From contig NZ_FMZO01000010.1 of the NCBI RefSeq assembly GCF_900101395.1, positions 62,001 through 126,000 on the forward strand: 64,000 nt of DNA, in the 5' to 3' direction. The position numbers and the translations under genes are program-made. Under the pieces are notes generated by a model. It worked only from the letters and a program-made list of their open reading frames with translations. It was not told the DNA's origin and searched no databases. The stretch comes from Niabella drilacis. Its GTDB lineage: Bacteria; Bacteroidota; Bacteroidia; Chitinophagales; Chitinophagaceae. Positions 1-64,000 of the stretch are shown here, one piece after another (position 1 is the first letter of the stretch; each line of letters starts with the position of its first letter).

Positions 1-249
1 AAAATAATTTTTCCTGTATCCCCTGTAAATCCGCCAGCTGCCATAAACAACAAACAACGCTCCTAACAACAAATCTATTGTGTCTGGCGGAAACCGTTTA
101 TTCAAGGCCAGGTCAAACCGGTGCCGCACCAATAAAAATATGCCCACAAAGATGATCACTGTACCCATCGCATAATCCAGCACGGATCGCATGCCCGCAA
201 CCTGTTTATTCCTTCGCCTTTCATAATCTTCGTTTGATTTTACAGTCAT
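1..249 (-). CDS. Small two-helix membrane protein, 3' end cut by window
   Basis: An open frame of 83 codons starts at the ATG at 249 (minus strand) and runs off the left edge, so the C-terminus is unknown. The visible protein has a charged N-terminus (about 20 residues rich in Arg, Lys and Glu), then two hydrophobic segments at roughly residues 24-41 and 49-64, separated by a short hydrophilic loop. It would sit in the inner membrane with a cytoplasmic N-terminus. I do not recognise the family. It is divergent from the deacetylase gene at 393, with about 140 bp of AT-rich DNA between. Confidence 0.6.
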   Translation of the reverse strand, partial: MTVKSNEDYERRRNKQVAGMRSVLDYAMGTVIIFVGIFLLVRHRFDLALNKRFPPDTIDLLLGALFVVYGSWRIYRGYRKNYF

Positions 250-392
250 ATCGTTGATGAGGAGCGGCAATTTATTGATTTTTCTAATTAGATACAAAAT
301 TTTAAAATTCCATAATACGGCGGCCCTTTAAAGAATTAAGCTCCTGTTAAAAACCGGCACTCTTTGAATTTAATGTTATATTTATTGATTGT

Positions 393-1034
393 ATGTATTT
401 TGTAAAAACTCCCTGGCTGTTAAAAAAGATCTACCCGCACTATATATGGGACCTGCCGGCATCCAAAAAAAAGATTTTCTTAACATTTGACGATGGACCG
501 CACCCGGTAGCTACTCCGTTTGTGCTGGAACAGCTGCGGTCATGGGGAGCCAAAGCCAGTTTTTTTTGCGTTGGAAAAAACGTTGTAGCCGAAAAGGAGC
601 TTTATGAAACACTTCAAAAAGAGGGGCATGCTATTGGAAATCATACACATAACCACCTAAACGGCTGGAAAACAGACACACGGCTTTACCTGGAGAATGT
701 GCAGCAGGCCGCCGGTCATATCGACTCCGGTCTTTTTCGCCCGCCTTATGGCCGCATCCGTAAAGAACAGGGCCGGCTTTTAACACGGGGAGCATTGGGG
801 AGAATATTCCGCATCGTTATGTGGGACGTGCTCAGCGGCGATTTCGATCGCAGCCTGTCACCAGAACGATGCCTGCAATATGTATTGAAAAATACCCGGA
901 GCGGATCGGTGATCGTTTTTCATGATAGTGAAAAAGCGTTTAAAAACATGTCCTTTGCGCTTCCGGGGGTATTGCAATATTTTTCTGAAAGGGGATTTAC
1001 ATTTGAAGCATTACCAGACGGATCTCAACAATAA
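393..1034 (+). CDS. Polysaccharide deacetylase family protein (NodB homology domain)
   Basis: A 213-residue protein that is almost entirely one NodB (carbohydrate esterase 4) domain. The first catalytic motif TFDDGPHP is at residues 31-38, giving the base and metal Asp at 33-34. The metal-binding motif HTHNH follows at 84-88, RPPYG at 116-120, a WDV motif near 144 and FHDS at 176-179. Family members remove N- or O-acetyl groups from chitin-like sugars or peptidoglycan. There is no clear signal peptide; the N-terminus has only a weakly hydrophobic stretch, so its location is uncertain. It is followed by a hairpin terminator at 1041-1071, so it is probably transcribed alone. Confidence 0.88.
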   Translation: MYFVKTPWLLKKIYPHYIWDLPASKKKIFLTFDDGPHPVATPFVLEQLRSWGAKASFFCVGKNVVAEKELYETLQKEGHAIGNHTHNHLNGWKTDTRLYLENVQQAAGHIDSGLFRPPYGRIRKEQGRLLTRGALGRIFRIVMWDVLSGDFDRSLSPERCLQYVLKNTRSGSVIVFHDSEKAFKNMSFALPGVLQYFSERGFTFEALPDGSQQ

Positions 1035-1040
1035 TAAACA

Positions 1041-1071
1041 GGGCCCGGGTGAATACCCAAGCCCGATTTTT
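1041..1071 (+). terminator. Rho-independent terminator after the NodB gene
   Basis: GGGC..GGGT pairs with ACCC..GCCC around a gaat loop, with a two-base internal bulge on each side, and is followed by a run of five T. It begins 7 bases after the stop codon of the deacetylase gene. Confidence 0.7.
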
Positions 1072-1175
1072 AATCCGTACCCTATGAAAACTTAGGGGTG
1101 AAGGTAGATTGTTTTCAACACTTTGTCAAAAAAATATTGGTTAATATTGCCACTTTAACAAACCCGGCCTGAGTA

Positions 1176-1940
1176 ATGTTTATTGATACCCATTCGCATA
1201 TATACAGTAAGGAATTTGATAATGACCGGCCCGAAATGCTCCGTCGCGCTTTTGAGGCCTCTGTTTCCACCATCCTGATGCCAGCCATTGACAGTGCAAC
1301 CCATCCGCTTATGCTGGAGCTGGAAGCTGATCATCCCGGCCGGTGTATCAGTATGATCGGACTGCATCCCTGCTCTGTGAAAGAAGATCTCCAGGAAGAG
1401 CTTAACCGGATCGAAGTGCTTCTCAAACAGCGCCCGTTTGTTGCGATCGGCGAAACAGGCCTCGATTTCTACTGGGATCTGAGCTTTAAAGAACAACAGA
1501 TTGAAGCATTTGAGCGCCAGATCGGGTGGGCGCTCGAATACCGGCTTCCGGTCGTCATTCACAGCAGAGAATCGACCGACGACTGCATTGCAATCATAAA
1601 AAAATACACGCCCCACGGGTTGCGCGGGGTATTTCATTGTTTTGGGGGTAGTATTTCCCAGGCAATGGCCATCATTGAGGAAGGATTTTACCTGGGCATT
1701 GGTGGTGTACTGACCTTTAAAAAGTCAGGTTTGGACCAGGTAATGAAGCAGCTCCCCCTGGATCATGTGGTTCTGGAAACGGACGCGCCTTACCTGGCCC
1801 CGGTTCCGTTCCGGGGCAAAAGAAATGAGCCGGCCTGGCTGCCACAGATAGCACAAAAGCTGGCAGAGGTAACCGGAACGGATCCTGATGAAATTGCCGC
1901 GGTCACCACTGCCAATGCAAAAAAATTATTCGCTTTATAG
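1176..1940 (+). CDS. tatD: TatD family metal-dependent hydrolase (3'-5' DNase type)
   Basis: A 254-residue TIM-barrel hydrolase of normal family length. Expected metal ligands are all present: His6 and His8 in the N-terminal THSH, Glu93 in GETGLDF, His129 in VVIHSRE, His154 in FHCFGG and Asp203 in ETDAPYLAP. TatD enzymes are cytoplasmic Mg-dependent nucleases implicated in DNA repair and DNA turnover. The gene stands alone between a terminator and tRNA-Ser. A perfect 10-bp inverted repeat (1944-1953 and 1993-2002) starts just after its stop codon. Confidence 0.92.
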   Translation: MFIDTHSHIYSKEFDNDRPEMLRRAFEASVSTILMPAIDSATHPLMLELEADHPGRCISMIGLHPCSVKEDLQEELNRIEVLLKQRPFVAIGETGLDFYWDLSFKEQQIEAFERQIGWALEYRLPVVIHSRESTDDCIAIIKKYTPHGLRGVFHCFGGSISQAMAIIEEGFYLGIGGVLTFKKSGLDQVMKQLPLDHVVLETDAPYLAPVPFRGKRNEPAWLPQIAQKLAEVTGTDPDEIAAVTTANAKKLFAL

Positions 1941-1943
1941 CAA

Positions 1944-2002
1944 CAGATCCCGTATTTTTGCAGCCCTCCTGATGGCCAGGCCCCGAAATTGAACGGGATC
2001 TG
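1944..2002. repeat. 10-bp perfect inverted repeat between tatD and tRNA-Ser
   Basis: CAGATCCCGT at 1944-1953 is repeated as its exact reverse complement at 1993-2002, with 39 bases between. It can form a long hairpin downstream of tatD. The left arm abuts a TAnnTTTG-type -7 box (TATTTTTG, 1953-1960) that could serve the tRNA gene. It may be a terminator-like stem, or a site overlapping the tRNA promoter. Confidence 0.5.
1953..1960 (+). promoter_or_regulatory. Bacteroidota -7 promoter box before tRNA-Ser
   Basis: TATTTTTG matches the Bacteroidota -7 consensus TAnnTTTG, about 70 bases before the mature tRNA. No convincing -33 TTTG is seen at the usual distance, so this is a candidate only. Confidence 0.4.
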
Positions 2003-2031
2003 CGGCTGAAAGAGGGGAAAGTTATATAAAC

Positions 2032-2118
2032 GGAGACGTGTCCGAGTGGTTGAAGGAGCACGCCTGGAAAGTGTGTATACGGGAAACTGTATCGCGAGTT
2101 CGAATCTCGCCGTCTCCG
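2032..2118 (+). tRNA. tRNA-Ser (anticodon GGA)
   Basis: Cloverleaf of 87 nt with the long variable arm of a class II tRNA. The acceptor arm GGAGACG (2032-2038) pairs with CGTCTCC (2111-2117), with G as discriminator base. The anticodon stem CACGC/GTGTG frames the loop CTGGAAA, giving anticodon GGA. The T arm has the canonical GTTCGAATC. CCA is not encoded. A strong terminator follows at once. Confidence 0.96.
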
Positions 2119-2123
2119 CAAAG

Positions 2124-2151
2124 AGGCTGCCTCAAAGGGTAGCCTTTTTTT
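2124..2151 (+). terminator. Rho-independent terminator after tRNA-Ser
   Basis: AGGCTGCC (2124-2131) pairs with GGTAGCCT (2138-2145) with one G-T wobble around a 6-base loop, followed by a run of seven T. Confidence 0.85.
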
Positions 2152-2377
2152 ATACTTCCAGGCCTCATTCTATTAAACAAGAGCGCCCGATCAAGAAAAT
2201 GAAAAGCCGGAAGTACATCCTCCTATTAATTGAAAACGGAAAAAGGGCTGGTAACAGATCTTCGTTTTGGCGACGGGAGCGACCTGTGAAACAGAGCCAG
2301 AAACCATTCTACCACCCCGGTAGATTGCTTTTTCAAACGGGAGATTCTTCCGATATTGCGAAAATTCCTCTTTTTAA

Positions 2378-3166
2378 TTGGAAGTTATTGGTTACATATG
2401 CTCATTACTGATCGGTGTTTCCCTGGGTCTTATTGGCAGTGGGGGTTCTATACTGGCTATACCCATACTTGTTTATTTCTTTAAACAAACGCCGGAGCAG
2501 GCCACTACCCATTCCCTATTTATTGTGGGTATTACATCGGCCATTGCTGTAAGGAATCACTACCGGGTGGGCAATCTTAAAATAAAGGAAGCGCTTTACT
2601 TCGCCATTCCTTCCATTATCAGCCTGATCCTTTCCCGGAAGTACCTGTTACCCTCCGTTCCCGAAGTTATTGCTGACAGGGGGATGCTCATTACCAAGCA
2701 TTTGCTGATGATGCTGCTGTTTTCCCTGCTTATGATCGCTGCATCGTTTTCCATGATCCTCCGTTTTTCACCGGTATCGGGCAAAGTATCAGTCAGCCGG
2801 CTTTTCCTTCTGGGCGCGCTGATCGGGATCGTTACCGGCTTCCTGGGCGCCGGCGGTGGCTTTCTGATCGTCCCGGTCCTTATCTTTTATGCCGGAATGA
2901 GCATGCGGAATGCCATTGCTACATCGCTGCTGATCATTACCATCAATTCACTAAGCGGGTTCACCGGCGATCTTATCAACAAAGTGGCTTTTGATCAAAG
3001 GATCCTCATAACGGTTGCGGCCACAGCTATCGCCGGCATGTTTGCCGGGCTCTATTTTTCCCGGAAGATCGATGGCGAAAAACTAAAACCCCTGTTTGGC
3101 TGGTTTATTTTTATGATGGGGCTTTTTATACTGGCCAGGGAGCTCTTCTTTGCCGCCGGCACCTGA
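2378..3166 (+). CDS. TauE/SafE (TSUP) family sulfite/organosulfonate permease
   Basis: A 262-residue integral membrane protein with about eight hydrophobic helices in two repeats. Each repeat begins with a glycine-rich motif (GLIGSGGSILAIP near residue 17, GFLGAGGGFLIVP near residue 159), the TSUP signature. Members export sulfite or organosulfur anions across the inner membrane; the substrate here cannot be read. The start is TTG at 2378: an in-frame TAA lies directly upstream, no ATG occurs before the first conserved motif, and starting at TTG gives the usual family N-terminus (MEVIGY). It is preceded by about 225 bp with no gene after the tRNA terminator. Confidence 0.88.
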   Translation: MEVIGYICSLLIGVSLGLIGSGGSILAIPILVYFFKQTPEQATTHSLFIVGITSAIAVRNHYRVGNLKIKEALYFAIPSIISLILSRKYLLPSVPEVIADRGMLITKHLLMMLLFSLLMIAASFSMILRFSPVSGKVSVSRLFLLGALIGIVTGFLGAGGGFLIVPVLIFYAGMSMRNAIATSLLIITINSLSGFTGDLINKVAFDQRILITVAATAIAGMFAGLYFSRKIDGEKLKPLFGWFIFMMGLFILARELFFAAGT

Positions 3167-3211
3167 TAAGCGATCCTCTTTGCTGACGCAGGTTGCACTG
3201 CTTTGCCGGTG

Positions 3212-3595
3212 TTAAGGGCTGCTTTTGAAAAAGGCATGTCTACCTTTGATGCCGGCCACACTTCCGGTTACAAGCACCGTATCGCTGAGCACCAGGATGG
3301 GGTCGTTATAGGATCTTTGCCCATCAGGCGTCCGGAGCACTATTTTGTCCGGTTCTGCCCTGTATAAAAAATACAGGACGGTATCTCCCCGGGAGTAGTA
3401 AATGGCGGTGTCTTTTTCACGGAACTCGAGCAGGGGTACCGGCCCCGGAATATCCCGCGTCATCCACACACCTGTAATATCCGGCATGGATCGTACCGCG
3501 GCCCGGCGGGCTTCGGGGGAATTACCCGACCCGCGCCCTGGCACTATATGCAAAGAAAGCCAACTGAAACAAACAGGTAAAGCGATGTTTTTCAT
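3212..3595 (-). CDS. Small secreted protein of unknown function
   Basis: A 127-residue protein starting at the ATG at 3595; a GTG two codons upstream is also possible. The N-terminus looks like a signal peptide (MKN followed by about 14 mostly hydrophobic residues). The mature part alternates short beta-type segments, with ITGVW near residue 40 and LLEF, AIYY and LYFLY strands, which resembles a small lipocalin-like or DUF-type beta barrel. I do not recognise a family. It lies downstream of the second hcp gene on the same strand with a 120-bp gap, so a T6SS link is possible but unsupported. Confidence 0.55.
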   Translation of the reverse strand: MKNIALPVCFSWLSLHIVPGRGSGNSPEARRAAVRSMPDITGVWMTRDIPGPVPLLEFREKDTAIYYSRGDTVLYFLYRAEPDKIVLRTPDGQRSYNDPILVLSDTVLVTGSVAGIKGRHAFFKSSP

Positions 3596-3715
3596 GATCA
3601 CCGGAAGGTTTGGAAAAACGGTTTTACCGGGCAGGTTGATACCGGCAAAAAAATAAAAGTACTCCCTGGAAACGTTCCGGTATAGTACTTCTATTCAACA
3701 AGGTGCCAACACCGG

Positions 3716-4111
3716 TCAGGCTTCGTCCGGCCAGTTATTTTTGTAGGTCGAGTCGTTCAGTCTTATTTCCTTTGCGCTCAATTGCATGGATATTTGCATC
3801 GGGTAGTCGCCATCATGATTATACGCTTCCTGGTAATCGATACAATGAGCATCACTGAATTTCAATGTCTTTAGTTTGCTCATACTGTCCCGCCTGTAAA
3901 AGACCACTTCTCCGCTTTTCGTCTGTGTAGAGCTGATCATCCAGTCAAACAGGTTGGTGTTGCCATTACTTTCAATGGTAATATCAATAACTCCTCCCAT
4001 CGGGATGGAGGTAGGGCGGTTGGTACGGTCTGTTTCCTGGGAAAACCGGAAACGGCAGCTAAGCACCGTTAACTCCTCGCCATCGGCCGTAAATTTTGCT
4101 AGAAATGACAT
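3716..4111 (-). CDS. tssD: T6SS tube protein TssD (Hcp), second copy
   Basis: A 131-residue Hcp-like protein of the Bacteroidota T6SSiii type. It starts MSFLAKF and has the family features: an N-terminal strand, a central RPTSIPMGGVIDITIES stretch, a W at the NLFDWM helix, and a C-terminal AKEIRLND strand. Hcp rings stack into the inner tube that the sheath expels. It is a paralogue of the gene just upstream, with the same motif order but much sequence change, so it could be an alternative tube subunit or an effector carrier. A 31-bp hairpin separates the two copies. Confidence 0.85.
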   Translation of the reverse strand: MSFLAKFTADGEELTVLSCRFRFSQETDRTNRPTSIPMGGVIDITIESNGNTNLFDWMISSTQTKSGEVVFYRRDSMSKLKTLKFSDAHCIDYQEAYNHDGDYPMQISMQLSAKEIRLNDSTYKNNWPDEA

Positions 4112-4125
4112 AGATAACAGTTTAA

Positions 4126-4156
4126 ATAACCCGATCCGGATACCGGACCGGGTTAT
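4126..4156. terminator. Hairpin between the two hcp genes
   Basis: ATAACCCG (4126-4133) pairs perfectly with CGGGTTAT (4149-4156). Inside it a second CCGG/CCGG stem closes on a 3-base loop. There is no long T run on the minus-strand side, so it may be an mRNA-stabilising or attenuating hairpin rather than a full terminator. Confidence 0.55.
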
Positions 4157-4206
4157 GATTCAAATTGAGGTAAACGCTGAATCAGCTTGAGGAATTCTGG
4201 CCGGCA

Positions 4207-4596
4207 TTAAACCGCCCATTGGTTTACATGAGAAGCATTACCCATTGAAATTTCTTTTGCAGAAATCGTAAACGTTTCTGTAATGGGATTATCGCTGGTG
4301 GAATTAAAGTTTTCACGATACTGTACCAGGTATCCTTCCTTGAAGTTCAACTCCTTCATGGTCGCATCCGAGTCTCTTTTTGTAAAAACGATCTTACCAT
4401 CTTTTCTTTCGAAATTGTTGCACATCCACTCGAAGAAATTGGTTTCTCCGGTTGATTCAACGGTTAGCGTGATTTTTCCCCCACGGGTGATGGACGACGG
4501 ACGGCCTGTCGCGTCTGTTTCCTGGTTCAGGGCGTAGTTCATGTCAAGAACGTTTACCTTTTTACCAGCCACATCTAATTGTGCTTTAAATGACAT
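4207..4596 (-). CDS. tssD: T6SS tube protein TssD (Hcp), first copy
   Basis: A 129-residue Hcp/TssD of the T6SSiii type. It starts MSFKAQLDVAGKKVNVLDMNY and carries RPSSITRGGKITLTVES, NFFEWM and SAKEISMGN in the same order as its downstream paralogue. The product forms the inner tube of the secretion machine and is also exported. It follows tssC after a hairpin with a T run (4645-4705), which suggests its transcript level is set apart from the sheath genes. The start is the ATG at 4596, after a 12-base A tract. Confidence 0.9.
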   Translation of the reverse strand: MSFKAQLDVAGKKVNVLDMNYALNQETDATGRPSSITRGGKITLTVESTGETNFFEWMCNNFERKDGKIVFTKRDSDATMKELNFKEGYLVQYRENFNSTSDNPITETFTISAKEISMGNASHVNQWAV

Positions 4597-4644
4597 AACT
4601 GTACATTTTAGGTTAAAAAAAAAAAAGTATAAAAACTATAAATA

Positions 4645-4705
4645 AAAAAACGGGGTCGGGGCATACAACAACACTTCCTCTCCTCTGCACTTTGTGTTGT
4701 ATGCC
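4645..4705 (-). terminator. Terminator/attenuator between tssC and hcp
   Basis: On the minus strand an 11-bp perfect stem (arms 4695-4705 and 4660-4670, GGCATACAACA type) with a 24-base loop is followed, 9 bases later, by a run of seven T. It lies about 45 bp after the tssC stop and 64 bp before the hcp start. Read-through would couple hcp to the sheath operon; termination would uncouple it. Confidence 0.65.
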
Positions 4706-4749
4706 GGGTTTTGTTCCTTCTGGTAGCTCCTCAAAATCTTTTGCAATGC

Positions 4750-6144
4750 TTATTTCCCCTCCTGCTCGTATTTCGACATCCATTCTACACCATCCGGGTC
4801 TTCTCCCTTCTGGCCCTCCAGCTTAATAAGGAACGTTTTAGCCGGAAAATAGGGTTTTAAATGTATATCCAAATGGATCCGGTCTTTCTGAACCGGGTCC
4901 TGTTCAAATCTTTTGATTGTAAAGTTCTCGATCAGCTTACTGGGCCCTGTAATACCATCCAGGAACTTGACGATCTGGGAGTTCAGTTCTTTACGGGTGT
5001 TGGCATTAAAATTTTCGAAAGCCCGGCGGTTCAGGAAGTCCATCATCACCTTAGCCACATAGTCAAATACCCGGACAACCGAATAGGTCTGCAAGCCGAT
5101 ATTATCCCCATTAAAAAGGGTTTTTGCAGAAAAGGCCATCACCTTTCCATACTCTTTTGCCATGGGGATCAGCCCCAGTTTTTCCAGCGATGCGATCTCA
5201 CTTTTTTTGAGATCAAACTTTACGCCATCCACCTCGTTCATACTTCCATATTTCTTCCCTGCGGTTACCTGCGACATCAGTGTATAGTAAATTTTACCCG
5301 CCAGTGAACTGGAAGGTGGTACATACAGATGATCCTCTTCCCCTACAGCATCCACTTTTCCCCGGCCTACCAGCCAGTTACAGGCCATGATCACATTGGA
5401 ACGGTATGGGTCGCCACCGGTAAGATTGGCTGCTTCAAACAGCTCCATCACATCATCGGGCGTATCCAGGTTTTCAAAATCCGTTACCAGCATCACTTTA
5501 TTATCATGCGCGATCTTGGCCCATTTTTCCACGACCTTGTTAGAGCCCAGGTAACCCGGCAGCACCAGGATACCATAGTTATTACGCAGATCAAGCCGGT
5601 CATAATTGTTGACCAGCTCGGCCTGTACATAATCGACAAAGCGGGTATTATCCAGATCCTTTAGCTGATCCAGCTCCGCATTCATAATAGAAATATTCTT
5701 AACCTTCTGGCTTTCAGTATTCTTGTAGAAAAGAGCTACTGAACGGTAAGACCGTTCCAGCTCCTGGGTGCGTTCCAGCGCTTTTTTCAGATTGGATTTC
5801 AGGGTGTTTTCAGCGGTTTCTGCCTTATGCTCGCAGTCGTTCACCATTTCACTGAGGTCATCGGTTTTACCCAGCACATCGATCCACCACTCCAGTGTTT
5901 TTTTCAGTTCGGCCCGGTCGGCTTTTTTTGAAGATTCTTCCAGGAAGATCTTTTTCCGGGCTTTGCGCTCGGGGTTCAGGTTCTGTACATTATCGATCGC
6001 CGATTCCAGCAGGTCAAAACCACCCAGCCGTGCCAGGGCCTGTAAATGAGAATCCAGCGACCCCAGTTCCCGTACCTCTGGCTGTTTATATTCTTTTTGA
6101 ACACTTTGTTCTTCCGGGGTCAAATTATTTTGAGCAGTTGCCAT
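4750..6144 (-). CDS. tssC: T6SS contractile sheath large subunit TssC
   Basis: A 464-residue TssC/VipB-type protein of the short T6SSiii form. It has an acidic, helical N-terminal third (about residues 60-170), then the sheath core with LVNNYDRLDLRNNYG, GILVLPGYLG and the Asn/Gly-rich FNGDNIGLQTYSVVRVFDYVAK segment, and a C-terminal beta-addition strand. It pairs with TssB to build the cytoplasmic sheath that contracts around the Hcp tube. It lies 35 bp downstream of tssB on the same transcript. Confidence 0.93.
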   Translation of the reverse strand: MATAQNNLTPEEQSVQKEYKQPEVRELGSLDSHLQALARLGGFDLLESAIDNVQNLNPERKARKKIFLEESSKKADRAELKKTLEWWIDVLGKTDDLSEMVNDCEHKAETAENTLKSNLKKALERTQELERSYRSVALFYKNTESQKVKNISIMNAELDQLKDLDNTRFVDYVQAELVNNYDRLDLRNNYGILVLPGYLGSNKVVEKWAKIAHDNKVMLVTDFENLDTPDDVMELFEAANLTGGDPYRSNVIMACNWLVGRGKVDAVGEEDHLYVPPSSSLAGKIYYTLMSQVTAGKKYGSMNEVDGVKFDLKKSEIASLEKLGLIPMAKEYGKVMAFSAKTLFNGDNIGLQTYSVVRVFDYVAKVMMDFLNRRAFENFNANTRKELNSQIVKFLDGITGPSKLIENFTIKRFEQDPVQKDRIHLDIHLKPYFPAKTFLIKLEGQKGEDPDGVEWMSKYEQEGK

Positions 6145-6179
6145 ATGAATTAATCAAAAAATAGGTCAATAGAAATCAT

Positions 6180-6632
6180 TTATTTCGAGCCATCCAGTTC
6201 CTGTATCAACACTTTTAATGCAGCCAGCAGGTTTTCCTTTGTTTCCTTATCGGCCAGCGCCTGTTTCAACAATTTATTGGTTTTTAACTGCTTTACAATC
6301 TTCTGGTACTGCTGGCGTTTCATATCCAGCTCGCTTAGGTAACCGCTTTGGTGGGTAATACCACCGGCTCCAAAATCACTCAGGCCTTTAAAATGCAGAT
6401 CTTCCTTGCGGGTAGCTCCTTCTTCGGTTTCAAAATCCATTGAAACGGCCGGCGCAAAATGATTGAACACCGCATCAATATTGGTCAGTCCCTGTACAAT
6501 TTCGGGTTTAACGGGAGGAAGATCGGTTAACTTTTCGGCGAGTAAAACACGGTTCTGAGGTATGTCTGCAAAAGCTTCAAATGCATCCGTTTTTACTTCT
6601 GTACCACCAATACCATAAGGTTCTAAAGGCAT
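6180..6632 (-). CDS. tssB: T6SS contractile sheath small subunit TssB
   Basis: A 150-residue TssB/VipA-type protein. The VSMDFETEEGATRKEDLHFKGLSDF segment matches the conserved central region in which the sheath small subunit contributes its strand to TssC, and the C-terminal third is helical with an ELDGS end. It has normal family length and lies directly upstream of tssC. A 243-bp gap separates it from clpV, and that gap contains a candidate promoter (6747-6754), so tssB-tssC may have its own transcription start. Confidence 0.92.
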   Translation of the reverse strand: MPLEPYGIGGTEVKTDAFEAFADIPQNRVLLAEKLTDLPPVKPEIVQGLTNIDAVFNHFAPAVSMDFETEEGATRKEDLHFKGLSDFGAGGITHQSGYLSELDMKRQQYQKIVKQLKTNKLLKQALADKETKENLLAALKVLIQELDGSK

Positions 6633-6746
6633 AGCTATTAATTTTACAGGTCTAAAAATCTTATTTTCTTTTATAAGGCACCGCTCAAAATTTCCTCAGC
6701 CGGTTACAAGACCCCGTTCGACGTATTTTTCTGAGTCAGCTTCTTT

Positions 6747-6754
6747 CAAAAATA
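6747..6754 (-). promoter_or_regulatory. Candidate -7 box upstream of tssB
   Basis: On the minus strand the sequence is TATTTTTG, a full match to TAnnTTTG, about 115 bases before the tssB ATG in an AT-rich 243-bp spacer. A TTTG lies 16 bases further upstream, which is shorter than the usual 19-21. Candidate only. Confidence 0.4.
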
Positions 6755-6876
6755 ATGATAAATTTCAAAACAAATCTAAAAAATAAATACAATCCGGTAA
6801 TAAATAATTATTAAATATACCCGGAAATAGCGATGCACCAGGGATCCAGGATGCGCGCCCAGACACGGCTTCCGGC

Positions 6877-9354
6877 TTAATCCGGCATGTTTTCCCATAC
6901 CAGCTCCCCGTTAACCAACGTCAATTTTGCCCCCGAGCCCGGTGGCAGCTCTCCTGAAATGATCTTTTTGGACAGGGGGCGCCGGATCTGGGACCGGATC
7001 ACTCCATGAAGCGGGCGGGCGCCATATTCGGGGGTAAAGCCCATTATGGCCAGTTTTTTTCTGGCCTCCGGCGTGATCTCGATACGGATCTGCTGTTTTT
7101 CCAGTGCTGCATACAGCGATCTGAGATGGATATCAAGGATCCGCTCCACCATTTGCTCCTTCATGGGCGCAAATGGCACGATCTCCGTAAGACGGCCCAG
7201 GAACTCCGGCCGGAAATGATTGCTCATGATATTCAGCAGGCTTACGGGGTCTGGCGGGGCCTGGGTGCTGTTAAAAGAGTCTACCACATGTTTGCTGCCG
7301 ATATTGGAAGTAAAAATGACCAGGGAGTTGGAAAAATCGCCTTCCTTGCCCAGTTTATCATGAATCTTGCCCTCATCCATCAGCTGGAGAAAAATATCAA
7401 AAACAGACTGATGTGCTTTTTCGATCTCATCAAACAGGACCACAGAGTAAGGTTGTTGCCGGATCTTGTTGACGAGCAGGCCTCCTTCTTCGTATCCCAC
7501 ATATCCCGGAGGGGCGCCATACAACAATGCGGCAGAATGTTCTTCTTTAAATTCAGACATATCAAACCGGATGATATTGGTCTCATCCTGGAAGAGGAAA
7601 TCCGCCAGCGATTTGGCCAGCTCTGTTTTCCCGGTTCCTGTAGGTCCTAAAAAGAAAAAACACCCGATAGGCTGCCCGGGCTTTCCCAGGCCCGACCGCG
7701 ATTCCAAAATGGATTCGCTGATGATCTTTATCGCATGGTCCTGCCCTACAACCCGTTGCTGCAGGATCTCTTCAATATTCAGAAGCCGTTCTTTTTCCTG
7801 CGCCTGGATCTTTCCCAGGGGAATGCCTGTTTTATCGGCTACAATGGAGATCACATCATTTTTATCCAGTTCCGTACGGTCCTGCTCCACCAGCGGTTTC
7901 AGTGTTTCGTAAACAAGATCGAGGTATGTTATGATCGCATCCGTGGTTTTCATGGCCATGGGATCGTCTGAAGCAGGCACTGCGCTCCAGATCACCGGGC
8001 TCATCCCATGCTTCAGCTGCTGGTAATGCCACTGAAACTCCGCTAACGCTACCGGTGTTTCTGCATCCGCCTTCAGCGCTTCGTATTCCGATTTGCGGTG
8101 TTCCAGCAGAGGCACACCGGTATCTTTTACCAGGCGCAGGGCCGCCATGGAGCGGTCTGCCAGGTCAATGGCTGCATCCGGCAAACGCCGGTCCTTGATA
8201 TAACGTTTGGCCAGCCGGATCGATTCCTGCAATGTTTCATCCGGGGCACTGATCTTATGATGAGCTTCATACAGGGGTATTACCACTTTCATCATCCGGA
8301 AGGCAGCAACAGTACCCGGCTCTTCAACTGTAAGCGTTTCAAACCTTCTTGCAAAGGCTTCATCCCGTTCAAAATTTTTCCGGTATTCGTCAATGGTAGT
8401 GGCACCAATGATGGTAATGGCTCCCTTGGCCAGCTCGGGCTTCAGCAGGTTGGCAGCCCCGGAAAAGGGGCCATTCTTATCCAGCAATACATGGATCTCA
8501 TCTATAAACAAAATCCCTTTCTCAAACTGTTTTATTTCGCTGAGGACCGATTTCAGGCGCTCTTCTGTTTCTCCTTTATAGGATGCACCGGCAGCCATTG
8601 CCCCGTTATTCAGCTCAAAAACCCGGGCGTTCTTCAAAAAGGCGGGCACCTGGCCCTGCCGGATGGCAATGGCGAAACCATCGACCAGCGCGGTCTTACC
8701 AACGCCCGGCTCCCCTATCAGCAGCACATTGGGCTTGGTACGCCGGCTCAGGATCTCTGCCATCATCCGTACTTCCTGCTCCCGGCCGATAATGGGGTCC
8801 AGTTTTCCTTCGGCCGCCATCAGGGTCTTATCGATGGTATATTTTTGCAGCGCCTGCTTCTTTCCCCCGGAGCCTTCATCCGTTGTGCCCTGTATCGCCT
8901 GCTGCAGTTCATTGAGCAGCTGCGTTCCCCCGGCGGAAACGGAGGCCAGGTCGATCAGTTGCTGCCGCTGTACCGGGAACGTTTTCAGCTGATCAAAGGA
9001 AAACGCGATCCCTGGTGTGCTCACTGAGGCCAGCACATGGATCGGCTCAATGATATCATCGCCGGTCTGCAGCCGGATATGATCCGCATCATCCAGCAGG
9101 GCGGCAATATCATCCGCGGCCGGGATATCATCTTTTAAACTGGCTGATTTCGGACAGGCTTCTATGCGGACATCTGCCCAATCGGCCAGGTAATACACAT
9201 CCACATCTGCCTGCACCAGCACCGGGTCCAGCTCCACATCCTTATGCAGCAGCGCCTTCAGCAGATGTGCAGCTGAATAACGATTGTGCATGTTTTCTTT
9301 AGCAATAGCTTTGGCGATCTGCGTTGCTTTTTCAAGCGTTGTTGAGAACTGCAT
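6877..9354 (-). CDS. clpV: T6SS sheath-recycling ATPase ClpV (TssH)
   Basis: An 825-residue double AAA+ Hsp100 protein. An N-terminal Clp repeat domain (1-150) is followed by AAA1 with Walker A GEPGVGKT at 214-221 and Walker B LFIDEIH. After the middle domain comes AAA2, with Walker A GPTGTGKTE near 570 and the YVGYEEGG pore loop, then the D2-small domain. ClpV extracts TssC from contracted sheaths so the subunits can be reused. It is assigned as ClpV rather than ClpB by its T6SS context and its middle domain, which looks shorter than that of ClpB. It lies 28 bp downstream of the PKD gene and probably shares its transcript. Confidence 0.92.
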   Translation of the reverse strand: MQFSTTLEKATQIAKAIAKENMHNRYSAAHLLKALLHKDVELDPVLVQADVDVYYLADWADVRIEACPKSASLKDDIPAADDIAALLDDADHIRLQTGDDIIEPIHVLASVSTPGIAFSFDQLKTFPVQRQQLIDLASVSAGGTQLLNELQQAIQGTTDEGSGGKKQALQKYTIDKTLMAAEGKLDPIIGREQEVRMMAEILSRRTKPNVLLIGEPGVGKTALVDGFAIAIRQGQVPAFLKNARVFELNNGAMAAGASYKGETEERLKSVLSEIKQFEKGILFIDEIHVLLDKNGPFSGAANLLKPELAKGAITIIGATTIDEYRKNFERDEAFARRFETLTVEEPGTVAAFRMMKVVIPLYEAHHKISAPDETLQESIRLAKRYIKDRRLPDAAIDLADRSMAALRLVKDTGVPLLEHRKSEYEALKADAETPVALAEFQWHYQQLKHGMSPVIWSAVPASDDPMAMKTTDAIITYLDLVYETLKPLVEQDRTELDKNDVISIVADKTGIPLGKIQAQEKERLLNIEEILQQRVVGQDHAIKIISESILESRSGLGKPGQPIGCFFFLGPTGTGKTELAKSLADFLFQDETNIIRFDMSEFKEEHSAALLYGAPPGYVGYEEGGLLVNKIRQQPYSVVLFDEIEKAHQSVFDIFLQLMDEGKIHDKLGKEGDFSNSLVIFTSNIGSKHVVDSFNSTQAPPDPVSLLNIMSNHFRPEFLGRLTEIVPFAPMKEQMVERILDIHLRSLYAALEKQQIRIEITPEARKKLAIMGFTPEYGARPLHGVIRSQIRRPLSKKIISGELPPGSGAKLTLVNGELVWENMPD

Positions 9355-9382
9355 TTTGGTTGGTTAATTTTTAAAAAATATT

Positions 9383-10456
9383 TTAAAGATCCCTCCATGA
9401 CATACCCAGCATTCCCGTCTTCACTTTCCCGATCACATCTATTTTATTTACGCAATTGGTCTGTTTATTTTTATACAGGGTGGTGGTCAATGACAATTTA
9501 TCGCCTTTTTTCACAGCCGCTACTTTTTCGAAGAACTGCTGGAAGGTTGTGGCCTTCCCGTTCAGGATAACGGTCGTATTCATGTTCCCTTCACAAAAGT
9601 ATTTACTAAAGGTGGAAATCGGCCGTTTTCCTCCGGCAGAATTCCGGAGCATCTGGTTAAAGTCTGCCGCGGCCACATCGGGATACATTACTACCGGTTC
9701 CGGGGCCTGCGCCTGGGCTGGCTGGGCGGGGGTAGCCGGGTTCAGCTGCTGTGGCAGGGGCGCCGTTTGCGGGTCATCATTTACCCGGGGGCGGATCACG
9801 GGCCCGGGATTGCCGGCGGTTGCCCGCGGCTGCTCCACCGGGGCCTTGGGCGTTACAAATATCTTTCGCACCAGGGGCGTTCTCAGATTCCCGTTGATCA
9901 CCACGGAAATGGTCTTCCAACCGGGTGTTTTATAGGTGTAATACTGGTTCCGGAGGTTACCGTCCACATTTGCGGTTTCTCCAAACCGCCACTCCCAGCT
10001 GCTGGCCCTTGAAGAAGTATCCTTGAACAGTACCGGCACATCCACTTCTGCGGTGGCAGGCATCACCACTTTTGCAATTAATGTAGAATCAACGATTTCG
10101 GGGGCGTCGTAAATGGTAATGGTCTTGTATTCCGTGCATTTTCCGTCGGCGATCAGGGTAATGGTATACTCTCCGGGAGCATCAAATGAATGCATCACAG
10201 AGGCTACTTCGGTAACGCTCCGCTGGTTATCGCCAAAATCCCAGTGCAGGCGCTTAAAATCACGGGCATCCGTCTCAAACCGCACAATGGTACCTACACG
10301 CAGGTCCGTGCCTACGGTCTTCACCATAAAATCAGCGCAGGGTTTATAGTTCCTGAACCGCACCACAAAGGCCAGGGAGGCCAGGATGCACACTGCCAAA
10401 AGCGTGATGATCACATTGTCATCCAAACGAAAAACCATAAATTGTTTTTTCTGCAT
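9383..10456 (-). CDS. PKD-domain membrane-anchored T6SSiii protein (TssP-like)
   Basis: A 357-residue protein with one N-terminal transmembrane helix (about residues 14-31) and a long periplasmic part. That part holds two PKD-type beta-sandwich repeats (WDFGDNQRS near 72 and WEWRFGE near 154), a Pro/Ala-rich linker (about 205-255) and a C-terminal domain that ends at the stop at 9383. T6SSiii loci lack the TssJLM complex and use their own envelope proteins TssN-TssR; by position and topology this could be TssP, but I cannot confirm the name. The start codon is 66 bp from the divergent NlpC/P60 gene. Confidence 0.6.
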   Translation of the reverse strand: MQKKQFMVFRLDDNVIITLLAVCILASLAFVVRFRNYKPCADFMVKTVGTDLRVGTIVRFETDARDFKRLHWDFGDNQRSVTEVASVMHSFDAPGEYTITLIADGKCTEYKTITIYDAPEIVDSTLIAKVVMPATAEVDVPVLFKDTSSRASSWEWRFGETANVDGNLRNQYYTYKTPGWKTISVVINGNLRTPLVRKIFVTPKAPVEQPRATAGNPGPVIRPRVNDDPQTAPLPQQLNPATPAQPAQAQAPEPVVMYPDVAAADFNQMLRNSAGGKRPISTFSKYFCEGNMNTTVILNGKATTFQQFFEKVAAVKKGDKLSLTTTLYKNKQTNCVNKIDVIGKVKTGMLGMSWRDL

Positions 10457-10509
10457 AAAATGGTTTTGCGATTTTCTATTGTTTACAAAAGATTTTTAGT
10501 TTAAGCACT

Positions 10510-10517
10510 TAATTTTG
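10510..10517 (+). promoter_or_regulatory. -7 box directly before the NlpC/P60 gene
   Basis: TAATTTTG fits the consensus TAnnTTTG and ends only four bases before the ATG at 10522. If used, the transcript would be nearly or fully leaderless. Confidence 0.5.
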
Positions 10518-10521
10518 CTAC

Positions 10522-11178
10522 ATGTTACCACGAAAAATATTCGGCACCTTGTTAATCACCCTGATCCTGTGCAGCTGTACACTTTTCAAAAAGCCGGTTG
10601 CCCCGGACTACAGTACCTCATTATACATCAACAACAGCCGCCCGGGCCGCGATAGTTCCGGAACTACACCCGCAATGCAGGTCAGCAATACCGGAAAGCC
10701 AGCCCTGTCGAGGTCCGACTCGCTGCTGAAGGACAAATACGCCCAATACCTGCAGGTGCCGGCAGACAGCATCACCAACCTGCGTCTCTACCGTTTCATT
10801 GATGAATGGCTGAATACACCTTACCAGTGGGGCGGAACCACAAAACGGGGCATCGATTGCTCAGCGCTGATGCAACGCCTGCTGGCCGAGGTATACGATA
10901 TTTATATACCCCGGACCTCCTACCAGCAATACTTTACCGACAATGTAGAACGCTTTGCCCGCTGGGAATCACTGGCAGAAGGCGACCTGATCTTTTTTAA
11001 GACCATACCCGGCAACCCCATTACCCATGTGGGCCTGTACCTGGGCAACGGCCGGTTTGTCAATTCGGCATCAAGGGGTGTTACGATCGAAAGCCTCCGG
11101 AAATCTTACTGGGCTGCGCGCTATGTGGCGTCCGGCCGGCTGATCGTTAACAAATCCAGGAAAGTAGCAAAAAATTAA
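10522..11178 (+). CDS. NlpC/P60 peptidoglycan hydrolase lipoprotein inside the T6SS locus
   Basis: A 218-residue protein with a lipoprotein-type signal (ILCSC; lipidated Cys likely at 19), a low-complexity linker, then an NlpC/P60 (C40) domain from about 83. Catalytic Cys113 is in GIDCSALMQ and His169 in THVGLYLG. The third position, usually His, is Asn181 (FVNSASRGV), which is tolerated in some family members. Such enzymes cut the D-Glu-DAP bond in peptidoglycan. It is the only plus-strand gene inside a minus-strand T6SS cluster, divergent from the PKD gene and convergent with tssO. It could open the wall for the T6SS envelope complex (inference) or be an unrelated Spr-like enzyme. Confidence 0.88.
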   Translation: MLPRKIFGTLLITLILCSCTLFKKPVAPDYSTSLYINNSRPGRDSSGTTPAMQVSNTGKPALSRSDSLLKDKYAQYLQVPADSITNLRLYRFIDEWLNTPYQWGGTTKRGIDCSALMQRLLAEVYDIYIPRTSYQQYFTDNVERFARWESLAEGDLIFFKTIPGNPITHVGLYLGNGRFVNSASRGVTIESLRKSYWAARYVASGRLIVNKSRKVAKN

Positions 11179-11197
11179 GTCAAAGAGCTTCCCGCGT

Positions 11198-11710
11198 TTA
11201 ACGGGGTGTGGTCAATAAATTATTCATCTGGGTCCGGCAGTCCGTAAGATCCCGGCTGAGCTGCGCGTTATCCGCCTTCAGCTTTTCCACTTCTGCCGGC
11301 ATATCACCAATATCCGTTATTTTATTCGTCGCCTCCAGGTACCGCTGAAACACATCGATCACATTGGTATTTAACCGGGAGTACATACTGCTGTCCTTGT
11401 ACTGCAGGTTGTTCAAAGTACGGATCTTCTCCATGATAAGGGAGTTCAGGTAGGCCTTCTGCGCACCCGGCTTTCTTAATGAATCGATCAGGTTCTTTGT
11501 TTCATCCATCGTTTGCACAAAACGGTCCTGTGCCGCTTCCTGCAGCTTAAAGTTATTCAGCTGCTGCCGCATCATCCGGTTATCTTTTGTAGGCACCGTG
11601 GTATCGAAATAAAAGGCGAGCAACACCAGCCCCACGGCCAGTATGAACAATAACAAAAACTTCCAGAAAGCCTGCTGGCGCTCTTTTGCATTGATAACTA
11701 TTTGCGACAT
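11198..11710 (-). CDS. tssO: T6SSiii membrane protein TssO
   Basis: A 170-residue protein with one transmembrane helix at about residues 17-33 preceded by a short basic cytoplasmic tail, then a periplasmic part that is mostly helical and likely coiled-coil (EVEKLKADNAQLSRDL near the end). Length, topology and position fit TssO, one of the Bacteroidota-specific envelope proteins that replace TssJLM. It lies 38 bp downstream of tssK on the same strand. The name rests on context and topology more than on sequence motifs. Confidence 0.65.
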   Translation of the reverse strand: MSQIVINAKERQQAFWKFLLLFILAVGLVLLAFYFDTTVPTKDNRMMRQQLNNFKLQEAAQDRFVQTMDETKNLIDSLRKPGAQKAYLNSLIMEKIRTLNNLQYKDSSMYSRLNTNVIDVFQRYLEATNKITDIGDMPAEVEKLKADNAQLSRDLTDCRTQMNNLLTTPR

Positions 11711-11748
11711 TTTTCTTCTGTTTTTATATTCCAGTTAATGATGAAGGA

Positions 11749-12924
11749 CTAATCCGCCAGGAAGAAACCGCGTTTTCTTGCCTGCACCTCTTCTTCGGGT
11801 ACCACCAGTTTTTCCTTTACAAAAATCCCGGTTTCCTTTTTCTTGCCGATATAATCCAATCCTGCAAGATTGGTGAACAGCTGGAGGATCAGCGCGCAGA
11901 ACTTTACATTTTTGTCGATCCCCTGCCGGATGTTCAGATGATCATAGCGATAGTTGGTGATACTGGTAATTTCATCTTCCAGCTCGCCCTGGTTCACGTT
12001 GCACCATTCTGTAAAATAATTGATCATTTCTTCTTTGGCGGATCCGGTATAAATATCAATGGCATTCTTGATGGTCCGCGCCAGCCCCGAAACCGAAGCC
12101 ACCAGGTTCACCGGCGGACCGTACAGCACATCATGCCTGTATGTTCCGTAAATCCGGGAAACATAAAACAGTACTTCTTCGCTTAGTTTACGCACGGGGT
12201 CTATCAGGTCATTCTGCTGATTCTTCTGAAGGATCTTTTGCAGGATCTGCAATGCATTCAGCTCCATACGGCCAAAGAACTGTTCTGTTTCCGCGTGGTG
12301 CTGCACCAGGCTTTCATGACTGTTCACCGCCGTGCAGGGAGGCAGATAATCCTCCTCCAGTGATACGGACTGGTCCTGAACAAGCACTTTACCTACAGGC
12401 AGCTGAAATTCGCCCAGGGTATTCAGTGAAGTGTCTGCTACCGGAAGCAGCGATACGGTGTAAGCCGGATCTGTAAAGGGCAACCGGATGGGCTGCTCTT
12501 CCGGGTTCGCTGCACCATAGGGTACCGGGTTATAAGGGTCCAGCGAGAGGATCACATAGAATGCCTCCGATTTTCCCTGCAGGTCCTTAAACGGTACGCT
12601 CAGCCCGGGGATCTTTGCACTGAGCTGGTTGGTGCTGTCAGCAGAATCAGCGCTTAACCTGATCACATAACCGCCCCTCGTTACAGCAGTACAGGACATA
12701 ATGCGCACGTTTACATGCTGCATATTGTCAACACTTACCCATATCCTTGGCGGTTCAATAGCAGTGCTCATGGGCAGCAGGCCATAATTATGATCATTTA
12801 GAAAAACGGTATTGCTGAGTGCCTGCTGAAAAACGGTGGCATAGTGCTGGGCAATAAAATGATTCTTGTTGATCTTCATCCCGTTTACCCAATTAACGGG
12901 TTTGTATTCTTGTGTGCGATTCAT
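11749..12924 (-). CDS. tssK: T6SS baseplate protein TssK
   Basis: A 391-residue TssK-type protein. The N-terminal VNWVNGMKINKNHFIAQ segment matches the conserved W-x-x-G-M-x-x-x-x-x-H-F start of TssK, followed by a beta-rich shoulder domain and a helical C-terminal half. TssK trimers join the baseplate wedges to the envelope complex; in T6SSiii the partner would be TssN rather than TssL/M. It is somewhat shorter than proteobacterial TssK (about 440-450). It is 15 bp downstream of tssN, in an evident operon. Confidence 0.82.
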   Translation of the reverse strand: MNRTQEYKPVNWVNGMKINKNHFIAQHYATVFQQALSNTVFLNDHNYGLLPMSTAIEPPRIWVSVDNMQHVNVRIMSCTAVTRGGYVIRLSADSADSTNQLSAKIPGLSVPFKDLQGKSEAFYVILSLDPYNPVPYGAANPEEQPIRLPFTDPAYTVSLLPVADTSLNTLGEFQLPVGKVLVQDQSVSLEEDYLPPCTAVNSHESLVQHHAETEQFFGRMELNALQILQKILQKNQQNDLIDPVRKLSEEVLFYVSRIYGTYRHDVLYGPPVNLVASVSGLARTIKNAIDIYTGSAKEEMINYFTEWCNVNQGELEDEITSITNYRYDHLNIRQGIDKNVKFCALILQLFTNLAGLDYIGKKKETGIFVKEKLVVPEEEVQARKRGFFLAD

Positions 12925-12939
12925 ATTCCTTGTATTTTA

Positions 12940-13809
12940 TCAGGAGACCCTGGAACAAATAATAATATCATTCTCTTTTACTTTATTAATAAATATGGTC
13001 CGCTCCGGGTCTATATATTTTGTAAATAAGGTATACCACCTGGGCTTTTTAAAAAAGATCCAACCGGAAGATGCTCCTTTGTCATTGATATAGGCGATAC
13101 TGGATCCGGGGTGGCGTTCATTATAATCATTGATAAAATAATAGAACAGCTCCCCAAACTCCATATCGACCGGCGCCTTGGCCCTGAAATTGGTAAAATG
13201 CTTATCCGTTCCTTTTTTATAGAACTCAAAACTGATCACCAGCAGGTTGCGCAGTTTCTTCTCATCCACCTCCGCAATCTCCATGTGGGCTGGATAGTGC
13301 CATTGTTTAAGGATCTTGAACGGGATGGCAACGGCCTGCCGGTAGGTATAATAAACGATCAGCGGGATGAAGAAGATCACACCGGAAGTCACCATAGTTA
13401 CATCCATATCGTCTTTGCGGAACAGCCGGTAGGTCATCATAAAGCAGAGCCCTCCTATAAACAGGATGGCAAGTGTAAGAAAAACTTCTGCCCAGTAGGT
13501 CTTTTCATTCACCCATTTCAACCTTGTGGTAAGCGTATACACATGCAGGATCCCCAGCCACAGGAAAAAGAACTGGAAAAGGAGGAATTGCTGTGTATTG
13601 CTTTCAAGGAACCGGAACCAGGAAAATAAGCCAATGATGGCAAACCCCGCGGCATACAGTAAAATATAATACACGGTAGGTTTCGTGAAGGGCTTAAAAC
13701 TCCCTCTTATTTTTGAAACGATCAGCCCCATGATCACAGACATGCTGATAAAGCTGATCCCCAGGTAGGGCAGCGCTGATTTTAAAGATGGCGAAAACCA
13801 GTTTTCCAT
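12940..13809 (-). CDS. tssN: T6SSiii inner-membrane protein TssN
   Basis: A 289-residue protein with five hydrophobic helices in the first half (about residues 14-32, 46-64, 71-92, 105-125 and 135-155) and a soluble C-terminal domain of about 130 residues. This is the layout described for TssN, the Bacteroidota-specific inner-membrane component thought to stand in for TssL/TssM. The C-terminal domain would face the cytoplasm and could contact TssK, whose gene is next in line (15 bp). Confidence 0.72.
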   Translation of the reverse strand: MENWFSPSLKSALPYLGISFISMSVIMGLIVSKIRGSFKPFTKPTVYYILLYAAGFAIIGLFSWFRFLESNTQQFLLFQFFFLWLGILHVYTLTTRLKWVNEKTYWAEVFLTLAILFIGGLCFMMTYRLFRKDDMDVTMVTSGVIFFIPLIVYYTYRQAVAIPFKILKQWHYPAHMEIAEVDEKKLRNLLVISFEFYKKGTDKHFTNFRAKAPVDMEFGELFYYFINDYNERHPGSSIAYINDKGASSGWIFFKKPRWYTLFTKYIDPERTIFINKVKENDIIICSRVS

Positions 13810-13841
13810 TTATTTCTGTTGTTCCTTAATTAAAAAACCGT

Positions 13842-14801
13842 TTACATAATCGATGAATACCCCAGGATCACTTCGCTGTCGGCATCAAAAGACATCCCCT
13901 CTGTTTTATGCTCAACAAGGAGCTCTATCTCTATATCCGCTTCTACCGGTGCAAAATAATCATTGAAGGTCCGGATCAGGATGTCCTTGTCCTTATTATT
14001 GATAAAATCACCCACGTTGCCGTTCTGCAGCGGACCGATCTTATACTGCAGCACAGGATAATCTTCCATAAATTCCGATCCGCAAACCATATAATCGCCC
14101 AGGGGCTGTGTTCCAAGGCCCGCCCCGCTGCCCAGCCCGGCGGCATCATCTACCCGGATCACCCCCGCTTCTTTCCGGACGATCTGTACCGGCTCATTCA
14201 AAAGCGCCTTCAGACAGGATTCCATCACCGGCAGGTTACCGCTGATCTGGTGCGCATAGGGCAACAATAGCAAAAATGAAGCCGCTTCATGCTGCTTCAA
14301 TGAGGAAGGCAGGTTCCAGAAATCCAGGAAATATCTGGTCAGTATCTTGCTCTTCAAAACATCCAGCAAATTGACCTCTTCCTTTTCCAGCATCAGCTGC
14401 TGATAAAAGAACTCGTTCTCGAAAGGCTGAAAGAATTTACGGCTCTCCTTTTCCTTTGCAAGATTTTTCTTGTACCGGTCGATCATCTCGGCCACACCGG
14501 CACGCTCGCGGAATTCGCTGGTCTCCGGCTGGTGAAACAGCGCTTCCGGAAGCATATCATAAAAGCCGGCACGCGACAATCCGATCTCCACAAAGGTCCG
14601 GTACCAGTTATCTTCTATTACATCCGTATGATAAACATCCTTTACAAAATCCCTGTAAAAATACCCGTTGTTATGCGTTACATAGCCCTGTGCAGGAAAA
14701 CCGTTCTCCAGTGCATGATTCAGCAGCACTTCTGCCTTTACATCGGCATCGCGTCCCTCCATCCACCTGGATAAATAGTATATTTTTTCTTCCTTTTTCA
14801 T
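13842..14801 (-). CDS. tssG: T6SS baseplate protein TssG
   Basis: A 319-residue TssG/VasB-type protein placed directly after tssF, as in most T6SS loci. The stop of tssF and the start of tssG overlap as ATGA (14798-14801), which indicates translational coupling. An FYDMLPEALFHQP motif near residue 78 resembles the conserved TssG/TssF-interacting region. With TssF, TssE and TssK it forms the baseplate wedge. It sits 32 bp upstream of tssN. Confidence 0.82.
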   Translation of the reverse strand: MKKEEKIYYLSRWMEGRDADVKAEVLLNHALENGFPAQGYVTHNNGYFYRDFVKDVYHTDVIEDNWYRTFVEIGLSRAGFYDMLPEALFHQPETSEFRERAGVAEMIDRYKKNLAKEKESRKFFQPFENEFFYQQLMLEKEEVNLLDVLKSKILTRYFLDFWNLPSSLKQHEAASFLLLLPYAHQISGNLPVMESCLKALLNEPVQIVRKEAGVIRVDDAAGLGSGAGLGTQPLGDYMVCGSEFMEDYPVLQYKIGPLQNGNVGDFINNKDKDILIRTFNDYFAPVEADIEIELLVEHKTEGMSFDADSEVILGYSSIM

Positions 14802-16678
14802 TTATCAGATGCTTCCTTTATGAATACCCGGTAAGGAATAAAGGCCATGGACCGTTCTGTCAGTTGCAGCGCCAGTTCTTTTTCCCACTGCATCACTTCT
14901 CCTTTTTCCCGGGCCTCAATGAATGCTTTCCGCTTTACCGTAACGGTAACGTCGATCGTTTTCATAAAACCCTTGGTCGTTTCTGCAGAAATCATGAACC
15001 CCTTCTGCACGTTTACGGCCTCTACAGCTGAGCCCAGGAATAACCGGCAATACAGGGTAATATCATTACGGCTCATTATGCGGTCCTTGGACAGGAGTGC
15101 ATATTTATAGGCTACCACGGCATCCGCCTGGCTTAACCGGTTCCTGCCGCCCTGCGTATTGGTGAGCAAAAACACAGAAGAGTGGTTTACAGAACCGGTC
15201 TTGTATGGCTGCAGGCGGGTACCGGGCCGCAGGCCGTTGGCGGCATACCCGTTGGTACTCCAGTACTGGATGTATAAAAATTTGGAGCTTGTCTGCTTAG
15301 GGTTACGCACCATCAGGTACGGGGTATATGCAGACTGGTTAGAGGTTGTTTCGCCCACCAGCTGTTCGATCTTTGCGATAGATTGCTGCAGGCTCTTGAT
15401 CTCCTGCGAGATGAGATCCTTGCCCAGTTTTGAAAAAGCGGCACTTTCATCCCTTAGCAGCTGTACCAGGTTTTCCACCACAACAGTTGCATCGCGCTCA
15501 TCAAAACGGCCGGCGCCTCCGTTGCGTAAAAGGATATTGATCTTCTGGTGTTCCTCTTCTGTGTTCTGGCGGATGTGCAAAAAGCGGCCGGTTTCATCTG
15601 TGATCTCCGCCAGATCGTAAAACTGATCGGCGTCTGTAAGCAGGGGGATCACGTTGATCATTTCCTGGATGCGATAGGTGATTTCATGCAACCTCCGGTT
15701 CACCACCGGAAAACAGTTGGCAAATACGCTTACATCCTCCAGCATGGAACTGGTGATATTTTCGGGAAAAGTGATCCGGATCCAGCAGAGCGGCTCGTTC
15801 ACCGCCTGAAGTGTTTTGTTGCCAAACACGTCTTTTAATTCGGCAGGGATCTCCTTTTCCGTGGCAGTATAGCGCAGCATAGCAGGGTCCTTAATGCTGA
15901 CAAACGCTTCCTCATATAATTCGTTCACCAGCTTGATATAGCGGGATGTGGCGCTGGCCTCCTGCTGGATCAGCTGCGCAGCATACCAGTCCGGATGCGT
16001 ATTGGAGGCAACATTATAGCCCCGCTGTGTGTGGATGGGATGTTGCCCGCTCACTTTCCAGCCGGCACTTTTCAGCTGGTTATAAAACACGGCCTTATTA
16101 ATCTCGCTGCGGTACTGGAAGTAAAACTGCGTATGGTTCAGATCCAGTTGCTGATGATCCAGGGCGATCCAGAGCGTTGAGGCCGGCAGCCATTGCTGCT
16201 CTTCCGCAAGCCCGATCAGCTCCTTGGTGACCCCTCCGGGATAGCGGTAGATCTTGTTTCCGGTAGCAGCATACCGCACCCGCGATTTATTGATCCTGAA
16301 ATGATCCGTAGGTGTAAAAAAGATATCGGTGCTTTTGGGGGCCTCTTCACTGCTGTTCCTGATATTCTGGGTAATAAAGAACTGTTCTTTTACAGAAAGG
16401 GTGGCCGCTTCTTCAAGACTGTTGGCGTTCAGAATGGCGGAGGCCAGTCTTGGTCCTGTTAGCACGTCTGGCGCCAGCAGCTGTACGATCCGGTCCATAA
16501 CCCGGTTACGGGAGTGATAGATCTCGTTGGAAAGCCGCTCCAGTTCCGCGGCGTTCACCGATAAGAGCAACCCTACCAGCGGATCAAAATTTGATGCTTC
16601 CTCCGTTTCCGGATAGCCCCAGATCTTCGCTGCATTCTGCAGCATCCTGTTCCGGATATGTTCCCTGCTTTCGTTCAT
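14798..16678 (-). CDS. tssF: T6SS baseplate protein TssF
   Basis: A 626-residue TssF/VasA-type protein. The N-terminus carries the family hallmark FDPLVGLLLSVNAAELERL (near residue 28), related to phage gp6/baseplate wedge proteins, and a long beta-rich body follows. It is slightly longer than proteobacterial TssF. It is 9 bp downstream of tssE and overlaps tssG by 4 bp, so E, F and G are one transcript. Two TssF per wedge are expected to clasp one TssG. Confidence 0.87.
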   Translation of the reverse strand: MNESREHIRNRMLQNAAKIWGYPETEEASNFDPLVGLLLSVNAAELERLSNEIYHSRNRVMDRIVQLLAPDVLTGPRLASAILNANSLEEAATLSVKEQFFITQNIRNSSEEAPKSTDIFFTPTDHFRINKSRVRYAATGNKIYRYPGGVTKELIGLAEEQQWLPASTLWIALDHQQLDLNHTQFYFQYRSEINKAVFYNQLKSAGWKVSGQHPIHTQRGYNVASNTHPDWYAAQLIQQEASATSRYIKLVNELYEEAFVSIKDPAMLRYTATEKEIPAELKDVFGNKTLQAVNEPLCWIRITFPENITSSMLEDVSVFANCFPVVNRRLHEITYRIQEMINVIPLLTDADQFYDLAEITDETGRFLHIRQNTEEEHQKINILLRNGGAGRFDERDATVVVENLVQLLRDESAAFSKLGKDLISQEIKSLQQSIAKIEQLVGETTSNQSAYTPYLMVRNPKQTSSKFLYIQYWSTNGYAANGLRPGTRLQPYKTGSVNHSSVFLLTNTQGGRNRLSQADAVVAYKYALLSKDRIMSRNDITLYCRLFLGSAVEAVNVQKGFMISAETTKGFMKTIDVTVTVKRKAFIEAREKGEVMQWEKELALQLTERSMAFIPYRVFIKEASDK

Positions 16679-16687
16679 TGGTTCGGT

Positions 16688-17131
16688 TTAATTATATGCC
16701 AGCGGGCTGATAAAGAACCCGTCCCGGTAGGTTATTGGTTCATTGGTTGCCGTAATGACCGCGGTAATGGTAAACGCTAATTTTCGTTTCATACCCGGAT
16801 CCCTGACACCGAAAGGCGCTTCTTCCTGCTGCACCTGCATCTCAACCCGGACCTTCTCGATCCTCTTTTCAAACCGGGCAATGGTGGTGCCCAGCGAAAG
16901 CAATATCTTTTCCTTTTGCTTGTTCCGGTACGATACATTGTCAAAATCCTCCTCCCACAACCTGTTCCCAAACTGCTCATCACTCAGCAGCTCACCAAAG
17001 GCGGTCGTCAGCATCAGGTGTAAATGATGCGCAATAGACTCCTTCAATGAGCATTTTTTCATTTCATTTTTGCCCACTATCTTCCCCAGTTCCAGGGGTA
17101 ATTGATAATACTGGTGTAACATGCCCGACAT
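16688..17131 (-). CDS. tssE: T6SS baseplate protein TssE (gp25-like)
   Basis: A 147-residue protein with the gp25/lysozyme-like wedge fold signature: LKESIAHHLHLMLTTAFGELLSDEQFGNRLWEEDF (about residues 28-62) followed by ILLSLGTTIARFEKRIEKVRVEMQVQ. TssE nucleates sheath polymerisation at the baseplate. It is the first structural T6SS gene in transcription order. The 200-bp spacer upstream separates it from the J-domain gene and shows no full TAnnTTTG match. Confidence 0.85.
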   Translation of the reverse strand: MSGMLHQYYQLPLELGKIVGKNEMKKCSLKESIAHHLHLMLTTAFGELLSDEQFGNRLWEEDFDNVSYRNKQKEKILLSLGTTIARFEKRIEKVRVEMQVQQEEAPFGVRDPGMKRKLAFTITAVITATNEPITYRDGFFISPLAYN

Positions 17132-17333
17132 CAGATGGATCGTAGTAACTTGTGATTTAGATATTGCGATTTGCCAGGCTCAAAAGATATTTTCTTGATA
17201 GGTAAACACGCGGCAGAGCTTCCTCTCCTGAAGCAAATATGATTTTTTTTTCCATATTTTCCCAGTTTTGCCAAAGGTTTTTAAAAATCACCGGTTCCGG
17301 CAATGCCTCCCGGCAACCCGTAACAAATAAGGG

Positions 17334-18167
17334 CTATTCATAATACGGCTGAAGGTCTTCTTCTTTTATCCAACCCGTAAGCTTATAATCAGGGTTGGCA
17401 ATGCTTTGAAACACAGCGTAATAAAAATTCCTGTACTTTTTTGAGACCAGGATCTTATTTCCCTTTGTCAGGTATTCACTGGTCCGTACCTGGTTCTGCG
17501 GATCTTTGTAAAAGTAGGCCCTGTCCGCAGCTACGATAAATTTCCCGGCCATATCGTTGACGGTACCTTCCGGCTCTGCTGCTACTTTTTCCTTTGCAGG
17601 ACCGGCAACGATCCAGAGAACGGAGGCGGCGATCACCAGCAGGCAGAGGATCATCAGCGGAACCCGGTAACTTTTTTTTACAGGAGCCTGCTGCTGCATC
17701 AGCCTGTGCGCCTTATCCGCCTTAAGGTAATCCTGTTTTGCCGCAATATAGGCAGGCAGCTCTTCCCGGATCAGGGCCAGGGCAGGAGCCTGGCTGTCTT
17801 CTTCCGGGTCTTCCGGATCAGGGCCGGTGCCGGAAGCCGTCTCCTGTGTTGCAAACTCCCCGGGTTCTTCAGCAGCAGTTCCGGCTGCAGCCGGTTCCGG
17901 AGCCGGGGCTGGTTCCTGGTAACTTCTTTTTGCCGCCTGCCGGTGCTCATCATAAACCTGGTCGTATTCCGCACGCAGCCGGGGGTCGCTCAATACCTCA
18001 AAAGCCTCGATAATCTTTTTTGACCAATCCTCAAAATACACATCCCCCACATTTTTGTCAGGATGAAATTTCAGGATCAGTTTCCGGTATGCTGTTTTTA
18101 TCTGCTCATCTGTTGCGGAGCGCGGCACACCCAGCGTTTCGTAAAAATTCTTTAATGTTCCTGCCAT
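17334..18167 (-). CDS. Membrane-anchored J-domain protein upstream of the T6SS genes
   Basis: A 277-residue protein; I take the ATG at 18167, one base after the upstream stop, because the J domain begins right there. Residues 8-70 are a J domain with the HPD motif at 35-37 (KFHPDKN), so it should stimulate a DnaK-type ATPase. There is no Gly/Phe region or zinc finger. A Pro/Ala/Glu-rich linker (85-130) leads to a transmembrane helix (about 169-189) and a C-terminal SH3-like beta domain (about 206-277), which would be periplasmic. It is on the T6SS strand, 200 bp before tssE; an accessory assembly role is inference. Confidence 0.8.
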   Translation of the reverse strand: MAGTLKNFYETLGVPRSATDEQIKTAYRKLILKFHPDKNVGDVYFEDWSKKIIEAFEVLSDPRLRAEYDQVYDEHRQAAKRSYQEPAPAPEPAAAGTAAEEPGEFATQETASGTGPDPEDPEEDSQAPALALIREELPAYIAAKQDYLKADKAHRLMQQQAPVKKSYRVPLMILCLLVIAASVLWIVAGPAKEKVAAEPEGTVNDMAGKFIVAADRAYFYKDPQNQVRTSEYLTKGNKILVSKKYRNFYYAVFQSIANPDYKLTGWIKEEDLQPYYE

Positions 18168-18168
18168 A

Positions 18169-18582
18169 TCAGTTATCTTTCCAGCCCTGAACCTTTTTAT
18201 CAAAAATCTGTACTTCTGTATTACTCCTGCCCGTTCCGCTGTCTTCCTGCGGATAGATCCAGGTAGCCTCCGGTCCGCCTTCCTCCGGCTGTTCTTTTAT
18301 TGCCGCGGGATGTCCCCAGGCCATTAATAACAGTTCAGAAGGCATGCCCACCGTTATTTCTCCCTCCCGGATCTCCCGGATATATTTTTTACCGATCTGT
18401 TTTTCGATGATATCAAAAAGGCGGTGCTCCAGCCCCTCATATGTAGCCCGGGTCTGCGCCAGGTTGACACGGGCCTGTTCTGCGGCAACCTTTTGATCTT
18501 CCGCCTTATGCGGCCGGTTCAGCAAAAGAAAAACAAGTGTTCCTGTGGCAAGGGCGATCAGGATAATAGGCAGAAGGAGCAT
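18169..18582 (-). CDS. Membrane-anchored 137-aa protein of unknown function
   Basis: The first 20 residues form one hydrophobic helix (no lipobox Cys), followed by a helical Gln/Ala-rich stretch and a C-terminal domain that begins IREGEITVGMPSELLLMAWGHP (about residue 72). The GMPSELLLMAWG piece resembles the SmpA/OmlA/BLIP-type repeat (GMSxxEVxxxxGxP). It lies one base upstream of the J-domain start and has a candidate -7 box at 18626-18633, so these two genes form an operon ahead of the T6SS genes. Family not recognised. Confidence 0.6.
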   Translation of the reverse strand: MLLLPIILIALATGTLVFLLLNRPHKAEDQKVAAEQARVNLAQTRATYEGLEHRLFDIIEKQIGKKYIREIREGEITVGMPSELLLMAWGHPAAIKEQPEEGGPEATWIYPQEDSGTGRSNTEVQIFDKKVQGWKDN

Positions 18583-18625
18583 AGGGCGTCCGGATGATGA
18601 TTACAGATTAACATTTGTGTTGATC

Positions 18626-18633
18626 CAAAGATA
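18626..18633 (-). promoter_or_regulatory. -7 box for the 137-aa/J-domain operon
   Basis: On the minus strand TATCTTTG matches TAnnTTTG exactly, about 43 bases before the ATG at 18582. This is probably the start point of the operon that leads toward tssE. Confidence 0.5.
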
Positions 18634-18675
18634 ATGGCAATGAGGGAAAAAAAAATTTTTTGTTTTGTCAAAATA

Positions 18676-18694
18676 TTTAGTATTTTGCACTAAA
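18676..18694. promoter_or_regulatory. Inverted repeat, candidate operator of the XRE-S24 repressor
   Basis: TTTAGT (18676-18681) and ACTAAA (18689-18694) are perfect reverse complements around a 7-bp spacer, ending 10 bases before the start codon of the repressor gene. The position and 19-bp size fit an autoregulatory dimer site. Confidence 0.5.
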
Positions 18695-18704
18695 ATAATT
18701 AGCC

Positions 18705-19454
18705 ATGTCAGTTGCCAACAAAAATCTGAAGTACTTGAGAAAGCTCAGAGGATTGACACAGGATGAGTTTGCCGGCAAGCTCAACATCAAGCGATCCCTG
18801 CTGGGAGCCTATGAAGAAGGGCGGGCGGAGCCCAGGCTGGAAGTACTGGAAGCCGTCTGTGATCTTTTTAAGTTAACGCTGGATGAAATTTTACGAAAGG
18901 ACCTGAGCCAGAATACTGACAATTACCTGGCCAGGCGGCGCGCCCTTAAATTGTCCGACACTTCAGCCCGGATCCCGTTTGTTCCCGTAAAAGCTGCAGC
19001 AGGCTACCTGAATGGCTATGCAGACCATGAATTTATAGATGAACTGAATACTTTTACCCTCCCGATGGTATCCGGCGGTAATTACCGGGCTTTTGAGATC
19101 GCCGGGGATTCGATGCTGCCCACACCGAGCGGCTCTATCATCGTAGGTGAAAAAGTGGAGGCGCTGGACCATGTAAAGAACAACACTGCCTGTATAGTAG
19201 TATCCAAGAACGACGGTATTGTTTATAAACGTATCCAGCGGAACGGGAAAACCAGGAACAAACTCATGCTGTTAAGCGATAATCCAACCTTCCAGCCCTA
19301 TTCCATAAGCTCGGAAGACGTACTGGAAATGTGGGAGGCCCAGTTTATCATCTCTAAAACCAATACGATGCAAAGCTGGAATGTAGGCCAGCTGGTCAAT
19401 ATTGTTGCCGACCTGCAGCAGGAAGTTGCCGGCATGAAAAAGAAGATGAACTGA
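18705..19454 (+). CDS. LexA-like XRE family repressor with S24 peptidase domain
   Basis: A 249-residue regulator. Residues 7-62 form an XRE helix-turn-helix (LTQDEFAGKL, then SLLGAYEEGRAEPRLE). Residues 92-200 form a LexA/CI-type S24 domain with a probable Ala99-Gly100 cleavage site, catalytic Ser136 (AGDSM) and Lys175 (VYKRI). The C-terminal 30 residues look coiled-coil. RecA filaments or a related signal may trigger self-cleavage. It diverges from the 137-aa/J-domain/T6SS side with about 120 bp between. It could repress that side, but such repressors also occur singly in Bacteroidota genomes. Confidence 0.88.
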   Translation: MSVANKNLKYLRKLRGLTQDEFAGKLNIKRSLLGAYEEGRAEPRLEVLEAVCDLFKLTLDEILRKDLSQNTDNYLARRRALKLSDTSARIPFVPVKAAAGYLNGYADHEFIDELNTFTLPMVSGGNYRAFEIAGDSMLPTPSGSIIVGEKVEALDHVKNNTACIVVSKNDGIVYKRIQRNGKTRNKLMLLSDNPTFQPYSISSEDVLEMWEAQFIISKTNTMQSWNVGQLVNIVADLQQEVAGMKKKMN

Positions 19455-19669
19455 TGCCGCTGAGTTCCTGATTCCCATTTCCCGGTATTCAAAGCAACTG
19501 AAGATCGGAAACGCCGGTTTTTCTGGCCTTCCCTCCAGCAAACGCCCCGGGGCAACTCAGCAGGTTTAATACAGAAACCCAAACGCTTTGTGCTTCAGCG
19601 TTCCGCCCCCGGAAGGATACCCGCCCCCCCAACGTTCCTGTGCTGCTGCACTTCTGTGGCAACCCCAAA
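19455..19669. other. Spacer between XRE-S24 and arfB, no gene
   Basis: Convergent 215-bp spacer. No convincing coding frame is seen. Three 7-bp units ending in TTCC (19462-19482) sit right after the repressor stop and may be a short version of the heptad arrays described elsewhere in the window. Confidence 0.4.
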
Positions 19670-20083
19670 CTAATGTTCATCCCGCCGTACCTTCTGACGG
19701 CTTGATTTGATTTCACCTTTCCGTTTTTTGTTATTGATCCGCCGGGCTACGGCAGCCTTTGAGATTTTTGTGGCAATCCGGGCTTTCTTTTTATGAAGCG
19801 CCGCCGTAACCAGGAAATTGATCTTTTGAATAGCGTCTTCTTTATTTTCCAGTTGTGTGCGGTATTGCTGCGATTTCACCTGCAGATAACCCTCTGACTG
19901 GATCCGGTTAGCCAGCCGCTCCGCTACAATGTTTTTCTGGGCTTCGGAAAGAAGTGCAGAATTCCGGACATGGAAGGAAGCAATCACTGCTGTTTCCACT
20001 TTATTTACGTTTTGCCCGCCTTTTCCACCGCTGCGGGTTGTTTGAAACACTAATTCTTTTGAAACATCCATCTCCAGGTTCAT
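19670..20083 (-). CDS. arfB: ArfB-type peptidyl-tRNA hydrolase (ribosome rescue)
   Basis: A 137-residue release-factor-like protein starting at the ATG at 20083 (or 20071). The frame stays open far upstream, but that extension reads as intergenic sequence. The GGQ motif is at 22-24 (SGGKGGQNVNKVE), and the C-terminus is a long basic tail rich in Lys/Arg (about 105-137), which in ArfB enters the empty mRNA channel of stalled ribosomes. It hydrolyses peptidyl-tRNA on ribosomes lacking a stop codon. It lies opposite dtd, separated by a 409-bp divergent region with the four-box element at 20205-20257. Confidence 0.9.
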   Translation of the reverse strand: MNLEMDVSKELVFQTTRSGGKGGQNVNKVETAVIASFHVRNSALLSEAQKNIVAERLANRIQSEGYLQVKSQQYRTQLENKEDAIQKINFLVTAALHKKKARIATKISKAAVARRINNKKRKGEIKSSRQKVRRDEH

Positions 20084-20204
20084 AATTATGCATAAAGCTA
20101 CTTCATAATTCTGAATCAGCCTGGCCGGTAGGCCATTCAAATTTTCGCAGCATTGAATAAATACTGCCCGGATAGCAACCAGCCTTGTAAAAGCAATGAA
20201 ACGT

Positions 20205-20257
20205 TGTTTACAAGAAATTTGTTTACAAATATTATGTAAACAAAAAGGCTGTAAACA
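20205..20257. promoter_or_regulatory. Four TGTTTACA boxes at exact 15-bp spacing
   Basis: TGTTTACA occurs at 20205-20212 and 20220-20227, and its reverse complement TGTAAACA at 20235-20242 and 20250-20257. Start-to-start spacing is 15 bp each time and the whole element is symmetric about 20231. The inner pair extends to a perfect 10-bp inverted repeat (20218-20227 and 20235-20244) with a 7-base loop. It lies in the 409-bp divergent region between arfB (120 bp away) and dtd (235 bp away); the rest of that region holds no gene I can see. A regulator operator is the likeliest reading. Confidence 0.7.
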
Positions 20258-20467
20258 AATCTCCCGTTTTACTGGCAGCAAAGCCTTACAGCAACAATCG
20301 GGAACAGGATCAATTCCAGCCGGTCCCATTCCTGCCTGTATATCCATAGCCGGCGTGGCACCGCCATCTTTAATAATTGGGTTATTATTAGCTTAAACGC
20401 CTGCGGGCCGGTTCCATAAAATTTACCGCCCTTTCCGCAAATTTTCCGGGAATCCTCTTTGTATCCC

Positions 20468-20475
20468 TATTTTTG
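20468..20475 (+). promoter_or_regulatory. -7 box for dtd
   Basis: TATTTTTG, a full match to TAnnTTTG, 17 bases before the dtd start codon. Confidence 0.5.
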
Positions 20476-20492
20476 AAGAAGTAAATGGTAAT

Positions 20493-20945
20493 ATGAAAAC
20501 AGTTATTCAACGTGTATCGGAAGCCCGTGTTGTTATTGATGGCACTATTTTTTCAGCCATTGAAAAGGGACTGCTGGTATTGCTGGGCATTGAGGATGCC
20601 GATACGGCGGAGGATATCGCCTGGCTAAGCCAGAAAATCACCCAGCTGCGGATCTTTGATGATGATGAAGGGATCATGAACCGGTCGGTAAAAGATATAG
20701 ATGGCGCACTATTACTGGTAAGCCAGTTTACCCTGCATGCCTCTACAAAAAAGGGCAACCGGCCTTCCTATATAAGGGCCAGCAAGCCGGATATCGCCAT
20801 TCCTCTGTACGAAAAAATGATCCGGCAACTGGAAAGCGACCTGGGCAGGGAAATAAGGACCGGTGTGTTTGGGGCCGACATGAAGGTGCAGCTCATCAAC
20901 GACGGGCCGGTTACCATTATCATTGATTCAAAAAATAAAGAATAA
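20493..20945 (+). CDS. dtd: D-aminoacyl-tRNA deacylase
   Basis: A 150-residue DTD of exactly normal length. The two signature motifs are present: SQFTLHA at 77-83 and the GPVT motif at 138-141, which sits cross-subunit in the dimer active site. The enzyme removes D-amino acids (and glycine from tRNA-Ala) from mischarged tRNA in the cytoplasm. A consensus -7 box lies 17 bases upstream. A MazG-like gene follows 7 bp after the stop and a YihY gene after that, so the three probably form an operon. Confidence 0.95.
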   Translation: MKTVIQRVSEARVVIDGTIFSAIEKGLLVLLGIEDADTAEDIAWLSQKITQLRIFDDDEGIMNRSVKDIDGALLLVSQFTLHASTKKGNRPSYIRASKPDIAIPLYEKMIRQLESDLGREIRTGVFGADMKVQLINDGPVTIIIDSKNKE

Positions 20946-20952
20946 AACGGAT

Positions 20953-21288
20953 ATGACAATAGATGAAGCACAACGCACCATAGATCACTGGATCAATACC
21001 GTAGGCGTCCGCTATTTTAGTGAGCTCACCAATATGGCCATTCTTACCGAAGAGATCGGCGAACTATCGCGCCATATGGCCCGCATTTACGGCGACCAGT
21101 CGTACCGGAAAGCAGAAGATGAAAAAAATGCCCGCGACCTGATGGCCGATGAAATGGCCGATGTATTATGGGTACTGATCTGCCTGGCCAACCAGACCGG
21201 CACCAACCTGACAAAAGCACTGGAAAAAAATTTTGAAAAAAAGAATATCAGAGATGCCGACAGACATTTGAACAACAAAAAATTGTAG
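20953..21288 (+). CDS. MazG-like nucleotide pyrophosphohydrolase
   Basis: A 111-residue all-helical protein starting at the ATG at 20953; an upstream in-frame ATG falls inside dtd. It has the MazG/dUTPase-like metal motif: Glu33, Glu34 and Glu37 (TEEIGE), then Glu67 and Asp70 (ADEMADVLW). Such enzymes hydrolyse (d)NTPs to monophosphates, often clearing damaged nucleotides. This is the short single-domain form. It lies 7 bp after dtd and 3 bp before the YihY gene. Confidence 0.85.
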   Translation: MTIDEAQRTIDHWINTVGVRYFSELTNMAILTEEIGELSRHMARIYGDQSYRKAEDEKNARDLMADEMADVLWVLICLANQTGTNLTKALEKNFEKKNIRDADRHLNNKKL

Positions 21289-21291
21289 TGA

Positions 21292-22338
21292 ATGGCGTTA
21301 AAACGGACCTGGACGATCATTAAACAAACCCTTGAAGAAACCTTTACCAACCGCGTCTTTAAATTGAGCGCGGCGCTGGCCTATTATACCATTTTTTCCC
21401 TCCCGGGTTTACTGATCGTGATCATTTGGATCGGTGACAGCTTTTTTGCAGATGCACTTTTGAACCATAGCGCTCATGCCGACGTAAAGAACAGCCTGCA
21501 TGTGCAGATTGAAGGATTTATAGGCAAACCCTATGCAGACGAGATCTGGCAGACCATTGACAATGCAGCACGCTTTCCCAACAAGGCTTTTGCAAAAGTG
21601 ATCGGGATCCTTACCCTGGTTTTCGGAGCCACAGGAGTTTTTGCAGAAATACAGGATTCCATCAATATGATCTGGCGTTTAAAAGCCCGCCCCAAGAAAG
21701 GAAAAGGATGGCTGAAATTATTGTTAGACCGCTTAATGTCCTTTTCTGTTGTGGTTACCCTGGGCTTCCTGCTGCTGGTTTCCCTGATGATCAACGGGTT
21801 GATGGAGTTGTTGACCAGCCAGCTGACGCGCATCATTCCGGATTCGCAGCGTGTGATCGCTTACATCTCTAACCTGGCCATTACCTTCTTAATTACGTCC
21901 GTTTTATTCGGTATGATCTTTAAAGTATTACCAGACGCAAAAATAAAATGGCGCGCGGTAAGAGCCGGTGCCTTTGTAACCACACTGCTCTTTATGGGAG
22001 GCAAGTTCCTGATCAGCTATTACCTGGGACATAACAAAATGACATCTGCGTACGGTGCAGCCGGCTCTGTCATTATCATTTTGCTCTGGGTTTATTACTC
22101 TGCCATCATCCTGTATATTGGCGCAGTATTTACCCGGGTATACGCCATTCATAATGGCATGAATATCTATCCCAGTCAGTATGCCGTTTGGGTAGAACAT
22201 GTAGAAGTGGAAAACAAAGACTCCATCCAAAACCTGCAGCAGGACCCGGTGGTGGCCAAATCTGCCGAGGAGCACCGGCTGGAAAATATTTACATGGGGG
22301 AAGATGAGCACCGGAAAGAAGAAAGACCGGGGTCATAA
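21292..22338 (+). CDS. YihY/BrkB family inner-membrane protein
   Basis: A 348-residue protein with about six transmembrane helices. The conserved YihY start (ALAYYTIFSLPGLLIVII, about residue 29), a GATGVFAEIQDSINMIW segment near 110, and the C-terminal GAAGSVIIILLWVYYSAIILYIGAVFTRV helix pair are all present. The family was once called 'ribonuclease BN' in error; its transport or envelope role is unsettled. The C-terminal 60 residues are charged and cytoplasmic. It is the last gene of the dtd operon (3-bp gap). Confidence 0.9.
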   Translation: MALKRTWTIIKQTLEETFTNRVFKLSAALAYYTIFSLPGLLIVIIWIGDSFFADALLNHSAHADVKNSLHVQIEGFIGKPYADEIWQTIDNAARFPNKAFAKVIGILTLVFGATGVFAEIQDSINMIWRLKARPKKGKGWLKLLLDRLMSFSVVVTLGFLLLVSLMINGLMELLTSQLTRIIPDSQRVIAYISNLAITFLITSVLFGMIFKVLPDAKIKWRAVRAGAFVTTLLFMGGKFLISYYLGHNKMTSAYGAAGSVIIILLWVYYSAIILYIGAVFTRVYAIHNGMNIYPSQYAVWVEHVEVENKDSIQNLQQDPVVAKSAEEHRLENIYMGEDEHRKEERPGS

Positions 22339-22509
22339 ACAGGTCCTGAAACACGGCTGATTTTGATCTTTTATAACCTGGGATGCAGGTTACCGGCAGT
22401 GCATTGCTTACCGGCTTATTTGCTGCAAAAATTCAAAACCTGTTCTATTTAACCAGGGGCATTCACCCAAGCCCTCTTATTATTCTTTGTATATTTATGG
22501 TATTAATAG

Positions 22510-24663
22510 ATGCCATTGCTGAAACGATCTGTTTTCCTTTTTGTCCTGTTTTTATGGGGTACAACGCTAAACGCCCAGCGTGCGTTTCCGGCTCAAAATT
22601 CCGCCTTGTACGTTATCACCGATAAAACCATCTACACACCCGGGGAAGTGATCTGGTTCAGCGGTTATTTTTTGCCGCAGGAGGGTCTTGCAGATAGCCT
22701 CAACCCCAACGTGATGGCGGTAGCCCTCATCCGGCAGGATACGACAGGGTACACGATCAACCAAAACTATTTCATGCGGAAGCACTTTTGCCCCGGCAGT
22801 CTTACCCTGCCCGCAGCGCTGCAACCAGGTAATTATGAACTGGTGGCGGCCCTCAACCTGCTGGATTCCTCCGGCAGGCCCCGGTTCAGCTTCCGGAAGC
22901 GCATCTCGGTAAAGACCGTTGAGCAACCACCCTTCCTGCTTACCTTCCGGATTGAAGACAGTTTAGCAGCAACCAACACCATACAGATTGCTATGCAGGC
23001 ACTGAAATCCGAAGGCGTATTGATCGATCCCCGAAATGCCGCCATCAGCTACCACCGGCCCGGGGAAAAGCCTAAAACGCAAAAACTGGATCTTACAGGG
23101 AGGGCCCGGCTGGTGATTCCAACAGATGGGGCAGACACCACTTTACCCGTCCTTTACACCACAACTACCGTCAACGGACAATCGAGGTCCTTTACGGTCT
23201 GGTTGCCGGTACAAAGGTCTTTTACCAATAAGGAATTGCTTCCCGCAAAAAAGGATATCCCCCGGGATAAATCCGCAACAATAACCCTTCCCAATCCCCT
23301 GTGCGGAGATACACTTGAAGCAACGATCACAACCAGCCATCCGCAAAAGCTGCTCCTGGCCAGCCAAAACCTGTATAGCGCCACAGCAGAAAGATCCGCA
23401 CCGGTATTGATCCCGGCATCAAAAAAAATAGCATTGCCGCTGAAGGATCTTACAAGGGGCATTCATACCCTGTTGCTGTTAAATGAACACGGAATAGTGC
23501 TGGATCAAAAACAGTTCTTTGCTCATTACAGCGATCGTCATCAGTTGTCGGTGCAGACCGGCAGGAATCAATTTGGTACCCGGGAAAAAATAACCCTGAC
23601 CATCAGTCTGAAAAACCTGCAGGGAAAACCCGCGAGGGCGCTGCTCACCGTAACCTGCGTTAATACGAATCGCCTGGAAAAGAACGACCGGTTATTATTC
23701 CCTGCGTATTATTATACACAGCTCCTGGATGAGCCCTATAAAACGGAAGCGATCTATACCAACAGCCGCCTGTTAAGCCAAATGCTGCAGCAGCCGGTAA
23801 ATACGGATCACCGGCCTTTCTCCACAGATGGGCTCTACAGGCCACAGATGGCAACCAGCATTGTTTTTGCAAGGAACGGGAAACAGATCAAAAAAAAACT
23901 GGCGGTATATATCCGGAGTGATACCACCGGCAGATTTACCGCTACCGATAACAGCGGGAGGTTTTATCCCTCCGCCGCCGACCTGACAGTACCGGAAGGC
24001 AGTCCGTTTTTCGTAAAAGCAGGCAATATCACAAAAAGAGGAAAAGTTACATTCGACATCCCCTACGCAGTAGCGATTACCAATCCCATGCAAAGATCCA
24101 TGACATACCTGGAGCAACCGGAACTTCCGTTATTCCATAAAGACCCGGCCAATCAAACCAGCAGTAAACAGATCTTAAATGACCCTTATGAGGTCAAAAT
24201 GATGCAAATGGTTACCGTGCAAAGCAAATTTTTCAGCCTGACCGCTGATGACACGCGCAGAAACAATTGCGGCGATTACGTTTGTCTCAACAACATTCTG
24301 AACTGCCCGGCTCATTTAGACGACGTCAATAATACCCTCCCGGTTAAAGGAAAGTATTATCTGACCAGGGCGGGGGGAAACAATATTATCTACCAGGGCT
24401 GCACGGAAAATACGCCCGCAAGAATTAATACGCCCCGCTCATTTACCGGGATGAATGAAAACAGGCTGCAAAATAAAGAAGTACCGCATTATTTATCCAC
24501 CCTCTACTGGGCTCCGCTTTTGCAGGTGTCGGGTAAGATCACACTGGAATTTTACAGCAGTGATCTGCCGGGCAGGTATAAGATCATTGCAGAGGGGCTT
24601 GCTGAAAACGGAGATATCCTCCGGGAAGAAAAAGAGATCACGATCGATGATAAACAACCCTAA
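22510..24663 (+). CDS. Large secreted MG2-type protein of unknown function
   Basis: A 717-residue protein with a clear signal peptide (about residues 1-22, ending LNAQ). Residues 30-140 match the macroglobulin MG2 pattern: YVITDKTIYTPGEVIWFSGYF is the usual 'D-K-x-x-Y-x-P-G-E' start of these domains in alpha-2-macroglobulin-like and TonB-linked proteins. Several more beta-sandwich repeats follow. I see no thioester motif, catalytic residues or plug domain. In Bacteroidota such proteins are exported to the periplasm or cell surface. The gene is monocistronic, 171 bp after the YihY gene. Confidence 0.75.
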   Translation: MPLLKRSVFLFVLFLWGTTLNAQRAFPAQNSALYVITDKTIYTPGEVIWFSGYFLPQEGLADSLNPNVMAVALIRQDTTGYTINQNYFMRKHFCPGSLTLPAALQPGNYELVAALNLLDSSGRPRFSFRKRISVKTVEQPPFLLTFRIEDSLAATNTIQIAMQALKSEGVLIDPRNAAISYHRPGEKPKTQKLDLTGRARLVIPTDGADTTLPVLYTTTTVNGQSRSFTVWLPVQRSFTNKELLPAKKDIPRDKSATITLPNPLCGDTLEATITTSHPQKLLLASQNLYSATAERSAPVLIPASKKIALPLKDLTRGIHTLLLLNEHGIVLDQKQFFAHYSDRHQLSVQTGRNQFGTREKITLTISLKNLQGKPARALLTVTCVNTNRLEKNDRLLFPAYYYTQLLDEPYKTEAIYTNSRLLSQMLQQPVNTDHRPFSTDGLYRPQMATSIVFARNGKQIKKKLAVYIRSDTTGRFTATDNSGRFYPSAADLTVPEGSPFFVKAGNITKRGKVTFDIPYAVAITNPMQRSMTYLEQPELPLFHKDPANQTSSKQILNDPYEVKMMQMVTVQSKFFSLTADDTRRNNCGDYVCLNNILNCPAHLDDVNNTLPVKGKYYLTRAGGNNIIYQGCTENTPARINTPRSFTGMNENRLQNKEVPHYLSTLYWAPLLQVSGKITLEFYSSDLPGRYKIIAEGLAENGDILREEKEITIDDKQP

Positions 24664-24782
24664 CAGACCGCTTACGATCCAACCTTTATTTACTGACACG
24701 GCAACGGGGCCGGGTTCTTTATCCAAAGCATAGCCATACAGGGAGCGTTTCTTTTAAGCTGCAGGGGCTTTTATTCCCGCGT

Positions 24783-25463
24783 TTAATAGCGCCCATACCG
24801 GCCCTGGAACAGGCCTACATTAACACCTGCCCGTATGACAGGTATGATCACCGGCTTTTGGTTGCCATAATCATCATACCGCTTATCTACGTAAGGGCTA
24901 TTCCATTGCTTTAATACATCGGCCAGCACTGAAATGTAGAAGAACGTGGTGCCCCCCTTTATCCGGCCGGTTGAGTATCCGCCTCCAAGCAATAAGGAGG
25001 GCGCGCTTGCATTGATCTTATAGGCAGGCACGGGGCTGCTTGACGAGGTCGTATACCGCTCGTTGGTAAAATTTTGTTCAAACTGTGCCTGAACAAATAA
25101 AAAACTGATGGGATAGGCTCTTACAAAGGCACCCGGGCCCCATACGTGCTGTTTTAACCGGTCGTTAGTACCCCATACATCGCGGGCCCCGTTAAATACA
25201 TAATTCAGTACAACGCCCCCATCCAAATAATCGTTGATCTTGTATCCCAGCACGGGGCTTACCCCCAGCACGCTCCCACCCGAATAAAAGGAAGCCGTTA
25301 CACCACCCCCGGTAAAGAGATGCTCTTTCTTAAATCCCTTTTCTTCGAACGGCTGATCCTCGTTGGCATTCCGCACTTTAACAGGCGCATCCTGTGCCCG
25401 GGATGCAATGGCCAGCAGGAGTGCTGAGCCCAGCATACAGGCGATACAAAATACTTTTTTCAT
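24783..25463 (-). CDS. Outer-membrane beta-barrel protein
   Basis: A 226-residue protein starting at the ATG at 25463 (MKKVFCIA); six codons upstream there is another ATG with no reason to prefer it. It has a signal peptide of about 22 residues, then alternating aromatic/glycine strands and a C-terminal aromatic residue (ends GRYGRY), typical of a small 8-stranded barrel. No known function. Its neighbours are unrelated by strand or spacing. Confidence 0.75.
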   Translation of the reverse strand: MKKVFCIACMLGSALLLAIASRAQDAPVKVRNANEDQPFEEKGFKKEHLFTGGGVTASFYSGGSVLGVSPVLGYKINDYLDGGVVLNYVFNGARDVWGTNDRLKQHVWGPGAFVRAYPISFLFVQAQFEQNFTNERYTTSSSSPVPAYKINASAPSLLLGGGYSTGRIKGGTTFFYISVLADVLKQWNSPYVDKRYDDYGNQKPVIIPVIRAGVNVGLFQGRYGRY

Positions 25464-25609
25464 ATGTTTACTTTTTATCATTTTTTGCGTCCTGCCCTTG
25501 AGGTGTGGAAACGCTCTATAAAAATAATCATCTTTTTGAGTAAAATTTACCCGGTAATGGTCATGACTTATTTCCCGTTCTACGCTTCTGTTATGAACAG
25601 CAAGCCGGT

Positions 25610-27022
25610 TTATGCCACGGCATCAAAGATCTTTCCCGCGTTTAAGATATTATTGGGGTCAAATGCTTTCTTAATCTCGCGCATCAGCTGGATCTGGCGT
25701 TCTTCAAACACAATATCCATATAGGTTTTCTGGATGAGCCCGATACCATGCTCGCCACTGATGGTGCCTCCCAGGCTTTTTACCAGTTTAAACAATTCAC
25801 GGAGTACCGCATTCATTTCGGGATCGTTCAGGCTGTTTTTATTGCCTTCTTTCTTTATGCGTACATGCAGGTTCCCATCCCCTGCGTGCCCATAACAAAC
25901 CGCATGAAAATTATGCTTTTGCCCCAGTTCTTTTACTCCTTTGATCAATTTTGGCAGCTCTGCCCGCGGTACTACCGTATCTTCCTCGATGGTATACCCG
26001 GCCGATTTAACGGCTTCGGCAGTCCTCCGGCGCAGTTTCCACAACTCTTCTTTTTGCTGGGCATCATCTGCAAAGAAAAGCTCGCCGGCTTCATATTGCT
26101 CCAGCAGCATGGCGATCTGTTCCATTTCCTGCATCAAAACATCCAGGTTATTGCCATCCACCTCTACGACCAGGTGTGCCGCAATATCATCATTCACCGG
26201 TACGGCATAGCTGTCTACCATCTGGCTTACAATCTTCAGGGCATCTATTTCCACCAGCTCCAGTGCACTTGGATTAAATCCTGCCCTGAAAATAGCACTT
26301 ACGGCCTCACTTGCTTTTTCAAGAGAGGCAAAAGGCGCCAGCATCAACAGGTCGTATTTAGGCAGCGGGATCAGTTTCAACACAATTTTTGTAACCACGG
26401 CCAACGTTCCCTCGCTGCCTACGAGCAGCTGCGTAAGGTTATAACCGGTCACATTTTTCAATACATTGGCCCCGGTCCAAATAATTTCACCGGTGGGCAA
26501 CACGGCTTCCAGGTTCAGCACATAATCTTTTACCACCCCGTATTTCACGGCCTTGGGGCCGCCGCTGTTCTCGGCAATATTCCCGCCGATAAAACAGGTA
26601 CCCCGGCTGCTGGGATCCGGGGGATAAAACAATCCTTTTTCCTTTACTGCATTTTGCAGCACTTCTGTGATCACTCCGGGCTCCGTGGTTACCTGCAGAT
26701 TCCGTTCATCAATGTCCAGGATCCGGTTCAAACGTTCGGTAGACAACACCAAACCACCCAGATGTGCCAGGGCTCCTCCACTCAGGCCCGTACCGCCACC
26801 CCGCGGGGTTACAGGGATCAGGTCCCGGTTACAGATCCTGAACAATTCCGAAACTTCTGCTGTGCTTCCGGGCTTTACTACCACTTCCGGCACAAAATGA
26901 AGGGTTTCGGTTTCATCATGCGCATAAAATTCCAGTGATTCGGTGTCTACAAGTACGTGGGCGGCTCCAACAATCTGCTTAAACGCCTCAATATGCTCCG
27001 CCGTGATCTTTTTGTCTGCCAT
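25610..27022 (-). CDS. FAD-linked oxidase of the GlcD/D-lactate dehydrogenase type
   Basis: A 470-residue flavoprotein. The N-terminal PCMH-type FAD domain contains TPRGGGTGLSGGA (about residue 74) and the SSRGTCFIGGNIAENSGGP stretch (about 139) that lines the flavin. The C-terminal FAD-oxidase_C domain has YGHAGDGNLHVR and GEHGIGL, with metal or substrate-binding His, and ends DPNNILNAGKIF. Members oxidise glycolate or D-lactate to glyoxylate or pyruvate in the cytoplasm or at the inner membrane; the exact substrate cannot be read. GlcE/F partners are not adjacent. Confidence 0.9.
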   Translation of the reverse strand: MADKKITAEHIEAFKQIVGAAHVLVDTESLEFYAHDETETLHFVPEVVVKPGSTAEVSELFRICNRDLIPVTPRGGGTGLSGGALAHLGGLVLSTERLNRILDIDERNLQVTTEPGVITEVLQNAVKEKGLFYPPDPSSRGTCFIGGNIAENSGGPKAVKYGVVKDYVLNLEAVLPTGEIIWTGANVLKNVTGYNLTQLLVGSEGTLAVVTKIVLKLIPLPKYDLLMLAPFASLEKASEAVSAIFRAGFNPSALELVEIDALKIVSQMVDSYAVPVNDDIAAHLVVEVDGNNLDVLMQEMEQIAMLLEQYEAGELFFADDAQQKEELWKLRRRTAEAVKSAGYTIEEDTVVPRAELPKLIKGVKELGQKHNFHAVCYGHAGDGNLHVRIKKEGNKNSLNDPEMNAVLRELFKLVKSLGGTISGEHGIGLIQKTYMDIVFEERQIQLMREIKKAFDPNNILNAGKIFDAVA

Positions 27023-27092
27023 TATTCTTTTTTACAAACAGTCTATAAATTTAGGAGGCGTAAAATTCGGGGAAATTTGGGAAAGGAAAAAA

Positions 27093-27120
27093 TCAGCTTT
27101 CAGCCTTCAGCTATCAGCAT
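27093..27120. repeat. Heptad array, word TCAGCnn, 4 units
   Basis: TCAGC begins at 27093, 27100, 27107 and 27114, an exact 7-bp period; the two bases after each TCAGC vary (tt, ct, ta, at). Confidence 0.8.
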
Positions 27121-27272
27121 TCCCCCATGGATTTACTCCCGGTATCTTTGCCAACGTAATACCTGGAGCATGACAACTTCCGGGAAACAAAGGGACCGGG
27201 GATACGGTTTATTGAAAACGCTCTTGTGTTAAGGACAGCCCAAAACACAGCGCACTGAAAGCTCCTATGTTT

Positions 27273-27300
27273 GTTTAAAGTTTAAGGGTTCACGTTAGAT
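27273..27300. repeat. Heptad array, word GTTTAAn, about 4 degenerate units
   Basis: GTTTAAA (27273), GTTTAAG (27280), GGTTCAC (27287) and GTTAGAT (27294) follow each other without gap in 7-bp register. The last two units are diverged. Confidence 0.55.
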
Positions 27301-27338
27301 CCGTGTTTCACTCCTCAAAGATCACAGGAGGGTTCCTG

Positions 27339-27388
27339 GTTTAACGTGGTGGAACATTGTTGAATGTAGTTTAATATTGTTTAAAGGA
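27339..27388. repeat. 10-bp-period array, five units
   Basis: Units begin with GT at 27339, 27349, 27359, 27369 and 27379; bases 5-6 of every unit are AA (GTTTAACGTG, GTGGAACATT, and so on). It is the only array in the window with period 10 instead of 7 and lies 18 bp past the recG stop codon. Confidence 0.75.
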
Positions 27389-27405
27389 CGCTAAAGGCTG
27401 AAGAC

Positions 27406-29466
27406 TCAGGAAATCTTGCTCCATGCCGTTTTCCCCTTCTGGGAACGCAGGAACTCTTTTAAAACCCCGTTTTCGGGCAGTGAAAGGTCCGGGTCTTCCT
27501 TTAAGAGCTGCTCACATTGCTGTTTTGCGGCTTCTACCATTGCCCGGTCGTTGACGATATCCACCAGCTTAAAGCTCAGCGCACCGCTTTGGCGGGTACC
27601 CTCTATTTCTCCCGGCCCCCGCAGCTCCAGGTCCTTTTCGGCAATTACAAAGCCGTTGCTGGTTGCCGTCATGATCTTCATCCGTTCCCGGGCCTCATTT
27701 CCCAGTTTTTTACCGGTAAGCAGGATACAGTAGCTTTTTTCAGCGCCTCTGCCCACCCGGCCCCGCAGCTGGTGCAGCTGCGACAACCCGAATTTTTCAG
27801 AACTTTCGATCAGCATTACCGATGCATTGGGCACATTTACACCTACCTCGATCACGGTGGTTGACACCATGATCTGGGTATCGTGCGTTACAAATCGCCG
27901 CATATTTTCATCCTTTTGATGGGCCGGCATTTTTCCATGCACCATGCTGATCCAGTACTGTGGCTCGGGAAAATAGGTTTTGATCGCCTCATAGCCCTGC
28001 ATCAGGTTCTCATAGTCGAGCTTTTCACTTTCCTCTATCAGGGGAAAGATGACGTACACCTGCCGGCCCAGGGCGATCTCGGCCTTCAGGAAATCCATCA
28101 CAAGACTGCGGTCATTCTCATACCGGTGCACCGTTTGGATCGGTTTCCTTCCCGGGGGCAATTCGTCAATCACGCTGTAATCAAGGTCGCCATAAGCGGT
28201 CATCGCCAGGGTCCGGGGAATGGGGGTAGCCGTCATCACCAGTACATGTGGCGGAATGGGTGCTTTATCCCAAAGCCTCGCCCGCTGCGCCACACCAAAG
28301 CGGTGCTGCTCATCGATGATCACCAGGCCCAGGTTTTGAAATCGAACCGGGTCCTCAATCACGGCGTGCGTACCAATAAGGATCTGGATTCCGCCGGCCA
28401 CCAGCCGCTCGAGCAGGGCCCGGCGTTCTTTGCCTTTTGTAGTGCCGGTTAAAATGGCTACTTCAACCGGCAGGGGTTCCAGTAACTCTCTGATCCCCTG
28501 GAAATGCTGACGAGCCAGGATCTCCGTTGGGGCCATCAGCACTGCCTGGTATCCATTGTCTACTGCCAGCAACATATTGAGTAAGGCCACGATGGTTTTA
28601 CCGCTGCCCACATCTCCCTGCAGCAGGCGGTTCATTTGTTTACCGCGGCCGGTATCGATGCGGATCTCCTTCAACACCCGCTTTTGTGCATTCGTCAGCT
28701 CAAAAGGCAGACAGTCTTTATAAAAGCGGTTAAAGAGCTCCCCCACTTTTTCAAATACCACCCCCTTTGAGAACCGGTGTCGCTCCCATCGCAGCAAATT
28801 CATCCGCAGCTGGGCAAAGAAGATCTCCTCAAACTTCAGCCGGCGCACTGCTGCTTCAAAACGGGCTGTGGTCTGGGGGAAATGGATGTTCCGAAAGGCT
28901 TCAAAACGGGGCATCAGCCGGAGGTTTTCCCGCATTTTCAGCGGCAGGTTTTCCGGCAGGTCGCGCTCCGTAAGATGAACGATGAGCGCGGCGGTCAGTT
29001 TCCCGATCTGCCGGCCGCCCAGGTTCTTTGCCTTAAGTTTTTCGGTGGAGGGATATACGGGTTCCAGGTAATCTTTCCCCTTTAGTTTTTCCGGGTCCCA
29101 GGCCTCCATTTCCGGATGTACCATCTGCGGTTTTCCCATAAAAAAGGAAACCTTCCCATAAACCAGGTAAGGCTGGCCGGGCTGGATCACTTTTTGGATG
29201 AGGCTGATGCTTTGAAACCATACCAGCTCTAAAACCCCTGTTTTATCTCTTACCTGCGCCGTAAGTCGCCGCCCCCGCCGTTCCCCGATCAGTTCAAAGG
29301 ATGAAAGGATGCCCGCTACCTGTATATATTCTTCCCCGGGGGCAATGGCACCAATGGGCGTCACCCTGGTTTTATCTACATGCCGGAAGGGGTAATGATG
29401 CAGCAGGTCATCAAATGTAAAAATACCCAGCTCCTTTTGCAGGATCTCTGCCCGCTGGGGCCCCAC
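27406..29466 (-). CDS. recG: ATP-dependent DNA helicase RecG
   Basis: A superfamily 2 helicase of 686 residues from the GTG at 29466. The N-terminal wedge/OB region (YIQVAGILSSFE) is followed by helicase motifs I (GDVGSGKT), II (DEQHRFG in place of DExH), III (VMTATPIPRT) and VI (QLRGRVGRG), then the RecG C-terminal TRG region. RecG remodels stalled forks and branched DNA. The coding frame continues 17 codons past the GTG with residues that look like the normal RecG start (NILSNPIGYLKGVGPQR), but no ATG, GTG or TTG occurs there, only ATT at 29517; true length may be about 703. Confidence 0.93.
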   Translation of the reverse strand: MGPQRAEILQKELGIFTFDDLLHHYPFRHVDKTRVTPIGAIAPGEEYIQVAGILSSFELIGERRGRRLTAQVRDKTGVLELVWFQSISLIQKVIQPGQPYLVYGKVSFFMGKPQMVHPEMEAWDPEKLKGKDYLEPVYPSTEKLKAKNLGGRQIGKLTAALIVHLTERDLPENLPLKMRENLRLMPRFEAFRNIHFPQTTARFEAAVRRLKFEEIFFAQLRMNLLRWERHRFSKGVVFEKVGELFNRFYKDCLPFELTNAQKRVLKEIRIDTGRGKQMNRLLQGDVGSGKTIVALLNMLLAVDNGYQAVLMAPTEILARQHFQGIRELLEPLPVEVAILTGTTKGKERRALLERLVAGGIQILIGTHAVIEDPVRFQNLGLVIIDEQHRFGVAQRARLWDKAPIPPHVLVMTATPIPRTLAMTAYGDLDYSVIDELPPGRKPIQTVHRYENDRSLVMDFLKAEIALGRQVYVIFPLIEESEKLDYENLMQGYEAIKTYFPEPQYWISMVHGKMPAHQKDENMRRFVTHDTQIMVSTTVIEVGVNVPNASVMLIESSEKFGLSQLHQLRGRVGRGAEKSYCILLTGKKLGNEARERMKIMTATSNGFVIAEKDLELRGPGEIEGTRQSGALSFKLVDIVNDRAMVEAAKQQCEQLLKEDPDLSLPENGVLKEFLRSQKGKTAWSKIS

Positions 29467-29656
29467 GCCTTTAAGATAGCCGATAGGGTTGGATAATATG
29501 TTATGACTTCCGGAAATACAACTGCTTTTGACAAAAATAAGGTGCTTTTGCTAACCGTAAAAAAACCGCACAGCATTACCAATGAGATCTGTCTGTACCA
29601 AAAAGAGGATTGCTCCTTTTTCCCCAACAAGGGAAATAATGACTGATCGTCATCCT

Positions 29657-30016
29657 ATGAAAAACACAGCTTATCCACACGATAGCCTTATTCGCAGCAT
29701 CCTATCCAATAAGAGCATTGCTACGGAATATTTTAAAAGCCATCTTCCGCCTTTTATCAGCAGGCACCTGAAAGGATTTATTATTTATACAGCAGGGCGG
29801 TCTTAAAAGAAGAAAAATATTAAATCCGTTTCCTTATCCGATAAGAAAAACAATTATGAACACCTTGGATATTTATATTGAAAAAGGGAGGCAAGAAGGC
29901 ATCGAAAAAGGCAAAGAACAGGTGAAGAACCAGCTGGCTACAGGGAAATTTTCTATCGCTGAATTGCCGGGTTTGCCGAGGCCTTTGTAAAAAAGCACAT
30001 ACGCCCTTCAAAATAA
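29657..30016 (+). pseudogene. Remnant of an Rpn family PD-(D/E)XK nuclease/transposase gene
   Basis: The 5' remnant (29657-29806) encodes an N-terminus typical of Rpn proteins: NTAYPHDSLIRSILSNKSIATEYFKSHLP. It then runs into a stop without any of the nuclease core. The 3' remnant (29856 onward) encodes the usual C-terminal tail, a Lys/Glu-rich IEKGRQEGIEKGKEQVKNQL helix and then FSIAE. A missing base there shifts the frame; read one frame over, the sequence continues as AGFAEAFVKKHIRPSK and stops at 30016. Full genes are near 900 bp, so most of the middle is deleted. Confidence 0.75.
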
Positions 30017-30050
30017 ATCAGGTTCCTGCAACACCGGCACGGGTGCTTTA

Positions 30051-31550
30051 TCACCGGAGGAATTTCCCGATCAAAGGCAGTCGCTGAAATTCTTTTCTTT
30101 CAACCCTGAGTATAAACAGGGTATACAGGAGCAGCAATACGGTAGCCGATCCATAGTTAAACCAGGACCCGGAAATTTTACCCACTATCCCCCGGTGTAT
30201 AAAAGATAAGACCACTGCAATAATGATATATGCACATAGTTTTTTCCATGCATAGGGTACCCGGTATTCTTTCTGTCCCCATATATAAGAGACCACCATC
30301 ATAGCACCATAGGCAAGGAAGGTGGCCCAGGCACAAGCCATATAACTGTAACGCGGAATAAATATGTAATTGATCAATAGTGTAACCAGGGCCCCGATAA
30401 GCGTAATATAAGCCCCCGCAATGGTTTTGTTTCCCAGTTTGTACCAGATACTAAGGTTATAATAAATACCCACGAACATATTGGCCAGTAGCAGGATGGG
30501 CACTACTTTTAATCCTACCCACATTTTAGGATTACGGATAAAATGTTTCCAGATATCAAGATAAAGCATCACTGCCAGAAACATGAGGCAAAGCGTGATC
30601 ACAAAAAATTTCATAACCCTTGCATAGATCCGGGTAGCATTTTCAGATGAAGACTGTTTAAAGAAAAAAGGTTCCGCTCCCATTCTGAATCCCTGTACTG
30701 CCAATGTGATCAGGATTGATAATTTATAGCAGGCCGAATAAATTCCCACCTGGGCCTTGGCCGCCTGCTCGGTGGCTGCCGGTGCCCACCAACCCAGCAT
30801 AATACGGTCAAAAGTTTCATTGACCATACCGGCAAACCCGGCCAGGATCAGCGGCATTCCATAAAGCAGCATTTTCCTCCACAATTCCTTATTGATATGA
30901 AGTTTAAACCCCAGAAATTCTTTTGAGAGCAGCAATAAGGTAATCATACTTTGTAAAAGATTGGCCACAAAAACATAACCAACCGCCCAATCTTTATTAT
31001 AGAATGTCCTGAGCCAGTGGTGCGGGTCTTTTTCCAGAATACCCGGCACCACACCCAGCAATACATACACTGAAATAAAGTTTACCAGGATGCCCAATAC
31101 CTTAATAGCAGCAAACTTTTTAGGCCGGCCATCTAATCTTAACTTAGAAAAAGGGATCGTGCTCAAAGCGTCGAAACCGATGATCAGTGCCGAAATGGTA
31201 ATATACTCCGGATGCTGCGCTACCTTAAGAAGCGATGCAATCGGGTGTCGAAAGAGAATGAGTGCCACTGAGAAAAAGACCGAAGTAAAAATGAGTGACA
31301 GACTGGATGTGTTGTAAACGTCATTCCGGTTATCCTGCTGTGCAAAACGGAAGAAAGCGGTCTCCATACCGTAGGTGAATATGATATTCATAAACGGGAT
31401 GAAGGAGTACACCATACTCATTTCCCCATAGTCTGCTATAGTTAGCAAACCGGTAAGCAATGGAGTGAGCAAGTAATTGATCAACTTCGCTACTATAGAA
31501 CTACCTCCGTACCAAAGTGTTTGTCCTGCCAGTTGTTTAATGCCGCTCAA
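30051..31550 (-). CDS. Oligosaccharide flippase (MOP superfamily), copy 1
   Basis: A 499-residue protein with about 12-14 transmembrane helices and the Wzx/polysaccharide-biosynthesis pattern (GIKQLAGQTLWYG start, AEPFFF near 290, YNLSIWYKLGNKT near 365). It should flip lipid-linked sugar units across the inner membrane. The start is TTG at 31550: an in-frame TAA lies 18 bp upstream and the next ATG would remove the first helix. It is a tandem paralogue of the gene at 31641-33149; both share the upstream sequence as well as the coding region. Confidence 0.87.
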   Translation of the reverse strand: MSGIKQLAGQTLWYGGSSIVAKLINYLLTPLLTGLLTIADYGEMSMVYSFIPFMNIIFTYGMETAFFRFAQQDNRNDVYNTSSLSLIFTSVFFSVALILFRHPIASLLKVAQHPEYITISALIIGFDALSTIPFSKLRLDGRPKKFAAIKVLGILVNFISVYVLLGVVPGILEKDPHHWLRTFYNKDWAVGYVFVANLLQSMITLLLLSKEFLGFKLHINKELWRKMLLYGMPLILAGFAGMVNETFDRIMLGWWAPAATEQAAKAQVGIYSACYKLSILITLAVQGFRMGAEPFFFKQSSSENATRIYARVMKFFVITLCLMFLAVMLYLDIWKHFIRNPKMWVGLKVVPILLLANMFVGIYYNLSIWYKLGNKTIAGAYITLIGALVTLLINYIFIPRYSYMACAWATFLAYGAMMVVSYIWGQKEYRVPYAWKKLCAYIIIAVVLSFIHRGIVGKISGSWFNYGSATVLLLLYTLFILRVERKEFQRLPLIGKFLR

Positions 31551-31640
31551 TGGATCTTCGTATTAGTTAACAAATGTACTGTTCTTCTGCTAAATGGCAG
31601 TACCTGTCGTTTTTTTCAGGATGCTGTGGGTGGTTATTTC

Positions 31641-33149
31641 CTAATGAAGGTATTTTCCGATAACGGGCAGCCTCCGGAATTCTTTCCGCTCTACTTTCAG
31701 GATAAACGCTGTAAACAGGATTAACAATACGGTTGCTGTACCCAGGTTAAACCAGTGATTATCCCACAGGCTAACCATGCCCCTGTGTACTGCATATAAC
31801 ACGATCACAATGACAAGGTATGCCAGTAGTTTTTTGCGTGCATACGGCACCGGGTAATATTTTTGTCCCAGCATATAACTAATGATCATCATAGACAAAT
31901 AACAGGCGAATGTTGCAATGGCGGCACCCAGGTAATGATATTTTGGAATGAGCCATACATTGAGAACAATGGTTATAACGGCCCCGATAATAGTAATGCC
32001 CGCTCCCGTCATATTCCTGTTGGTCAGTTTGTACCAGATACTGAGGTTATAATAAATCCCGAGGAAGATATTTCCTAACGCCAGTATGGGCACTACATTC
32101 AGCCCCTGTGCCCAGCTTTCGCGATGAATAGCCTTAAAGAACCAGCTTACCACATCAATATAAAGACTGATCGTCAAAAACATAAAGCAGCAGGCGATCA
32201 CAAAAAATTTCATGATCCGGGCATAGGTCCTTTGCGCATTTTCACCTTTTGACTGGTTAAAGAAAAAAGGCTCTGCGGCCATGCGGAATGCCTGGATCAT
32301 AATAGTGATCATGACCGCCAGCCGGAAGATATTGCCAAAAATACCCAGTTCATGCTTCGCCTGCGCCGGCGGCAGATTTACCACGTGCTGGTAAATGAGC
32401 CGGCTCATCATATCATTGACCATGCCCCCCATTCCCACAATGATCAGCGGCAATGCATACTTCATGACCTCCCGCCACAACTTTTTATCAAAATGAAAGC
32501 GGATCTGGAGCAACTCTTTTTGCAGCACCAGAAAGGTAACAATACTGCCCGCCAGGTTCCCGATAAGGTAATATCCAATGCCAATCTTTTCATTATAGAC
32601 TGCATGCAGCAAGCTGTGTGGATGACTATGGAGGTACTTTGGAATGACTGCCAGGAAAAGAATGACGATCACCATCATGGTAAACACTCCTGAAATACAG
32701 GCAAATGCATAACGTCTGGGCCTGTTTTCCTGTCGCAGTTTCGCAAAAGCAAGCGTAGCAATGGCATCAAAGAAAATAATGGCCGCCATGTAGTTGACAA
32801 ACCAGGGGCTCTCCTCCAGGCTGGCCCACACCACTATTTTATGCTTAAATAAAAATAAGAGCCCCGTAAATAAAACCGTGGAGGCCAGCAGCGAAATGGA
32901 GAGGGTATTGTACAGCTTCTTTCGATCCACCGTCTGCGAAAACCGGAAATAAGCCGTCTCCAGCCCATAAGTAAACAACACATTTAAAAAAGGAATGATG
33001 GCGTAGATCTGGGTCAGGTCCGCAGTGGAAGCCGGCTGGGCAAAAATTAACGGGAGCGCAAGATTCATGAGGTAGCCCAAAAACCTTTTTACTATAGTTG
33101 GTACCCCATACCATAACGTTTGTCCTGCCAGTTGTTTAATACCGCTCAA
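31641..33149 (-). CDS. Oligosaccharide flippase (MOP superfamily), copy 2
   Basis: A 502-residue paralogue of the neighbour, with the same start (SGIKQLAGQTLWYG), AEPFFF and YNLSIWYKL motifs and end (VERKEFRRLPVIGKYL). I place the start at TTG 33149, aligned with copy 1. The frame is open to an ATG at 33236, but the extra 29 residues correspond to DNA that in copy 1 is interrupted by a stop, so it is likely leader sequence. Function as for copy 1. No glycosyltransferases flank the pair, so the sugar carried is unknown. Confidence 0.86.
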   Translation of the reverse strand: MSGIKQLAGQTLWYGVPTIVKRFLGYLMNLALPLIFAQPASTADLTQIYAIIPFLNVLFTYGLETAYFRFSQTVDRKKLYNTLSISLLASTVLFTGLLFLFKHKIVVWASLEESPWFVNYMAAIIFFDAIATLAFAKLRQENRPRRYAFACISGVFTMMVIVILFLAVIPKYLHSHPHSLLHAVYNEKIGIGYYLIGNLAGSIVTFLVLQKELLQIRFHFDKKLWREVMKYALPLIIVGMGGMVNDMMSRLIYQHVVNLPPAQAKHELGIFGNIFRLAVMITIMIQAFRMAAEPFFFNQSKGENAQRTYARIMKFFVIACCFMFLTISLYIDVVSWFFKAIHRESWAQGLNVVPILALGNIFLGIYYNLSIWYKLTNRNMTGAGITIIGAVITIVLNVWLIPKYHYLGAAIATFACYLSMMIISYMLGQKYYPVPYARKKLLAYLVIVIVLYAVHRGMVSLWDNHWFNLGTATVLLILFTAFILKVERKEFRRLPVIGKYLH

Positions 33150-33258
33150 TGGATCTTTGTATTCGTTAATCAATGTGCTGTTCTGCTGCTCAACGATGTT
33201 GCCGGCATACGCGCCCCGTTCCCCCCAAAAAATCATATATCCCCATTACCGGGTAAAA

Positions 33259-33290
33259 TTTGGGGTTGGAATGACATCTTTTTACCTTCG
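33259..33290 (+). promoter_or_regulatory. Promoter of the 33323 gene
   Basis: TTTG at 33259-33262, a 20-base spacer and TACCTTCG at 33283-33290 fit the Bacteroidota -33/-7 arrangement (one mismatch in the -7). The start codon is 33 bases further on. Confidence 0.55.
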
Positions 33291-33322
33291 CAGCACATCA
33301 TTCTATAAAAATACAAATTAAC

Positions 33323-33928
33323 ATGAAAAAGTTTTCGTTGATTTTGGCTTTGCTTACCCTGACCGGCGCCGTTTCTTTTGCACAAAAGGCTTACGAGGGA
33401 AAGATCCGGTATAAAAAGATCGATCAGCCCGCACTTGCAGTGGAATACAACTACCCTGTGAATGTTGTGGAAAATGCGTTAAAAGCCAAAATGGCGGATC
33501 TTCGTCTGAAATACAGTGCCAGCAAGGGCTTTATTTCCTATAATAACAGCGTGATCTCCACTATCACCCCCTCTGTCCTGGACTATACCTTCAAAACAAT
33601 GCCATCCGGTAAAACGGGGAAAGAAAAAACCATTCTTTACATGATCATGGAGGGCGGAAATAATATTGCCGGTGACGCTGTGGTGCTTGCGGCCAACGGG
33701 AAATCCTTCCTGGAAAGCCTTACACCTGAAGTAAAAAGAAGCAATACCATCTTTGAAATAAAAAAACAGGAAGATCTTCTTGTTACGGAAGAAAAGAAGC
33801 TGAAAACTTTAAAAGAAAACTATGAGGCGCTCGACCAGAAAATGCAGCAGAACCTGGAAGAGCAGCGGAAACAATCCCGGATCATTGCGTCCCAGAAAAG
33901 CATCCTCGAAGACCTGAAAGCAAACTGA
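33323..33928 (+). CDS. Secreted protein with C-terminal coiled coil, unknown family
   Basis: A 201-residue protein with a signal peptide (about residues 1-20, SFAQ end). The middle resembles a small beta domain (YEGKIRYKKID, then VVENALKAKMADLRLKYSASKGF), and the last 60 residues are a strongly charged helical coiled coil. It is probably periplasmic. The family is not recognised. It is divergent from the flippase pair, with a good promoter between, and convergent with the binding-protein gene (4-bp gap). Confidence 0.7.
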   Translation: MKKFSLILALLTLTGAVSFAQKAYEGKIRYKKIDQPALAVEYNYPVNVVENALKAKMADLRLKYSASKGFISYNNSVISTITPSVLDYTFKTMPSGKTGKEKTILYMIMEGGNNIAGDAVVLAANGKSFLESLTPEVKRSNTIFEIKKQEDLLVTEEKKLKTLKENYEALDQKMQQNLEEQRKQSRIIASQKSILEDLKAN

Positions 33929-33932
33929 CCGG

Positions 33933-35090
33933 TTAGCGTACCCTTTTAAACACCCCGTTGGAATACTCCAGGAAATACAGCTTTTTGTTTTCGTAGTAAT
34001 CGATCTTCGTTGTTTTGCTTACCGGCTGAATGTCATAATCATAAAACACCCGGTACTCCTTGCTGGCCAGGGCCGCGGCAATATCATTGCCATATTGGTT
34101 TAACAGGCGGCCAAAATGATAGGTAAGATCGTAGGCACGGAAAACCAGGTCCGAGGGCCGGGCATACATCTTTGAATTGTAATAACTGATAATATTCCGG
34201 CTGGTTATATCCAGTTGGGAGCTGTAAAACGGTGTACTGTAAACCAGGTCCAGCCCCTTATACTTCGAAAAATTCAGGTTATCCCAGGTGGGCATCCCCA
34301 TTACCGTGATCTGCGGGTAGGTTTTACTGAGCCGGGAAAGCTGGTCGAGCAATTTATCGGCAAAACCATTATCCAGCGACCCGATCACAAACAGTGAAGA
34401 CCGGTCTTTGAACAGATTGGCCGCTATCTGGGCTGCAGACAGCGAATCTTTTACCTCCGTAAATTTAATATGCATGGCCGTGCTCCTGTCCACCTTGTTC
34501 AATGTTTCAAAAACAGACCGGAGGTAGGTTTCTGAACTTCCCTTGCGGGTAAGATAAATGACCTGCTGGCCGGGATAATTCTTTTTCAGGTAAGCATAAA
34601 TCTGCTCGCCCTGCGTGGGCAGTGTGGAATTGATGACCACAAAATACGGGTTATTCCGTACGTTGCCGTCGTTGGGTACCATGGCATTAATGAGCACCAT
34701 TTTTTTGGAAGCTGCCAGTTTCGACAAGCGGTCCAGCTCATTGATGGCACAATTGGCAATGATCCATTCCACACCATCGGCCGCAGCTTTGTTGACCTGG
34801 CTCTCCAGGCTTTGTTTTGCTGACTTTGAATCATAAATATAAACATCCAGCGGGATGTTCAGCTTAACAAGGGAATCAATGGCCATGGAGGCGCCATGGT
34901 AAAACTCCAGGCCGGGGATGGAAGCTTTGGGAAAGGATTTGCCGCTATAAGTATAACTACCATCTGCACCAAAAGCATTATCCAGGTATAATGGTGTAAA
35001 AATAGCCATTTTATGGCGCTGACCGGTTGTTACCTGTGCTGCTGCTGTACTGCAAATTGCCAGGAATACAAATAATGATAATTTCTTCAT
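33933..35090 (-). CDS. Periplasmic type I binding protein-like (amino-acid ABC type)
   Basis: A 385-residue protein with a signal peptide (1-18) and a two-lobed periplasmic-binding fold. It starts KMAIFTPLYLDNAFG, followed by alternating strand/helix segments (VEWIIANCAINE, MVLINAMVPND, VIYLTRKGSS, SLFVIGSLDNG, ITVMGMPTWDN) as in Leu/Ile/Val-type receptors. No ABC permease or ATPase genes are adjacent, so it may act as an orphan sensor or cell-wall-linked protein, as the LysM-linked relatives do. The substrate cannot be read. Confidence 0.75.
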   Translation of the reverse strand: MKKLSLFVFLAICSTAAAQVTTGQRHKMAIFTPLYLDNAFGADGSYTYSGKSFPKASIPGLEFYHGASMAIDSLVKLNIPLDVYIYDSKSAKQSLESQVNKAAADGVEWIIANCAINELDRLSKLAASKKMVLINAMVPNDGNVRNNPYFVVINSTLPTQGEQIYAYLKKNYPGQQVIYLTRKGSSETYLRSVFETLNKVDRSTAMHIKFTEVKDSLSAAQIAANLFKDRSSLFVIGSLDNGFADKLLDQLSRLSKTYPQITVMGMPTWDNLNFSKYKGLDLVYSTPFYSSQLDITSRNIISYYNSKMYARPSDLVFRAYDLTYHFGRLLNQYGNDIAAALASKEYRVFYDYDIQPVSKTTKIDYYENKKLYFLEYSNGVFKRVR

Positions 35091-35176
35091 AGTTACAAGA
35101 ATATTTAATCAGTAGTCCCGGATCGTTTTCTATAAAGAAGCCCGGATCTGAAGAACCGGTATATCCTTAGCAAATA

Positions 35177-36712
35177 TTATTCCCATTCTATGGTAGCCGG
35201 TGGCTTGCTGCTGATATCATAAACTACGCGGTTGATGCCCCTTACATTATTGCAGATCTCGTTGGAAACATTTGCCAGGAAATCGTAAGGAAGATGTGCC
35301 CAATCGGCCGTCATCCCATCCACACTGGTTACTGCGCGCAGGGCCACGGTGTACTCGTAAGTACGTTCATCGCCCATTACACCAACGCTTTTTACCGGTA
35401 ATAAGATTGTTCCTGCCTGCCAAACCGTTGCATAGAGCCCATTTTCTTTCAGTGCATTGATGTAAATGGCATCCGCCTCCTGCAGCAATTTTACTTTTTC
35501 TTCGGTTACTTCACCCAGTATCCGGATCGCCAGTCCCGGTCCCGGGAACGGGTGCCGGTCTATGAGTTCTGATGAAATCCCCAGTTCCCTGCCCACTTTC
35601 CGCACTTCATCTTTAAAAAGAAAACGCAGTGGTTCTACCAGCGACAGATGCATTTTTTCCGGGAGCCCGCCTACATTATGGTGCGATTTGATGGTTACCG
35701 AAGGACCATGCACGGAAACACTTTCGATCACATCCGGGTAAATGGTGCCCTGTCCCAGGAAATCGATACCCGTCAGCTGGTTGGCCTCATCCTGGAATAC
35801 CTCAATAAAAAGGCGGCCAATGATCTTCCGTTTTGTTTCGGGATCTGGATTATCTTTTAATTCTTTATAAAAAAGGGCCTTTGCATCTACTCCTTTTATA
35901 TTCAGGCCCAGTTGTTTATAGGTTTCCAGCACCTGCTCAAACTCATCTTTCCGCAGCACGCCGTTATCTACAAAAATGCCATACAACCGGTCACCGATCG
36001 CCTTATGGATGAGGGTGGCCGCCACGGTGCTGTCGACCCCGCCGCTCAGCGCCATGATCACTTTACGATCGCCGATCTGCTCCCGCAGGGCATTAACGGT
36101 ATCTGTTACAAAGTGAGCAGGCGTCCAATCCTGGCTGCAGCCGCAGATATCGGTAAGAAAATTCTTTAATATTTTTTTGCCTTCTATGCTGTGGTAAACC
36201 TCCGGGTGAAACTGGAGCCCGTACAACGGGTGTGCGGCTCCATTGTATTTAAAGGCCGCTACCGGGATGCTTTCCGTAGTGGCAAGCACCTCAAACCCCG
36301 CCGGCAGCTCCAGGATGCTATCACCGTGGCTCATCCATACCTGGCTTTTGGGCTCAACGGTTTTTAACAGCGGGTCTCCGGCCTCCCGGGCCTGCATCTG
36401 CGCCCTTCCGTATTCCCGTTTGCTGCTTTTCTCCACCCTGCCGCCAAAAAGCCTGGTCGAAAGCTGGGCCCCGTAGCAAATACCCAAAACAGGTACCTGG
36501 TCCAGGAGATCTTTTACACCAATAACCGGTGCATTTTCATCATTTACCGAAAAGGGCGATCCGGAAAGGATAATTCCTTTTAAATTGCCTTCGAATTCAA
36601 ATGATTTGGAATAGGGAATGATTTCGCAATAAACATTGGCCTCCCGTACGCTGCGCGCGATCAGCTGGGTGTACTGGGAACCAAAATCAAGTATTAATAT
36701 TTTTTCGGTCAT
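35177..36712 (-). CDS. guaA: GMP synthase (glutamine-hydrolysing)
   Basis: A 511-residue enzyme of normal length. The N-terminal class I amidotransferase domain has the catalytic Cys79 (LGICYGAQ) and the HPEV motif near 168; the ATP pyrophosphatase domain has the P-loop SGGVDST near 222; the C-terminal dimerisation domain ends PPATIEWE. It converts XMP, ATP and glutamine to GMP in the cytoplasm. guaB is 1.6 kb away on the same strand but separated by two other genes, so they are not co-transcribed. A TACCTTCG box (36719-36726, minus strand) ends 6 bases before the start codon. Confidence 0.97.
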
Positions 36713-36886
36713 GATGCGCGAAGGTAATAAAATTGCAAATCACAAAAGCGGAGAATCCGGATAACCTTTGGTTAAATTGCGGGTTTGTCTGTTTAAAAAA
36801 CTATTTTTATAACGAGGAGCATTACGGGTACCCGGTACCCGCCGTATCCCGGACGAAAAACGATCAGAAAACTTAAAAAAGAGAAG

Positions 36887-37609
36887 ATGAAAAAATTATT
36901 TTTTATGGCTGTGGCTGTAGTTTTGCTCGCAGGTTCCTGCAATATCGTTGATCAGCAGCGCATTAAAGGAAACGGCAAGATCGTGAGCAAGACTTATGAG
37001 CTGAAGGACTTTAGCAGTATTGATATTGGTAATGCTTCGGTTATTTTCCTGAAACAGGACTCCGTCTTCAGCGTAAAGATCGAAACCGATGAAAATCTCT
37101 TCCAGTATATTATTGCAGCGGTTGAAGAAGGAGAACTGGATATTGATGAAAAAAACGATTATGACCTGAGCCCCAGCAGCGACATAAAGATCTATATTTC
37201 CATGCCGGTAGTTAAAAAAGCGGCCATTTCCGGGGCGTCCACGTTAAAAGGCGATAACAGGATCACACAGGACGAACCGCTTGCCCTGGATATCAGCGGC
37301 GCCTCCAACGGTACGCTCCAGGTAAAAGCCCCCACCGTACAAATGGATGTGAGCGGCGCATCTACCCTGAATATTTCGGGGGAGACCCGCGATATCCGGG
37401 GCGAAGCGAGCGGCGCCAGCACCATCCGCGGGTTTGACCTGAAGGCGGAGACCACCAGTATTGAAGCCAGCGGCGCCAGTACCGCCAATGTTTTTGCCAG
37501 CGTTCAGCTTACAGCCAATGCCAGTGGCGCTTCCAGCATCAAATACATGGGCAACCCTAAAGTAAACTCTTCAGCCAATGGCGCGGGCAGCGTAGGTAAG
37601 GCGGATTAA
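36887..37609 (+). CDS. GIN-domain (DUF2807) lipoprotein
   Basis: A 240-residue protein with a lipobox (LAGSC, Cys18) and a head GIN domain (DUF2807), a right-handed parallel beta solenoid. The fold shows as repeated SGAS/SGAST turns roughly every 17-22 residues (ISGASTL, ISGASNG, VSGASTL, ASGASTI, ASGASTA, ASGASSI). An FSSIDIGNASVIFLKQD strand opens the domain. It is likely in the periplasm or on the cell surface. Function is not known for most members; they often lie near LytTR or PspC genes, which is not the case here. Confidence 0.85.
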   Translation: MKKLFFMAVAVVLLAGSCNIVDQQRIKGNGKIVSKTYELKDFSSIDIGNASVIFLKQDSVFSVKIETDENLFQYIIAAVEEGELDIDEKNDYDLSPSSDIKIYISMPVVKKAAISGASTLKGDNRITQDEPLALDISGASNGTLQVKAPTVQMDVSGASTLNISGETRDIRGEASGASTIRGFDLKAETTSIEASGASTANVFASVQLTANASGASSIKYMGNPKVNSSANGAGSVGKAD

Positions 37610-37616
37610 AAACCGG

Positions 37617-37679
37617 TTTCAGATTTCAGGTTCCATGTTTCAGTCAGATCCTGAAACGTGAAACTTCAAACCTGGGACC
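37617..37679. repeat. Heptad array, TTTCAGn turning into TGAAACn, 9 units
   Basis: Starting 8 bases after the GIN gene stop, units follow each other in exact 7-bp register: TTTCAGA (37617), TTTCAGG (37624), TTTCAGT (37638), TGAAACG (37652), TGAAACT (37659) and others between. The second half carries the reverse-complement type of word of the first half, so the array is also an inverted repeat. Confidence 0.75.
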
Positions 37680-37686
37680 TGCACAC

Positions 37687-38241
37687 TTACTCCTTATCCA
37701 GCCGCTCCCATACCTCTGTAAGCGTCTTTTTTATCGCCGGAGGAAGCCTGTCAAAATTTTCAGAATACCTGCTTTGCCGGTATCCATCCGAAGCAGCCGC
37801 GCTGATCGTATAAAATGCAGCGCCTTTTGAAAATAACAGGTGCACCGACTGCTGCTGCTGGCCGGCATCTGTTAGGCTGTAAATAAAATATGCGTCTACA
37901 CTTCCATCACCGTCCCCGTCGAAAAAGCCCTTGCGGGCATCCCAGTTCATGATGATCCCGGTATGGGTCAGCATCGTGTCGGCCTTAACTACCCACACCC
38001 CTTTTTCTTTGGAATAACGCTGCAGGTACATGGTATCCGGCTGAATTCCTTTTGCCGCTTTTGAAAAAACAAATACGTTCTCCTCTTTCTCAGCCACCCG
38101 GACTTCATTTACATTAAGCAAACGGACGCCCCGGAATTTAAAATTGCCGTATGCTTCCGTGGCGCGGGTGATCACAGTTACCTGTGCATCCGCCGCTGCA
38201 ATTCCGGAGATCAGCGTAAGCAATAGTGCGATATACTTCAT
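37687..38241 (-). CDS. Secreted protein of unknown function
   Basis: A 184-residue protein with an N-terminal signal peptide (MKYIALLLTLISGIAAADAQ, cleavage near 19-20) and a beta-rich mature part. A DGDGDGSVDAYFIYSL stretch (about residue 108) looks like a Ca-binding dockerin/EF-type loop. No family recognised. Both of its flanks carry heptad arrays. Confidence 0.65.
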   Translation of the reverse strand: MKYIALLLTLISGIAAADAQVTVITRATEAYGNFKFRGVRLLNVNEVRVAEKEENVFVFSKAAKGIQPDTMYLQRYSKEKGVWVVKADTMLTHTGIIMNWDARKGFFDGDGDGSVDAYFIYSLTDAGQQQQSVHLLFSKGAAFYTISAAASDGYRQSRYSENFDRLPPAIKKTLTEVWERLDKE

Positions 38242-38293
38242 AGCTTATGGTTGCTTATTTATTATTTATCTGTTGCATCAGGCCGGCATAACA

Positions 38294-38342
38294 ATGGGTC
38301 ATGATCCATTTACCATGACCCATGACCCATTAACTATGAATA
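38294..38342. repeat. Heptad array, word ATGACCC, 7 units
   Basis: Seven consecutive 7-bp units each begin with AT: ATGGGTC, ATGATCC, then ATTTACC, ATGACCC (twice), ATTAACT and ATGAATA. It lies between guaB (3' end, 4 bp away) and the secreted-protein gene. Confidence 0.75.
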
Positions 38343-38346
38343 AGAA

Positions 38347-39843
38347 CTATTTCCGGCTGTAATTCGGCGCTTCCTTGGTCACATCCACATCATGCGGGTG
38401 ACTTTCATTCATACCTGCATTGGTGATCTTTACAAATTGTGCGTTCTGGAGGTCTTTGATGCTCTTTGCACCACAATACCCCATCCCGGCACGCAATCCG
38501 CCGGTATATTGATAGATCACTTCCTTTAAAGTGCCTTTATAAGCCACCCGGCCTTCGATACCTTCCGGTACAAACTTCTTCACATCATCTTCCGGGTCCT
38601 GGAAATAGCGATCGCTGCTGCCCTTGGCCATAGCCCCCAGCGAACCCATGCCGCGGTATGCTTTAAATTTACGTCCCTCAAAAATGATGGTTTCACCCGG
38701 ACTTTCTTCCGTACCGGCAAAAATGCTTCCCATCATGGCACAGTCTGCACCGGCTGCCAGCGCCTTTACAAGATCGCCGGTATACCGGATACCGCCATCT
38801 GCGATAATGGGTACTCCTTTCCTTTTCAACCCGGACGCGGCTTCCATGATCGCCGTCAGCTGCGGCATGCCCGCACCGGCCACGATACGCGTGGTACAGA
38901 TGGAGCCGGGACCAATACCCACTTTCACCGCATCGGCTCCTGCTTCTGCCATTGCCAGGGCCCCCGCGGCAGTACCTACATTACCCACGATAATATTCAG
39001 CTTCTTAAAATTCTTCTTAACGTTTTTCAATGCACTTAGCACCCCTTTCGTATGTCCGTGTGCACTGTCCAGTACCACCACATCCACACCTACCTGCTGC
39101 AGCGCATCGATCCGCTCTGTCACATCACCGGTGATGCCCACGCCGGCACCCACCAGCAGGCGACCAAAGGAATCTTTAATAGCATTGGGAAATGAAGTCA
39201 CCTGTAAAATATCACGGTAGGTGATCAGGCCGATCAACTTGCCCTGTTTGTCTACTACAGGCAGTTTTTCCACTTTATACTGGCGCAGAATGGTTTTTGC
39301 TTTTTTAAGGTCTGTTCCTTCCGGGGCTGTGATCAGGTTGGTACTGGTCATTACCTCGCTCACCTTACGGCTGGGGTTATCTTCAAAACGCAGATCCCGG
39401 TTTGTCAGGATCCCTTTCAGTTTTTTGTTTTTATCGATCACCGGGATGCCGCCGATCTTATTCTCCGCCATCAGCTGCAGGGCGTCTCCGATGGTAGCAT
39501 CTTCCAGCAGGGTGATGGGATCCAGGATCAGGCCGCTCTCACTCCGTTTTACCTTGCGCACCTGTTCCGCCTGCTTTTCGATGCTCATGTTCTTGTGCAG
39601 GATGCCCAGGCCGCCCTCGCGGGCAATAGCCGTAGCCAGCGCTGCTTCCGTAACCGTATCCATAGCGGCGGATAAGATGGGAATGTTTAAAGAAATATCT
39701 TTGGTGAGTTTGGTACGGATGTCCACCTCCCGTGGTAATACCTGGCTGAATGCCGGTACCAGTAATACGTCGTCAAATGTTAAGCCTTCAAAGGCGATCT
39801 TGGGATTATTTGCAGAAGCTGCAGAAGATTTTCTTGTTGCCAT
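38347..39843 (-). CDS. guaB: Inosine-5'-monophosphate dehydrogenase
   Basis: A 498-residue IMPDH from the ATG at 39843. A TIM barrel ([16 protein letters not shown] start) is interrupted by a two-CBS Bateman module at about 100-215. The catalytic loop [18 protein letters not shown] near 305 has the nucleophile Cys, followed by the flap ([20 protein letters not shown]). It makes XMP from IMP, the step before GuaA. A consensus -7 box (TACCTTTG, 39847-39854 on the minus strand) ends only 3 bases before the ATG, so the message may be leaderless. Confidence 0.97.
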
Positions 39844-39846
39844 GTG

Positions 39847-39854
39847 CAAAGGTA
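39847..39854 (-). promoter_or_regulatory. -7 box abutting the guaB start codon
   Basis: Minus-strand TACCTTTG is a perfect TAnnTTTG match. Three bases separate it from the ATG at 39843, leaving almost no room for a 5' leader. Confidence 0.5.
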
Positions 39855-40047
39855 AGGGAAAATGGAAATACGATCCATGGTTTCACCACCTGATCATATG
39901 GATCTTGCAATTTCATGACGTTACGATCCACTGTGACAGCGGGTTTCCACCATATATAAATATATTTTTTGTCAATCCGGATGCCTGCGCAATAATTTTT
40001 TCTGCGGCCATCATTACCGGAATGATTGCCTGCGTGCGCAATCGTTT

Positions 40048-40059
40048 GCGTAATTACGC
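40048..40059. promoter_or_regulatory. 12-bp perfect palindrome between guaB and zwf
   Basis: GCGTAATTACGC is its own reverse complement. It lies in the 307-bp divergent region between guaB and zwf, 55 bp upstream of the zwf -7 box; a regulator site is possible. The rest of the divergent region contains no gene. Confidence 0.4.
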
Positions 40060-40114
40060 CGCATTGAAAACCAACGGAACACACAAACAATACCCCCATT
40101 CCTCTTTTTAGCCC

Positions 40115-40122
40115 TACTTTTG
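40115..40122 (+). promoter_or_regulatory. -7 box for zwf
   Basis: TACTTTTG matches TAnnTTTG exactly, 28 bases before the zwf ATG. No clear -33 TTTG is seen. Confidence 0.5.
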
Positions 40123-40150
40123 CAAACAAATTTTAACCGATTACGGAATC

Positions 40151-41677
40151 ATGCTTAAAATCAATCATACAAAAAAGCCCGCGCCTACGGTCCTGTTTAT
40201 CTTTGGCGGCAGCGGGGATCTGAATCAACGTAAACTGACTCCTGCCCTGTATAATCTTTGGATGGATGGCCTGATGCCCGAAAAATTTTCCATCATCGGC
40301 ACCGGCCGTACCGATTATTCCAATGAAAAATTCAGGGACCATTTGCTGGAGGGGATCAACGAGTTTTCGCGGAGGAAGAGTGATGGCAACGGAAGCTGGG
40401 AAAAATTTTCGCAACAGGTATCCTATCTGCGGATGGATGTGGACCAGCCAAAAGACTACGTTGCTATGGCAAAGATCATCAGCGATTGCGAAGCCGAATG
40501 GGGTGTGGAAGCCCATGTGCTCTTTTACCTTGCCGTAGCTCCGCAGCTGGTACCGGAGATCACCACCAACTTAAATAAGCTGGAAAAATCAAAAGATAAA
40601 AATAAGGCGCGCATCGTTATTGAGAAGCCCTTTGGTCATGACCTGAAGAGTGCAGAAGAGCTGAACCGCCTGCTGACCGAAATGTTCGATGAAAGCCAGA
40701 TCTACCGGATCGATCACTACCTGGGAAAAGAAACGGTACAGAACATCCTGGCGCTGCGCTTTGCCAATGCCCTGTTTGAGCCCATCTGGAACCGGAACTA
40801 TATCGACCATGTGCAGATCACCGCGGCCGAAACCGTGGGTGTGGAAGATCGTGGCGGCTACTATGAGCGTTCCGGCGCCCTGCGCGATATGGTGCAGAAC
40901 CACATCCTGCAGCTGATCTGCATGGTGGCCATGGAAGCGCCGGTATCGTTTGAAGCAGATGAGATCCGCAATAAAAAATCGGATGTATTAAATGCCATCC
41001 GGAAGATCAAAAAAGAAGAAGTACAGCAATACGCCGTAAGGGGACAATATTCCCAGGGATGGGTGCAGGGACAGCAGGAAAAAGCCTACCGCGAGGAAAA
41101 AGGCGTTGCCCCCAACTCTTCTGTAGAAACCTTTGCCGCCGTAAAATTCTATATCGACAACTGGCGCTGGCAGGATGTTCCCTTTTATGTGCGTACCGGA
41201 AAATTCCTGAAAGAGAAGACCACGCTCATCACCGTACAGTTCAAGGAAGCCCCCAAATACGCCTTTCCGCCGGAGGCTTCCGAAACCTGGCGCTCCAACC
41301 GGCTCACCATCAGCATTCAGCCCGAAATGGACATCCGGCTGCGGTTTCAGGCCAAGCGCCCGGGGCAAACCATGTCGCTCAACCCCGTAAACATGGTATT
41401 CAGTTACAGCGATAATTATGACGCGCCCCAGCCGGAGGCTTACGAAACCCTCTTGCTGGATGCCATGATGGGTAACCCTACCCAGTTTATGCGGGGCGAC
41501 CAGGTGGAGATCGCCTGGGAAGTCATTGAGCCCATTCTCGAAACCTGGGAAAACCGTCCGCCGGTCGATTTCCCCAACTATGCACCCGGCACCTGGGGGC
41601 CGGAAGATGCAGAAGCACTGATCGCCCGTGAAGGTAGGAACTGGATCACGCTTCCTCCCAAAAGAAAAGAAGGATAA
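40151..41677 (+). CDS. zwf: Glucose-6-phosphate 1-dehydrogenase
   Basis: A 508-residue enzyme of normal length. It has an N-terminal Rossmann fold with the dinucleotide motif GGSGDLNQRKL (about residue 19), the EKPFGHD motif near 158 and the active-site RIDHYLGKE motif near 187. The C-terminal domain follows. It oxidises glucose-6-phosphate to 6-phosphogluconolactone, giving NADPH for the pentose phosphate pathway. Genes for 6-phosphogluconolactonase or gnd are not adjacent. A long GC-rich hairpin follows 22 bp after the stop. Confidence 0.97.
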   Translation: MLKINHTKKPAPTVLFIFGGSGDLNQRKLTPALYNLWMDGLMPEKFSIIGTGRTDYSNEKFRDHLLEGINEFSRRKSDGNGSWEKFSQQVSYLRMDVDQPKDYVAMAKIISDCEAEWGVEAHVLFYLAVAPQLVPEITTNLNKLEKSKDKNKARIVIEKPFGHDLKSAEELNRLLTEMFDESQIYRIDHYLGKETVQNILALRFANALFEPIWNRNYIDHVQITAAETVGVEDRGGYYERSGALRDMVQNHILQLICMVAMEAPVSFEADEIRNKKSDVLNAIRKIKKEEVQQYAVRGQYSQGWVQGQQEKAYREEKGVAPNSSVETFAAVKFYIDNWRWQDVPFYVRTGKFLKEKTTLITVQFKEAPKYAFPPEASETWRSNRLTISIQPEMDIRLRFQAKRPGQTMSLNPVNMVFSYSDNYDAPQPEAYETLLLDAMMGNPTQFMRGDQVEIAWEVIEPILETWENRPPVDFPNYAPGTWGPEDAEALIAREGRNWITLPPKRKEG

Positions 41678-41698
41678 TACAATCCTATAAACAGCATA

Positions 41699-41730
41699 AA
41701 CAGGCCCCGGAGCAGCTCCCGGGGCCTGTT
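41699..41730. terminator. Strong GC hairpin after zwf
   Basis: AACAGGCCCCGG (41699-41710) and its exact reverse complement (41719-41730) form a perfect 12-bp stem with an 8-base loop. It lacks a T run, so it may block transcription weakly or protect the mRNA 3' end. Confidence 0.7.
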
Positions 41731-41861
41731 GCATAATACCCCGGGGCACCCGCTGACCTGCACACCACAGCATTTAACTTTTCCTTTTCAAAGATTCGTT
41801 GCAGGTTTGTAATAATACCGGAATCATGTAACAAAGAACCTGACAATTACGAAATACAATA

Positions 41862-44354
41862 ATGAAAACATTGATACTGACTGCCCTGGTTTCATTGGTA
41901 CTGGCCCCTGCCTTTGCAGCCCGGGTAAAGGGCCTTATTACCGATGAAAACGGAGCGCCGCTTCCCTATGCCACTATCACCATTAAGGGCTCCTCAAACG
42001 GGACCACTGCCAATAGTAAAGGCATCTATACCTTAGATATAGCGCCAGGCACTTACAACTTTCTATTTGAATATGTAGGGTATATGGCGCTTGAAAAAAC
42101 GGTTACCGTTACCGGTAAAGACCAGGAGCTGGACGTCACGCTCTATACGAACGACCACCTTATGAAAGAAGTAGTGATCCAGAGCAAGGGAGAGGATCCC
42201 GCATACAGGATCATCCGCGAGGCCATTAAAAGAAAATCCTATTATGAACACCAGAATGATTCCCTGTCGGTGACCATTTACCTCAAAGGGATCATTCGTA
42301 CCCTGAATATTCCCAAAAAAGTGCTGGGGAAAAAAGTAGACCGCGATGCCAATGACGGGCTGGATACGGCCGGCAAGGGGGTGCTGATGCTTTCGGAATC
42401 AACGGTACAGCTGGATGAAGTAAAACCCCGGCAATCAAAAATAACCGTACTGTCCAGCTATGAACGGGGCAGTAATATGGGATTGAATTTTTCAAAGGTC
42501 ACCTCTTTTTATACCAATAACGTAGCGGTCTTTGACGTTGGCAGCAACTCCCGCGGGTATATTTCCCCCATTGCAGACGGAGCGCTGAATTTTTACCGTT
42601 ACCGGCTGCTGAACAGTTATACAAGGGATGGTATTACTGTAAAGACCATCCGCGTTACACCCAAAAGAAAGCAGGAGCCCCTGTTCTCCGGCACCATTGA
42701 AATAGCCGATTCTTCCTGGCGCATTTATAGCCTGGACCTCATGCTCACCCGGGACTACCAGCTGGAGCTGATCGATACCCTCCGTATTAAACAGCTGCAC
42801 GGACCGGTTGCTGCCGGTGTATGGAAGACCAAGAACCAGATCACGTCCGTTTCATTTAACCAGTTTGGCTTCCGGGGCATCGGCAGCTTTGTAAATGTAT
42901 ACAGTAACTATAACCTGCACCCGGGCTATACTGCCGGCTATTTCAACAATATCGTTATGAAGTATGATACCGGTTATTATAAAAAGGATTCCAATTTCTG
43001 GAAGGAGACCCGGCCGGTGACACTGGAAGATGACGAAAAAAAATACTACGCATTCCGCGACAGTATCAATGCGCTCAACAGGAACCGTCCCCCATCCTAC
43101 TATGATTCATTAAGACGTCATCAGCAAATCAAACTCGTTAACATTTTATGGAGCAACCAGCAGTACCGCTGGTATTCAAAAAGCCATACGCTCACCTATA
43201 GCCTCAGAGGTCTGCTAAAAGGATTGGAGTACAATACTGTAGAGGGCGTGGCACTGAAGGCAAACCATACATTTAACTATACACCGGTAAAAGGCCCATA
43301 TCTGTACGACCTGTTATGGAACATGCGTTATGGTTTCGAAAATCATCATTTTAACAGTTATGGTACCTTTACCATACGACCCAGGGCGCTCCCTTACCGC
43401 AAACGCTATATAAGTTTTTCGGGCGGCAAAAGGGCATCACAGTTTAACCCCGATAAGCCCATTGATGCCCTTACCAATACCTTTTATACGCTGTTCTTCA
43501 AAAGCAATTTTATGAAATTGTATGAGAACCGGTTTGGCAGCATCCATTATAACAACCGCTTTGAAAATGGCTTTGCCATTAATGCAAACGTATTATATGA
43601 AGACCGCATTCCACTCCAAAACACTGCCGGGTACTCCTTTTTCAACCGGAACAAATCCTTCACCCCCAATCACCCGGAAGCATTGGCGCAGATTCCGTTT
43701 AACCCGCACCAGGCGCTTATTGGAAGTCTTACCCTTACCTGGCAGCCGGGGCAAAAATATATCCAGCATCCCAACTATAAAGCGTCTATTGGTTCCGATA
43801 AACCGGTATTTTCTCTTAATTATACCGCCGGCATTCCAAAACTCCTGGGCAGTGATGTCAACTATCACAAATGGGCAGCGGAGATGACACATGATAAAAA
43901 CTTCCGGCTTGCCGGTTTGTTTAAGTACCGCTTAGGCGCCGGCGGCTTTATCAGCGCCAGAGAATATTCCATCCCGGATATGAAGCATTTCAACGGTAAC
44001 CAGACTTTTTACAATATCAAATACCTGAATAGCTTTCAGCTGGCTCCTTATTATGCCTACAGCAACATCGCCCGCTTTTATGCCGAAGGAAATATTGAGC
44101 ACCATTTTAATGGGTTGCTGACCAATAAGATCCCATTGTTCAACAAGCTCAAATGGAACCTCGTTGCAGGCAGCAATGCTTTTTATGTAAACAACAGTCA
44201 ATACTATGCAGAAGCCTTTGCAGGTATCGAAAACATCTTCAAACTGTTCCGGGTGGATGTGATCGCCGGTTACCAGCCCTTACTGAAAACAACTTATGGG
44301 GTGCGGGTGGGGCTGGGCGGATTGCTGGGGAGTGCATTCCAGTTTGAAAGATAA
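41862..44354 (+). CDS. DUF5686 outer-membrane protein with carboxypeptidase-like plug domain
   Basis: An 830-residue protein with a signal peptide (1-19), then a carboxypeptidase-regulatory-like beta sandwich (about 22-105: RVKGLITDENGAPLPYATITIKG). The DUF5686 region (about 115-830) has the EDPAYRIIREAIKRK motif near 110 and a C-terminal run of amphipathic strands consistent with a large outer-membrane barrel. Its layout resembles a TonB-dependent receptor without a plug or TonB box. The export or uptake role of this Bacteroidota family is not known. It is monocistronic. Confidence 0.85.
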   Translation: MKTLILTALVSLVLAPAFAARVKGLITDENGAPLPYATITIKGSSNGTTANSKGIYTLDIAPGTYNFLFEYVGYMALEKTVTVTGKDQELDVTLYTNDHLMKEVVIQSKGEDPAYRIIREAIKRKSYYEHQNDSLSVTIYLKGIIRTLNIPKKVLGKKVDRDANDGLDTAGKGVLMLSESTVQLDEVKPRQSKITVLSSYERGSNMGLNFSKVTSFYTNNVAVFDVGSNSRGYISPIADGALNFYRYRLLNSYTRDGITVKTIRVTPKRKQEPLFSGTIEIADSSWRIYSLDLMLTRDYQLELIDTLRIKQLHGPVAAGVWKTKNQITSVSFNQFGFRGIGSFVNVYSNYNLHPGYTAGYFNNIVMKYDTGYYKKDSNFWKETRPVTLEDDEKKYYAFRDSINALNRNRPPSYYDSLRRHQQIKLVNILWSNQQYRWYSKSHTLTYSLRGLLKGLEYNTVEGVALKANHTFNYTPVKGPYLYDLLWNMRYGFENHHFNSYGTFTIRPRALPYRKRYISFSGGKRASQFNPDKPIDALTNTFYTLFFKSNFMKLYENRFGSIHYNNRFENGFAINANVLYEDRIPLQNTAGYSFFNRNKSFTPNHPEALAQIPFNPHQALIGSLTLTWQPGQKYIQHPNYKASIGSDKPVFSLNYTAGIPKLLGSDVNYHKWAAEMTHDKNFRLAGLFKYRLGAGGFISAREYSIPDMKHFNGNQTFYNIKYLNSFQLAPYYAYSNIARFYAEGNIEHHFNGLLTNKIPLFNKLKWNLVAGSNAFYVNNSQYYAEAFAGIENIFKLFRVDVIAGYQPLLKTTYGVRVGLGGLLGSAFQFER

Positions 44355-44407
44355 GAGGGCTATCAGGTCATTTGCCCATCCCCTTCCGGAGGAACCCCAT
44401 CAGCCCA

Positions 44408-45505
44408 CTACAGCAACTGGTATACTTTCCCCGGCAGGGCCTGGATCACCTGCTGCATTTCAAGGTTGAGCACCGCTACAGCTACCCGGCTGCTGCTGAG
44501 CCCGGAACGCAGGTGCAGTTCATCAATATCGGCCTGCTGCCGCTCCTGTAAAAGCGTTACAATGGCCTGCTCCTCCGCAGACAGCTCAATAAACAGTTCC
44601 CGCGCCTGTTTCTTCACCGGCTTTTTAGAGGGTTCCCAGCCCATGGTTTCCAGCAGCTGTTTCCCATCCGTTAAAAGCTGTGCCCGGTTGGTCCGGATAA
44701 GGCAATTGCAGCCGCTGCTTTTTTTATCCAGTGTTCTTCCCGGGAATGCAAATACATCTTTGTGATACCCGTTGGCCAGCTCAGCCGTGATCATACTGCC
44801 ACCCTTAACCTCCGTTTCTACCACTACTGTAGCATCGCTTATACCCGCCACGATCCGGTTACGGCTGGGAAAATGATGCCGGTCCGGCTGCGTGCCGGTC
44901 ACAAACTCTGTCAGCAGCCCGCCCTGCCCGGTCATTTCCCTTGCCATGGCAAAATGATCTGCTGGATAAATTTTATCCAGTCCATGCGCCAGCACACCCA
45001 CGGTCTGCAGCTTTGCTTTTAATGAATGCCGGTGCACCAATGAATCGATCCCATAAGCCAGCCCGCTGATCACCAGCGCACCACTGTCCCGCAGGTCATC
45101 GACCAGTCTTTCGCAAACCAGCTTTCCGTACTCTGTGTGCGACCGGGATCCAACAACCGCAATGATCCTCGGCTGGTTCAGATCGGCATTACCTTTATAA
45201 TACAGGAGCACCGGTGCATCATAACAATTCAGCAGGCGCTGGGGATAACCGGTATCTGTAAGAAAAAGCGGTGTCACCCGGTGCTTTTCTATAAATGCGA
45301 TCTCAGCCTCTACCCGTGCAAAGTCTTTAAACCGCCGGATGCTGTCAACACGCAGTTTACCCACCCCTTCAATGCGTTCCAGGAGCGCTTTCTTTTCTGT
45401 AAAAATTTCTTCAGGCGATAAATGTTGTAACAGCAGCCGCGCTACAACGGGGCCTATATTCGGTACCAGTGTCAGCGCAATGCGGTATAGGAGCGGGTGT
45501 TCCAT
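44408..45505 (-). CDS. dprA: DNA-processing protein DprA
   Basis: A 365-residue DprA/Smf protein. An N-terminal helix-hairpin-helix/SAM-like region (LVPNIGPVVARLLLQHL, IEGVGKLRVDSI) precedes the Rossmann-like core with VGSRSHTEYG and SGLAYGIDSLVHRHSL, then FPSRNRIVAGISDATVVVE and FAFPGRTLDKKSSGCNCLI. A winged-helix C-terminal domain covers about 300-365. It loads RecA onto single-stranded DNA taken up in transformation. A 10-bp perfect inverted repeat sits just upstream of the start. Confidence 0.95.
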   Translation of the reverse strand: MEHPLLYRIALTLVPNIGPVVARLLLQHLSPEEIFTEKKALLERIEGVGKLRVDSIRRFKDFARVEAEIAFIEKHRVTPLFLTDTGYPQRLLNCYDAPVLLYYKGNADLNQPRIIAVVGSRSHTEYGKLVCERLVDDLRDSGALVISGLAYGIDSLVHRHSLKAKLQTVGVLAHGLDKIYPADHFAMAREMTGQGGLLTEFVTGTQPDRHHFPSRNRIVAGISDATVVVETEVKGGSMITAELANGYHKDVFAFPGRTLDKKSSGCNCLIRTNRAQLLTDGKQLLETMGWEPSKKPVKKQARELFIELSAEEQAIVTLLQERQQADIDELHLRSGLSSSRVAVAVLNLEMQQVIQALPGKVYQLL

Positions 45506-45511
45506 GAGGTC

Positions 45512-45536
45512 ATCTTTGTATTAAAGATACAAAGAT
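45512..45536. promoter_or_regulatory. 25-bp palindrome at the dprA promoter
   Basis: ATCTTTGTAT (45512-45521) and ATACAAAGAT (45527-45536) are exact reverse complements around a 5-bp spacer, ending 7 bp from the dprA ATG. On the minus strand it contains TATCTTTA, near the -7 consensus. Its TAAAGATACAAA core recurs at 63607-63618. Confidence 0.6.
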
Positions 45537-46065
45537 TTTTGTATTTATTTCAATGCCGCAGAAGCACGGATACATAACCTCCTTCAAAGATTAATAGCAC
45601 CCGCCGGTGCCGCCTCGCAGGATACCTCGTCAACACGGGGCTCCATCCGGAGCCTGGTCTAAACAATAAAACGCTGCTATAAACACGGGGTGCCTACGGC
45701 GCCAGGGTTACCCTATCCTGGTTTCACCATTCTACTTTCAAACCGGTTCTTTCCTCTTTCTTAACAGAGTGCTGTTCCCCTTCGGGGAAGGCGGTTCAGA
45801 TGACTATCGAAATTCATTTACAACAAGTTCCCGCTGAATCATGCCGGGGTTAACCAGACGTATATGCGATGGTTCGGGGCCGGAACAAAGTTTAACGCCA
45901 GGTTCGATCTCATACCCGACAATCTATTGCCTGTTCAATAGCCGATTGAAACACGGAGTAGCACACGGACCTAACCTGGAACTTTGGACCTTAAACCGGG
46001 AACCCCTCTTAGGGAAACCATATTGACTGTCCACAGACTACTATTGACACTTGTCAGACCCCGTT
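45537..46065. other. Long spacer between dprA and the GNAT gene
   Basis: About 530 bp without a supported gene. It has small hairpins (GGCTCC/GGAGCC at 45639-45654, TTCCCC/GGGGAA at 45775-45789). At 45804-45938 a 45-codon frame without a start reads like real protein (YNKFPLNHAGVNQTYMRWFG) and may be a gene relic I cannot identify. A heptad array follows (45967-46056). Confidence 0.4.
45967..46056. repeat. Heptad arrays, ACCnnnn words then ATTGACn words
   Basis: From 45967 six units keep a 7-bp register with ACC or ACT at the start of most (ACCTGGA 45974, ACTTTGG 45981, ACCTTAA 45988, ACCGGGA 45995). After a 14-bp gap, ATTGACT (46022) and ATTGACA (46043) stand exactly 21 bp (three words) apart. 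Located at the 3' end of the GNAT gene. Confidence 0.6.
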
Positions 46066-46491
46066 TTATCCCAGGTGCGCCTGTGGCCGGTATACTTCCA
46101 TCAGTGTTGCCGTATTGGCGGGTTGCTCAAATCCATATTGCCGGTAAAGACCATGCGCATCCAGGGTATTCAGCATCAGCCGCCGCAGGCGCCGGGCCCA
46201 GGGTTGCTCCATTAATACCGATAGCATTGCCTTTGAAATGCCCTTGCCGCGATAGGGAGGCAGTACAAAAAAATCGGCCAGCCAGCCAAAAGTGGTATAA
46301 TCTGTGATCACCCTTCCGAAAGCCACCTGCTCATCATCTATGAACGCGCCGATGCAAAACGAATGCTTTACAGAGTTTTCAACCAGCTCGAAACTGATCC
46401 CACGGGCCCAATAAGAGGCATTACTCAAAAAATGATGGATCACCGGAATATCCATCTGCAGGCTTCCGGTACGGATAACAAATGCGTTCAT
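46066..46491 (-). CDS. GNAT family N-acetyltransferase
   Basis: A 141-residue single-domain GNAT. The acetyl-CoA pyrophosphate loop is at about residues 79-88 (VLPPYRGKGISKAML, Q/R-x-x-G-x-G/A type), preceded by the GRVITDYTTFGWLADFFV beta4 strand and followed by RRLMLNTLDAHGLYRQYGFE, typical of this family. It transfers acetyl from acetyl-CoA to an amine; the substrate is unknown. It stands alone, downstream of the MFS gene on the same strand. Confidence 0.88.
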   Translation of the reverse strand: MNAFVIRTGSLQMDIPVIHHFLSNASYWARGISFELVENSVKHSFCIGAFIDDEQVAFGRVITDYTTFGWLADFFVLPPYRGKGISKAMLSVLMEQPWARRLRRLMLNTLDAHGLYRQYGFEQPANTATLMEVYRPQAHLG

Positions 46492-46583
46492 TTCAATGAT
46501 TTTTTACAAAGGAACATAAAAAACCAAAATGAGCACAGATACAGTTTCTTAAAAAAAGATGGACACAATTCAATATTAAAATG

Positions 46584-47837
46584 CTAAGCAGTTTTTGTGC
46601 TCCGGCCATAGAGCAGGTGTGCTGCCAGCGCCAGCAGGGTAAAGACAAACCCCACCGCTACCACACCGTTCCATTGAGCCTGCCTCCAGGCCTGTGCAGC
46701 CAGCCAGGTGCCGGCAGAACCTCCTATAAAGTAGCTGAACATATAAACCGTATTCAGCCGGTTATTGGCGCCGAGGTTCAGTGCAAAAAATGAAGACTGA
46801 TTCATAATGTGCATTGACTGCAATCCCAGGTCCAGCAGGATCACCCCGATGATCAGCCCGGCGTAAGTAGCGCCGCCAAAGTAAAACAGGCACCAGCTCA
46901 GGCCCAGCATGATAATGGCTGATAAAATAATATTGAAGGGGGCGATCTTTTTAGCCACACGCCCCACCAGGGCCGCGGCCAATGCACCTACTGCCCCGAT
47001 AATACCAAAGGAACCCGCAACGGCCGCACCGGCATGAAAGGGCGCATCCTCCAGGTGAAAGACCAGGGTGGTCCAGAATGCGCTAAACCCTGCAAAACCC
47101 ATCGCCCCCCTGAATGCAGCCAAACGCAGCACGGGCTGGGTTTTGGTAAGATGCAGCAGGGATTTCATCAGCGATCCATAGCTTCCCTTAAAGGAGGGAT
47201 GCACTTCCGGCAATTTCCAGGCGATCAATCCCGCCAATAACACCATACATCCGGTAGCGATATAATACATTACCTTCCAGCCCCAGATATCACCTACAAA
47301 ACCACTCACAACCCGCGACAATAAGATGCCCAGCAATAGTCCGCTCATCACCATCCCGATAGCGGCACTCTGCTTTTCCTTTGTAGCCAGCTCAGCCGCC
47401 ATCGGTACAAATAACTGGGGAAGTACGGAAGTAAAGCCCACCATAAAGCTGGCCAGGAACAGCCATCCAACTGTAGGGGCCACTGTTGTGCCCACAAGCG
47501 AAAGAATGATCAGTCCAAAATCTACCAGGATCAGCCGCTTGCGTCTTACCATATCCCCCAGGGGCACTATCAGCAATAACCCCAGTGCAAAACCCACCTG
47601 GGTCAGCATGGCAATATTACTGATCCGGCCCTCGCTCACCCCAAAGTCCCGGGCCATCAGCCCCAGCAAAGGCTGGTTGTAATAATTATTGCCCACCACC
47701 ACTCCCGTGGCAATGGTCATCAGCCAAAGCGTTCCGCGGCTTAGCGGAGGCCGCGCCGGGGGCGTATGCGGTTCCTGTTGTACCTTTTTTATTACCGGCG
47801 CTTTTATGGGCGTCGTCATCGTTTCTGAATCGGTCAT
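46584..47837 (-). CDS. MFS transporter
   Basis: A 417-residue protein with 12 predicted transmembrane helices, starting at the ATG at 47837 (MTDSETM). The frame is open 35 codons further upstream, but that part is basic and unlike an MFS N-terminus. NYYNQPLLGLMARDFGVSEGRI near residue 45 and the loop 2-3 motif PLGDMVRRKRLI place it with the drug:H+ antiporter-like/YnfM group. The substrate is unknown; no regulator is adjacent. Confidence 0.87.
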   Translation of the reverse strand: MTDSETMTTPIKAPVIKKVQQEPHTPPARPPLSRGTLWLMTIATGVVVGNNYYNQPLLGLMARDFGVSEGRISNIAMLTQVGFALGLLLIVPLGDMVRRKRLILVDFGLIILSLVGTTVAPTVGWLFLASFMVGFTSVLPQLFVPMAAELATKEKQSAAIGMVMSGLLLGILLSRVVSGFVGDIWGWKVMYYIATGCMVLLAGLIAWKLPEVHPSFKGSYGSLMKSLLHLTKTQPVLRLAAFRGAMGFAGFSAFWTTLVFHLEDAPFHAGAAVAGSFGIIGAVGALAAALVGRVAKKIAPFNIILSAIIMLGLSWCLFYFGGATYAGLIIGVILLDLGLQSMHIMNQSSFFALNLGANNRLNTVYMFSYFIGGSAGTWLAAQAWRQAQWNGVVAVGFVFTLLALAAHLLYGRSTKTA

Positions 47838-48017
47838 ATACTTCTTTACCAGGTTGTGAATGCGCAGCGCAGGAGCATGTTTGTTGCATTGCGTCCGCAT
47901 GCGCTTATTGAAAATTATGGCCGGGAGCCCGGCATATACCATCTATATAAGGAGAAGCCCCGGAGGGCTTCATCCTTTATTGAACAGTGTATAAACACAT
48001 AGTTAAGGGGCTGCCGT

Positions 48018-48707
48018 TTACTTTTTTGTACCATTCTGCACTGCTGCGTTTTCCAGTACAGCGGCAATTTCTGTATAACCTCTTGACCGGGCATGTTGCA
48101 GTGCGGTAACACCATCATTATCGGGTATGGCAATATTACATCCGGCGTTTACCAGTGTTTGTACTACCTCCACATATTTTTTGCTGCCGTTGCCCAGTAC
48201 CACGGCCTCCATCAGGGCGGTCCAGCCAAGCCGGTTCACATGGTCGATAGGGAACCCTTTGGTGTTGGCGAGGATCTTTACTACCGCCAGGTGCCCCCGC
48301 TCACAAGCAGGTATCAGGGCACTTCCGTTATACCGGTTAAACACATCAAACCGGGCTCCATGCTCCAGGAACAAGGATACCAGTGCCGCAAACCCTGCGG
48401 CGCCGGCATATAAAAAAGGGCTATCTTTTATCTGGTCCTGCTGGTTTACATCCGCACCATTGGCTACCAGTAACTTTGCCATTTCCTGGTTATTGGCCTG
48501 TGTCGCAATCAGCAGCAGCGACCGCTTGCTTTTATCAGTGGTATTGACATCGGCCCCATTCTTCAGCGCTTCACGCACAACAGACAATTGGTTCTTTTCT
48601 ACAGCTTCTATAATAGTAACGGACGGGGCATTCATATCAGGACTGTTTGTTTTTGCCTGGCAGGAGCTCAGGAAAAAAACAGCGCATACCAGGAGTACAT
48701 AATTCAT
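48018..48707 (-). CDS. Ankyrin-repeat lipoprotein
   Basis: A 229-residue protein with a lipoprotein signal (FFLSSC, Cys16) and about six ankyrin repeats from residue 35 to the end. They show NGADVNTTDKSKRSLLLIATQ, NGADVNQQDQIKDSPFLYAG, HGARFDVFNRYNGSALIPAC, NRLGWTALMEAV and DNDGVTALQHAR at the usual about 33-residue period. The likely role is protein binding in the periplasm or at the outer membrane. It lies 5 bp downstream of the amidohydrolase gene, hence a likely operon. Confidence 0.88.
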   Translation of the reverse strand: MNYVLLVCAVFFLSSCQAKTNSPDMNAPSVTIIEAVEKNQLSVVREALKNGADVNTTDKSKRSLLLIATQANNQEMAKLLVANGADVNQQDQIKDSPFLYAGAAGFAALVSLFLEHGARFDVFNRYNGSALIPACERGHLAVVKILANTKGFPIDHVNRLGWTALMEAVVLGNGSKKYVEVVQTLVNAGCNIAIPDNDGVTALQHARSRGYTEIAAVLENAAVQNGTKK

Positions 48708-48712
48708 AAGAT

Positions 48713-50056
48713 TCAGGATTTAGAAAATACAATAGTTCCCCTGTGGATCAGTGATCGTACCGGGGAAATACGCGATACTGCTTCAGCAGAACAGCTGGCA
48801 TCCATCAGCACCAGGTCCGCTTTATCGCCTGTCCGGGGCCACTGCCGGTTGCCCTTGTCATCCAGCGGCAGTACATTGTGCGTAGCCAGTTTCAGGATCC
48901 TTGACAGATCAAACTCTGTGCGGTATCCATACAACTGTGCGGCAAGATTGGTCTTTTGTAAAACGCTTCCGGACCCAAATGTGTTCCAGTGGTCAATAAT
49001 ACAATCATTGCCCGCACGCACATCTACCCCATATTTATACAGGGTTGGAATGGGCATAATAGTTCCGCCAAACGGGATGGTAGACATCACTCCCATTTTG
49101 GCATTGCCCATCTTTTCTGCAACTTCCTCCAGCTTTTTCCGGTCGATATGAGCCAGCGCAAAACAATGGCTGATAAACGTTTTCCCTTTTAATGCCGGGT
49201 TCTCATTTACCTTATTGATCAGGTATTCGATCGTTTTTACACCGGACTCACCGCTTTCATGCAGGTGTATATCGATCCCCTTATTATAATCCAGCGCCAG
49301 CTGCACTACAAAGTCCATACTCTTTTCAATGCTGCCGTCAATAGAAGCCGGATCAAGGCCGCCGATATAGTCCACCCCCATCTGGGCTGCATCTTTCATC
49401 AGCCCCGTGGAATCCGTATAGTAAAGACCATGCTGCGGAAAAGCCACCAGCTCGGCTTCAAAAGAGTCCTTTTTATTTTCCAGCGCTTTTTGCAGGTGTT
49501 TTAAAGAATCCAGTTTTGAAGTGGGCTCAATATTTACATGACTTCTTGCGATGTTGCTGCCGTTCGATTGAAGCAACTCGATCAGCTTTTCAGCCTTATA
49601 GGTTGAGTTTTTGAGCAGCTCAGGAATGATCTGCTGCTCCAGGGCAATCATGCCTTTTACACCACCCTGCCGTTTGCCGGTTGCCTTCCACTTATCACCG
49701 TAATACGTTTTATCCAGGTGGATATGCATTTCCTTAAATGCCGGTAATGCCAGCAGCCCTTTGGCATCCACTCCCTTTGCGGAAGGATTGTTCGGCAGTA
49801 CGGCCCCGATCTTTCCATCGCGGATCTCAATGGTAAATAACTCCGTTTTAGTTGCCACAACATCCCCCTCATTGTCGTACTCAAAACCGGTTTCCAGCCG
49901 TACATTCTTTAAGGTTAATGTTTTGCCCGCCAACGGCGCGGTACGGTTATCTGCCGCAGCTGCCGGACCCGCTGTAGCCAACAATCCGCTGCCTGCTGCT
50001 AAAAGCACCGAGGAATTTTTGATGAAATCTTTCCGGGAAATAGATCTGGGAAGCAT
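48713..50056 (-). CDS. Exported amidohydrolase of the cytosine deaminase type
   Basis: A 447-residue protein from the ATG at 50056; it begins MLPRSISRKDFIKNSSVLLAAG, a Tat-like signal although the twin arginine is only RK. The amidohydrolase barrel has HIHLDKTYYGDKW (metal His pair, about residue 112), DIHLHESGESG near 263, SHCFAL near 304 and a C-terminal NDCIIDHW with the metal Asp near 352. The HLDKT form and order of motifs resemble cytosine deaminase/isoguanine deaminase. A TACCTTTG box (50073-50080) precedes it. Confidence 0.85.
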   Translation of the reverse strand: MLPRSISRKDFIKNSSVLLAAGSGLLATAGPAAAADNRTAPLAGKTLTLKNVRLETGFEYDNEGDVVATKTELFTIEIRDGKIGAVLPNNPSAKGVDAKGLLALPAFKEMHIHLDKTYYGDKWKATGKRQGGVKGMIALEQQIIPELLKNSTYKAEKLIELLQSNGSNIARSHVNIEPTSKLDSLKHLQKALENKKDSFEAELVAFPQHGLYYTDSTGLMKDAAQMGVDYIGGLDPASIDGSIEKSMDFVVQLALDYNKGIDIHLHESGESGVKTIEYLINKVNENPALKGKTFISHCFALAHIDRKKLEEVAEKMGNAKMGVMSTIPFGGTIMPIPTLYKYGVDVRAGNDCIIDHWNTFGSGSVLQKTNLAAQLYGYRTEFDLSRILKLATHNVLPLDDKGNRQWPRTGDKADLVLMDASCSAEAVSRISPVRSLIHRGTIVFSKS

Positions 50057-50072
50057 ATATCTTAATTTTTTA

Positions 50073-50080
50073 CAAAGGTA
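50073..50080 (-). promoter_or_regulatory. -7 box for the amidohydrolase-ankyrin operon
   Basis: Minus-strand TACCTTTG, a full TAnnTTTG match, 16 bases before the ATG at 50056. Confidence 0.5.
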
Positions 50081-50131
50081 GCATCCCCCCGGGGCCAACC
50101 GATGGAGGATTTATGCCATAACTTGTAAAAT

Positions 50132-50980
50132 TTATAACTGCCCCCTGAATTCCCTTGGAGAAAGCCCTGTTTTATCCTTAAAAAAATTCGAAAAATAGGC
50201 AAGGTCGCTAAACCCCAGTTCAAAGGCAATTTCCTTAACAGACTTCTCAGAAACCTGCATCAGCCGTTTTGCTTCCAGTATAACCCGGCTTTGGATGAGG
50301 AAGGTGGCCGGCACATGAAAATGCCGTTTACAAAGGATGTTCAGGTAATTGGGAGTTATATGCAGCTGATCCGCATAAAAAGCTACCGACTTCTGTTCCT
50401 TAAAATGCAGATCTATCAATGCATGGTATCGGAACAGAACCGGTTTGGTGCGGTATACTTCCAGGTCCGCAAACTTCCCCTCGGCCTCCCTGCCAGCCAG
50501 CTGGGCTATCAGCCGGGCACGGAGGTGAACCGTTTCCCAGTGAACGGGATTCTGGTTCAGCTCTTCTTCCACGGAGCGGAACTCATACAGCAGCTTTTGA
50601 AACACCGTCCCCGGCAGCTCAATAACAGGATGGTGCTGGTACAGGACAAATGAAAAGCGCAGAGAATCTGCAAAGGTTTCAAATACCGGCCTGCTGATCA
50701 TCAATTGATAACCCGCCGTGGCCTTCCCCAGCTTCCAGCTATGTACCTGGTCCGGGAACAACAGGTGCAGCTGGTGGTTCCCAACCTTATAGTCAACAAA
50801 ATCGATGGAATGCGTTCCGTTTCCTTTTTCAAATAAAAGAAACAAAAAGAAATCATGTTTATGCGGTTTCTCAATAGACCGCTCACCATGCAGCTCGTGA
50901 TACAGCAAACTGTCTTCCGACTGTTGCCTGTCGTTAAATGCGCTGATGCCGAAGATGGGGAAAGGGTCTTTCACACTCAC
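50132..50980 (-). CDS. AraC family transcriptional regulator
   Basis: A 282-residue regulator read from a GTG at 50980 (no upstream ATG in frame nearby). Residues 30-90 form an AraC-type cupin arm (HGERSIEKPHKHDFFLFLLFEKGNGTHSIDF, HQLHLLFPDQVHSW), and the C-terminal 100 residues are two helix-turn-helices ending KEIAFELGFSDLAYFSNFFKDKTGLSPREFR. It lies 75 bp upstream of the amidohydrolase gene on the same strand and could control it, sensing a small ligand. Confidence 0.9.
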   Translation of the reverse strand: MSVKDPFPIFGISAFNDRQQSEDSLLYHELHGERSIEKPHKHDFFLFLLFEKGNGTHSIDFVDYKVGNHQLHLLFPDQVHSWKLGKATAGYQLMISRPVFETFADSLRFSFVLYQHHPVIELPGTVFQKLLYEFRSVEEELNQNPVHWETVHLRARLIAQLAGREAEGKFADLEVYRTKPVLFRYHALIDLHFKEQKSVAFYADQLHITPNYLNILCKRHFHVPATFLIQSRVILEAKRLMQVSEKSVKEIAFELGFSDLAYFSNFFKDKTGLSPREFRGQL

Positions 50981-51008
50981 GCCAGAAAGTTACAACATTT
51001 CGGGAAGG

Positions 51009-51911
51009 TCAGCTCCGCCGCCGTTCTTTTCTCTTACCGGCAAATTTCCGGCAGGCCGTTTCAAGCAATTCCATAAACACCGGCAATGCCGGTTGCCGGT
51101 TGCCCGGATCAAAGGCCAGCACGGTTTCCGTGGTTACAGACAACTGTGGCAGGGTTACAAAATCAAGTCCGGGAGAACGGGACAGCAGGCGGGCCGACTG
51201 CGGAACCAGGGCCACCCCGATGCCGCTGGCCACCAGCTCCAGGATCGAGGGCATATTGTTACATTCATGGATCACCTGGGGCTCAAATCCCAGCTGATGA
51301 CAACAATGAATAAATTGCTGATGATAATCCGGGGCATACTCCTTATTAAAAGAAACAAATGGCTGACCAGCCAACCGGGTAAGCGGGATCTTTTCATTTG
51401 CAGGTTTTGCCAAACAAAAAGCTTCTGAAAACAGCAACCGCTGCTCCAGTAGCGAAGATAAGACCGGCGCCCGCACAATACCCAGGTCAAGCGTTCCGTT
51501 TTCCAATGCCGCCAGTTGCCGTTGGGTAGCCGTTTCATAAAGGTTCACCCGCAAAAAGGGGTAACGTTCCTTCACTGTTTTTAACACTGCAGCAAGCACG
51601 CTGCGGGGTGTAGCACTGATATACCCCAGCCGGAAAGTACCTGCCACCGACTCATGGATCTGCTTTGTTTTTATTTTAGCTTTTTCCAGTTGCTGCAATA
51701 GTGCCGAACTCTCCCGCAGGAAATAGCGCCCCGCCTCCGTAAGACAGACCCTCTTATTATTCCGTTCAAAAAGCAATACGCCCAGCTCTGTTTCCAGCTC
51801 CCTGATCTGCCGGCTCAGCGGGGGCTGCGAAATAAATAGTTTTTCCGCAGCTCTTCCAAAATGCAATTCCTGCGCCAGGGTGCTGAAATAAATAAGATGC
51901 CGGATTTCCAT
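51009..51911 (-). CDS. LysR family transcriptional regulator
   Basis: A 300-residue regulator. The winged helix is at 1-60 (MEIRHLIYFSTLAQELHFGRAAEKLFISQPPLSRQIRELETELG), followed by a linker helix and a LysR substrate domain with FRLGYISATPRSVL and DLGIVRAP. It diverges from a methyltransferase gene with 85 bp between, the classic arrangement for LysR control of the neighbouring gene; the ligand is unknown. Confidence 0.92.
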   Translation of the reverse strand: MEIRHLIYFSTLAQELHFGRAAEKLFISQPPLSRQIRELETELGVLLFERNNKRVCLTEAGRYFLRESSALLQQLEKAKIKTKQIHESVAGTFRLGYISATPRSVLAAVLKTVKERYPFLRVNLYETATQRQLAALENGTLDLGIVRAPVLSSLLEQRLLFSEAFCLAKPANEKIPLTRLAGQPFVSFNKEYAPDYHQQFIHCCHQLGFEPQVIHECNNMPSILELVASGIGVALVPQSARLLSRSPGLDFVTLPQLSVTTETVLAFDPGNRQPALPVFMELLETACRKFAGKRKERRRS

Positions 51912-51972
51912 GATACCTATAAAGTATTGATTAATGATAAAAATAGTATTTTCAGGGTATGGATTGGTATTT

Positions 51973-51980
51973 TACTTTTG
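51973..51980 (+). promoter_or_regulatory. -7 box for the methyltransferase gene
   Basis: TACTTTTG matches TAnnTTTG, 16 bases before the ATG at 51997, in the 85-bp divergent region shared with the LysR gene. Confidence 0.5.
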
Positions 51981-51996
51981 GAGCACAAAAGGAACT

Positions 51997-52713
51997 ATGG
52001 AACAAAAATCAACCTTAAAAGAAATTGAAGAACGCTTCGATAAAGATGTGGAGCGCTTCTCTAACCTGGAAACGGGGCAGCAGACCACGCTGGATGCCGC
52101 CTTTAACATGGAGCTGATCACTGACGGCATTGCCGCCGCTATGCCCCATCCCAAAAAAATACTGGACATCGGCTGCGGGGCGGGCAACTACCCTGTTAAG
52201 CTCTTATCAAAAATAACATCCAACCCGGATATAACCCTGGTAGATCTGAGCCGGCCCATGCTGGATAAAGCGGTGGAGCGGATACAGCCGCTCACAACCG
52301 GGGCCATTACTACCCACCAGGGCGACTTCCGTACCGCACCGCTCAAAGAGAACAGCTACGATGCCATTATCGCTACAGCGGTGCTCCATCACCTGCGGGA
52401 GGATGCCGACTGGGAAACGGCTTTTACAAAATGCTTTAAACTGTTACAACCAGGCGGCAGCTTCTGGATCTTTGACCTCGTGGCCCAGGACCACCCGGCA
52501 ATGCAGCAGTTACTTTTTACAAAACACTACGGGCATTACCTCAGCAGCCTGAAAGATGAGACTTACAGGGACCATGTATTTGCGTACATCGAAAAAGAGG
52601 ATAGCCCCAGGAGCGTTCTCTACCAAACCAGCCTGCTACGTAAAGTGGGCTTTAAAACCGTGGAACTGCTGCATAAGAACCTTTGTTTCGCTTCTTTTGC
52701 AGCTTTCAAATAA
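51997..52713 (+). CDS. SAM-dependent class I methyltransferase
   Basis: A 238-residue protein from the ATG at 51997. The frame is open to 51934, but that part overlaps the divergent promoter. Motif I KKILDIGCGAGNYPVKLL (about residue 48) binds SAM, with LVDLSRPMLDKA (acidic end of strand 2), a GDFRTAP region and ATAVLHHLREDADWE. It is a methyltransferase of the UbiE/type 11 kind. The substrate is not known; it is probably controlled by the divergent LysR protein. Confidence 0.88.
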   Translation: MEQKSTLKEIEERFDKDVERFSNLETGQQTTLDAAFNMELITDGIAAAMPHPKKILDIGCGAGNYPVKLLSKITSNPDITLVDLSRPMLDKAVERIQPLTTGAITTHQGDFRTAPLKENSYDAIIATAVLHHLREDADWETAFTKCFKLLQPGGSFWIFDLVAQDHPAMQQLLFTKHYGHYLSSLKDETYRDHVFAYIEKEDSPRSVLYQTSLLRKVGFKTVELLHKNLCFASFAAFK

Positions 52714-52961
52714 CCGGTAGTGCAGGTAAAGAGCAGCCAGTCGCGCCATATTGCTGCTGCCGGCCTTAGCACTATTGCAAAGCTGACCCCGGGATGGCCG
52801 CCCGGGCGGCCCTGATATCCGCCGGAACAGTTGGCCGTCTTGAAAATCTTATCGAAATTTGCCAGGCAGGAATAATACCCTGCGTTTGCAGATGCCCCGC
52901 AACTATACTGTGATATAACACCCGGGGGCGCTGCAGTAAGGCATCTTAAACAAAAGAAACA

Positions 52962-54335
52962 ATGGCAGGACTGATCAATCATCTGAACGCGATACGCAGC
53001 TTTTTCAATACCGGGGGCACCCGCCCCTCCGATTTCAGGAAACAGCAATTACTGCGGCTGAAGGAAAGCATTCTGAAATATGAAGAAGCGCTGAGCAACG
53101 CATTATTCAGCGATCTGCATAAAAGCAAAGAAGAAGTGTGGATCACCGAAACCGGTATGGTCCTTTCCGAGATCAACGCCTGCATCAAATCGCTGGACGA
53201 GTGGATGGCCCCCCAGCCGGTTCCTACCAATTTTGTAAATATACCCGGCAAAAGTTACCTGTTACCGGAGCCATTGGGAGTGGTGCTGATCATTGCTCCC
53301 TGGAATTACCCGTTTCAACTGTTGTTTATGCCGCTGATCGGTGCCATTGCTGCCGGCAATTGTGTGGTCCTCAAACCCAGTGAACTAACACCGGCTACCG
53401 AAAAAATAATGGGGCAGATCATTGCGGAAACTTTTGCCCCCAATTATATATTATATGCACCAGGAGAAGGCGCTGTATTGATCCCGGAGCTGATGGACGC
53501 TTTCCGGTACGATCATGTCTTTTACACGGGCAGTACCGCTGTAGGAAGGATCATTTATCAAAAAGCAGCAGCACAATTAACCCCGGCTACGCTTGAGCTG
53601 GGAGGCAAAAGCCCCTGCATCATAACCCGGAACGCATCGCTGAAGGTTGCCGCCAAACGGATCGTCAATATTAAGTTTTCCAATGCAGGGCAAATGTGCA
53701 TTACCCCGGATTACCTGCTGGTGCACCACTCCGTTAAGGAGGCGCTGATCCGGCAGCTGAAAGCCACTATACTGAAATTTTACGGGGAGCACCCGATTAC
53801 CAGTTATGATTACGGGCGCATTGTCAACAAGAAGCACTTTAACCGCCTGCGCAATTTAATGGAAGGGCAAACGATCCTTCACGGGGGCGAGCACAACGAA
53901 GAACAGCTGTTTATTGCACCTACATTGCTGGATGCACCTTCCATGGAAGCTCCTGTAATGAAGGAGGAGATATTTGGGCCGCTGCTCCCGGTGATCGGTT
54001 ATGGAAGTGATGAAGAAGCCCTGGCCCGGATCCGGCAAAACGAGAACCCGCTGGCCCTGTATGTTTTTACCAGCGATAAAAAAGAGGCCGATCACTGGCT
54101 GCAGCAGGTACCTTTCGGCGGAGGTTGCGTAAATACCGCAGCCATGCATTACCTGAATAAAAATCTGCCCTTCGGCGGAAGGGGGAACAGTGGTATCGGC
54201 CGGTATCATGGCCGGTTTTCCTTTGAAACCTTCAGCCATATCAAAGGCATTTTAAAAGCCCAAACCTGGCCCGATATTCCCCTGGCCTACCCTACGCTAA
54301 AGGGTAAATTAAAGACGTTAAAAAAGGTCATATAA
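52962..54335 (+). CDS. Aldehyde dehydrogenase (NAD(P)-dependent, class 3 type)
   Basis: A 457-residue ALDH. The cofactor and core motifs are PWNYPFQLLFMPLIGAIAAGNCVVLKPSE, then FYTGSTAVGRIIY. The catalytic general base Glu is in LELGGKSPC near residue 211 and the nucleophile Cys is in NAGQMCITPDY near 245; PFGGRGNSGIGRYHG is near the C-terminus. The short N-terminus and the membrane-proximal C-terminal tail resemble the ALDH3/coniferyl or fatty aldehyde group. It oxidises aldehydes to acids. The 248-bp spacer upstream has no clear promoter. Confidence 0.92.
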   Translation: MAGLINHLNAIRSFFNTGGTRPSDFRKQQLLRLKESILKYEEALSNALFSDLHKSKEEVWITETGMVLSEINACIKSLDEWMAPQPVPTNFVNIPGKSYLLPEPLGVVLIIAPWNYPFQLLFMPLIGAIAAGNCVVLKPSELTPATEKIMGQIIAETFAPNYILYAPGEGAVLIPELMDAFRYDHVFYTGSTAVGRIIYQKAAAQLTPATLELGGKSPCIITRNASLKVAAKRIVNIKFSNAGQMCITPDYLLVHHSVKEALIRQLKATILKFYGEHPITSYDYGRIVNKKHFNRLRNLMEGQTILHGGEHNEEQLFIAPTLLDAPSMEAPVMKEEIFGPLLPVIGYGSDEEALARIRQNENPLALYVFTSDKKEADHWLQQVPFGGGCVNTAAMHYLNKNLPFGGRGNSGIGRYHGRFSFETFSHIKGILKAQTWPDIPLAYPTLKGKLKTLKKVI

Positions 54336-54348
54336 ACCTGTCAGGTTT
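54334..54348. terminator. Small bidirectional hairpin between two convergent genes
   Basis: AAACC-TGTCA-GGTTT, a 5-bp stem with a 5-base loop, partly overlaps the ALDH stop and lies 8 bp from the end of the YegP gene on the other strand. A weak terminator for both directions. Confidence 0.4.
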
Positions 54349-54355
54349 TAAAGAT

Positions 54356-54688
54356 CTAACTTTCCGGCTCAACAACTTCCGCGTCCGGGGCATTCTTCTT
54401 CACAGACTCGATGCCGTTTTCGCGGGCCGCCTCCGATTCGTAAAGCTCACTTTTGCCGATGATCTGACCATTGCCGGCCTTCAGGCTAAAAAAGGGCTTA
54501 CCATTAGAAGATGTTTTCCGGTCGTAATGCGCGTCATCAGCAGCATTTTTCTTTACAGACTCAATGCCGTTGTCACAGGCGGCTCTTGTGGTGTACCCTT
54601 CACTGGTAAGGATCACCTGTCCGTTGCCAGCCTTCAGGTTAAATTGGAATTCGCCGTTGGTCCTTTTGGAAACTACAAATTTTCCCAT
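54356..54688 (-). CDS. YegP-like protein, two DUF1508 repeats
   Basis: A 110-residue protein made of two copies of the DUF1508/YegP repeat: NGEFQFNLKAGNGQVILTSEGYTTRAACDNGIESVKKNA and, near residue 62, NGKPFFSLKAGNGQIIGKSELYESEAARENGIESVKKNA. Such small basic, soluble domains are widespread; the biochemical role is not settled. It is the last gene of the minus-strand group with the LytTR/kinase pair, 34 bp downstream of the response regulator. Confidence 0.92.
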   Translation of the reverse strand: MGKFVVSKRTNGEFQFNLKAGNGQVILTSEGYTTRAACDNGIESVKKNAADDAHYDRKTSSNGKPFFSLKAGNGQIIGKSELYESEAARENGIESVKKNAPDAEVVEPES

Positions 54689-54722
54689 AGTTGATTTTCT
54701 TTTAAAGATAGGGAATTTAAGG

Positions 54723-55457
54723 CTACAACCCCAACACCGCTTTTAGTTTGCCGTAACCGTTCCGGCTTACATTGATCTTGGTTCCGTTTTTCAGGATTGC
54801 CACATGCCCATCCTTTTCATAAGGATCAATACGGGTGATCTCCTGTATATTCACGATATAGGACCGGTGGCTCCGCACAAACAGGTCCTGCGGTAAAAAG
54901 TTCTCAAAAAAGCTCATGGTCTTGTTTTTCAGGAAATAGCCGTCTTTGGTAAAGATCTTTACAAAGTCGTCGGCCGCTTCCAGGTACAGCACTTCCTGCA
55001 CCGGGATGATCTTGATCTTACTCCCGTTCTTTACCACGATCCGGTTATTGGAATTGGGCAGCTGCACATCATTCAGCAACTCCTGTGTATTGGCTACATT
55101 CGCTTTATGCTGGGATAAGAATTTATTCACGGCCTTATCAAAACGCTCCTGGTCAAACGGTTTTAGCAAATAGTCTACGGCATGCGCTTCAAATGCCTTT
55201 ATGGCGTATTCGTCAAATGCCGTGGCAAAAACAACTGCCGGAGGTTCTTCAATCAGCTCCAGCATTTCAAAACCGCTGATCTTGGGCATCTGGATATCCA
55301 GGAAGATCAGGTCCGGCTTATGCTCCTGGATGGCCTTCATTCCCTCAAACCCGTCGCCGCACTCCGCCACTAATTCCAGTTGCGGGAACTTTTGAAGATA
55401 TTCCTTTACCATACTTCTTGCCAGAAACTCGTCGTCAATGATAATTACTTTGCTCAT
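54723..55457 (-). CDS. LytTR-type response regulator
   Basis: A 244-residue regulator. The receiver domain (1-120) has Asp8/Asp9 and phosphoacceptor Asp54 (LIFLDIQMPK); Lys near 104 closes the site. The LytTR DNA-binding domain (about 140-244) has KIKIIPVQEVLYLEAADDFVKIFTKDG and FLPQDLFVRSHRSYIVN. It overlaps the histidine kinase gene by 4 bp, so the two are made together and surely act as partners. Target genes in Bacteroidota are mostly envelope or exopolysaccharide genes. Confidence 0.94.
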   Translation of the reverse strand: MSKVIIIDDEFLARSMVKEYLQKFPQLELVAECGDGFEGMKAIQEHKPDLIFLDIQMPKISGFEMLELIEEPPAVVFATAFDEYAIKAFEAHAVDYLLKPFDQERFDKAVNKFLSQHKANVANTQELLNDVQLPNSNNRIVVKNGSKIKIIPVQEVLYLEAADDFVKIFTKDGYFLKNKTMSFFENFLPQDLFVRSHRSYIVNIQEITRIDPYEKDGHVAILKNGTKINVSRNGYGKLKAVLGL

Positions 55458-56497
55458 GCCTGTTGCGGTATTTTAACGATTGTGTAATAAATATTATCCT
55501 GTGTTTTTGTTGATAACAGGTCATTCCTTCCATACAAAAGATATAACCTTCTTTTAATGGAACTCAGTCCGAAACCTGTACCCGTTTTTGGCAGGGAGGT
55601 TTCCGGATCAAAAGGGTTGGTGACCACAATGCACAATTCATTCTGCTCCCGGGTACTCTCAATGGTGATCAGCGTTTCCCCAATGGTATCATACAGTCCG
55701 AACTTGATCGCATTCTCCACCACCGGCTGAAGCAATAACGTAGGCAGCAGCAGGTCTTTCGTTTCTTCGGGAATCACAATGGAAGTCATCAGCCGGTTCC
55801 CAAAACGTACTTTTTCAATTTCCAAATATAAGTTCAAATAATTGATCTCCTCCGTAAGGGAGATCATTTGCGATTCTTCTTTTTTTAATGTCCCCCGGAG
55901 AAAATCGGATAACTGCTGCACCATTTTACGTGCCTGCTGGGGATTTAACCCGATGAGGGCGTTAATGGAATTGAGGCTGTTAAACAAAAAATGAGGTTGC
56001 AGCTGCTGGCGCAGTTTAAACAGCTCCGCTTCGCGGGACAGGCGGTCTGCATCTGTACGCCGCTGCTCTACCTTCTGCCGCTCTACCCAGTTGTACCACA
56101 AAATAGCGGCGATCGTTAAAATGGTGAGTACGAGGAAGGCGACCACGGCCCGGATCACCAATGACCGGTTCAGGAACGAAAGATAGGCTTCGGAATCATC
56201 CAGGAATATTTTAAGAAAGGTATTTGAAATAAACAGCCACAAACCGGTCATGATCAAACAGGAAGCAATAACGCTGCTGTACTGGTAGCTGGAAGGAAGG
56301 TAGTATTTTGTAACATTAAGCATTAACAGCCCCGCCAGCAGCAACAGGAAGTTGCTCACCAGGCTGTCGGTGATCACAATATAAAGCGGCAGTTCAAAAT
56401 AATTCCGCAAAAAAAAGGCCTGCACATTCACCAGCACTACCCAGCCAATGATGAGGGAGATCAGGAATCTTTTTGCTGTTAACGGAGATGCAGACAC
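55454..56497 (-). CDS. LytS/YehU-type sensor histidine kinase
   Basis: A 347-residue membrane kinase starting at GTG 56497. It has four transmembrane helices (about residues 10-30, 40-62, 77-95 and 115-136), then the His_kinase domain with the phosphoacceptor His169 (LQQLQPHFLFNSLNSINALI), and an HATPase_c domain ending LPKTGTGFGLSSIKRRLYLLYG. There is no extracellular sensor, so it probably senses the membrane itself. It is coupled to the LytTR gene, with a heptad array between it and the LiaF-like gene upstream. Confidence 0.92.
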   Translation of the reverse strand: MSASPLTAKRFLISLIIGWVVLVNVQAFFLRNYFELPLYIVITDSLVSNFLLLLAGLLMLNVTKYYLPSSYQYSSVIASCLIMTGLWLFISNTFLKIFLDDSEAYLSFLNRSLVIRAVVAFLVLTILTIAAILWYNWVERQKVEQRRTDADRLSREAELFKLRQQLQPHFLFNSLNSINALIGLNPQQARKMVQQLSDFLRGTLKKEESQMISLTEEINYLNLYLEIEKVRFGNRLMTSIVIPEETKDLLLPTLLLQPVVENAIKFGLYDTIGETLITIESTREQNELCIVVTNPFDPETSLPKTGTGFGLSSIKRRLYLLYGRNDLLSTKTQDNIYYTIVKIPQQA

Positions 56498-56512
56498 TTG
56501 GGTTATTCGGGA

Positions 56513-56592
56513 TTTCAGGTTTGAGATTGGGAAGTTAAGATTTCAGTTCCGATAGCTACCGGGGTCAGGTTCGAGATTGAAAACTTCAGATG
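56513..56592. repeat. Heptad array, TTTCAGn words, first block
   Basis: TTTCAGG (56513), TTTGAGA (56520) and TTTCAGT (56541) with two more units between are in 7-bp register over five words. After a break, TCAGGTT (56565), CGAGATT, GAAAACT and TCAGATG continue in 7-bp steps. This block starts 16 bases upstream of the kinase start. Confidence 0.6.
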
Positions 56593-56645
56593 AGACCGGA
56601 ACATTTGGCAACAACAGCCACCAGCACCATTTTTCACTATTATTC

Positions 56646-56757
56646 TTCTCACAATTATCATTTCACTATTGCCTTCTCGCTACGATCACTTCACTTTTCA
56701 CCATTGCCTATTCACCACGATCACTTCACTTTTCACTATTGCCTATTCACTATTGCC
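56646..56757. repeat. Longest heptad array, 16 words
   Basis: Sixteen consecutive 7-bp words without any slip in register. A few word types recur: TTTTCAC (56695, 56730), ACTTCAC (56688, 56723), TATTGCC (56667, 56737, 56751), TATTCAC (56709, 56744) and others such as ATTTCAC, TTCTCAC and CACGATC. A 35-bp higher-order repeat (five words) is visible: the words at 56688-56708 recur at 56723-56743 with one change. It ends 3 bp from the 3' end of the LiaF-like gene. Confidence 0.85.
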
Positions 56758-56759
56758 GC

Positions 56760-57581
56760 CTAAAAACTCTTGATATCAATTCCGCCTAAAATTACGGTAC
56801 CTTTTAATACCAGCGTTTTTGAAGTATCCACATTTCCCATAGACACCCGCTTATCCTTTACCTCTCCCAGGATCGCCACGGCTTCGGAGATCACGTTCCA
56901 GTGTGAAGGAATCAACAGGGTAGCCCCTCCAAAAATGGCCGTCACCTCTAAAACAGCGGTTCCGCTGATATCCGCCTGCAGCAGGTCGATCTCACTGCCC
57001 CCGAACACGTTCACCATATCTCCCCCCCTGAAATTCTTTGACAGTACTTTTTTCTTGGTGCCCCCGAAAATGGAAGTGGCATCGATCACATCCTCGCTGC
57101 TGATGCTGCCGCGGTAGGTTTTCTTTCCTGTAGGCTCCCCGGTGTTGGGGTCCTGGGTAATGAATTCATAGGACTTTTTCGGGCGCAGGATAAAAAACAG
57201 GCCTGCCCCGATCAGGGCTATAGGAAAAATGAATTTGCGCAACGAATTGAACAGGAAGAACTCATTTACCAGGAACAGCCCGCCAACAAGGATCAGGATC
57301 AGCCAGCCTGGCCCCTGGAAGTTTTTACGAAAACCGATAAATACACCCAGCACAATCAGCAACATTTGCCAGGAAAGCATGAAATCAGGAAAAACAAAAC
57401 CCATGCGCTTCAGCAGGTACACCACCCCTATAAGCACTAAGAACAGTCCCACCCATATATGCCCCTGCGCATTCCGTTCCTTAAAGTAGGGCTGCTGGGG
57501 CCCGGATGCCTTTTGCTCAGCAGGTCCGGTTTTTTCTGATTTATTATAGTATTCGGTATTGTACGGATTATTTTCACTCAT
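56760..57581 (-). CDS. LiaF-like/DUF5668 membrane protein
   Basis: A 273-residue protein. After a polar N-terminus (about 40 residues) it has three to four short transmembrane helices (about 44-135; GHIWVGLFLVLIGVVYLLKRMGF begins the LiaI/DUF5668 unit). A C-terminal beta-helix of the LiaF/toastrack type follows, with IFGGTKKKVLS, VFGGSEIDLL, IFGGATLLIPSHW and ILGGIDIKSF turns. LiaF-like proteins inhibit cell-envelope stress kinases in Firmicutes; here a LytS-type kinase lies directly downstream, so a sensory pairing is plausible but inferred. Confidence 0.85.
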   Translation of the reverse strand: MSENNPYNTEYYNKSEKTGPAEQKASGPQQPYFKERNAQGHIWVGLFLVLIGVVYLLKRMGFVFPDFMLSWQMLLIVLGVFIGFRKNFQGPGWLILILVGGLFLVNEFFLFNSLRKFIFPIALIGAGLFFILRPKKSYEFITQDPNTGEPTGKKTYRGSISSEDVIDATSIFGGTKKKVLSKNFRGGDMVNVFGGSEIDLLQADISGTAVLEVTAIFGGATLLIPSHWNVISEAVAILGEVKDKRVSMGNVDTSKTLVLKGTVILGGIDIKSF

Positions 57582-57729
57582 CGTTCACTATTTTTTGTAA
57601 AAATACCCCCCTAAGATAGGCCTTACAACAGATTTTTCGCATGTAAACGCCAGGAATCGGTAAATGGACGGATTGGTACGGCGAATGACAAACCCATTTT
57701 CTTCCGGATACCCGGTTTACCGGTCAAAA

Positions 57730-59385
57730 TCACTTGCCAGGAACAACAAACTCAAATTTTTGTCCGTCAAACAGCCCTTTATCGCTCAGTTTCAGGGCAG
57801 GGATCACCAGCAGCGCCATAAAAGAAAGAGTCATAAAAGGAGCATTCAGCGTGGCCCCCATCCCCTTTACCATCTGGTCAACAGCCGTGTAGGCCGCTGC
57901 CACCTCGTATCCGTCGGCATTGCTCATTAAGCCGGCCACGGGAAGCGGCACAATAGCTTCCTGCGCGCGATCAACAGCCACCACCCCGCCTTTCTCCGCA
58001 ATCACAAGGTTAACGGCCCGGCACAGGCTTTCATCATCTACCCCCACTGCAATAATATTATGACTGTCGTGCGCAACCGATGAGGCCATAGCACCCCGTT
58101 TTAATCCAAAATTTTTGACAAACGACACCGCCGGCGCCGCTTTCCGGTACCGGTTCACCACTGTTATTTTGAGGAGGTCCTGGGCCGGGTCGCTCACGTA
58201 ACAGCCTTCCTCCAAAAGCGGAGCCATCAGCAAACGGCTGGTGATCAGCTGGCCATCCAGGGCCTCAATAACGGGCACCTCTCTGCTTCCGGCTGCCTGC
58301 ACCCTAAAATCCGATGACAGGACCGGCGGGCATTCAAAATGATTGATAACCGGTGCCGGGGAAGTATCAATAAAAGTTTCGCCGTTAAGTGCCACCAGCA
58401 TTCCGTTAATATAGGTCTTCACCGGTCTGAAATGCTGCAGGTCTTCCACCAGTACCAGGTCCGCAGGATCCCCCTCTTTCAGCAATCCCACATCCAGTTT
58501 ATAATGCAATACCGGGTTGATGCAGGCGGCCTGCAGCACGTGAAACAGGTCGATCCCCCTTGCCACCGCCCGGGCGCAGAGCTCATTGATATGCCCTGCC
58601 TCCAGGCTATCCGGATGTTTATCATCACTGCAGAACATGATCGCATCCGGATAATTTTTTAAAAGACCGATCAATGCTTCAAAATTCCGGGCGGCACTTC
58701 CTTCACGGATGAGGATCTTCATTCCTGCATTTAGCTTGTCTAGTGCCTCTTCTTCTGTAAAACATTCATGATCGGTACCGGGAAGGCCGGCCGCCGCGTC
58801 CGCTATGGCATCTGCATACTGCCGTGCCGCCGCACCCCTTAAACCAGGCGCATGCCCGTCAACAGGCTTGCCCGCCCGGTGGGCCGCTTTTATCTTCTCC
58901 ATCACCTCCGGATCTCCCGCCAGCACACCCGGAAAATTCATCATCTCACTCAGGTACCGGATCTCGGGGTTTTGCAGCAATGCTTCCACTTCCTCAACCC
59001 CCAGCCGCGCGCCTGCCGTTTCAAAACTGGTGGCCGGCACACAGCTGGGCGCGCCGAAATTAAATTTGAACGGAACGGTCTTCCCGTTGTCGATCATATA
59101 CTGCACCCCCTCCATGCCGCAGACATTAGCAATCTCATGCGGATCGCTTACCGTAGCCACCGTGCCATGCACTACCGCCAGCCTTGCAAACTCGGCGGGC
59201 ACCAGCATACTGCTTTCGATATGTACATGACTATCTACAAAACCCGGTATGATATAGGGCTCACCAGCTACTTCCTGATCCTCCAGGATCACTATCTTTT
59301 TGATCCGTCCTTCATCCAGCTCCAGCATCGCAAAACAGATCCTTCGCTGCGCGATCATTACCAGATTTCCTTTTATCGGTTCCAT
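57730..59385 (-). CDS. ade: Adenine deaminase
   Basis: A 551-residue enzyme of the AdeC family. The amidohydrolase core begins with the metal motif GFVDSHVHIESSM near residue 49, followed by VHGTVATVSDPHEIANVCG, PSCVPATSFE, and DGHAPGL near 176. The C-terminal domain has AHDSHNIIAVG and ends IPALKLSDKGLFDGQKFEFV. It deaminates adenine to hypoxanthine in purine salvage, which feeds IMP to GuaB/GuaA found elsewhere in this window. It is transcribed alone. Confidence 0.94.
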   Translation of the reverse strand: MEPIKGNLVMIAQRRICFAMLELDEGRIKKIVILEDQEVAGEPYIIPGFVDSHVHIESSMLVPAEFARLAVVHGTVATVSDPHEIANVCGMEGVQYMIDNGKTVPFKFNFGAPSCVPATSFETAGARLGVEEVEALLQNPEIRYLSEMMNFPGVLAGDPEVMEKIKAAHRAGKPVDGHAPGLRGAAARQYADAIADAAAGLPGTDHECFTEEEALDKLNAGMKILIREGSAARNFEALIGLLKNYPDAIMFCSDDKHPDSLEAGHINELCARAVARGIDLFHVLQAACINPVLHYKLDVGLLKEGDPADLVLVEDLQHFRPVKTYINGMLVALNGETFIDTSPAPVINHFECPPVLSSDFRVQAAGSREVPVIEALDGQLITSRLLMAPLLEEGCYVSDPAQDLLKITVVNRYRKAAPAVSFVKNFGLKRGAMASSVAHDSHNIIAVGVDDESLCRAVNLVIAEKGGVVAVDRAQEAIVPLPVAGLMSNADGYEVAAAYTAVDQMVKGMGATLNAPFMTLSFMALLVIPALKLSDKGLFDGQKFEFVVPGK

Positions 59386-59471
59386 CCTGTTCTAAATGTT
59401 TAAGTAAATGTAAAAAATTGTTCCAGAATAAAATAATGCTTCCGGACATCTTATGAGACCAGCTTCACAAC

Positions 59472-59479
59472 TAATTTTG
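59472..59479 (+). promoter_or_regulatory. -7 box for the GH18-NodB-GT2 gene
   Basis: TAATTTTG matches TAnnTTTG, 17 bases before the ATG at 59497. Confidence 0.5.
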
Positions 59480-59496
59480 TATTAAATTATTTTCAT

Positions 59497-62400
59497 ATGG
59501 CAGCGGACGGGCAGATCTTCCAGACAGAAAGTAAGGCAAGATGGACAACGTTCAAATGGCTGAGCCGGTTGCTGATCTTCCTGGCCATTGCCATTATCCC
59601 CTTGGGCATTTTTTCCATCAGCCGGGTAGATAATCTTTTATTGCCGGGACTGGCCCCTGCCGATACCAACCGGACGATCCATCCTGTCATTCCTAAAAGC
59701 CTGAGTAAAAGAGAGCAAAAAAAGTACAAGGGGATGCAGGCCTTCATCAATGCCCGCGCGCAGAACAACGCATTTATTGCACTAGAAAAAAAACGGCCTG
59801 CCAATGCCAATATAAGGGCCGCTTTCTTTGTAGACTGGGATCCCCAATCGCTTTCCTCGCTCAAATCCAATATCGATAAACTGAACATGGTACTGCCTGA
59901 ATGGTTCCTCATCGACCCGCAGGCAGACACCCTGCAGCTCAATATTGACAACGAGGCGTTACAGGTGATGCGGAAGGCAAAGGTTTCCATTATACCAATG
60001 CTGAGCAACGTGCAGGGTGGAGAATTTGACGGCAACCTGCTGCACCGGGTGCTCAGCAATCCCCAAAAAAGGAACCGGCTGTTGCAAGATGTGCTCCGGG
60101 CTATCGAAAAATATAACTTAAACGGCGTTAACCTTGATTTTGAAGAACTGAAAGAAGCCACCCTTCCTTATATGCGGCAGTTCCAGGAAGCCCTGTATCA
60201 GAACCTCCACAGCAGGGGATTGCTGGTTACACAGGATATCCTTCCCAATGACGACAACTACAACATTGCCGAGGTTGCCCGGCTCAACGACTATATCTTC
60301 CTCATGGCCTATGATCAGTATTACAATACCAGTATACCCGGGCCCATCAGCGAGCAGCGGTGGATCGAAAAAGTGCTGGACGATGCCGCTAAAGGTATTC
60401 CATCTGAAAAGATCATCCTGTGTATGGCAACTTACGGGTACGACTGGCCGGAGAACCGGGCCGCCCAAACGGTTACCTATGCCCAGGCCATCTCCCTGGC
60501 CAAGGAGTACAACGCGGAGATCCTTTTTGACAACAACACCTACAATTGCCATTTTACCTATACGGACTACAATAAGGTAAAACACCAGGTATGGTTCAAT
60601 GATGCAGCCAGCAATTTTAACACCATGCGGTTTGCAGATGATTACGGGGTATCCGGTGTAGCTATCTGGCGGCTGGGCGCAGAAGACCAGCGGCTGTGGA
60701 CCTTTTATAAACGGAACCTGACCACCGATGCCATGAGAGCCCAGGCACGACTGTTTCAGCGGCTTGAGAACATCCCGGTATCTTTTGAAAAGCCGGACTA
60801 TGTAGGTGAAGGCGAGGTGCTGGATGTGATCTCTGAGCCCCAGAATGGCCGTATGAAAATTACGGCGGATACCATCAGCGATTTTCTCATACAGGAGGAG
60901 AAATATATAGAACTGCCCACCAAGTACGTGATCCGCAGGTTCGGGCAGGTGGTTCCGGGCAAACAGGTGCTGCTTACCTTTGATGATGGTCCGGACCCAG
61001 AATACACACCCCAGATCTTAAAAATACTGAAACGGGAACAGGTACCCGCTGCCTTTTTTGTAGTAGGTATCAACATTCAAAACCACCTGCCCGCATTTGA
61101 GCAGGTGTATAAAGAAGGATTTGAGATCGGCAATCATACGTTTACCCATCCCAATATTGCCAGCGTCAGCAACCGGCGGGCACAAACGGAAATTGATGCA
61201 ACCCGTTTGCTGATCGAAGCCGTTACCGGCCGCAGCACCATTATGTTCCGCCCTCCCTTTAATGCCGATGCCGAGCCCACCCTGCAGGTAGAACTACAGC
61301 CCGTGGCCCTGAGCAAACAACTAAAATACTATGCCGTGGGCGAAAGCATTGACCCGGAGGATTGGGATGTTGACAGTTCGCACGTAAATGCCGACAGTAT
61401 CTATAACCGCATTGTACGCCAGTACGAGGCCATGCCGTATAAGGACCGGGGTATTATTTTACTGCACGATGCGGGTGGAAACCGCCAGGGCACCGTAGAC
61501 GCCCTGCCTCGTATTATTAAATACTTTAAGGACCGCAACATCCAGTTTATTACGGTAGCTCAATTGCTGCATCTTACCAGGGACCAGGTAATGCCGCCGG
61601 TAAAAAACCAGATCCTCCGGGCCGACAGCTTTGCCACCAAACTGATCTTCTGGGTGTCACAATTCCTCGCTACCGCATTCTGGCTGGCCATTTTCCTGGG
61701 GCTGGGCCGCGTGACCCTCATGGGCATACTGGCCATTCTCAATTATAAGCGCCGGAAAAAAGAACAGCTTCCTTCCGCTGCATCGTTTAAAGAAAAGGTA
61801 AGCATCATTGTACCTGCATACAATGAAGAGATCAATTGTGTCCGCACTGTGGAGAGCCTTCTCAAGCAGGACTATCCGCACCTCGAGATCATTTTTGTAG
61901 ACGATGGATCAAAAGACAATACCTTTAAAAACATCAGTGAAGCCTTTGCCGGCCATCCAAAAGTAAGGGTACTTACCAAGCCCAACGGGGGCAAGGCCTC
62001 TGCGTTGAACTTTGGCATTGCCCAATCCGATGCGGACTATCTTGTATGTATTGATGCAGACACACAACTAAAAAAAGATGCTGTAAGCCAGCTTATGCGT
62101 TACTTCATCGATGAATCAGTAGGTGCAGTAGCAGGTAATGTACAGGTAGGCAATATCAACAATGTGCTTACCCGCTGGCAATCGATCGAATACATCACCG
62201 CGCAGAACTTTGACCGTCGGGCCTTTGATTATATCAACGGTATTACGGTAGTTCCCGGGGCTATCGGGGCCTTCCGCAAAAAAACCATCGTGGATGCCGG
62301 GGGCTTTACAACCGATTCGCTGGCAGAAGACTGCGATCTTACAATTCGCATCCTTCGCAAAGGCTATATCATCCGTAACTGTAACGATGCCGTTGCTATT

Positions 62401-62898
62401 ACAGAAGCCCCTGAAACCATCCGGCAATTCTTAAAACAACGGTTCCGCTGGAGCTACGGGGTTATGCAAAGCTTCTGGAAAAACAGGGACGCCTGCTTTA
62501 AAGCCCGCTATAAAGGGTTGGGTATGGTTTCCCTCCCCAACATACTTTTGTTCCAGATCATACTCCCCATAATTGCACCGATCGCCGACCTGCTTTTTTT
62601 CTTCTCCATCTATTACAACCGGCCAACGGAGCAGCATACCAGCTGGGCCGACCTTAACCGTATCCTGCTTTACTATGGTATATTCCTTATCGTGGATGTG
62701 TTGGTGGCCGTTTTTGCTTTCAGTATTGAAAAGAAAAAAAATTACTGGCAGCTTTTGTGGCTCATTCCACAGCGCTTTGCTTACCGGCAGATCATGTATA
62801 TAGTGCTGTTCCGGTCGCTTCGCCGGGCCATAAAAGGAGAAGGCCAGGGTTGGGGAAACCTGAAACGTACGGGCAACGTAGTTTTAAAAGAGCAATAG
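59497..62898 (+). CDS. Three-domain fusion: GH18-like, polysaccharide deacetylase and GT2 glycosyltransferase
   Basis: A 1133-residue protein. An N-terminal membrane helix (about 22-42) is followed by a GH18-like barrel (about 105-415; LNGVNLDFEEL near 208 keeps the D-x-E catalytic end, and WRLG near 390). A NodB deacetylase follows (about 480-695; LTFDDGPDPEYTP near 493, GNHTFTHPN near 545, RPPF, LLHDAGG). A second helix (about 710-738) leads to a processive GT2 synthase (SIIVPAYNEE at 769, DDGSKDNT near 805, DADTQL, KQRFRW near 979) and C-terminal helices. By topology GH18 and NodB are periplasmic and GT2 cytoplasmic, so one chain could make, export and trim a GlcNAc-type exopolysaccharide. 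Confidence 0.9.
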   Translation: MAADGQIFQTESKARWTTFKWLSRLLIFLAIAIIPLGIFSISRVDNLLLPGLAPADTNRTIHPVIPKSLSKREQKKYKGMQAFINARAQNNAFIALEKKRPANANIRAAFFVDWDPQSLSSLKSNIDKLNMVLPEWFLIDPQADTLQLNIDNEALQVMRKAKVSIIPMLSNVQGGEFDGNLLHRVLSNPQKRNRLLQDVLRAIEKYNLNGVNLDFEELKEATLPYMRQFQEALYQNLHSRGLLVTQDILPNDDNYNIAEVARLNDYIFLMAYDQYYNTSIPGPISEQRWIEKVLDDAAKGIPSEKIILCMATYGYDWPENRAAQTVTYAQAISLAKEYNAEILFDNNTYNCHFTYTDYNKVKHQVWFNDAASNFNTMRFADDYGVSGVAIWRLGAEDQRLWTFYKRNLTTDAMRAQARLFQRLENIPVSFEKPDYVGEGEVLDVISEPQNGRMKITADTISDFLIQEEKYIELPTKYVIRRFGQVVPGKQVLLTFDDGPDPEYTPQILKILKREQVPAAFFVVGINIQNHLPAFEQVYKEGFEIGNHTFTHPNIASVSNRRAQTEIDATRLLIEAVTGRSTIMFRPPFNADAEPTLQVELQPVALSKQLKYYAVGESIDPEDWDVDSSHVNADSIYNRIVRQYEAMPYKDRGIILLHDAGGNRQGTVDALPRIIKYFKDRNIQFITVAQLLHLTRDQVMPPVKNQILRADSFATKLIFWVSQFLATAFWLAIFLGLGRVTLMGILAILNYKRRKKEQLPSAASFKEKVSIIVPAYNEEINCVRTVESLLKQDYPHLEIIFVDDGSKDNTFKNISEAFAGHPKVRVLTKPNGGKASALNFGIAQSDADYLVCIDADTQLKKDAVSQLMRYFIDESVGAVAGNVQVGNINNVLTRWQSIEYITAQNFDRRAFDYINGITVVPGAIGAFRKKTIVDAGGFTTDSLAEDCDLTIRILRKGYIIRNCNDAVAITEAPETIRQFLKQRFRWSYGVMQSFWKNRDACFKARYKGLGMVSLPNILLFQIILPIIAPIADLLFFFSIYYNRPTEQHTSWADLNRILLYYGIFLIVDVLVAVFAFSIEKKKNYWQLLWLIPQRFAYRQIMYIVLFRSLRRAIKGEGQGWGNLKRTGNVVLKEQ

Positions 62899-62925
62899 CC
62901 CTTAATGGCTACCTCCGGGTGACGG

Positions 62926-63579
62926 TTAATTGGCATCGGTGGTTTCTATTCCAAACAGGGCGGGATACAATCTTATCATAGCGTAAGGCGCCCGCAGCAT
63001 GCACAGCAGCGATTCATAGTCAAAAAGGATATTTTTGCGGGGGATATTAAAAGAATCCCCATGACCAAGCACACAGTCCAGAACAGACCACAGGTAAATA
63101 CGGGCCTTCTGCTCCGGGTATTTTGAGGTAAACTCAATAAGGTACGGGATGGCTTCTTTTTTTTCTGCCAGGTACCTATAAATAACGTTCCTGGCAAATG
63201 CAGCCGTCCTTTTCTTTTTCATTTTGCTCCACTGGTCCAGCACACAATGAAGGGCATCCATCAGTAAGTGAAGGTGCGCCGCAAACCGCAGCAGGTACCG
63301 CCGGTCCGCTTCCTCGCTAAAGGCGCTGTACTCCGAACAAACGGTACAGTGTACCCATTCGCCCCAGCCGGTTTGCAGATCTTCCAGTGCAGAACTATCC
63401 AGTACAAGCATCAGGCAATAGAAGGGGTCTGATTTGACCAGGTGCATAAAATGATAACTGGGTTTAAAATCATTTTCGTCAAAATCAGCTGTTCCTCTCA
63501 GGTAGCTTTCAGAGCCGGGGTCATAGGTTGGGTCGGGCTCGCAGACCATAAATGAAATCTCGTTATTTTTGTTGTTCAT
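62926..63579 (-). CDS. Unknown 217-aa protein
   Basis: A 217-residue soluble, mainly helical protein that I do not recognise. It starts MNNKNNEISFMVCEPDP and has an acidic N-terminal region (about 10-45), aromatic/Cys-rich helices (HCTVCSEYSAF near 77, LLRFAAHLHLLMDALHCVLDQW near 96) and a basic helix KMKKKRTAAFARNVIYRYLAEKK near 120. No catalytic motif or signal peptide is seen. It diverges from an HTH gene with a palindrome between them, so the HTH protein may control it. Confidence 0.65.
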   Translation of the reverse strand: MNNKNNEISFMVCEPDPTYDPGSESYLRGTADFDENDFKPSYHFMHLVKSDPFYCLMLVLDSSALEDLQTGWGEWVHCTVCSEYSAFSEEADRRYLLRFAAHLHLLMDALHCVLDQWSKMKKKRTAAFARNVIYRYLAEKKEAIPYLIEFTSKYPEQKARIYLWSVLDCVLGHGDSFNIPRKNILFDYESLLCMLRAPYAMIRLYPALFGIETTDAN

Positions 63580-63606
63580 AAGTTGGTTGTTTTATTGTTA
63601 GCACCC

Positions 63607-63626
63607 TAAAGATACAAACATCTTTA
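63607..63626. promoter_or_regulatory. 20-bp palindrome between the 217-aa gene and the HTH gene
   Basis: TAAAGAT (63607-63613) and ATCTTTA (63620-63626) are exact reverse complements around ACAAAC. It lies 17 bases before the HTH start. Its left part shares TAAAGATACAAA with the dprA palindrome; on the minus strand that contains TATCTTTA, close to a -7 box for the 217-aa gene. Confidence 0.55.
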
Positions 63627-63642
63627 TGAAAAACAAATATAA

Positions 63643-64000
63643 ATGAGTAAAATTTCAACTTTTTTTGATCGACTGGAAATATTCAGCAGGAATGAAGGAT
63701 TTAATTCGATCAATGATTTTGCCATTAATGGATTGAAATACAAGTCATCGCAAAAGCTAAACCGGTTGAGAGACGGTACGCGAAGGCCTTCCCTTGAGAT
63801 CATTGAAGACATTAAAAACAAGTTTGAAAATGTTGACCTGAACTGGCTTATCGCCAACAAAAGGGAAAAACCTGTGCAGGGCATTGACAATGTGATGGAG
63901 GACCCCGCCCCCTGTAAAGATTGTCAATGGCGGGACAGGCTCATTACTTCCCAGGAGCAAACGATCAAGGCTTTGCATGACAAAGCAAATGCTTTGCAGC
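63643..64000 (+). CDS. Helix-turn-helix regulator, 3' end cut by window
   Basis: The frame is open from the ATG at 63643 to the window edge (119 codons seen). Residues 5-72 look like an XRE/CI-type helix-turn-helix of the long Bacteroidota form (FFDRLEIFSRNEGFNSINDF, LNRLRDGTRRPSLEIIEDI, VDLNWLIANKREKP). A linker with a Cys pair (PCKDCQW) leads into a helical C-terminal segment (EQTIKALHDKANALQ), probably a coiled coil. It is probably a dimeric repressor acting on the palindrome just upstream; the end of the gene is outside the window. Confidence 0.75.
   Translation, partial: MSKISTFFDRLEIFSRNEGFNSINDFAINGLKYKSSQKLNRLRDGTRRPSLEIIEDIKNKFENVDLNWLIANKREKPVQGIDNVMEDPAPCKDCQWRDRLITSQEQTIKALHDKANALQ

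What the first reader, a model, noticed from the sequence alone, without database searches (positions are those of the whole stretch)
27093..56757. Family of 7-bp-phased 'word' arrays in at least six intergenic spacers
Spacers at 27093, 27273, 37617, 38294, 45967, 56513 and 56646 consist of consecutive 7-bp words in strict register. Each site has its own word (TCAGCnn, GTTTAAn, TTTCAGn, ATGACCC, ACCnnnn, ATTGACn, TATTCAC), so what is conserved is the period, not the sequence. Most arrays touch the 3' end of a gene. Three words equal 21 bp, two helical turns, so phasing on DNA is possible; a copying or slippage mechanism with a fixed 7-nt step is another. Cyanobacteria have heptameric short tandem repeats, but those use one sequence; I know of no named Bacteroidota family with changing words.
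Basis: partly seen in the sequence, partly recalled or inferred. Interest (0 to 1): 0.82.

Follow-up and report, generated by a model that had tools for sequence, protein, structure and literature searches.

The report
Seven-base word hairpins after genes
Gaps between genes in this bacterium and its relatives hold short stretches built from consecutive seven-base words; in the best-studied relatives these prove to be copied families of about four words that sit right behind genes and often pair up as hairpins, so they look like a little-known kind of small repeat rather than random stutter.

Summary
The core observation holds. In Niabella (window genome G000) spacer DNA has a sharp identity peak at lags 7, 14 and 21; coding DNA shows only its codon period, E. 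coli none. The seven named sites lie in five spacers, four of them significant. Two sites are hairpins: 37615-37679 nearly fills the gap between two convergent stop codons with two arms of four words; 38292-38332 is conserved behind guaB in five Niabella species.

Slippage alone is not enough. In a relative (G006, Chitinophagaceae 26-R-25) array size clusters at four words (29 of 43), and one 30-mer family occurs 305 times, 76 in its sister, in 3 of 147 family genomes, reversed control 0. Its arms lie in inverted pairs and mostly abut stop codons. So there the words mark dispersed, lineage-specific repeat families. That the window's arrays are older or locally expanded members of this class is inferred: two of them used as queries had almost no second copy in G000. 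Heptamer repeats are in print; my searches found no description of such hairpin families.

The parts
27093..27122 (+). array of four words TCAGCnn, about 70 bp upstream of the FAD-oxidase start (gene on - strand)
   Evidence: lag-7 identity 0.78, lag 14 0.88; TRF periods 7 and 14; 27098-27107 predicted to pair with 27394-27403 at the far end of the spacer
27273..27296 (+). short GTTTAAn array, weak
   Evidence: score 8.0, lag-7 identity 0.71 over 24 nt
37615..37643 (+). 5' arm of hairpin, four words (GTTTCAG type), behind the stop codon (37607-37609) of the DUF2807 gene
   Evidence: lag-7 array 37613-37642 score 12.2; fold; spacer p=0.003
37651..37679 (+). 3' arm of the same hairpin, four words (CTGAAAC type), next to the stop codon of the convergent gene 37687-38241
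   Evidence: lag-7 array 37648-37681 score 12.6; fold
38292..38332 (-). 17-bp stem-loop behind guaB (IMP dehydrogenase) holding the ATGACCC words
   Evidence: 96.5% of 85 cells paired in five Niabella species; two pairs changed on both sides, one a clear U-A to C-G, the other at the end of the stem; 42 of 500 shuffles did as well
45973..46004 (+). weak ACCnnnn array downstream of the GNAT gene
   Evidence: score 8.8; not significant over all lags
56513..56590 (+). degenerate word array upstream of the histidine kinase gene, weak
   Evidence: lag-7 identity 0.44
56636..56757 (+). CTATTCA/CTATTGC/CACTTCA word array with a 35-nt (5 x 7) higher-order period, at the 3' end of the LiaF-like gene
   Evidence: TRF 35-nt period at 56661-56750, score 138; lag 7 0.45, lag 14 0.55

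Best explanation
The arrays belong to a class of small dispersed intergenic repeats whose unit is a run of about four consecutive 7-nt (sometimes 8-nt) words, roughly 28-34 nt. Units are copied as wholes to many places, usually directly behind a gene's stop codon, and often stand as inverted pairs that fold into long hairpins. Families amplify in single lineages, so genomes differ in vocabulary; at a given spacer the array tends to persist while its words and length turn over. Shown in relatives G006 and G004: hundreds (305) and 76 copies of one 30-mer family, word number near four, inverted pairing, abutment on stop codons. Shown in Niabella: the 7-nt period in spacers, words shared between loci, lineage-specific amplification of one block in G314, hairpins at two window sites. 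Inferred: that the window's arrays are older or locally expanded members of the same class, and that the copying agent is a mobilisation or gene-conversion process acting on the hairpin. Local tandem expansion (slippage) probably adds words on top.
For: 30-mer TTGAAARx3-TTGAAAATG: 305 in G006, 76 in G004, reversed control 0; 3 of 147 family genomes hold it (305, 76 and 8). Of neighbours within 200 nt, 20 of 20 among the 74 listed G006 hits and 9 of 9 among the 76 G004 hits face each other. 49 arms: 38 of four words, 11 of three, none longer; 36 outer ends face a gene 3' end, 30 of them within 12 nt; 10 face a 5' end, none within 12 nt; 3 fall inside a called frame. G006 lag-7 scores are bimodal, 9,4,0,1,14,11,9,5 over bins from 6/8/10/12/14/17/20/25. 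Hairpin arms of >=21 nt in G006 (16) and G003 (7) have lag-7 identity 0.56 and 0.66 against 0.29 and 0.27 outside. A 261-nt array block present in G314, absent from the same spacer of G001 and G315, has 55 matches in G314 (40 of 120 candidates scored) against 5, 7 and 4 in G000, G315, G001. Spacers of one genome share +7-repeated 5-mers more than under label shuffles: 290 of 1420 pairs against 208.9 (sd 19.3, maximum 274 of 500 shuffles). TTCAGNN x 3: 35 in G001, 38 in G002, 22 in G000, reversed control 0 in all three. Array presence between G001 and G315: 11 both, 5 one only, 68 neither, of 84 spacers.
Against: In G000 two window arrays used as queries found one weak second copy each. Direct array-to-array similarity within G000 is only slightly above the reversed control (7.5 against 6.8) and in several genomes not above it. 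In Niabella array length is broader (18 of 50 G000 arrays have four words, tail to 12 or more), and C29 holds a near-perfect 16-word and an imperfect 19-word array, which look like slippage. The four-word mode outside G006 and G003 may partly reflect the detection threshold; in the pattern-chosen G006/G004 loci a fifth word on the inner side was excluded by the pattern. Long 7-periodic stems are few in Niabella (2 of 7 stems >=20 bp in G000, 2 of 3 in three relatives). No mobilising enzyme was found: Y1 transposases occur in 13 of 15 genomes, G047 (one lag-7 array in 80 kb) among them, and not in G012 or G013; G006's best match has stops inside, a weaker one (E 1.4e-6) is open. No clear empty site with target duplication was seen.
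Confidence: 0.58

Rival explanations
1. Polymerase slippage with a preferred 7-nt step, as proposed for bacterial heptanucleotide repeats; each locus makes its own array, words drift by point mutation, and fold-back template switching mirrors words into hairpins.
For: Near-perfect 16-word TCTGATG array and 19-word TTCAGCn-type array in G000; gaps of exactly 7 nt stand out in alignments of array spacers (at 6, 7, 8 nt: 7, 17, 9; in non-array spacers 18, 18, 6; species pairs not independent, and aligners favour 7-nt gaps in arrays); the proposal is reported in MacGregor 2015 and Rehm 2015 (passages).
Against: Two-copy 7-nt duplications outside arrays are near chance; no graded length series in G006; the same 30-mer family at hundreds of places.
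Confidence: 0.25
2. They are selected 3'-end RNA hairpins (terminators, mRNA stabilisers or processing sites) that are functional at each gene.
For: guaB stem-loop conserved with a compensatory change; array spacers between genes in ++ order fold better than array-free ones (mean z -2.8, n=44, against -1.2, n=286); abutment on gene 3' ends.
Against: No intrinsic-terminator pattern at 37500-38500; by eye, arrays lie beside separate terminator-like hairpins in G006 and G003 and beyond a conserved one in G314; arrays occur between divergent genes as often in G000 (9 of 100 spacers, against 32 of 324 codirectional and 8 of 87 convergent); '--' array spacers fold no better than array-free ones (-1.26, n=12, against -1.28, n=97). 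Selection on RNA does not explain a 7-nt period.
Confidence: 0.2
3. RAYT-mobilised REPIN-like elements.
For: Inverted doublets forming hairpins, extragenic, multi-copy, as described for REPINs (abstract and passages); GTAG-type palindromes lie next to some arms in G006.
Against: Arms are tandem words, not short palindromes; Y1 transposase presence does not follow array abundance in the 15 genomes searched; arrays beside 3 of 14 Y1 loci and no GTAG palindrome detected beside any.
Confidence: 0.1
4. Binding sites for a protein that polymerises on contiguous 7-bp boxes, as the RHH protein omega of pSM19035 does.
For: Omega binds contiguous 7-bp repeats and its partner ATPase is fully activated only with at least four (passages), matching the four-word arms.
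Against: Many different words per genome, 8-nt arrays as well, and abutment on stop codons rather than promoters in G006/G004.
Confidence: 0.06

Closest known systems
Bacterial heptanucleotide tandem repeats (Xanthomonas GGGAATC, Nostoc GGGGA(C/T)T, Beggiatoaceae/Cyanobacteria/Bacteroidetes TAACTGA)
   Same: 7-nt period, intergenic, many loci; Xanthomonas ones lie closer to the ORF on their 5' side, 28 nt on average (passages)
   Different: each study follows one word (other heptamers are mentioned in Calothrix, Gramella and A. sublithincola); here many words per genome, arms of about four words, inverted pairing, abutment on stop codons
REPINs / REP elements
   Same: multi-copy extragenic inverted doublets with hairpins (passages)
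   Different: arms are about 30-nt tandem words, not short GTAG palindromes; no RAYT link found
Small dispersed repeats (SDR) of Nostoc, Elhai 2008
   Same: very small mobile repeats, recalled as often embedded in heptameric repeats
   Different: 21-27 nt units as recalled; the paper is not held, only its reference and mentions were seen
Eukaryotic foldback elements (recalled)
   Same: inverted arms built of tandem subrepeats
   Different: far larger; no homology implied
pSM19035 parS heptads bound by omega
   Same: contiguous 7-bp repeats, four or more (passages)
   Different: one consensus WATCACW, at plasmid promoters

Membership tests
heptanucleotide tandem repeats | contiguous intergenic 7-nt units | tested here: met
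heptanucleotide tandem repeats | a single consensus word per described family | tested here: not met
   many words in G000, G006, G003; single sub-families do have one consensus
slippage-made microsatellites | graded copy numbers with a pool of two-copy precursors | tested here: not met
   (clear in G006; Niabella less clear)
REPIN | extragenic inverted doublets forming hairpins, multi-copy | tested here: met
   G006 and G004 only
REPIN | short palindromic GTAG-type arms | tested here: not met
   arm sequence TTGAAAATTGAAAG...
REPIN | associated RAYT | tested here: inconclusive
intrinsic terminator | G+C-rich stem followed by T run | tested here: not met
   0 found at window 37500-38500; other sites not scanned
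intrinsic terminator | RNA 3' ends at the hairpin | not testable with these tools
   needs RNA data
omega/RHH heptad operator | WATCACW consensus | tested here: not met
   not the consensus of the words listed
MITE / foldback transposon | shared core between the inverted ends | tested here: not met
   eight cores printed, 34-130 nt, different sequences, some with terminator-like hairpins
MITE / foldback transposon | target-site duplication at an empty site | tested here: inconclusive
   orthologous spacers mostly too diverged
Nostoc SDR | 21-27 nt mobile unit with common fold | not tested
   paper not held

The most novel reading that the evidence does not exclude
A new class of minimal mobile element anchored on stop codons: about four 7- or 8-nt words, most of which carry a stop triplet on the gene's sense strand. 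Because 7 and 8 are not multiples of 3, successive words place a stop in every reading frame, so the unit can land at or just inside a gene end and supply the stop itself; any stop-bearing word will do, which is why words change and the period does not. For: in 8 of 30 arms abutting a gene end the first word's own TGA is the stop and in 13 the stop directly precedes it; near 3' ends arrays with more sense than antisense stops outnumber the reverse in G006 14:3, G003 7:0, other genera 10:6, with 11-12 sense stops per 100 nt. Against: three Niabella relatives 4:10 and G000 3:3; periods 4, 5, 10 and 11 would also do but are much rarer.
Probability: 0.18. Interest if true: 0.82.

Novelty: new variant of a known kind. 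Interest (0 to 1): 0.62.

Why it matters
Heptamer excess in bacterial intergenic DNA has been put down to polymerase slippage. Here the arrays of one lineage are discrete, copied, oriented units tied to stop codons, so the excess may have another source, and one that can be tested. It also offers a tractable system (305 copies of one 30-mer family in G006, 76 in its sister) for asking how repeats of about 30 nt with no enzyme of their own spread, and it warns that 3' UTRs in these bacteria can hold large hairpins that the annotation libraries used here (Rfam) do not name.

Tried and rejected
Helical phasing: no support, and 8-nt word arrays exist. Rfam at gathering thresholds: only a tRNA in the window. 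RAYT link: not supported. Terminator pattern: none at 37500-38500. A first test of whether the strongest array of a spacer has its reverse complement elsewhere in that spacer was mixed: G006 9 of 17, G003 5 of 8, G011 2 of 4, C29 5 of 18, G000 window 1 of 3, G001 1 of 7, 80 loci 20 of 63, against 0-33% for other spacers of the same set; stem-based tests followed. Array-to-array similarity within genomes was weak except in small sets such as L056. Structure prediction was not used, no protein being at issue. The statement that I found no prior description of such hairpin families rests on ten searches of an open-licence library (67 was for omega); Elhai 2008 and Mrazek 2007 were not read.
Full report
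What was asked.

Origin. The window is G000:C28:62001-126000 of a 6.1-Mb genome in 45 contigs. Its guaB protein is 97% identical to that of Niabella pedocola and of a Niabella MAG. Some genomes appear under two handles, judged by size, coordinates and counts: G001=G318, G002=G314, G006=G347, G004=G439. G006 holds L057 (Chitinophagaceae bacterium 26-R-25) and G004 holds L055 (Pinibacter soli).

Observation. Spacers were taken between longest open frames of at least 80 aa. Over 740 kb of contig C29 (77,483 spacer bases) identity at lag 7 has z=10.7, lag 14 z=7.2, lag 21 z=6.2; arrays scoring at least 10 number 59, 39 and 26 at these lags, 14 at 28, and 2-20 at the other lags from 4 to 30. Lags 2 and 3 are also raised (z 8.1 and 14.2). 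Coding DNA shows the codon period and no peak at 7 or 14. E. coli (200 kb) has no lag-7 excess. Five further genomes sampled at 80 kb each gave lag-7 z of 3.9 (G184), 3.4 (G224), 2.1 (G180), 2.0 (G117) and -0.8 (G047). The pattern TTCAGNN x 3 is in 59 of 296 genomes of the phylum sample; in some others only the reversed control word occurs as an array. Named sites were tested one by one: the seven lie in five spacers, 45967 is not secure, 27273 and 56513 are weak, the rest hold.

What the strong sites are. Spacer 37610-37686 lies between two convergent stop codons and folds as arms 37615-37643 and 37651-37679 around a 7-nt loop, four words an arm. Its counterparts in four other Niabella genomes are 199, 346, 605 and 1427 nt long (the last probably holds extra genes, not tested); array segments were printed in three and similar words can be read in the fourth, which was not scored; words differ between species. 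The ATGACCC site is a stem-loop (38292-38332) behind guaB: in five Niabella species 96.5% of 85 cells pair, two pairs changed on both sides, eight of 17 pairs never vary; 42 of 500 shuffles did as well, so covariation is modest.

The wider group. 80 guaB-linked loci, nearly all titled Chitinophagaceae or wider Bacteroidota groups, give lag 7 z=22.0 and 106 arrays; density varies greatly by genome and many loci have none. In G006 and G003 hairpin arms of 21 nt or more (16 and 7) have lag-7 identity 0.56 and 0.66 against 0.29 and 0.27 outside; G000 had five such arms (0.37) and G001 none. Word changes are mirrored in the two arms, for example at G006 97558-97722 of the joined stretch.

Not simple slippage. 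Exact two-copy 7-nt duplications outside arrays are near chance: G000 6 against 4.2 shuffled, G001 1 against 1.8, G006 1 against 0.4, 80 loci 11 against 5.4, the last a mild excess. In G006 the score histogram is nearly empty where short arrays should be (0 and 1 in the bins 10-14), 27 of 40 arrays are 28-35 nt long, and a second class has 8-nt words, 8 of 12 at 32-39 nt. By whole words G006 has 29 of 43 arrays at four, G003 8 of 18, G000 18 of 50 with a long tail; the threshold may shape that mode in G000.

Copied units. The G006 guaB spacer block gave 101 matches in G006 and 106 in G004, with only 40 of 421 and 40 of 311 candidates scored, and recurrent ends at query 40-72. The 30-mer behind this occurs 305 and 76 times, control 0, and in 3 of 147 family genomes, the third with 8. 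Among 74 listed G006 hits, 20 of 20 neighbour pairs within 200 nt face each other; among all 76 G004 hits, 9 of 9. Cores between arms differ and some hold terminator-like hairpins. Of 49 arms, 36 outer ends face a gene 3' end, 30 within 12 nt, 13 directly after the stop, 8 with the stop formed by the first word; 10 face 5' ends, none within 12 nt; 3 lie inside a called frame. Most of these loci were chosen by a pattern that ends the fourth word in TG, so runs longer on the inner side were excluded there; longer runs on the outer side were allowed and none was seen. In Niabella, a 261-nt block in G314 has 55 matches there (40 of 120 candidates scored) and 4-7 in each of three relatives. Against this, two G000 window arrays have almost no second copy in G000, so no young family is shown there.

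Position and stops. Arrays start within 6 nt of a gene 3' end at 15 of 22 array-bearing ends in G006 (1.6 expected), 15 of 34 in other genera (4.6), 4 of 13 in G003 (1.3), 13 of 38 in three Niabella (6.4) and 5 of 24 in G000 (2.6); gene 5' ends show a weaker excess (for example 4 of 22, 1.2 expected, in G006; 6 of 26, 2.5 expected, in G000). Near 3' ends, arrays with more sense than antisense stop codons outnumber the reverse outside Niabella (31 to 9) but not in Niabella (7 to 13).

Turnover. Between G001 and G315 (median 92.8% protein identity) array presence agrees in 79 of 84 spacers (11 both, 68 neither), while words and lengths change.

Reading. Best supported is a class of small dispersed repeats made of about four words, amplified in Pinibacter/26-R-25 and in G314, older or locally expanded in G000. 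The step from relatives to the window is inference. The copying agent is unknown. Prior art on heptamers is from passages of PMC4679880, PMC4692102 and PMC9499535, REPINs from passages of PMC3116915, GTAG repeats from passages of PMC3733652.

Noticed in passing
G000 C29 227312-227836, 321130-321493, 475676-476003, 601455-601920 (in L012, L017, L173, L180): Four copies of a MITE-like element, 163 nt in the two where both ends were located, with roughly 40-nt inverted ends starting AGAGCCTGTTTAAA.
   Followed up: partly
L057 5107-5233; G006 C1 182462-182593 and 186714-186905: GTAG-type palindrome GTAGGGGCGAATCGCATTCGCCC directly after heptad arms; 4 exact matches, both strands, in about 220 kb.
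   Followed up: partly
G006 and G011 spacers: A second class of arrays with 8-nt words (TTCAGTTA, GAACAGAT), also about four words and often inverted.
   Followed up: partly
L164 2053-2657 (G314): A unit of about 150 nt repeated three times in tandem inside the spacer orthologous to 37610-37686.
   Followed up: no
G000 C29 190375-190486 (L010): One TTTGATG followed by 15 identical TCTGATG words between divergent genes, a candidate for true slippage.
   Followed up: no
L089: Record titled 'Williamsia sp.' MAG (an actinobacterial name, recalled) carries a guaB 74% identical to Niabella's; probably mislabelled.
   Followed up: no
window 27356-27384: Short 10-nt-period stretch (ATTGTTTAAT) in the same spacer as the 27093 array.
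   Followed up: no
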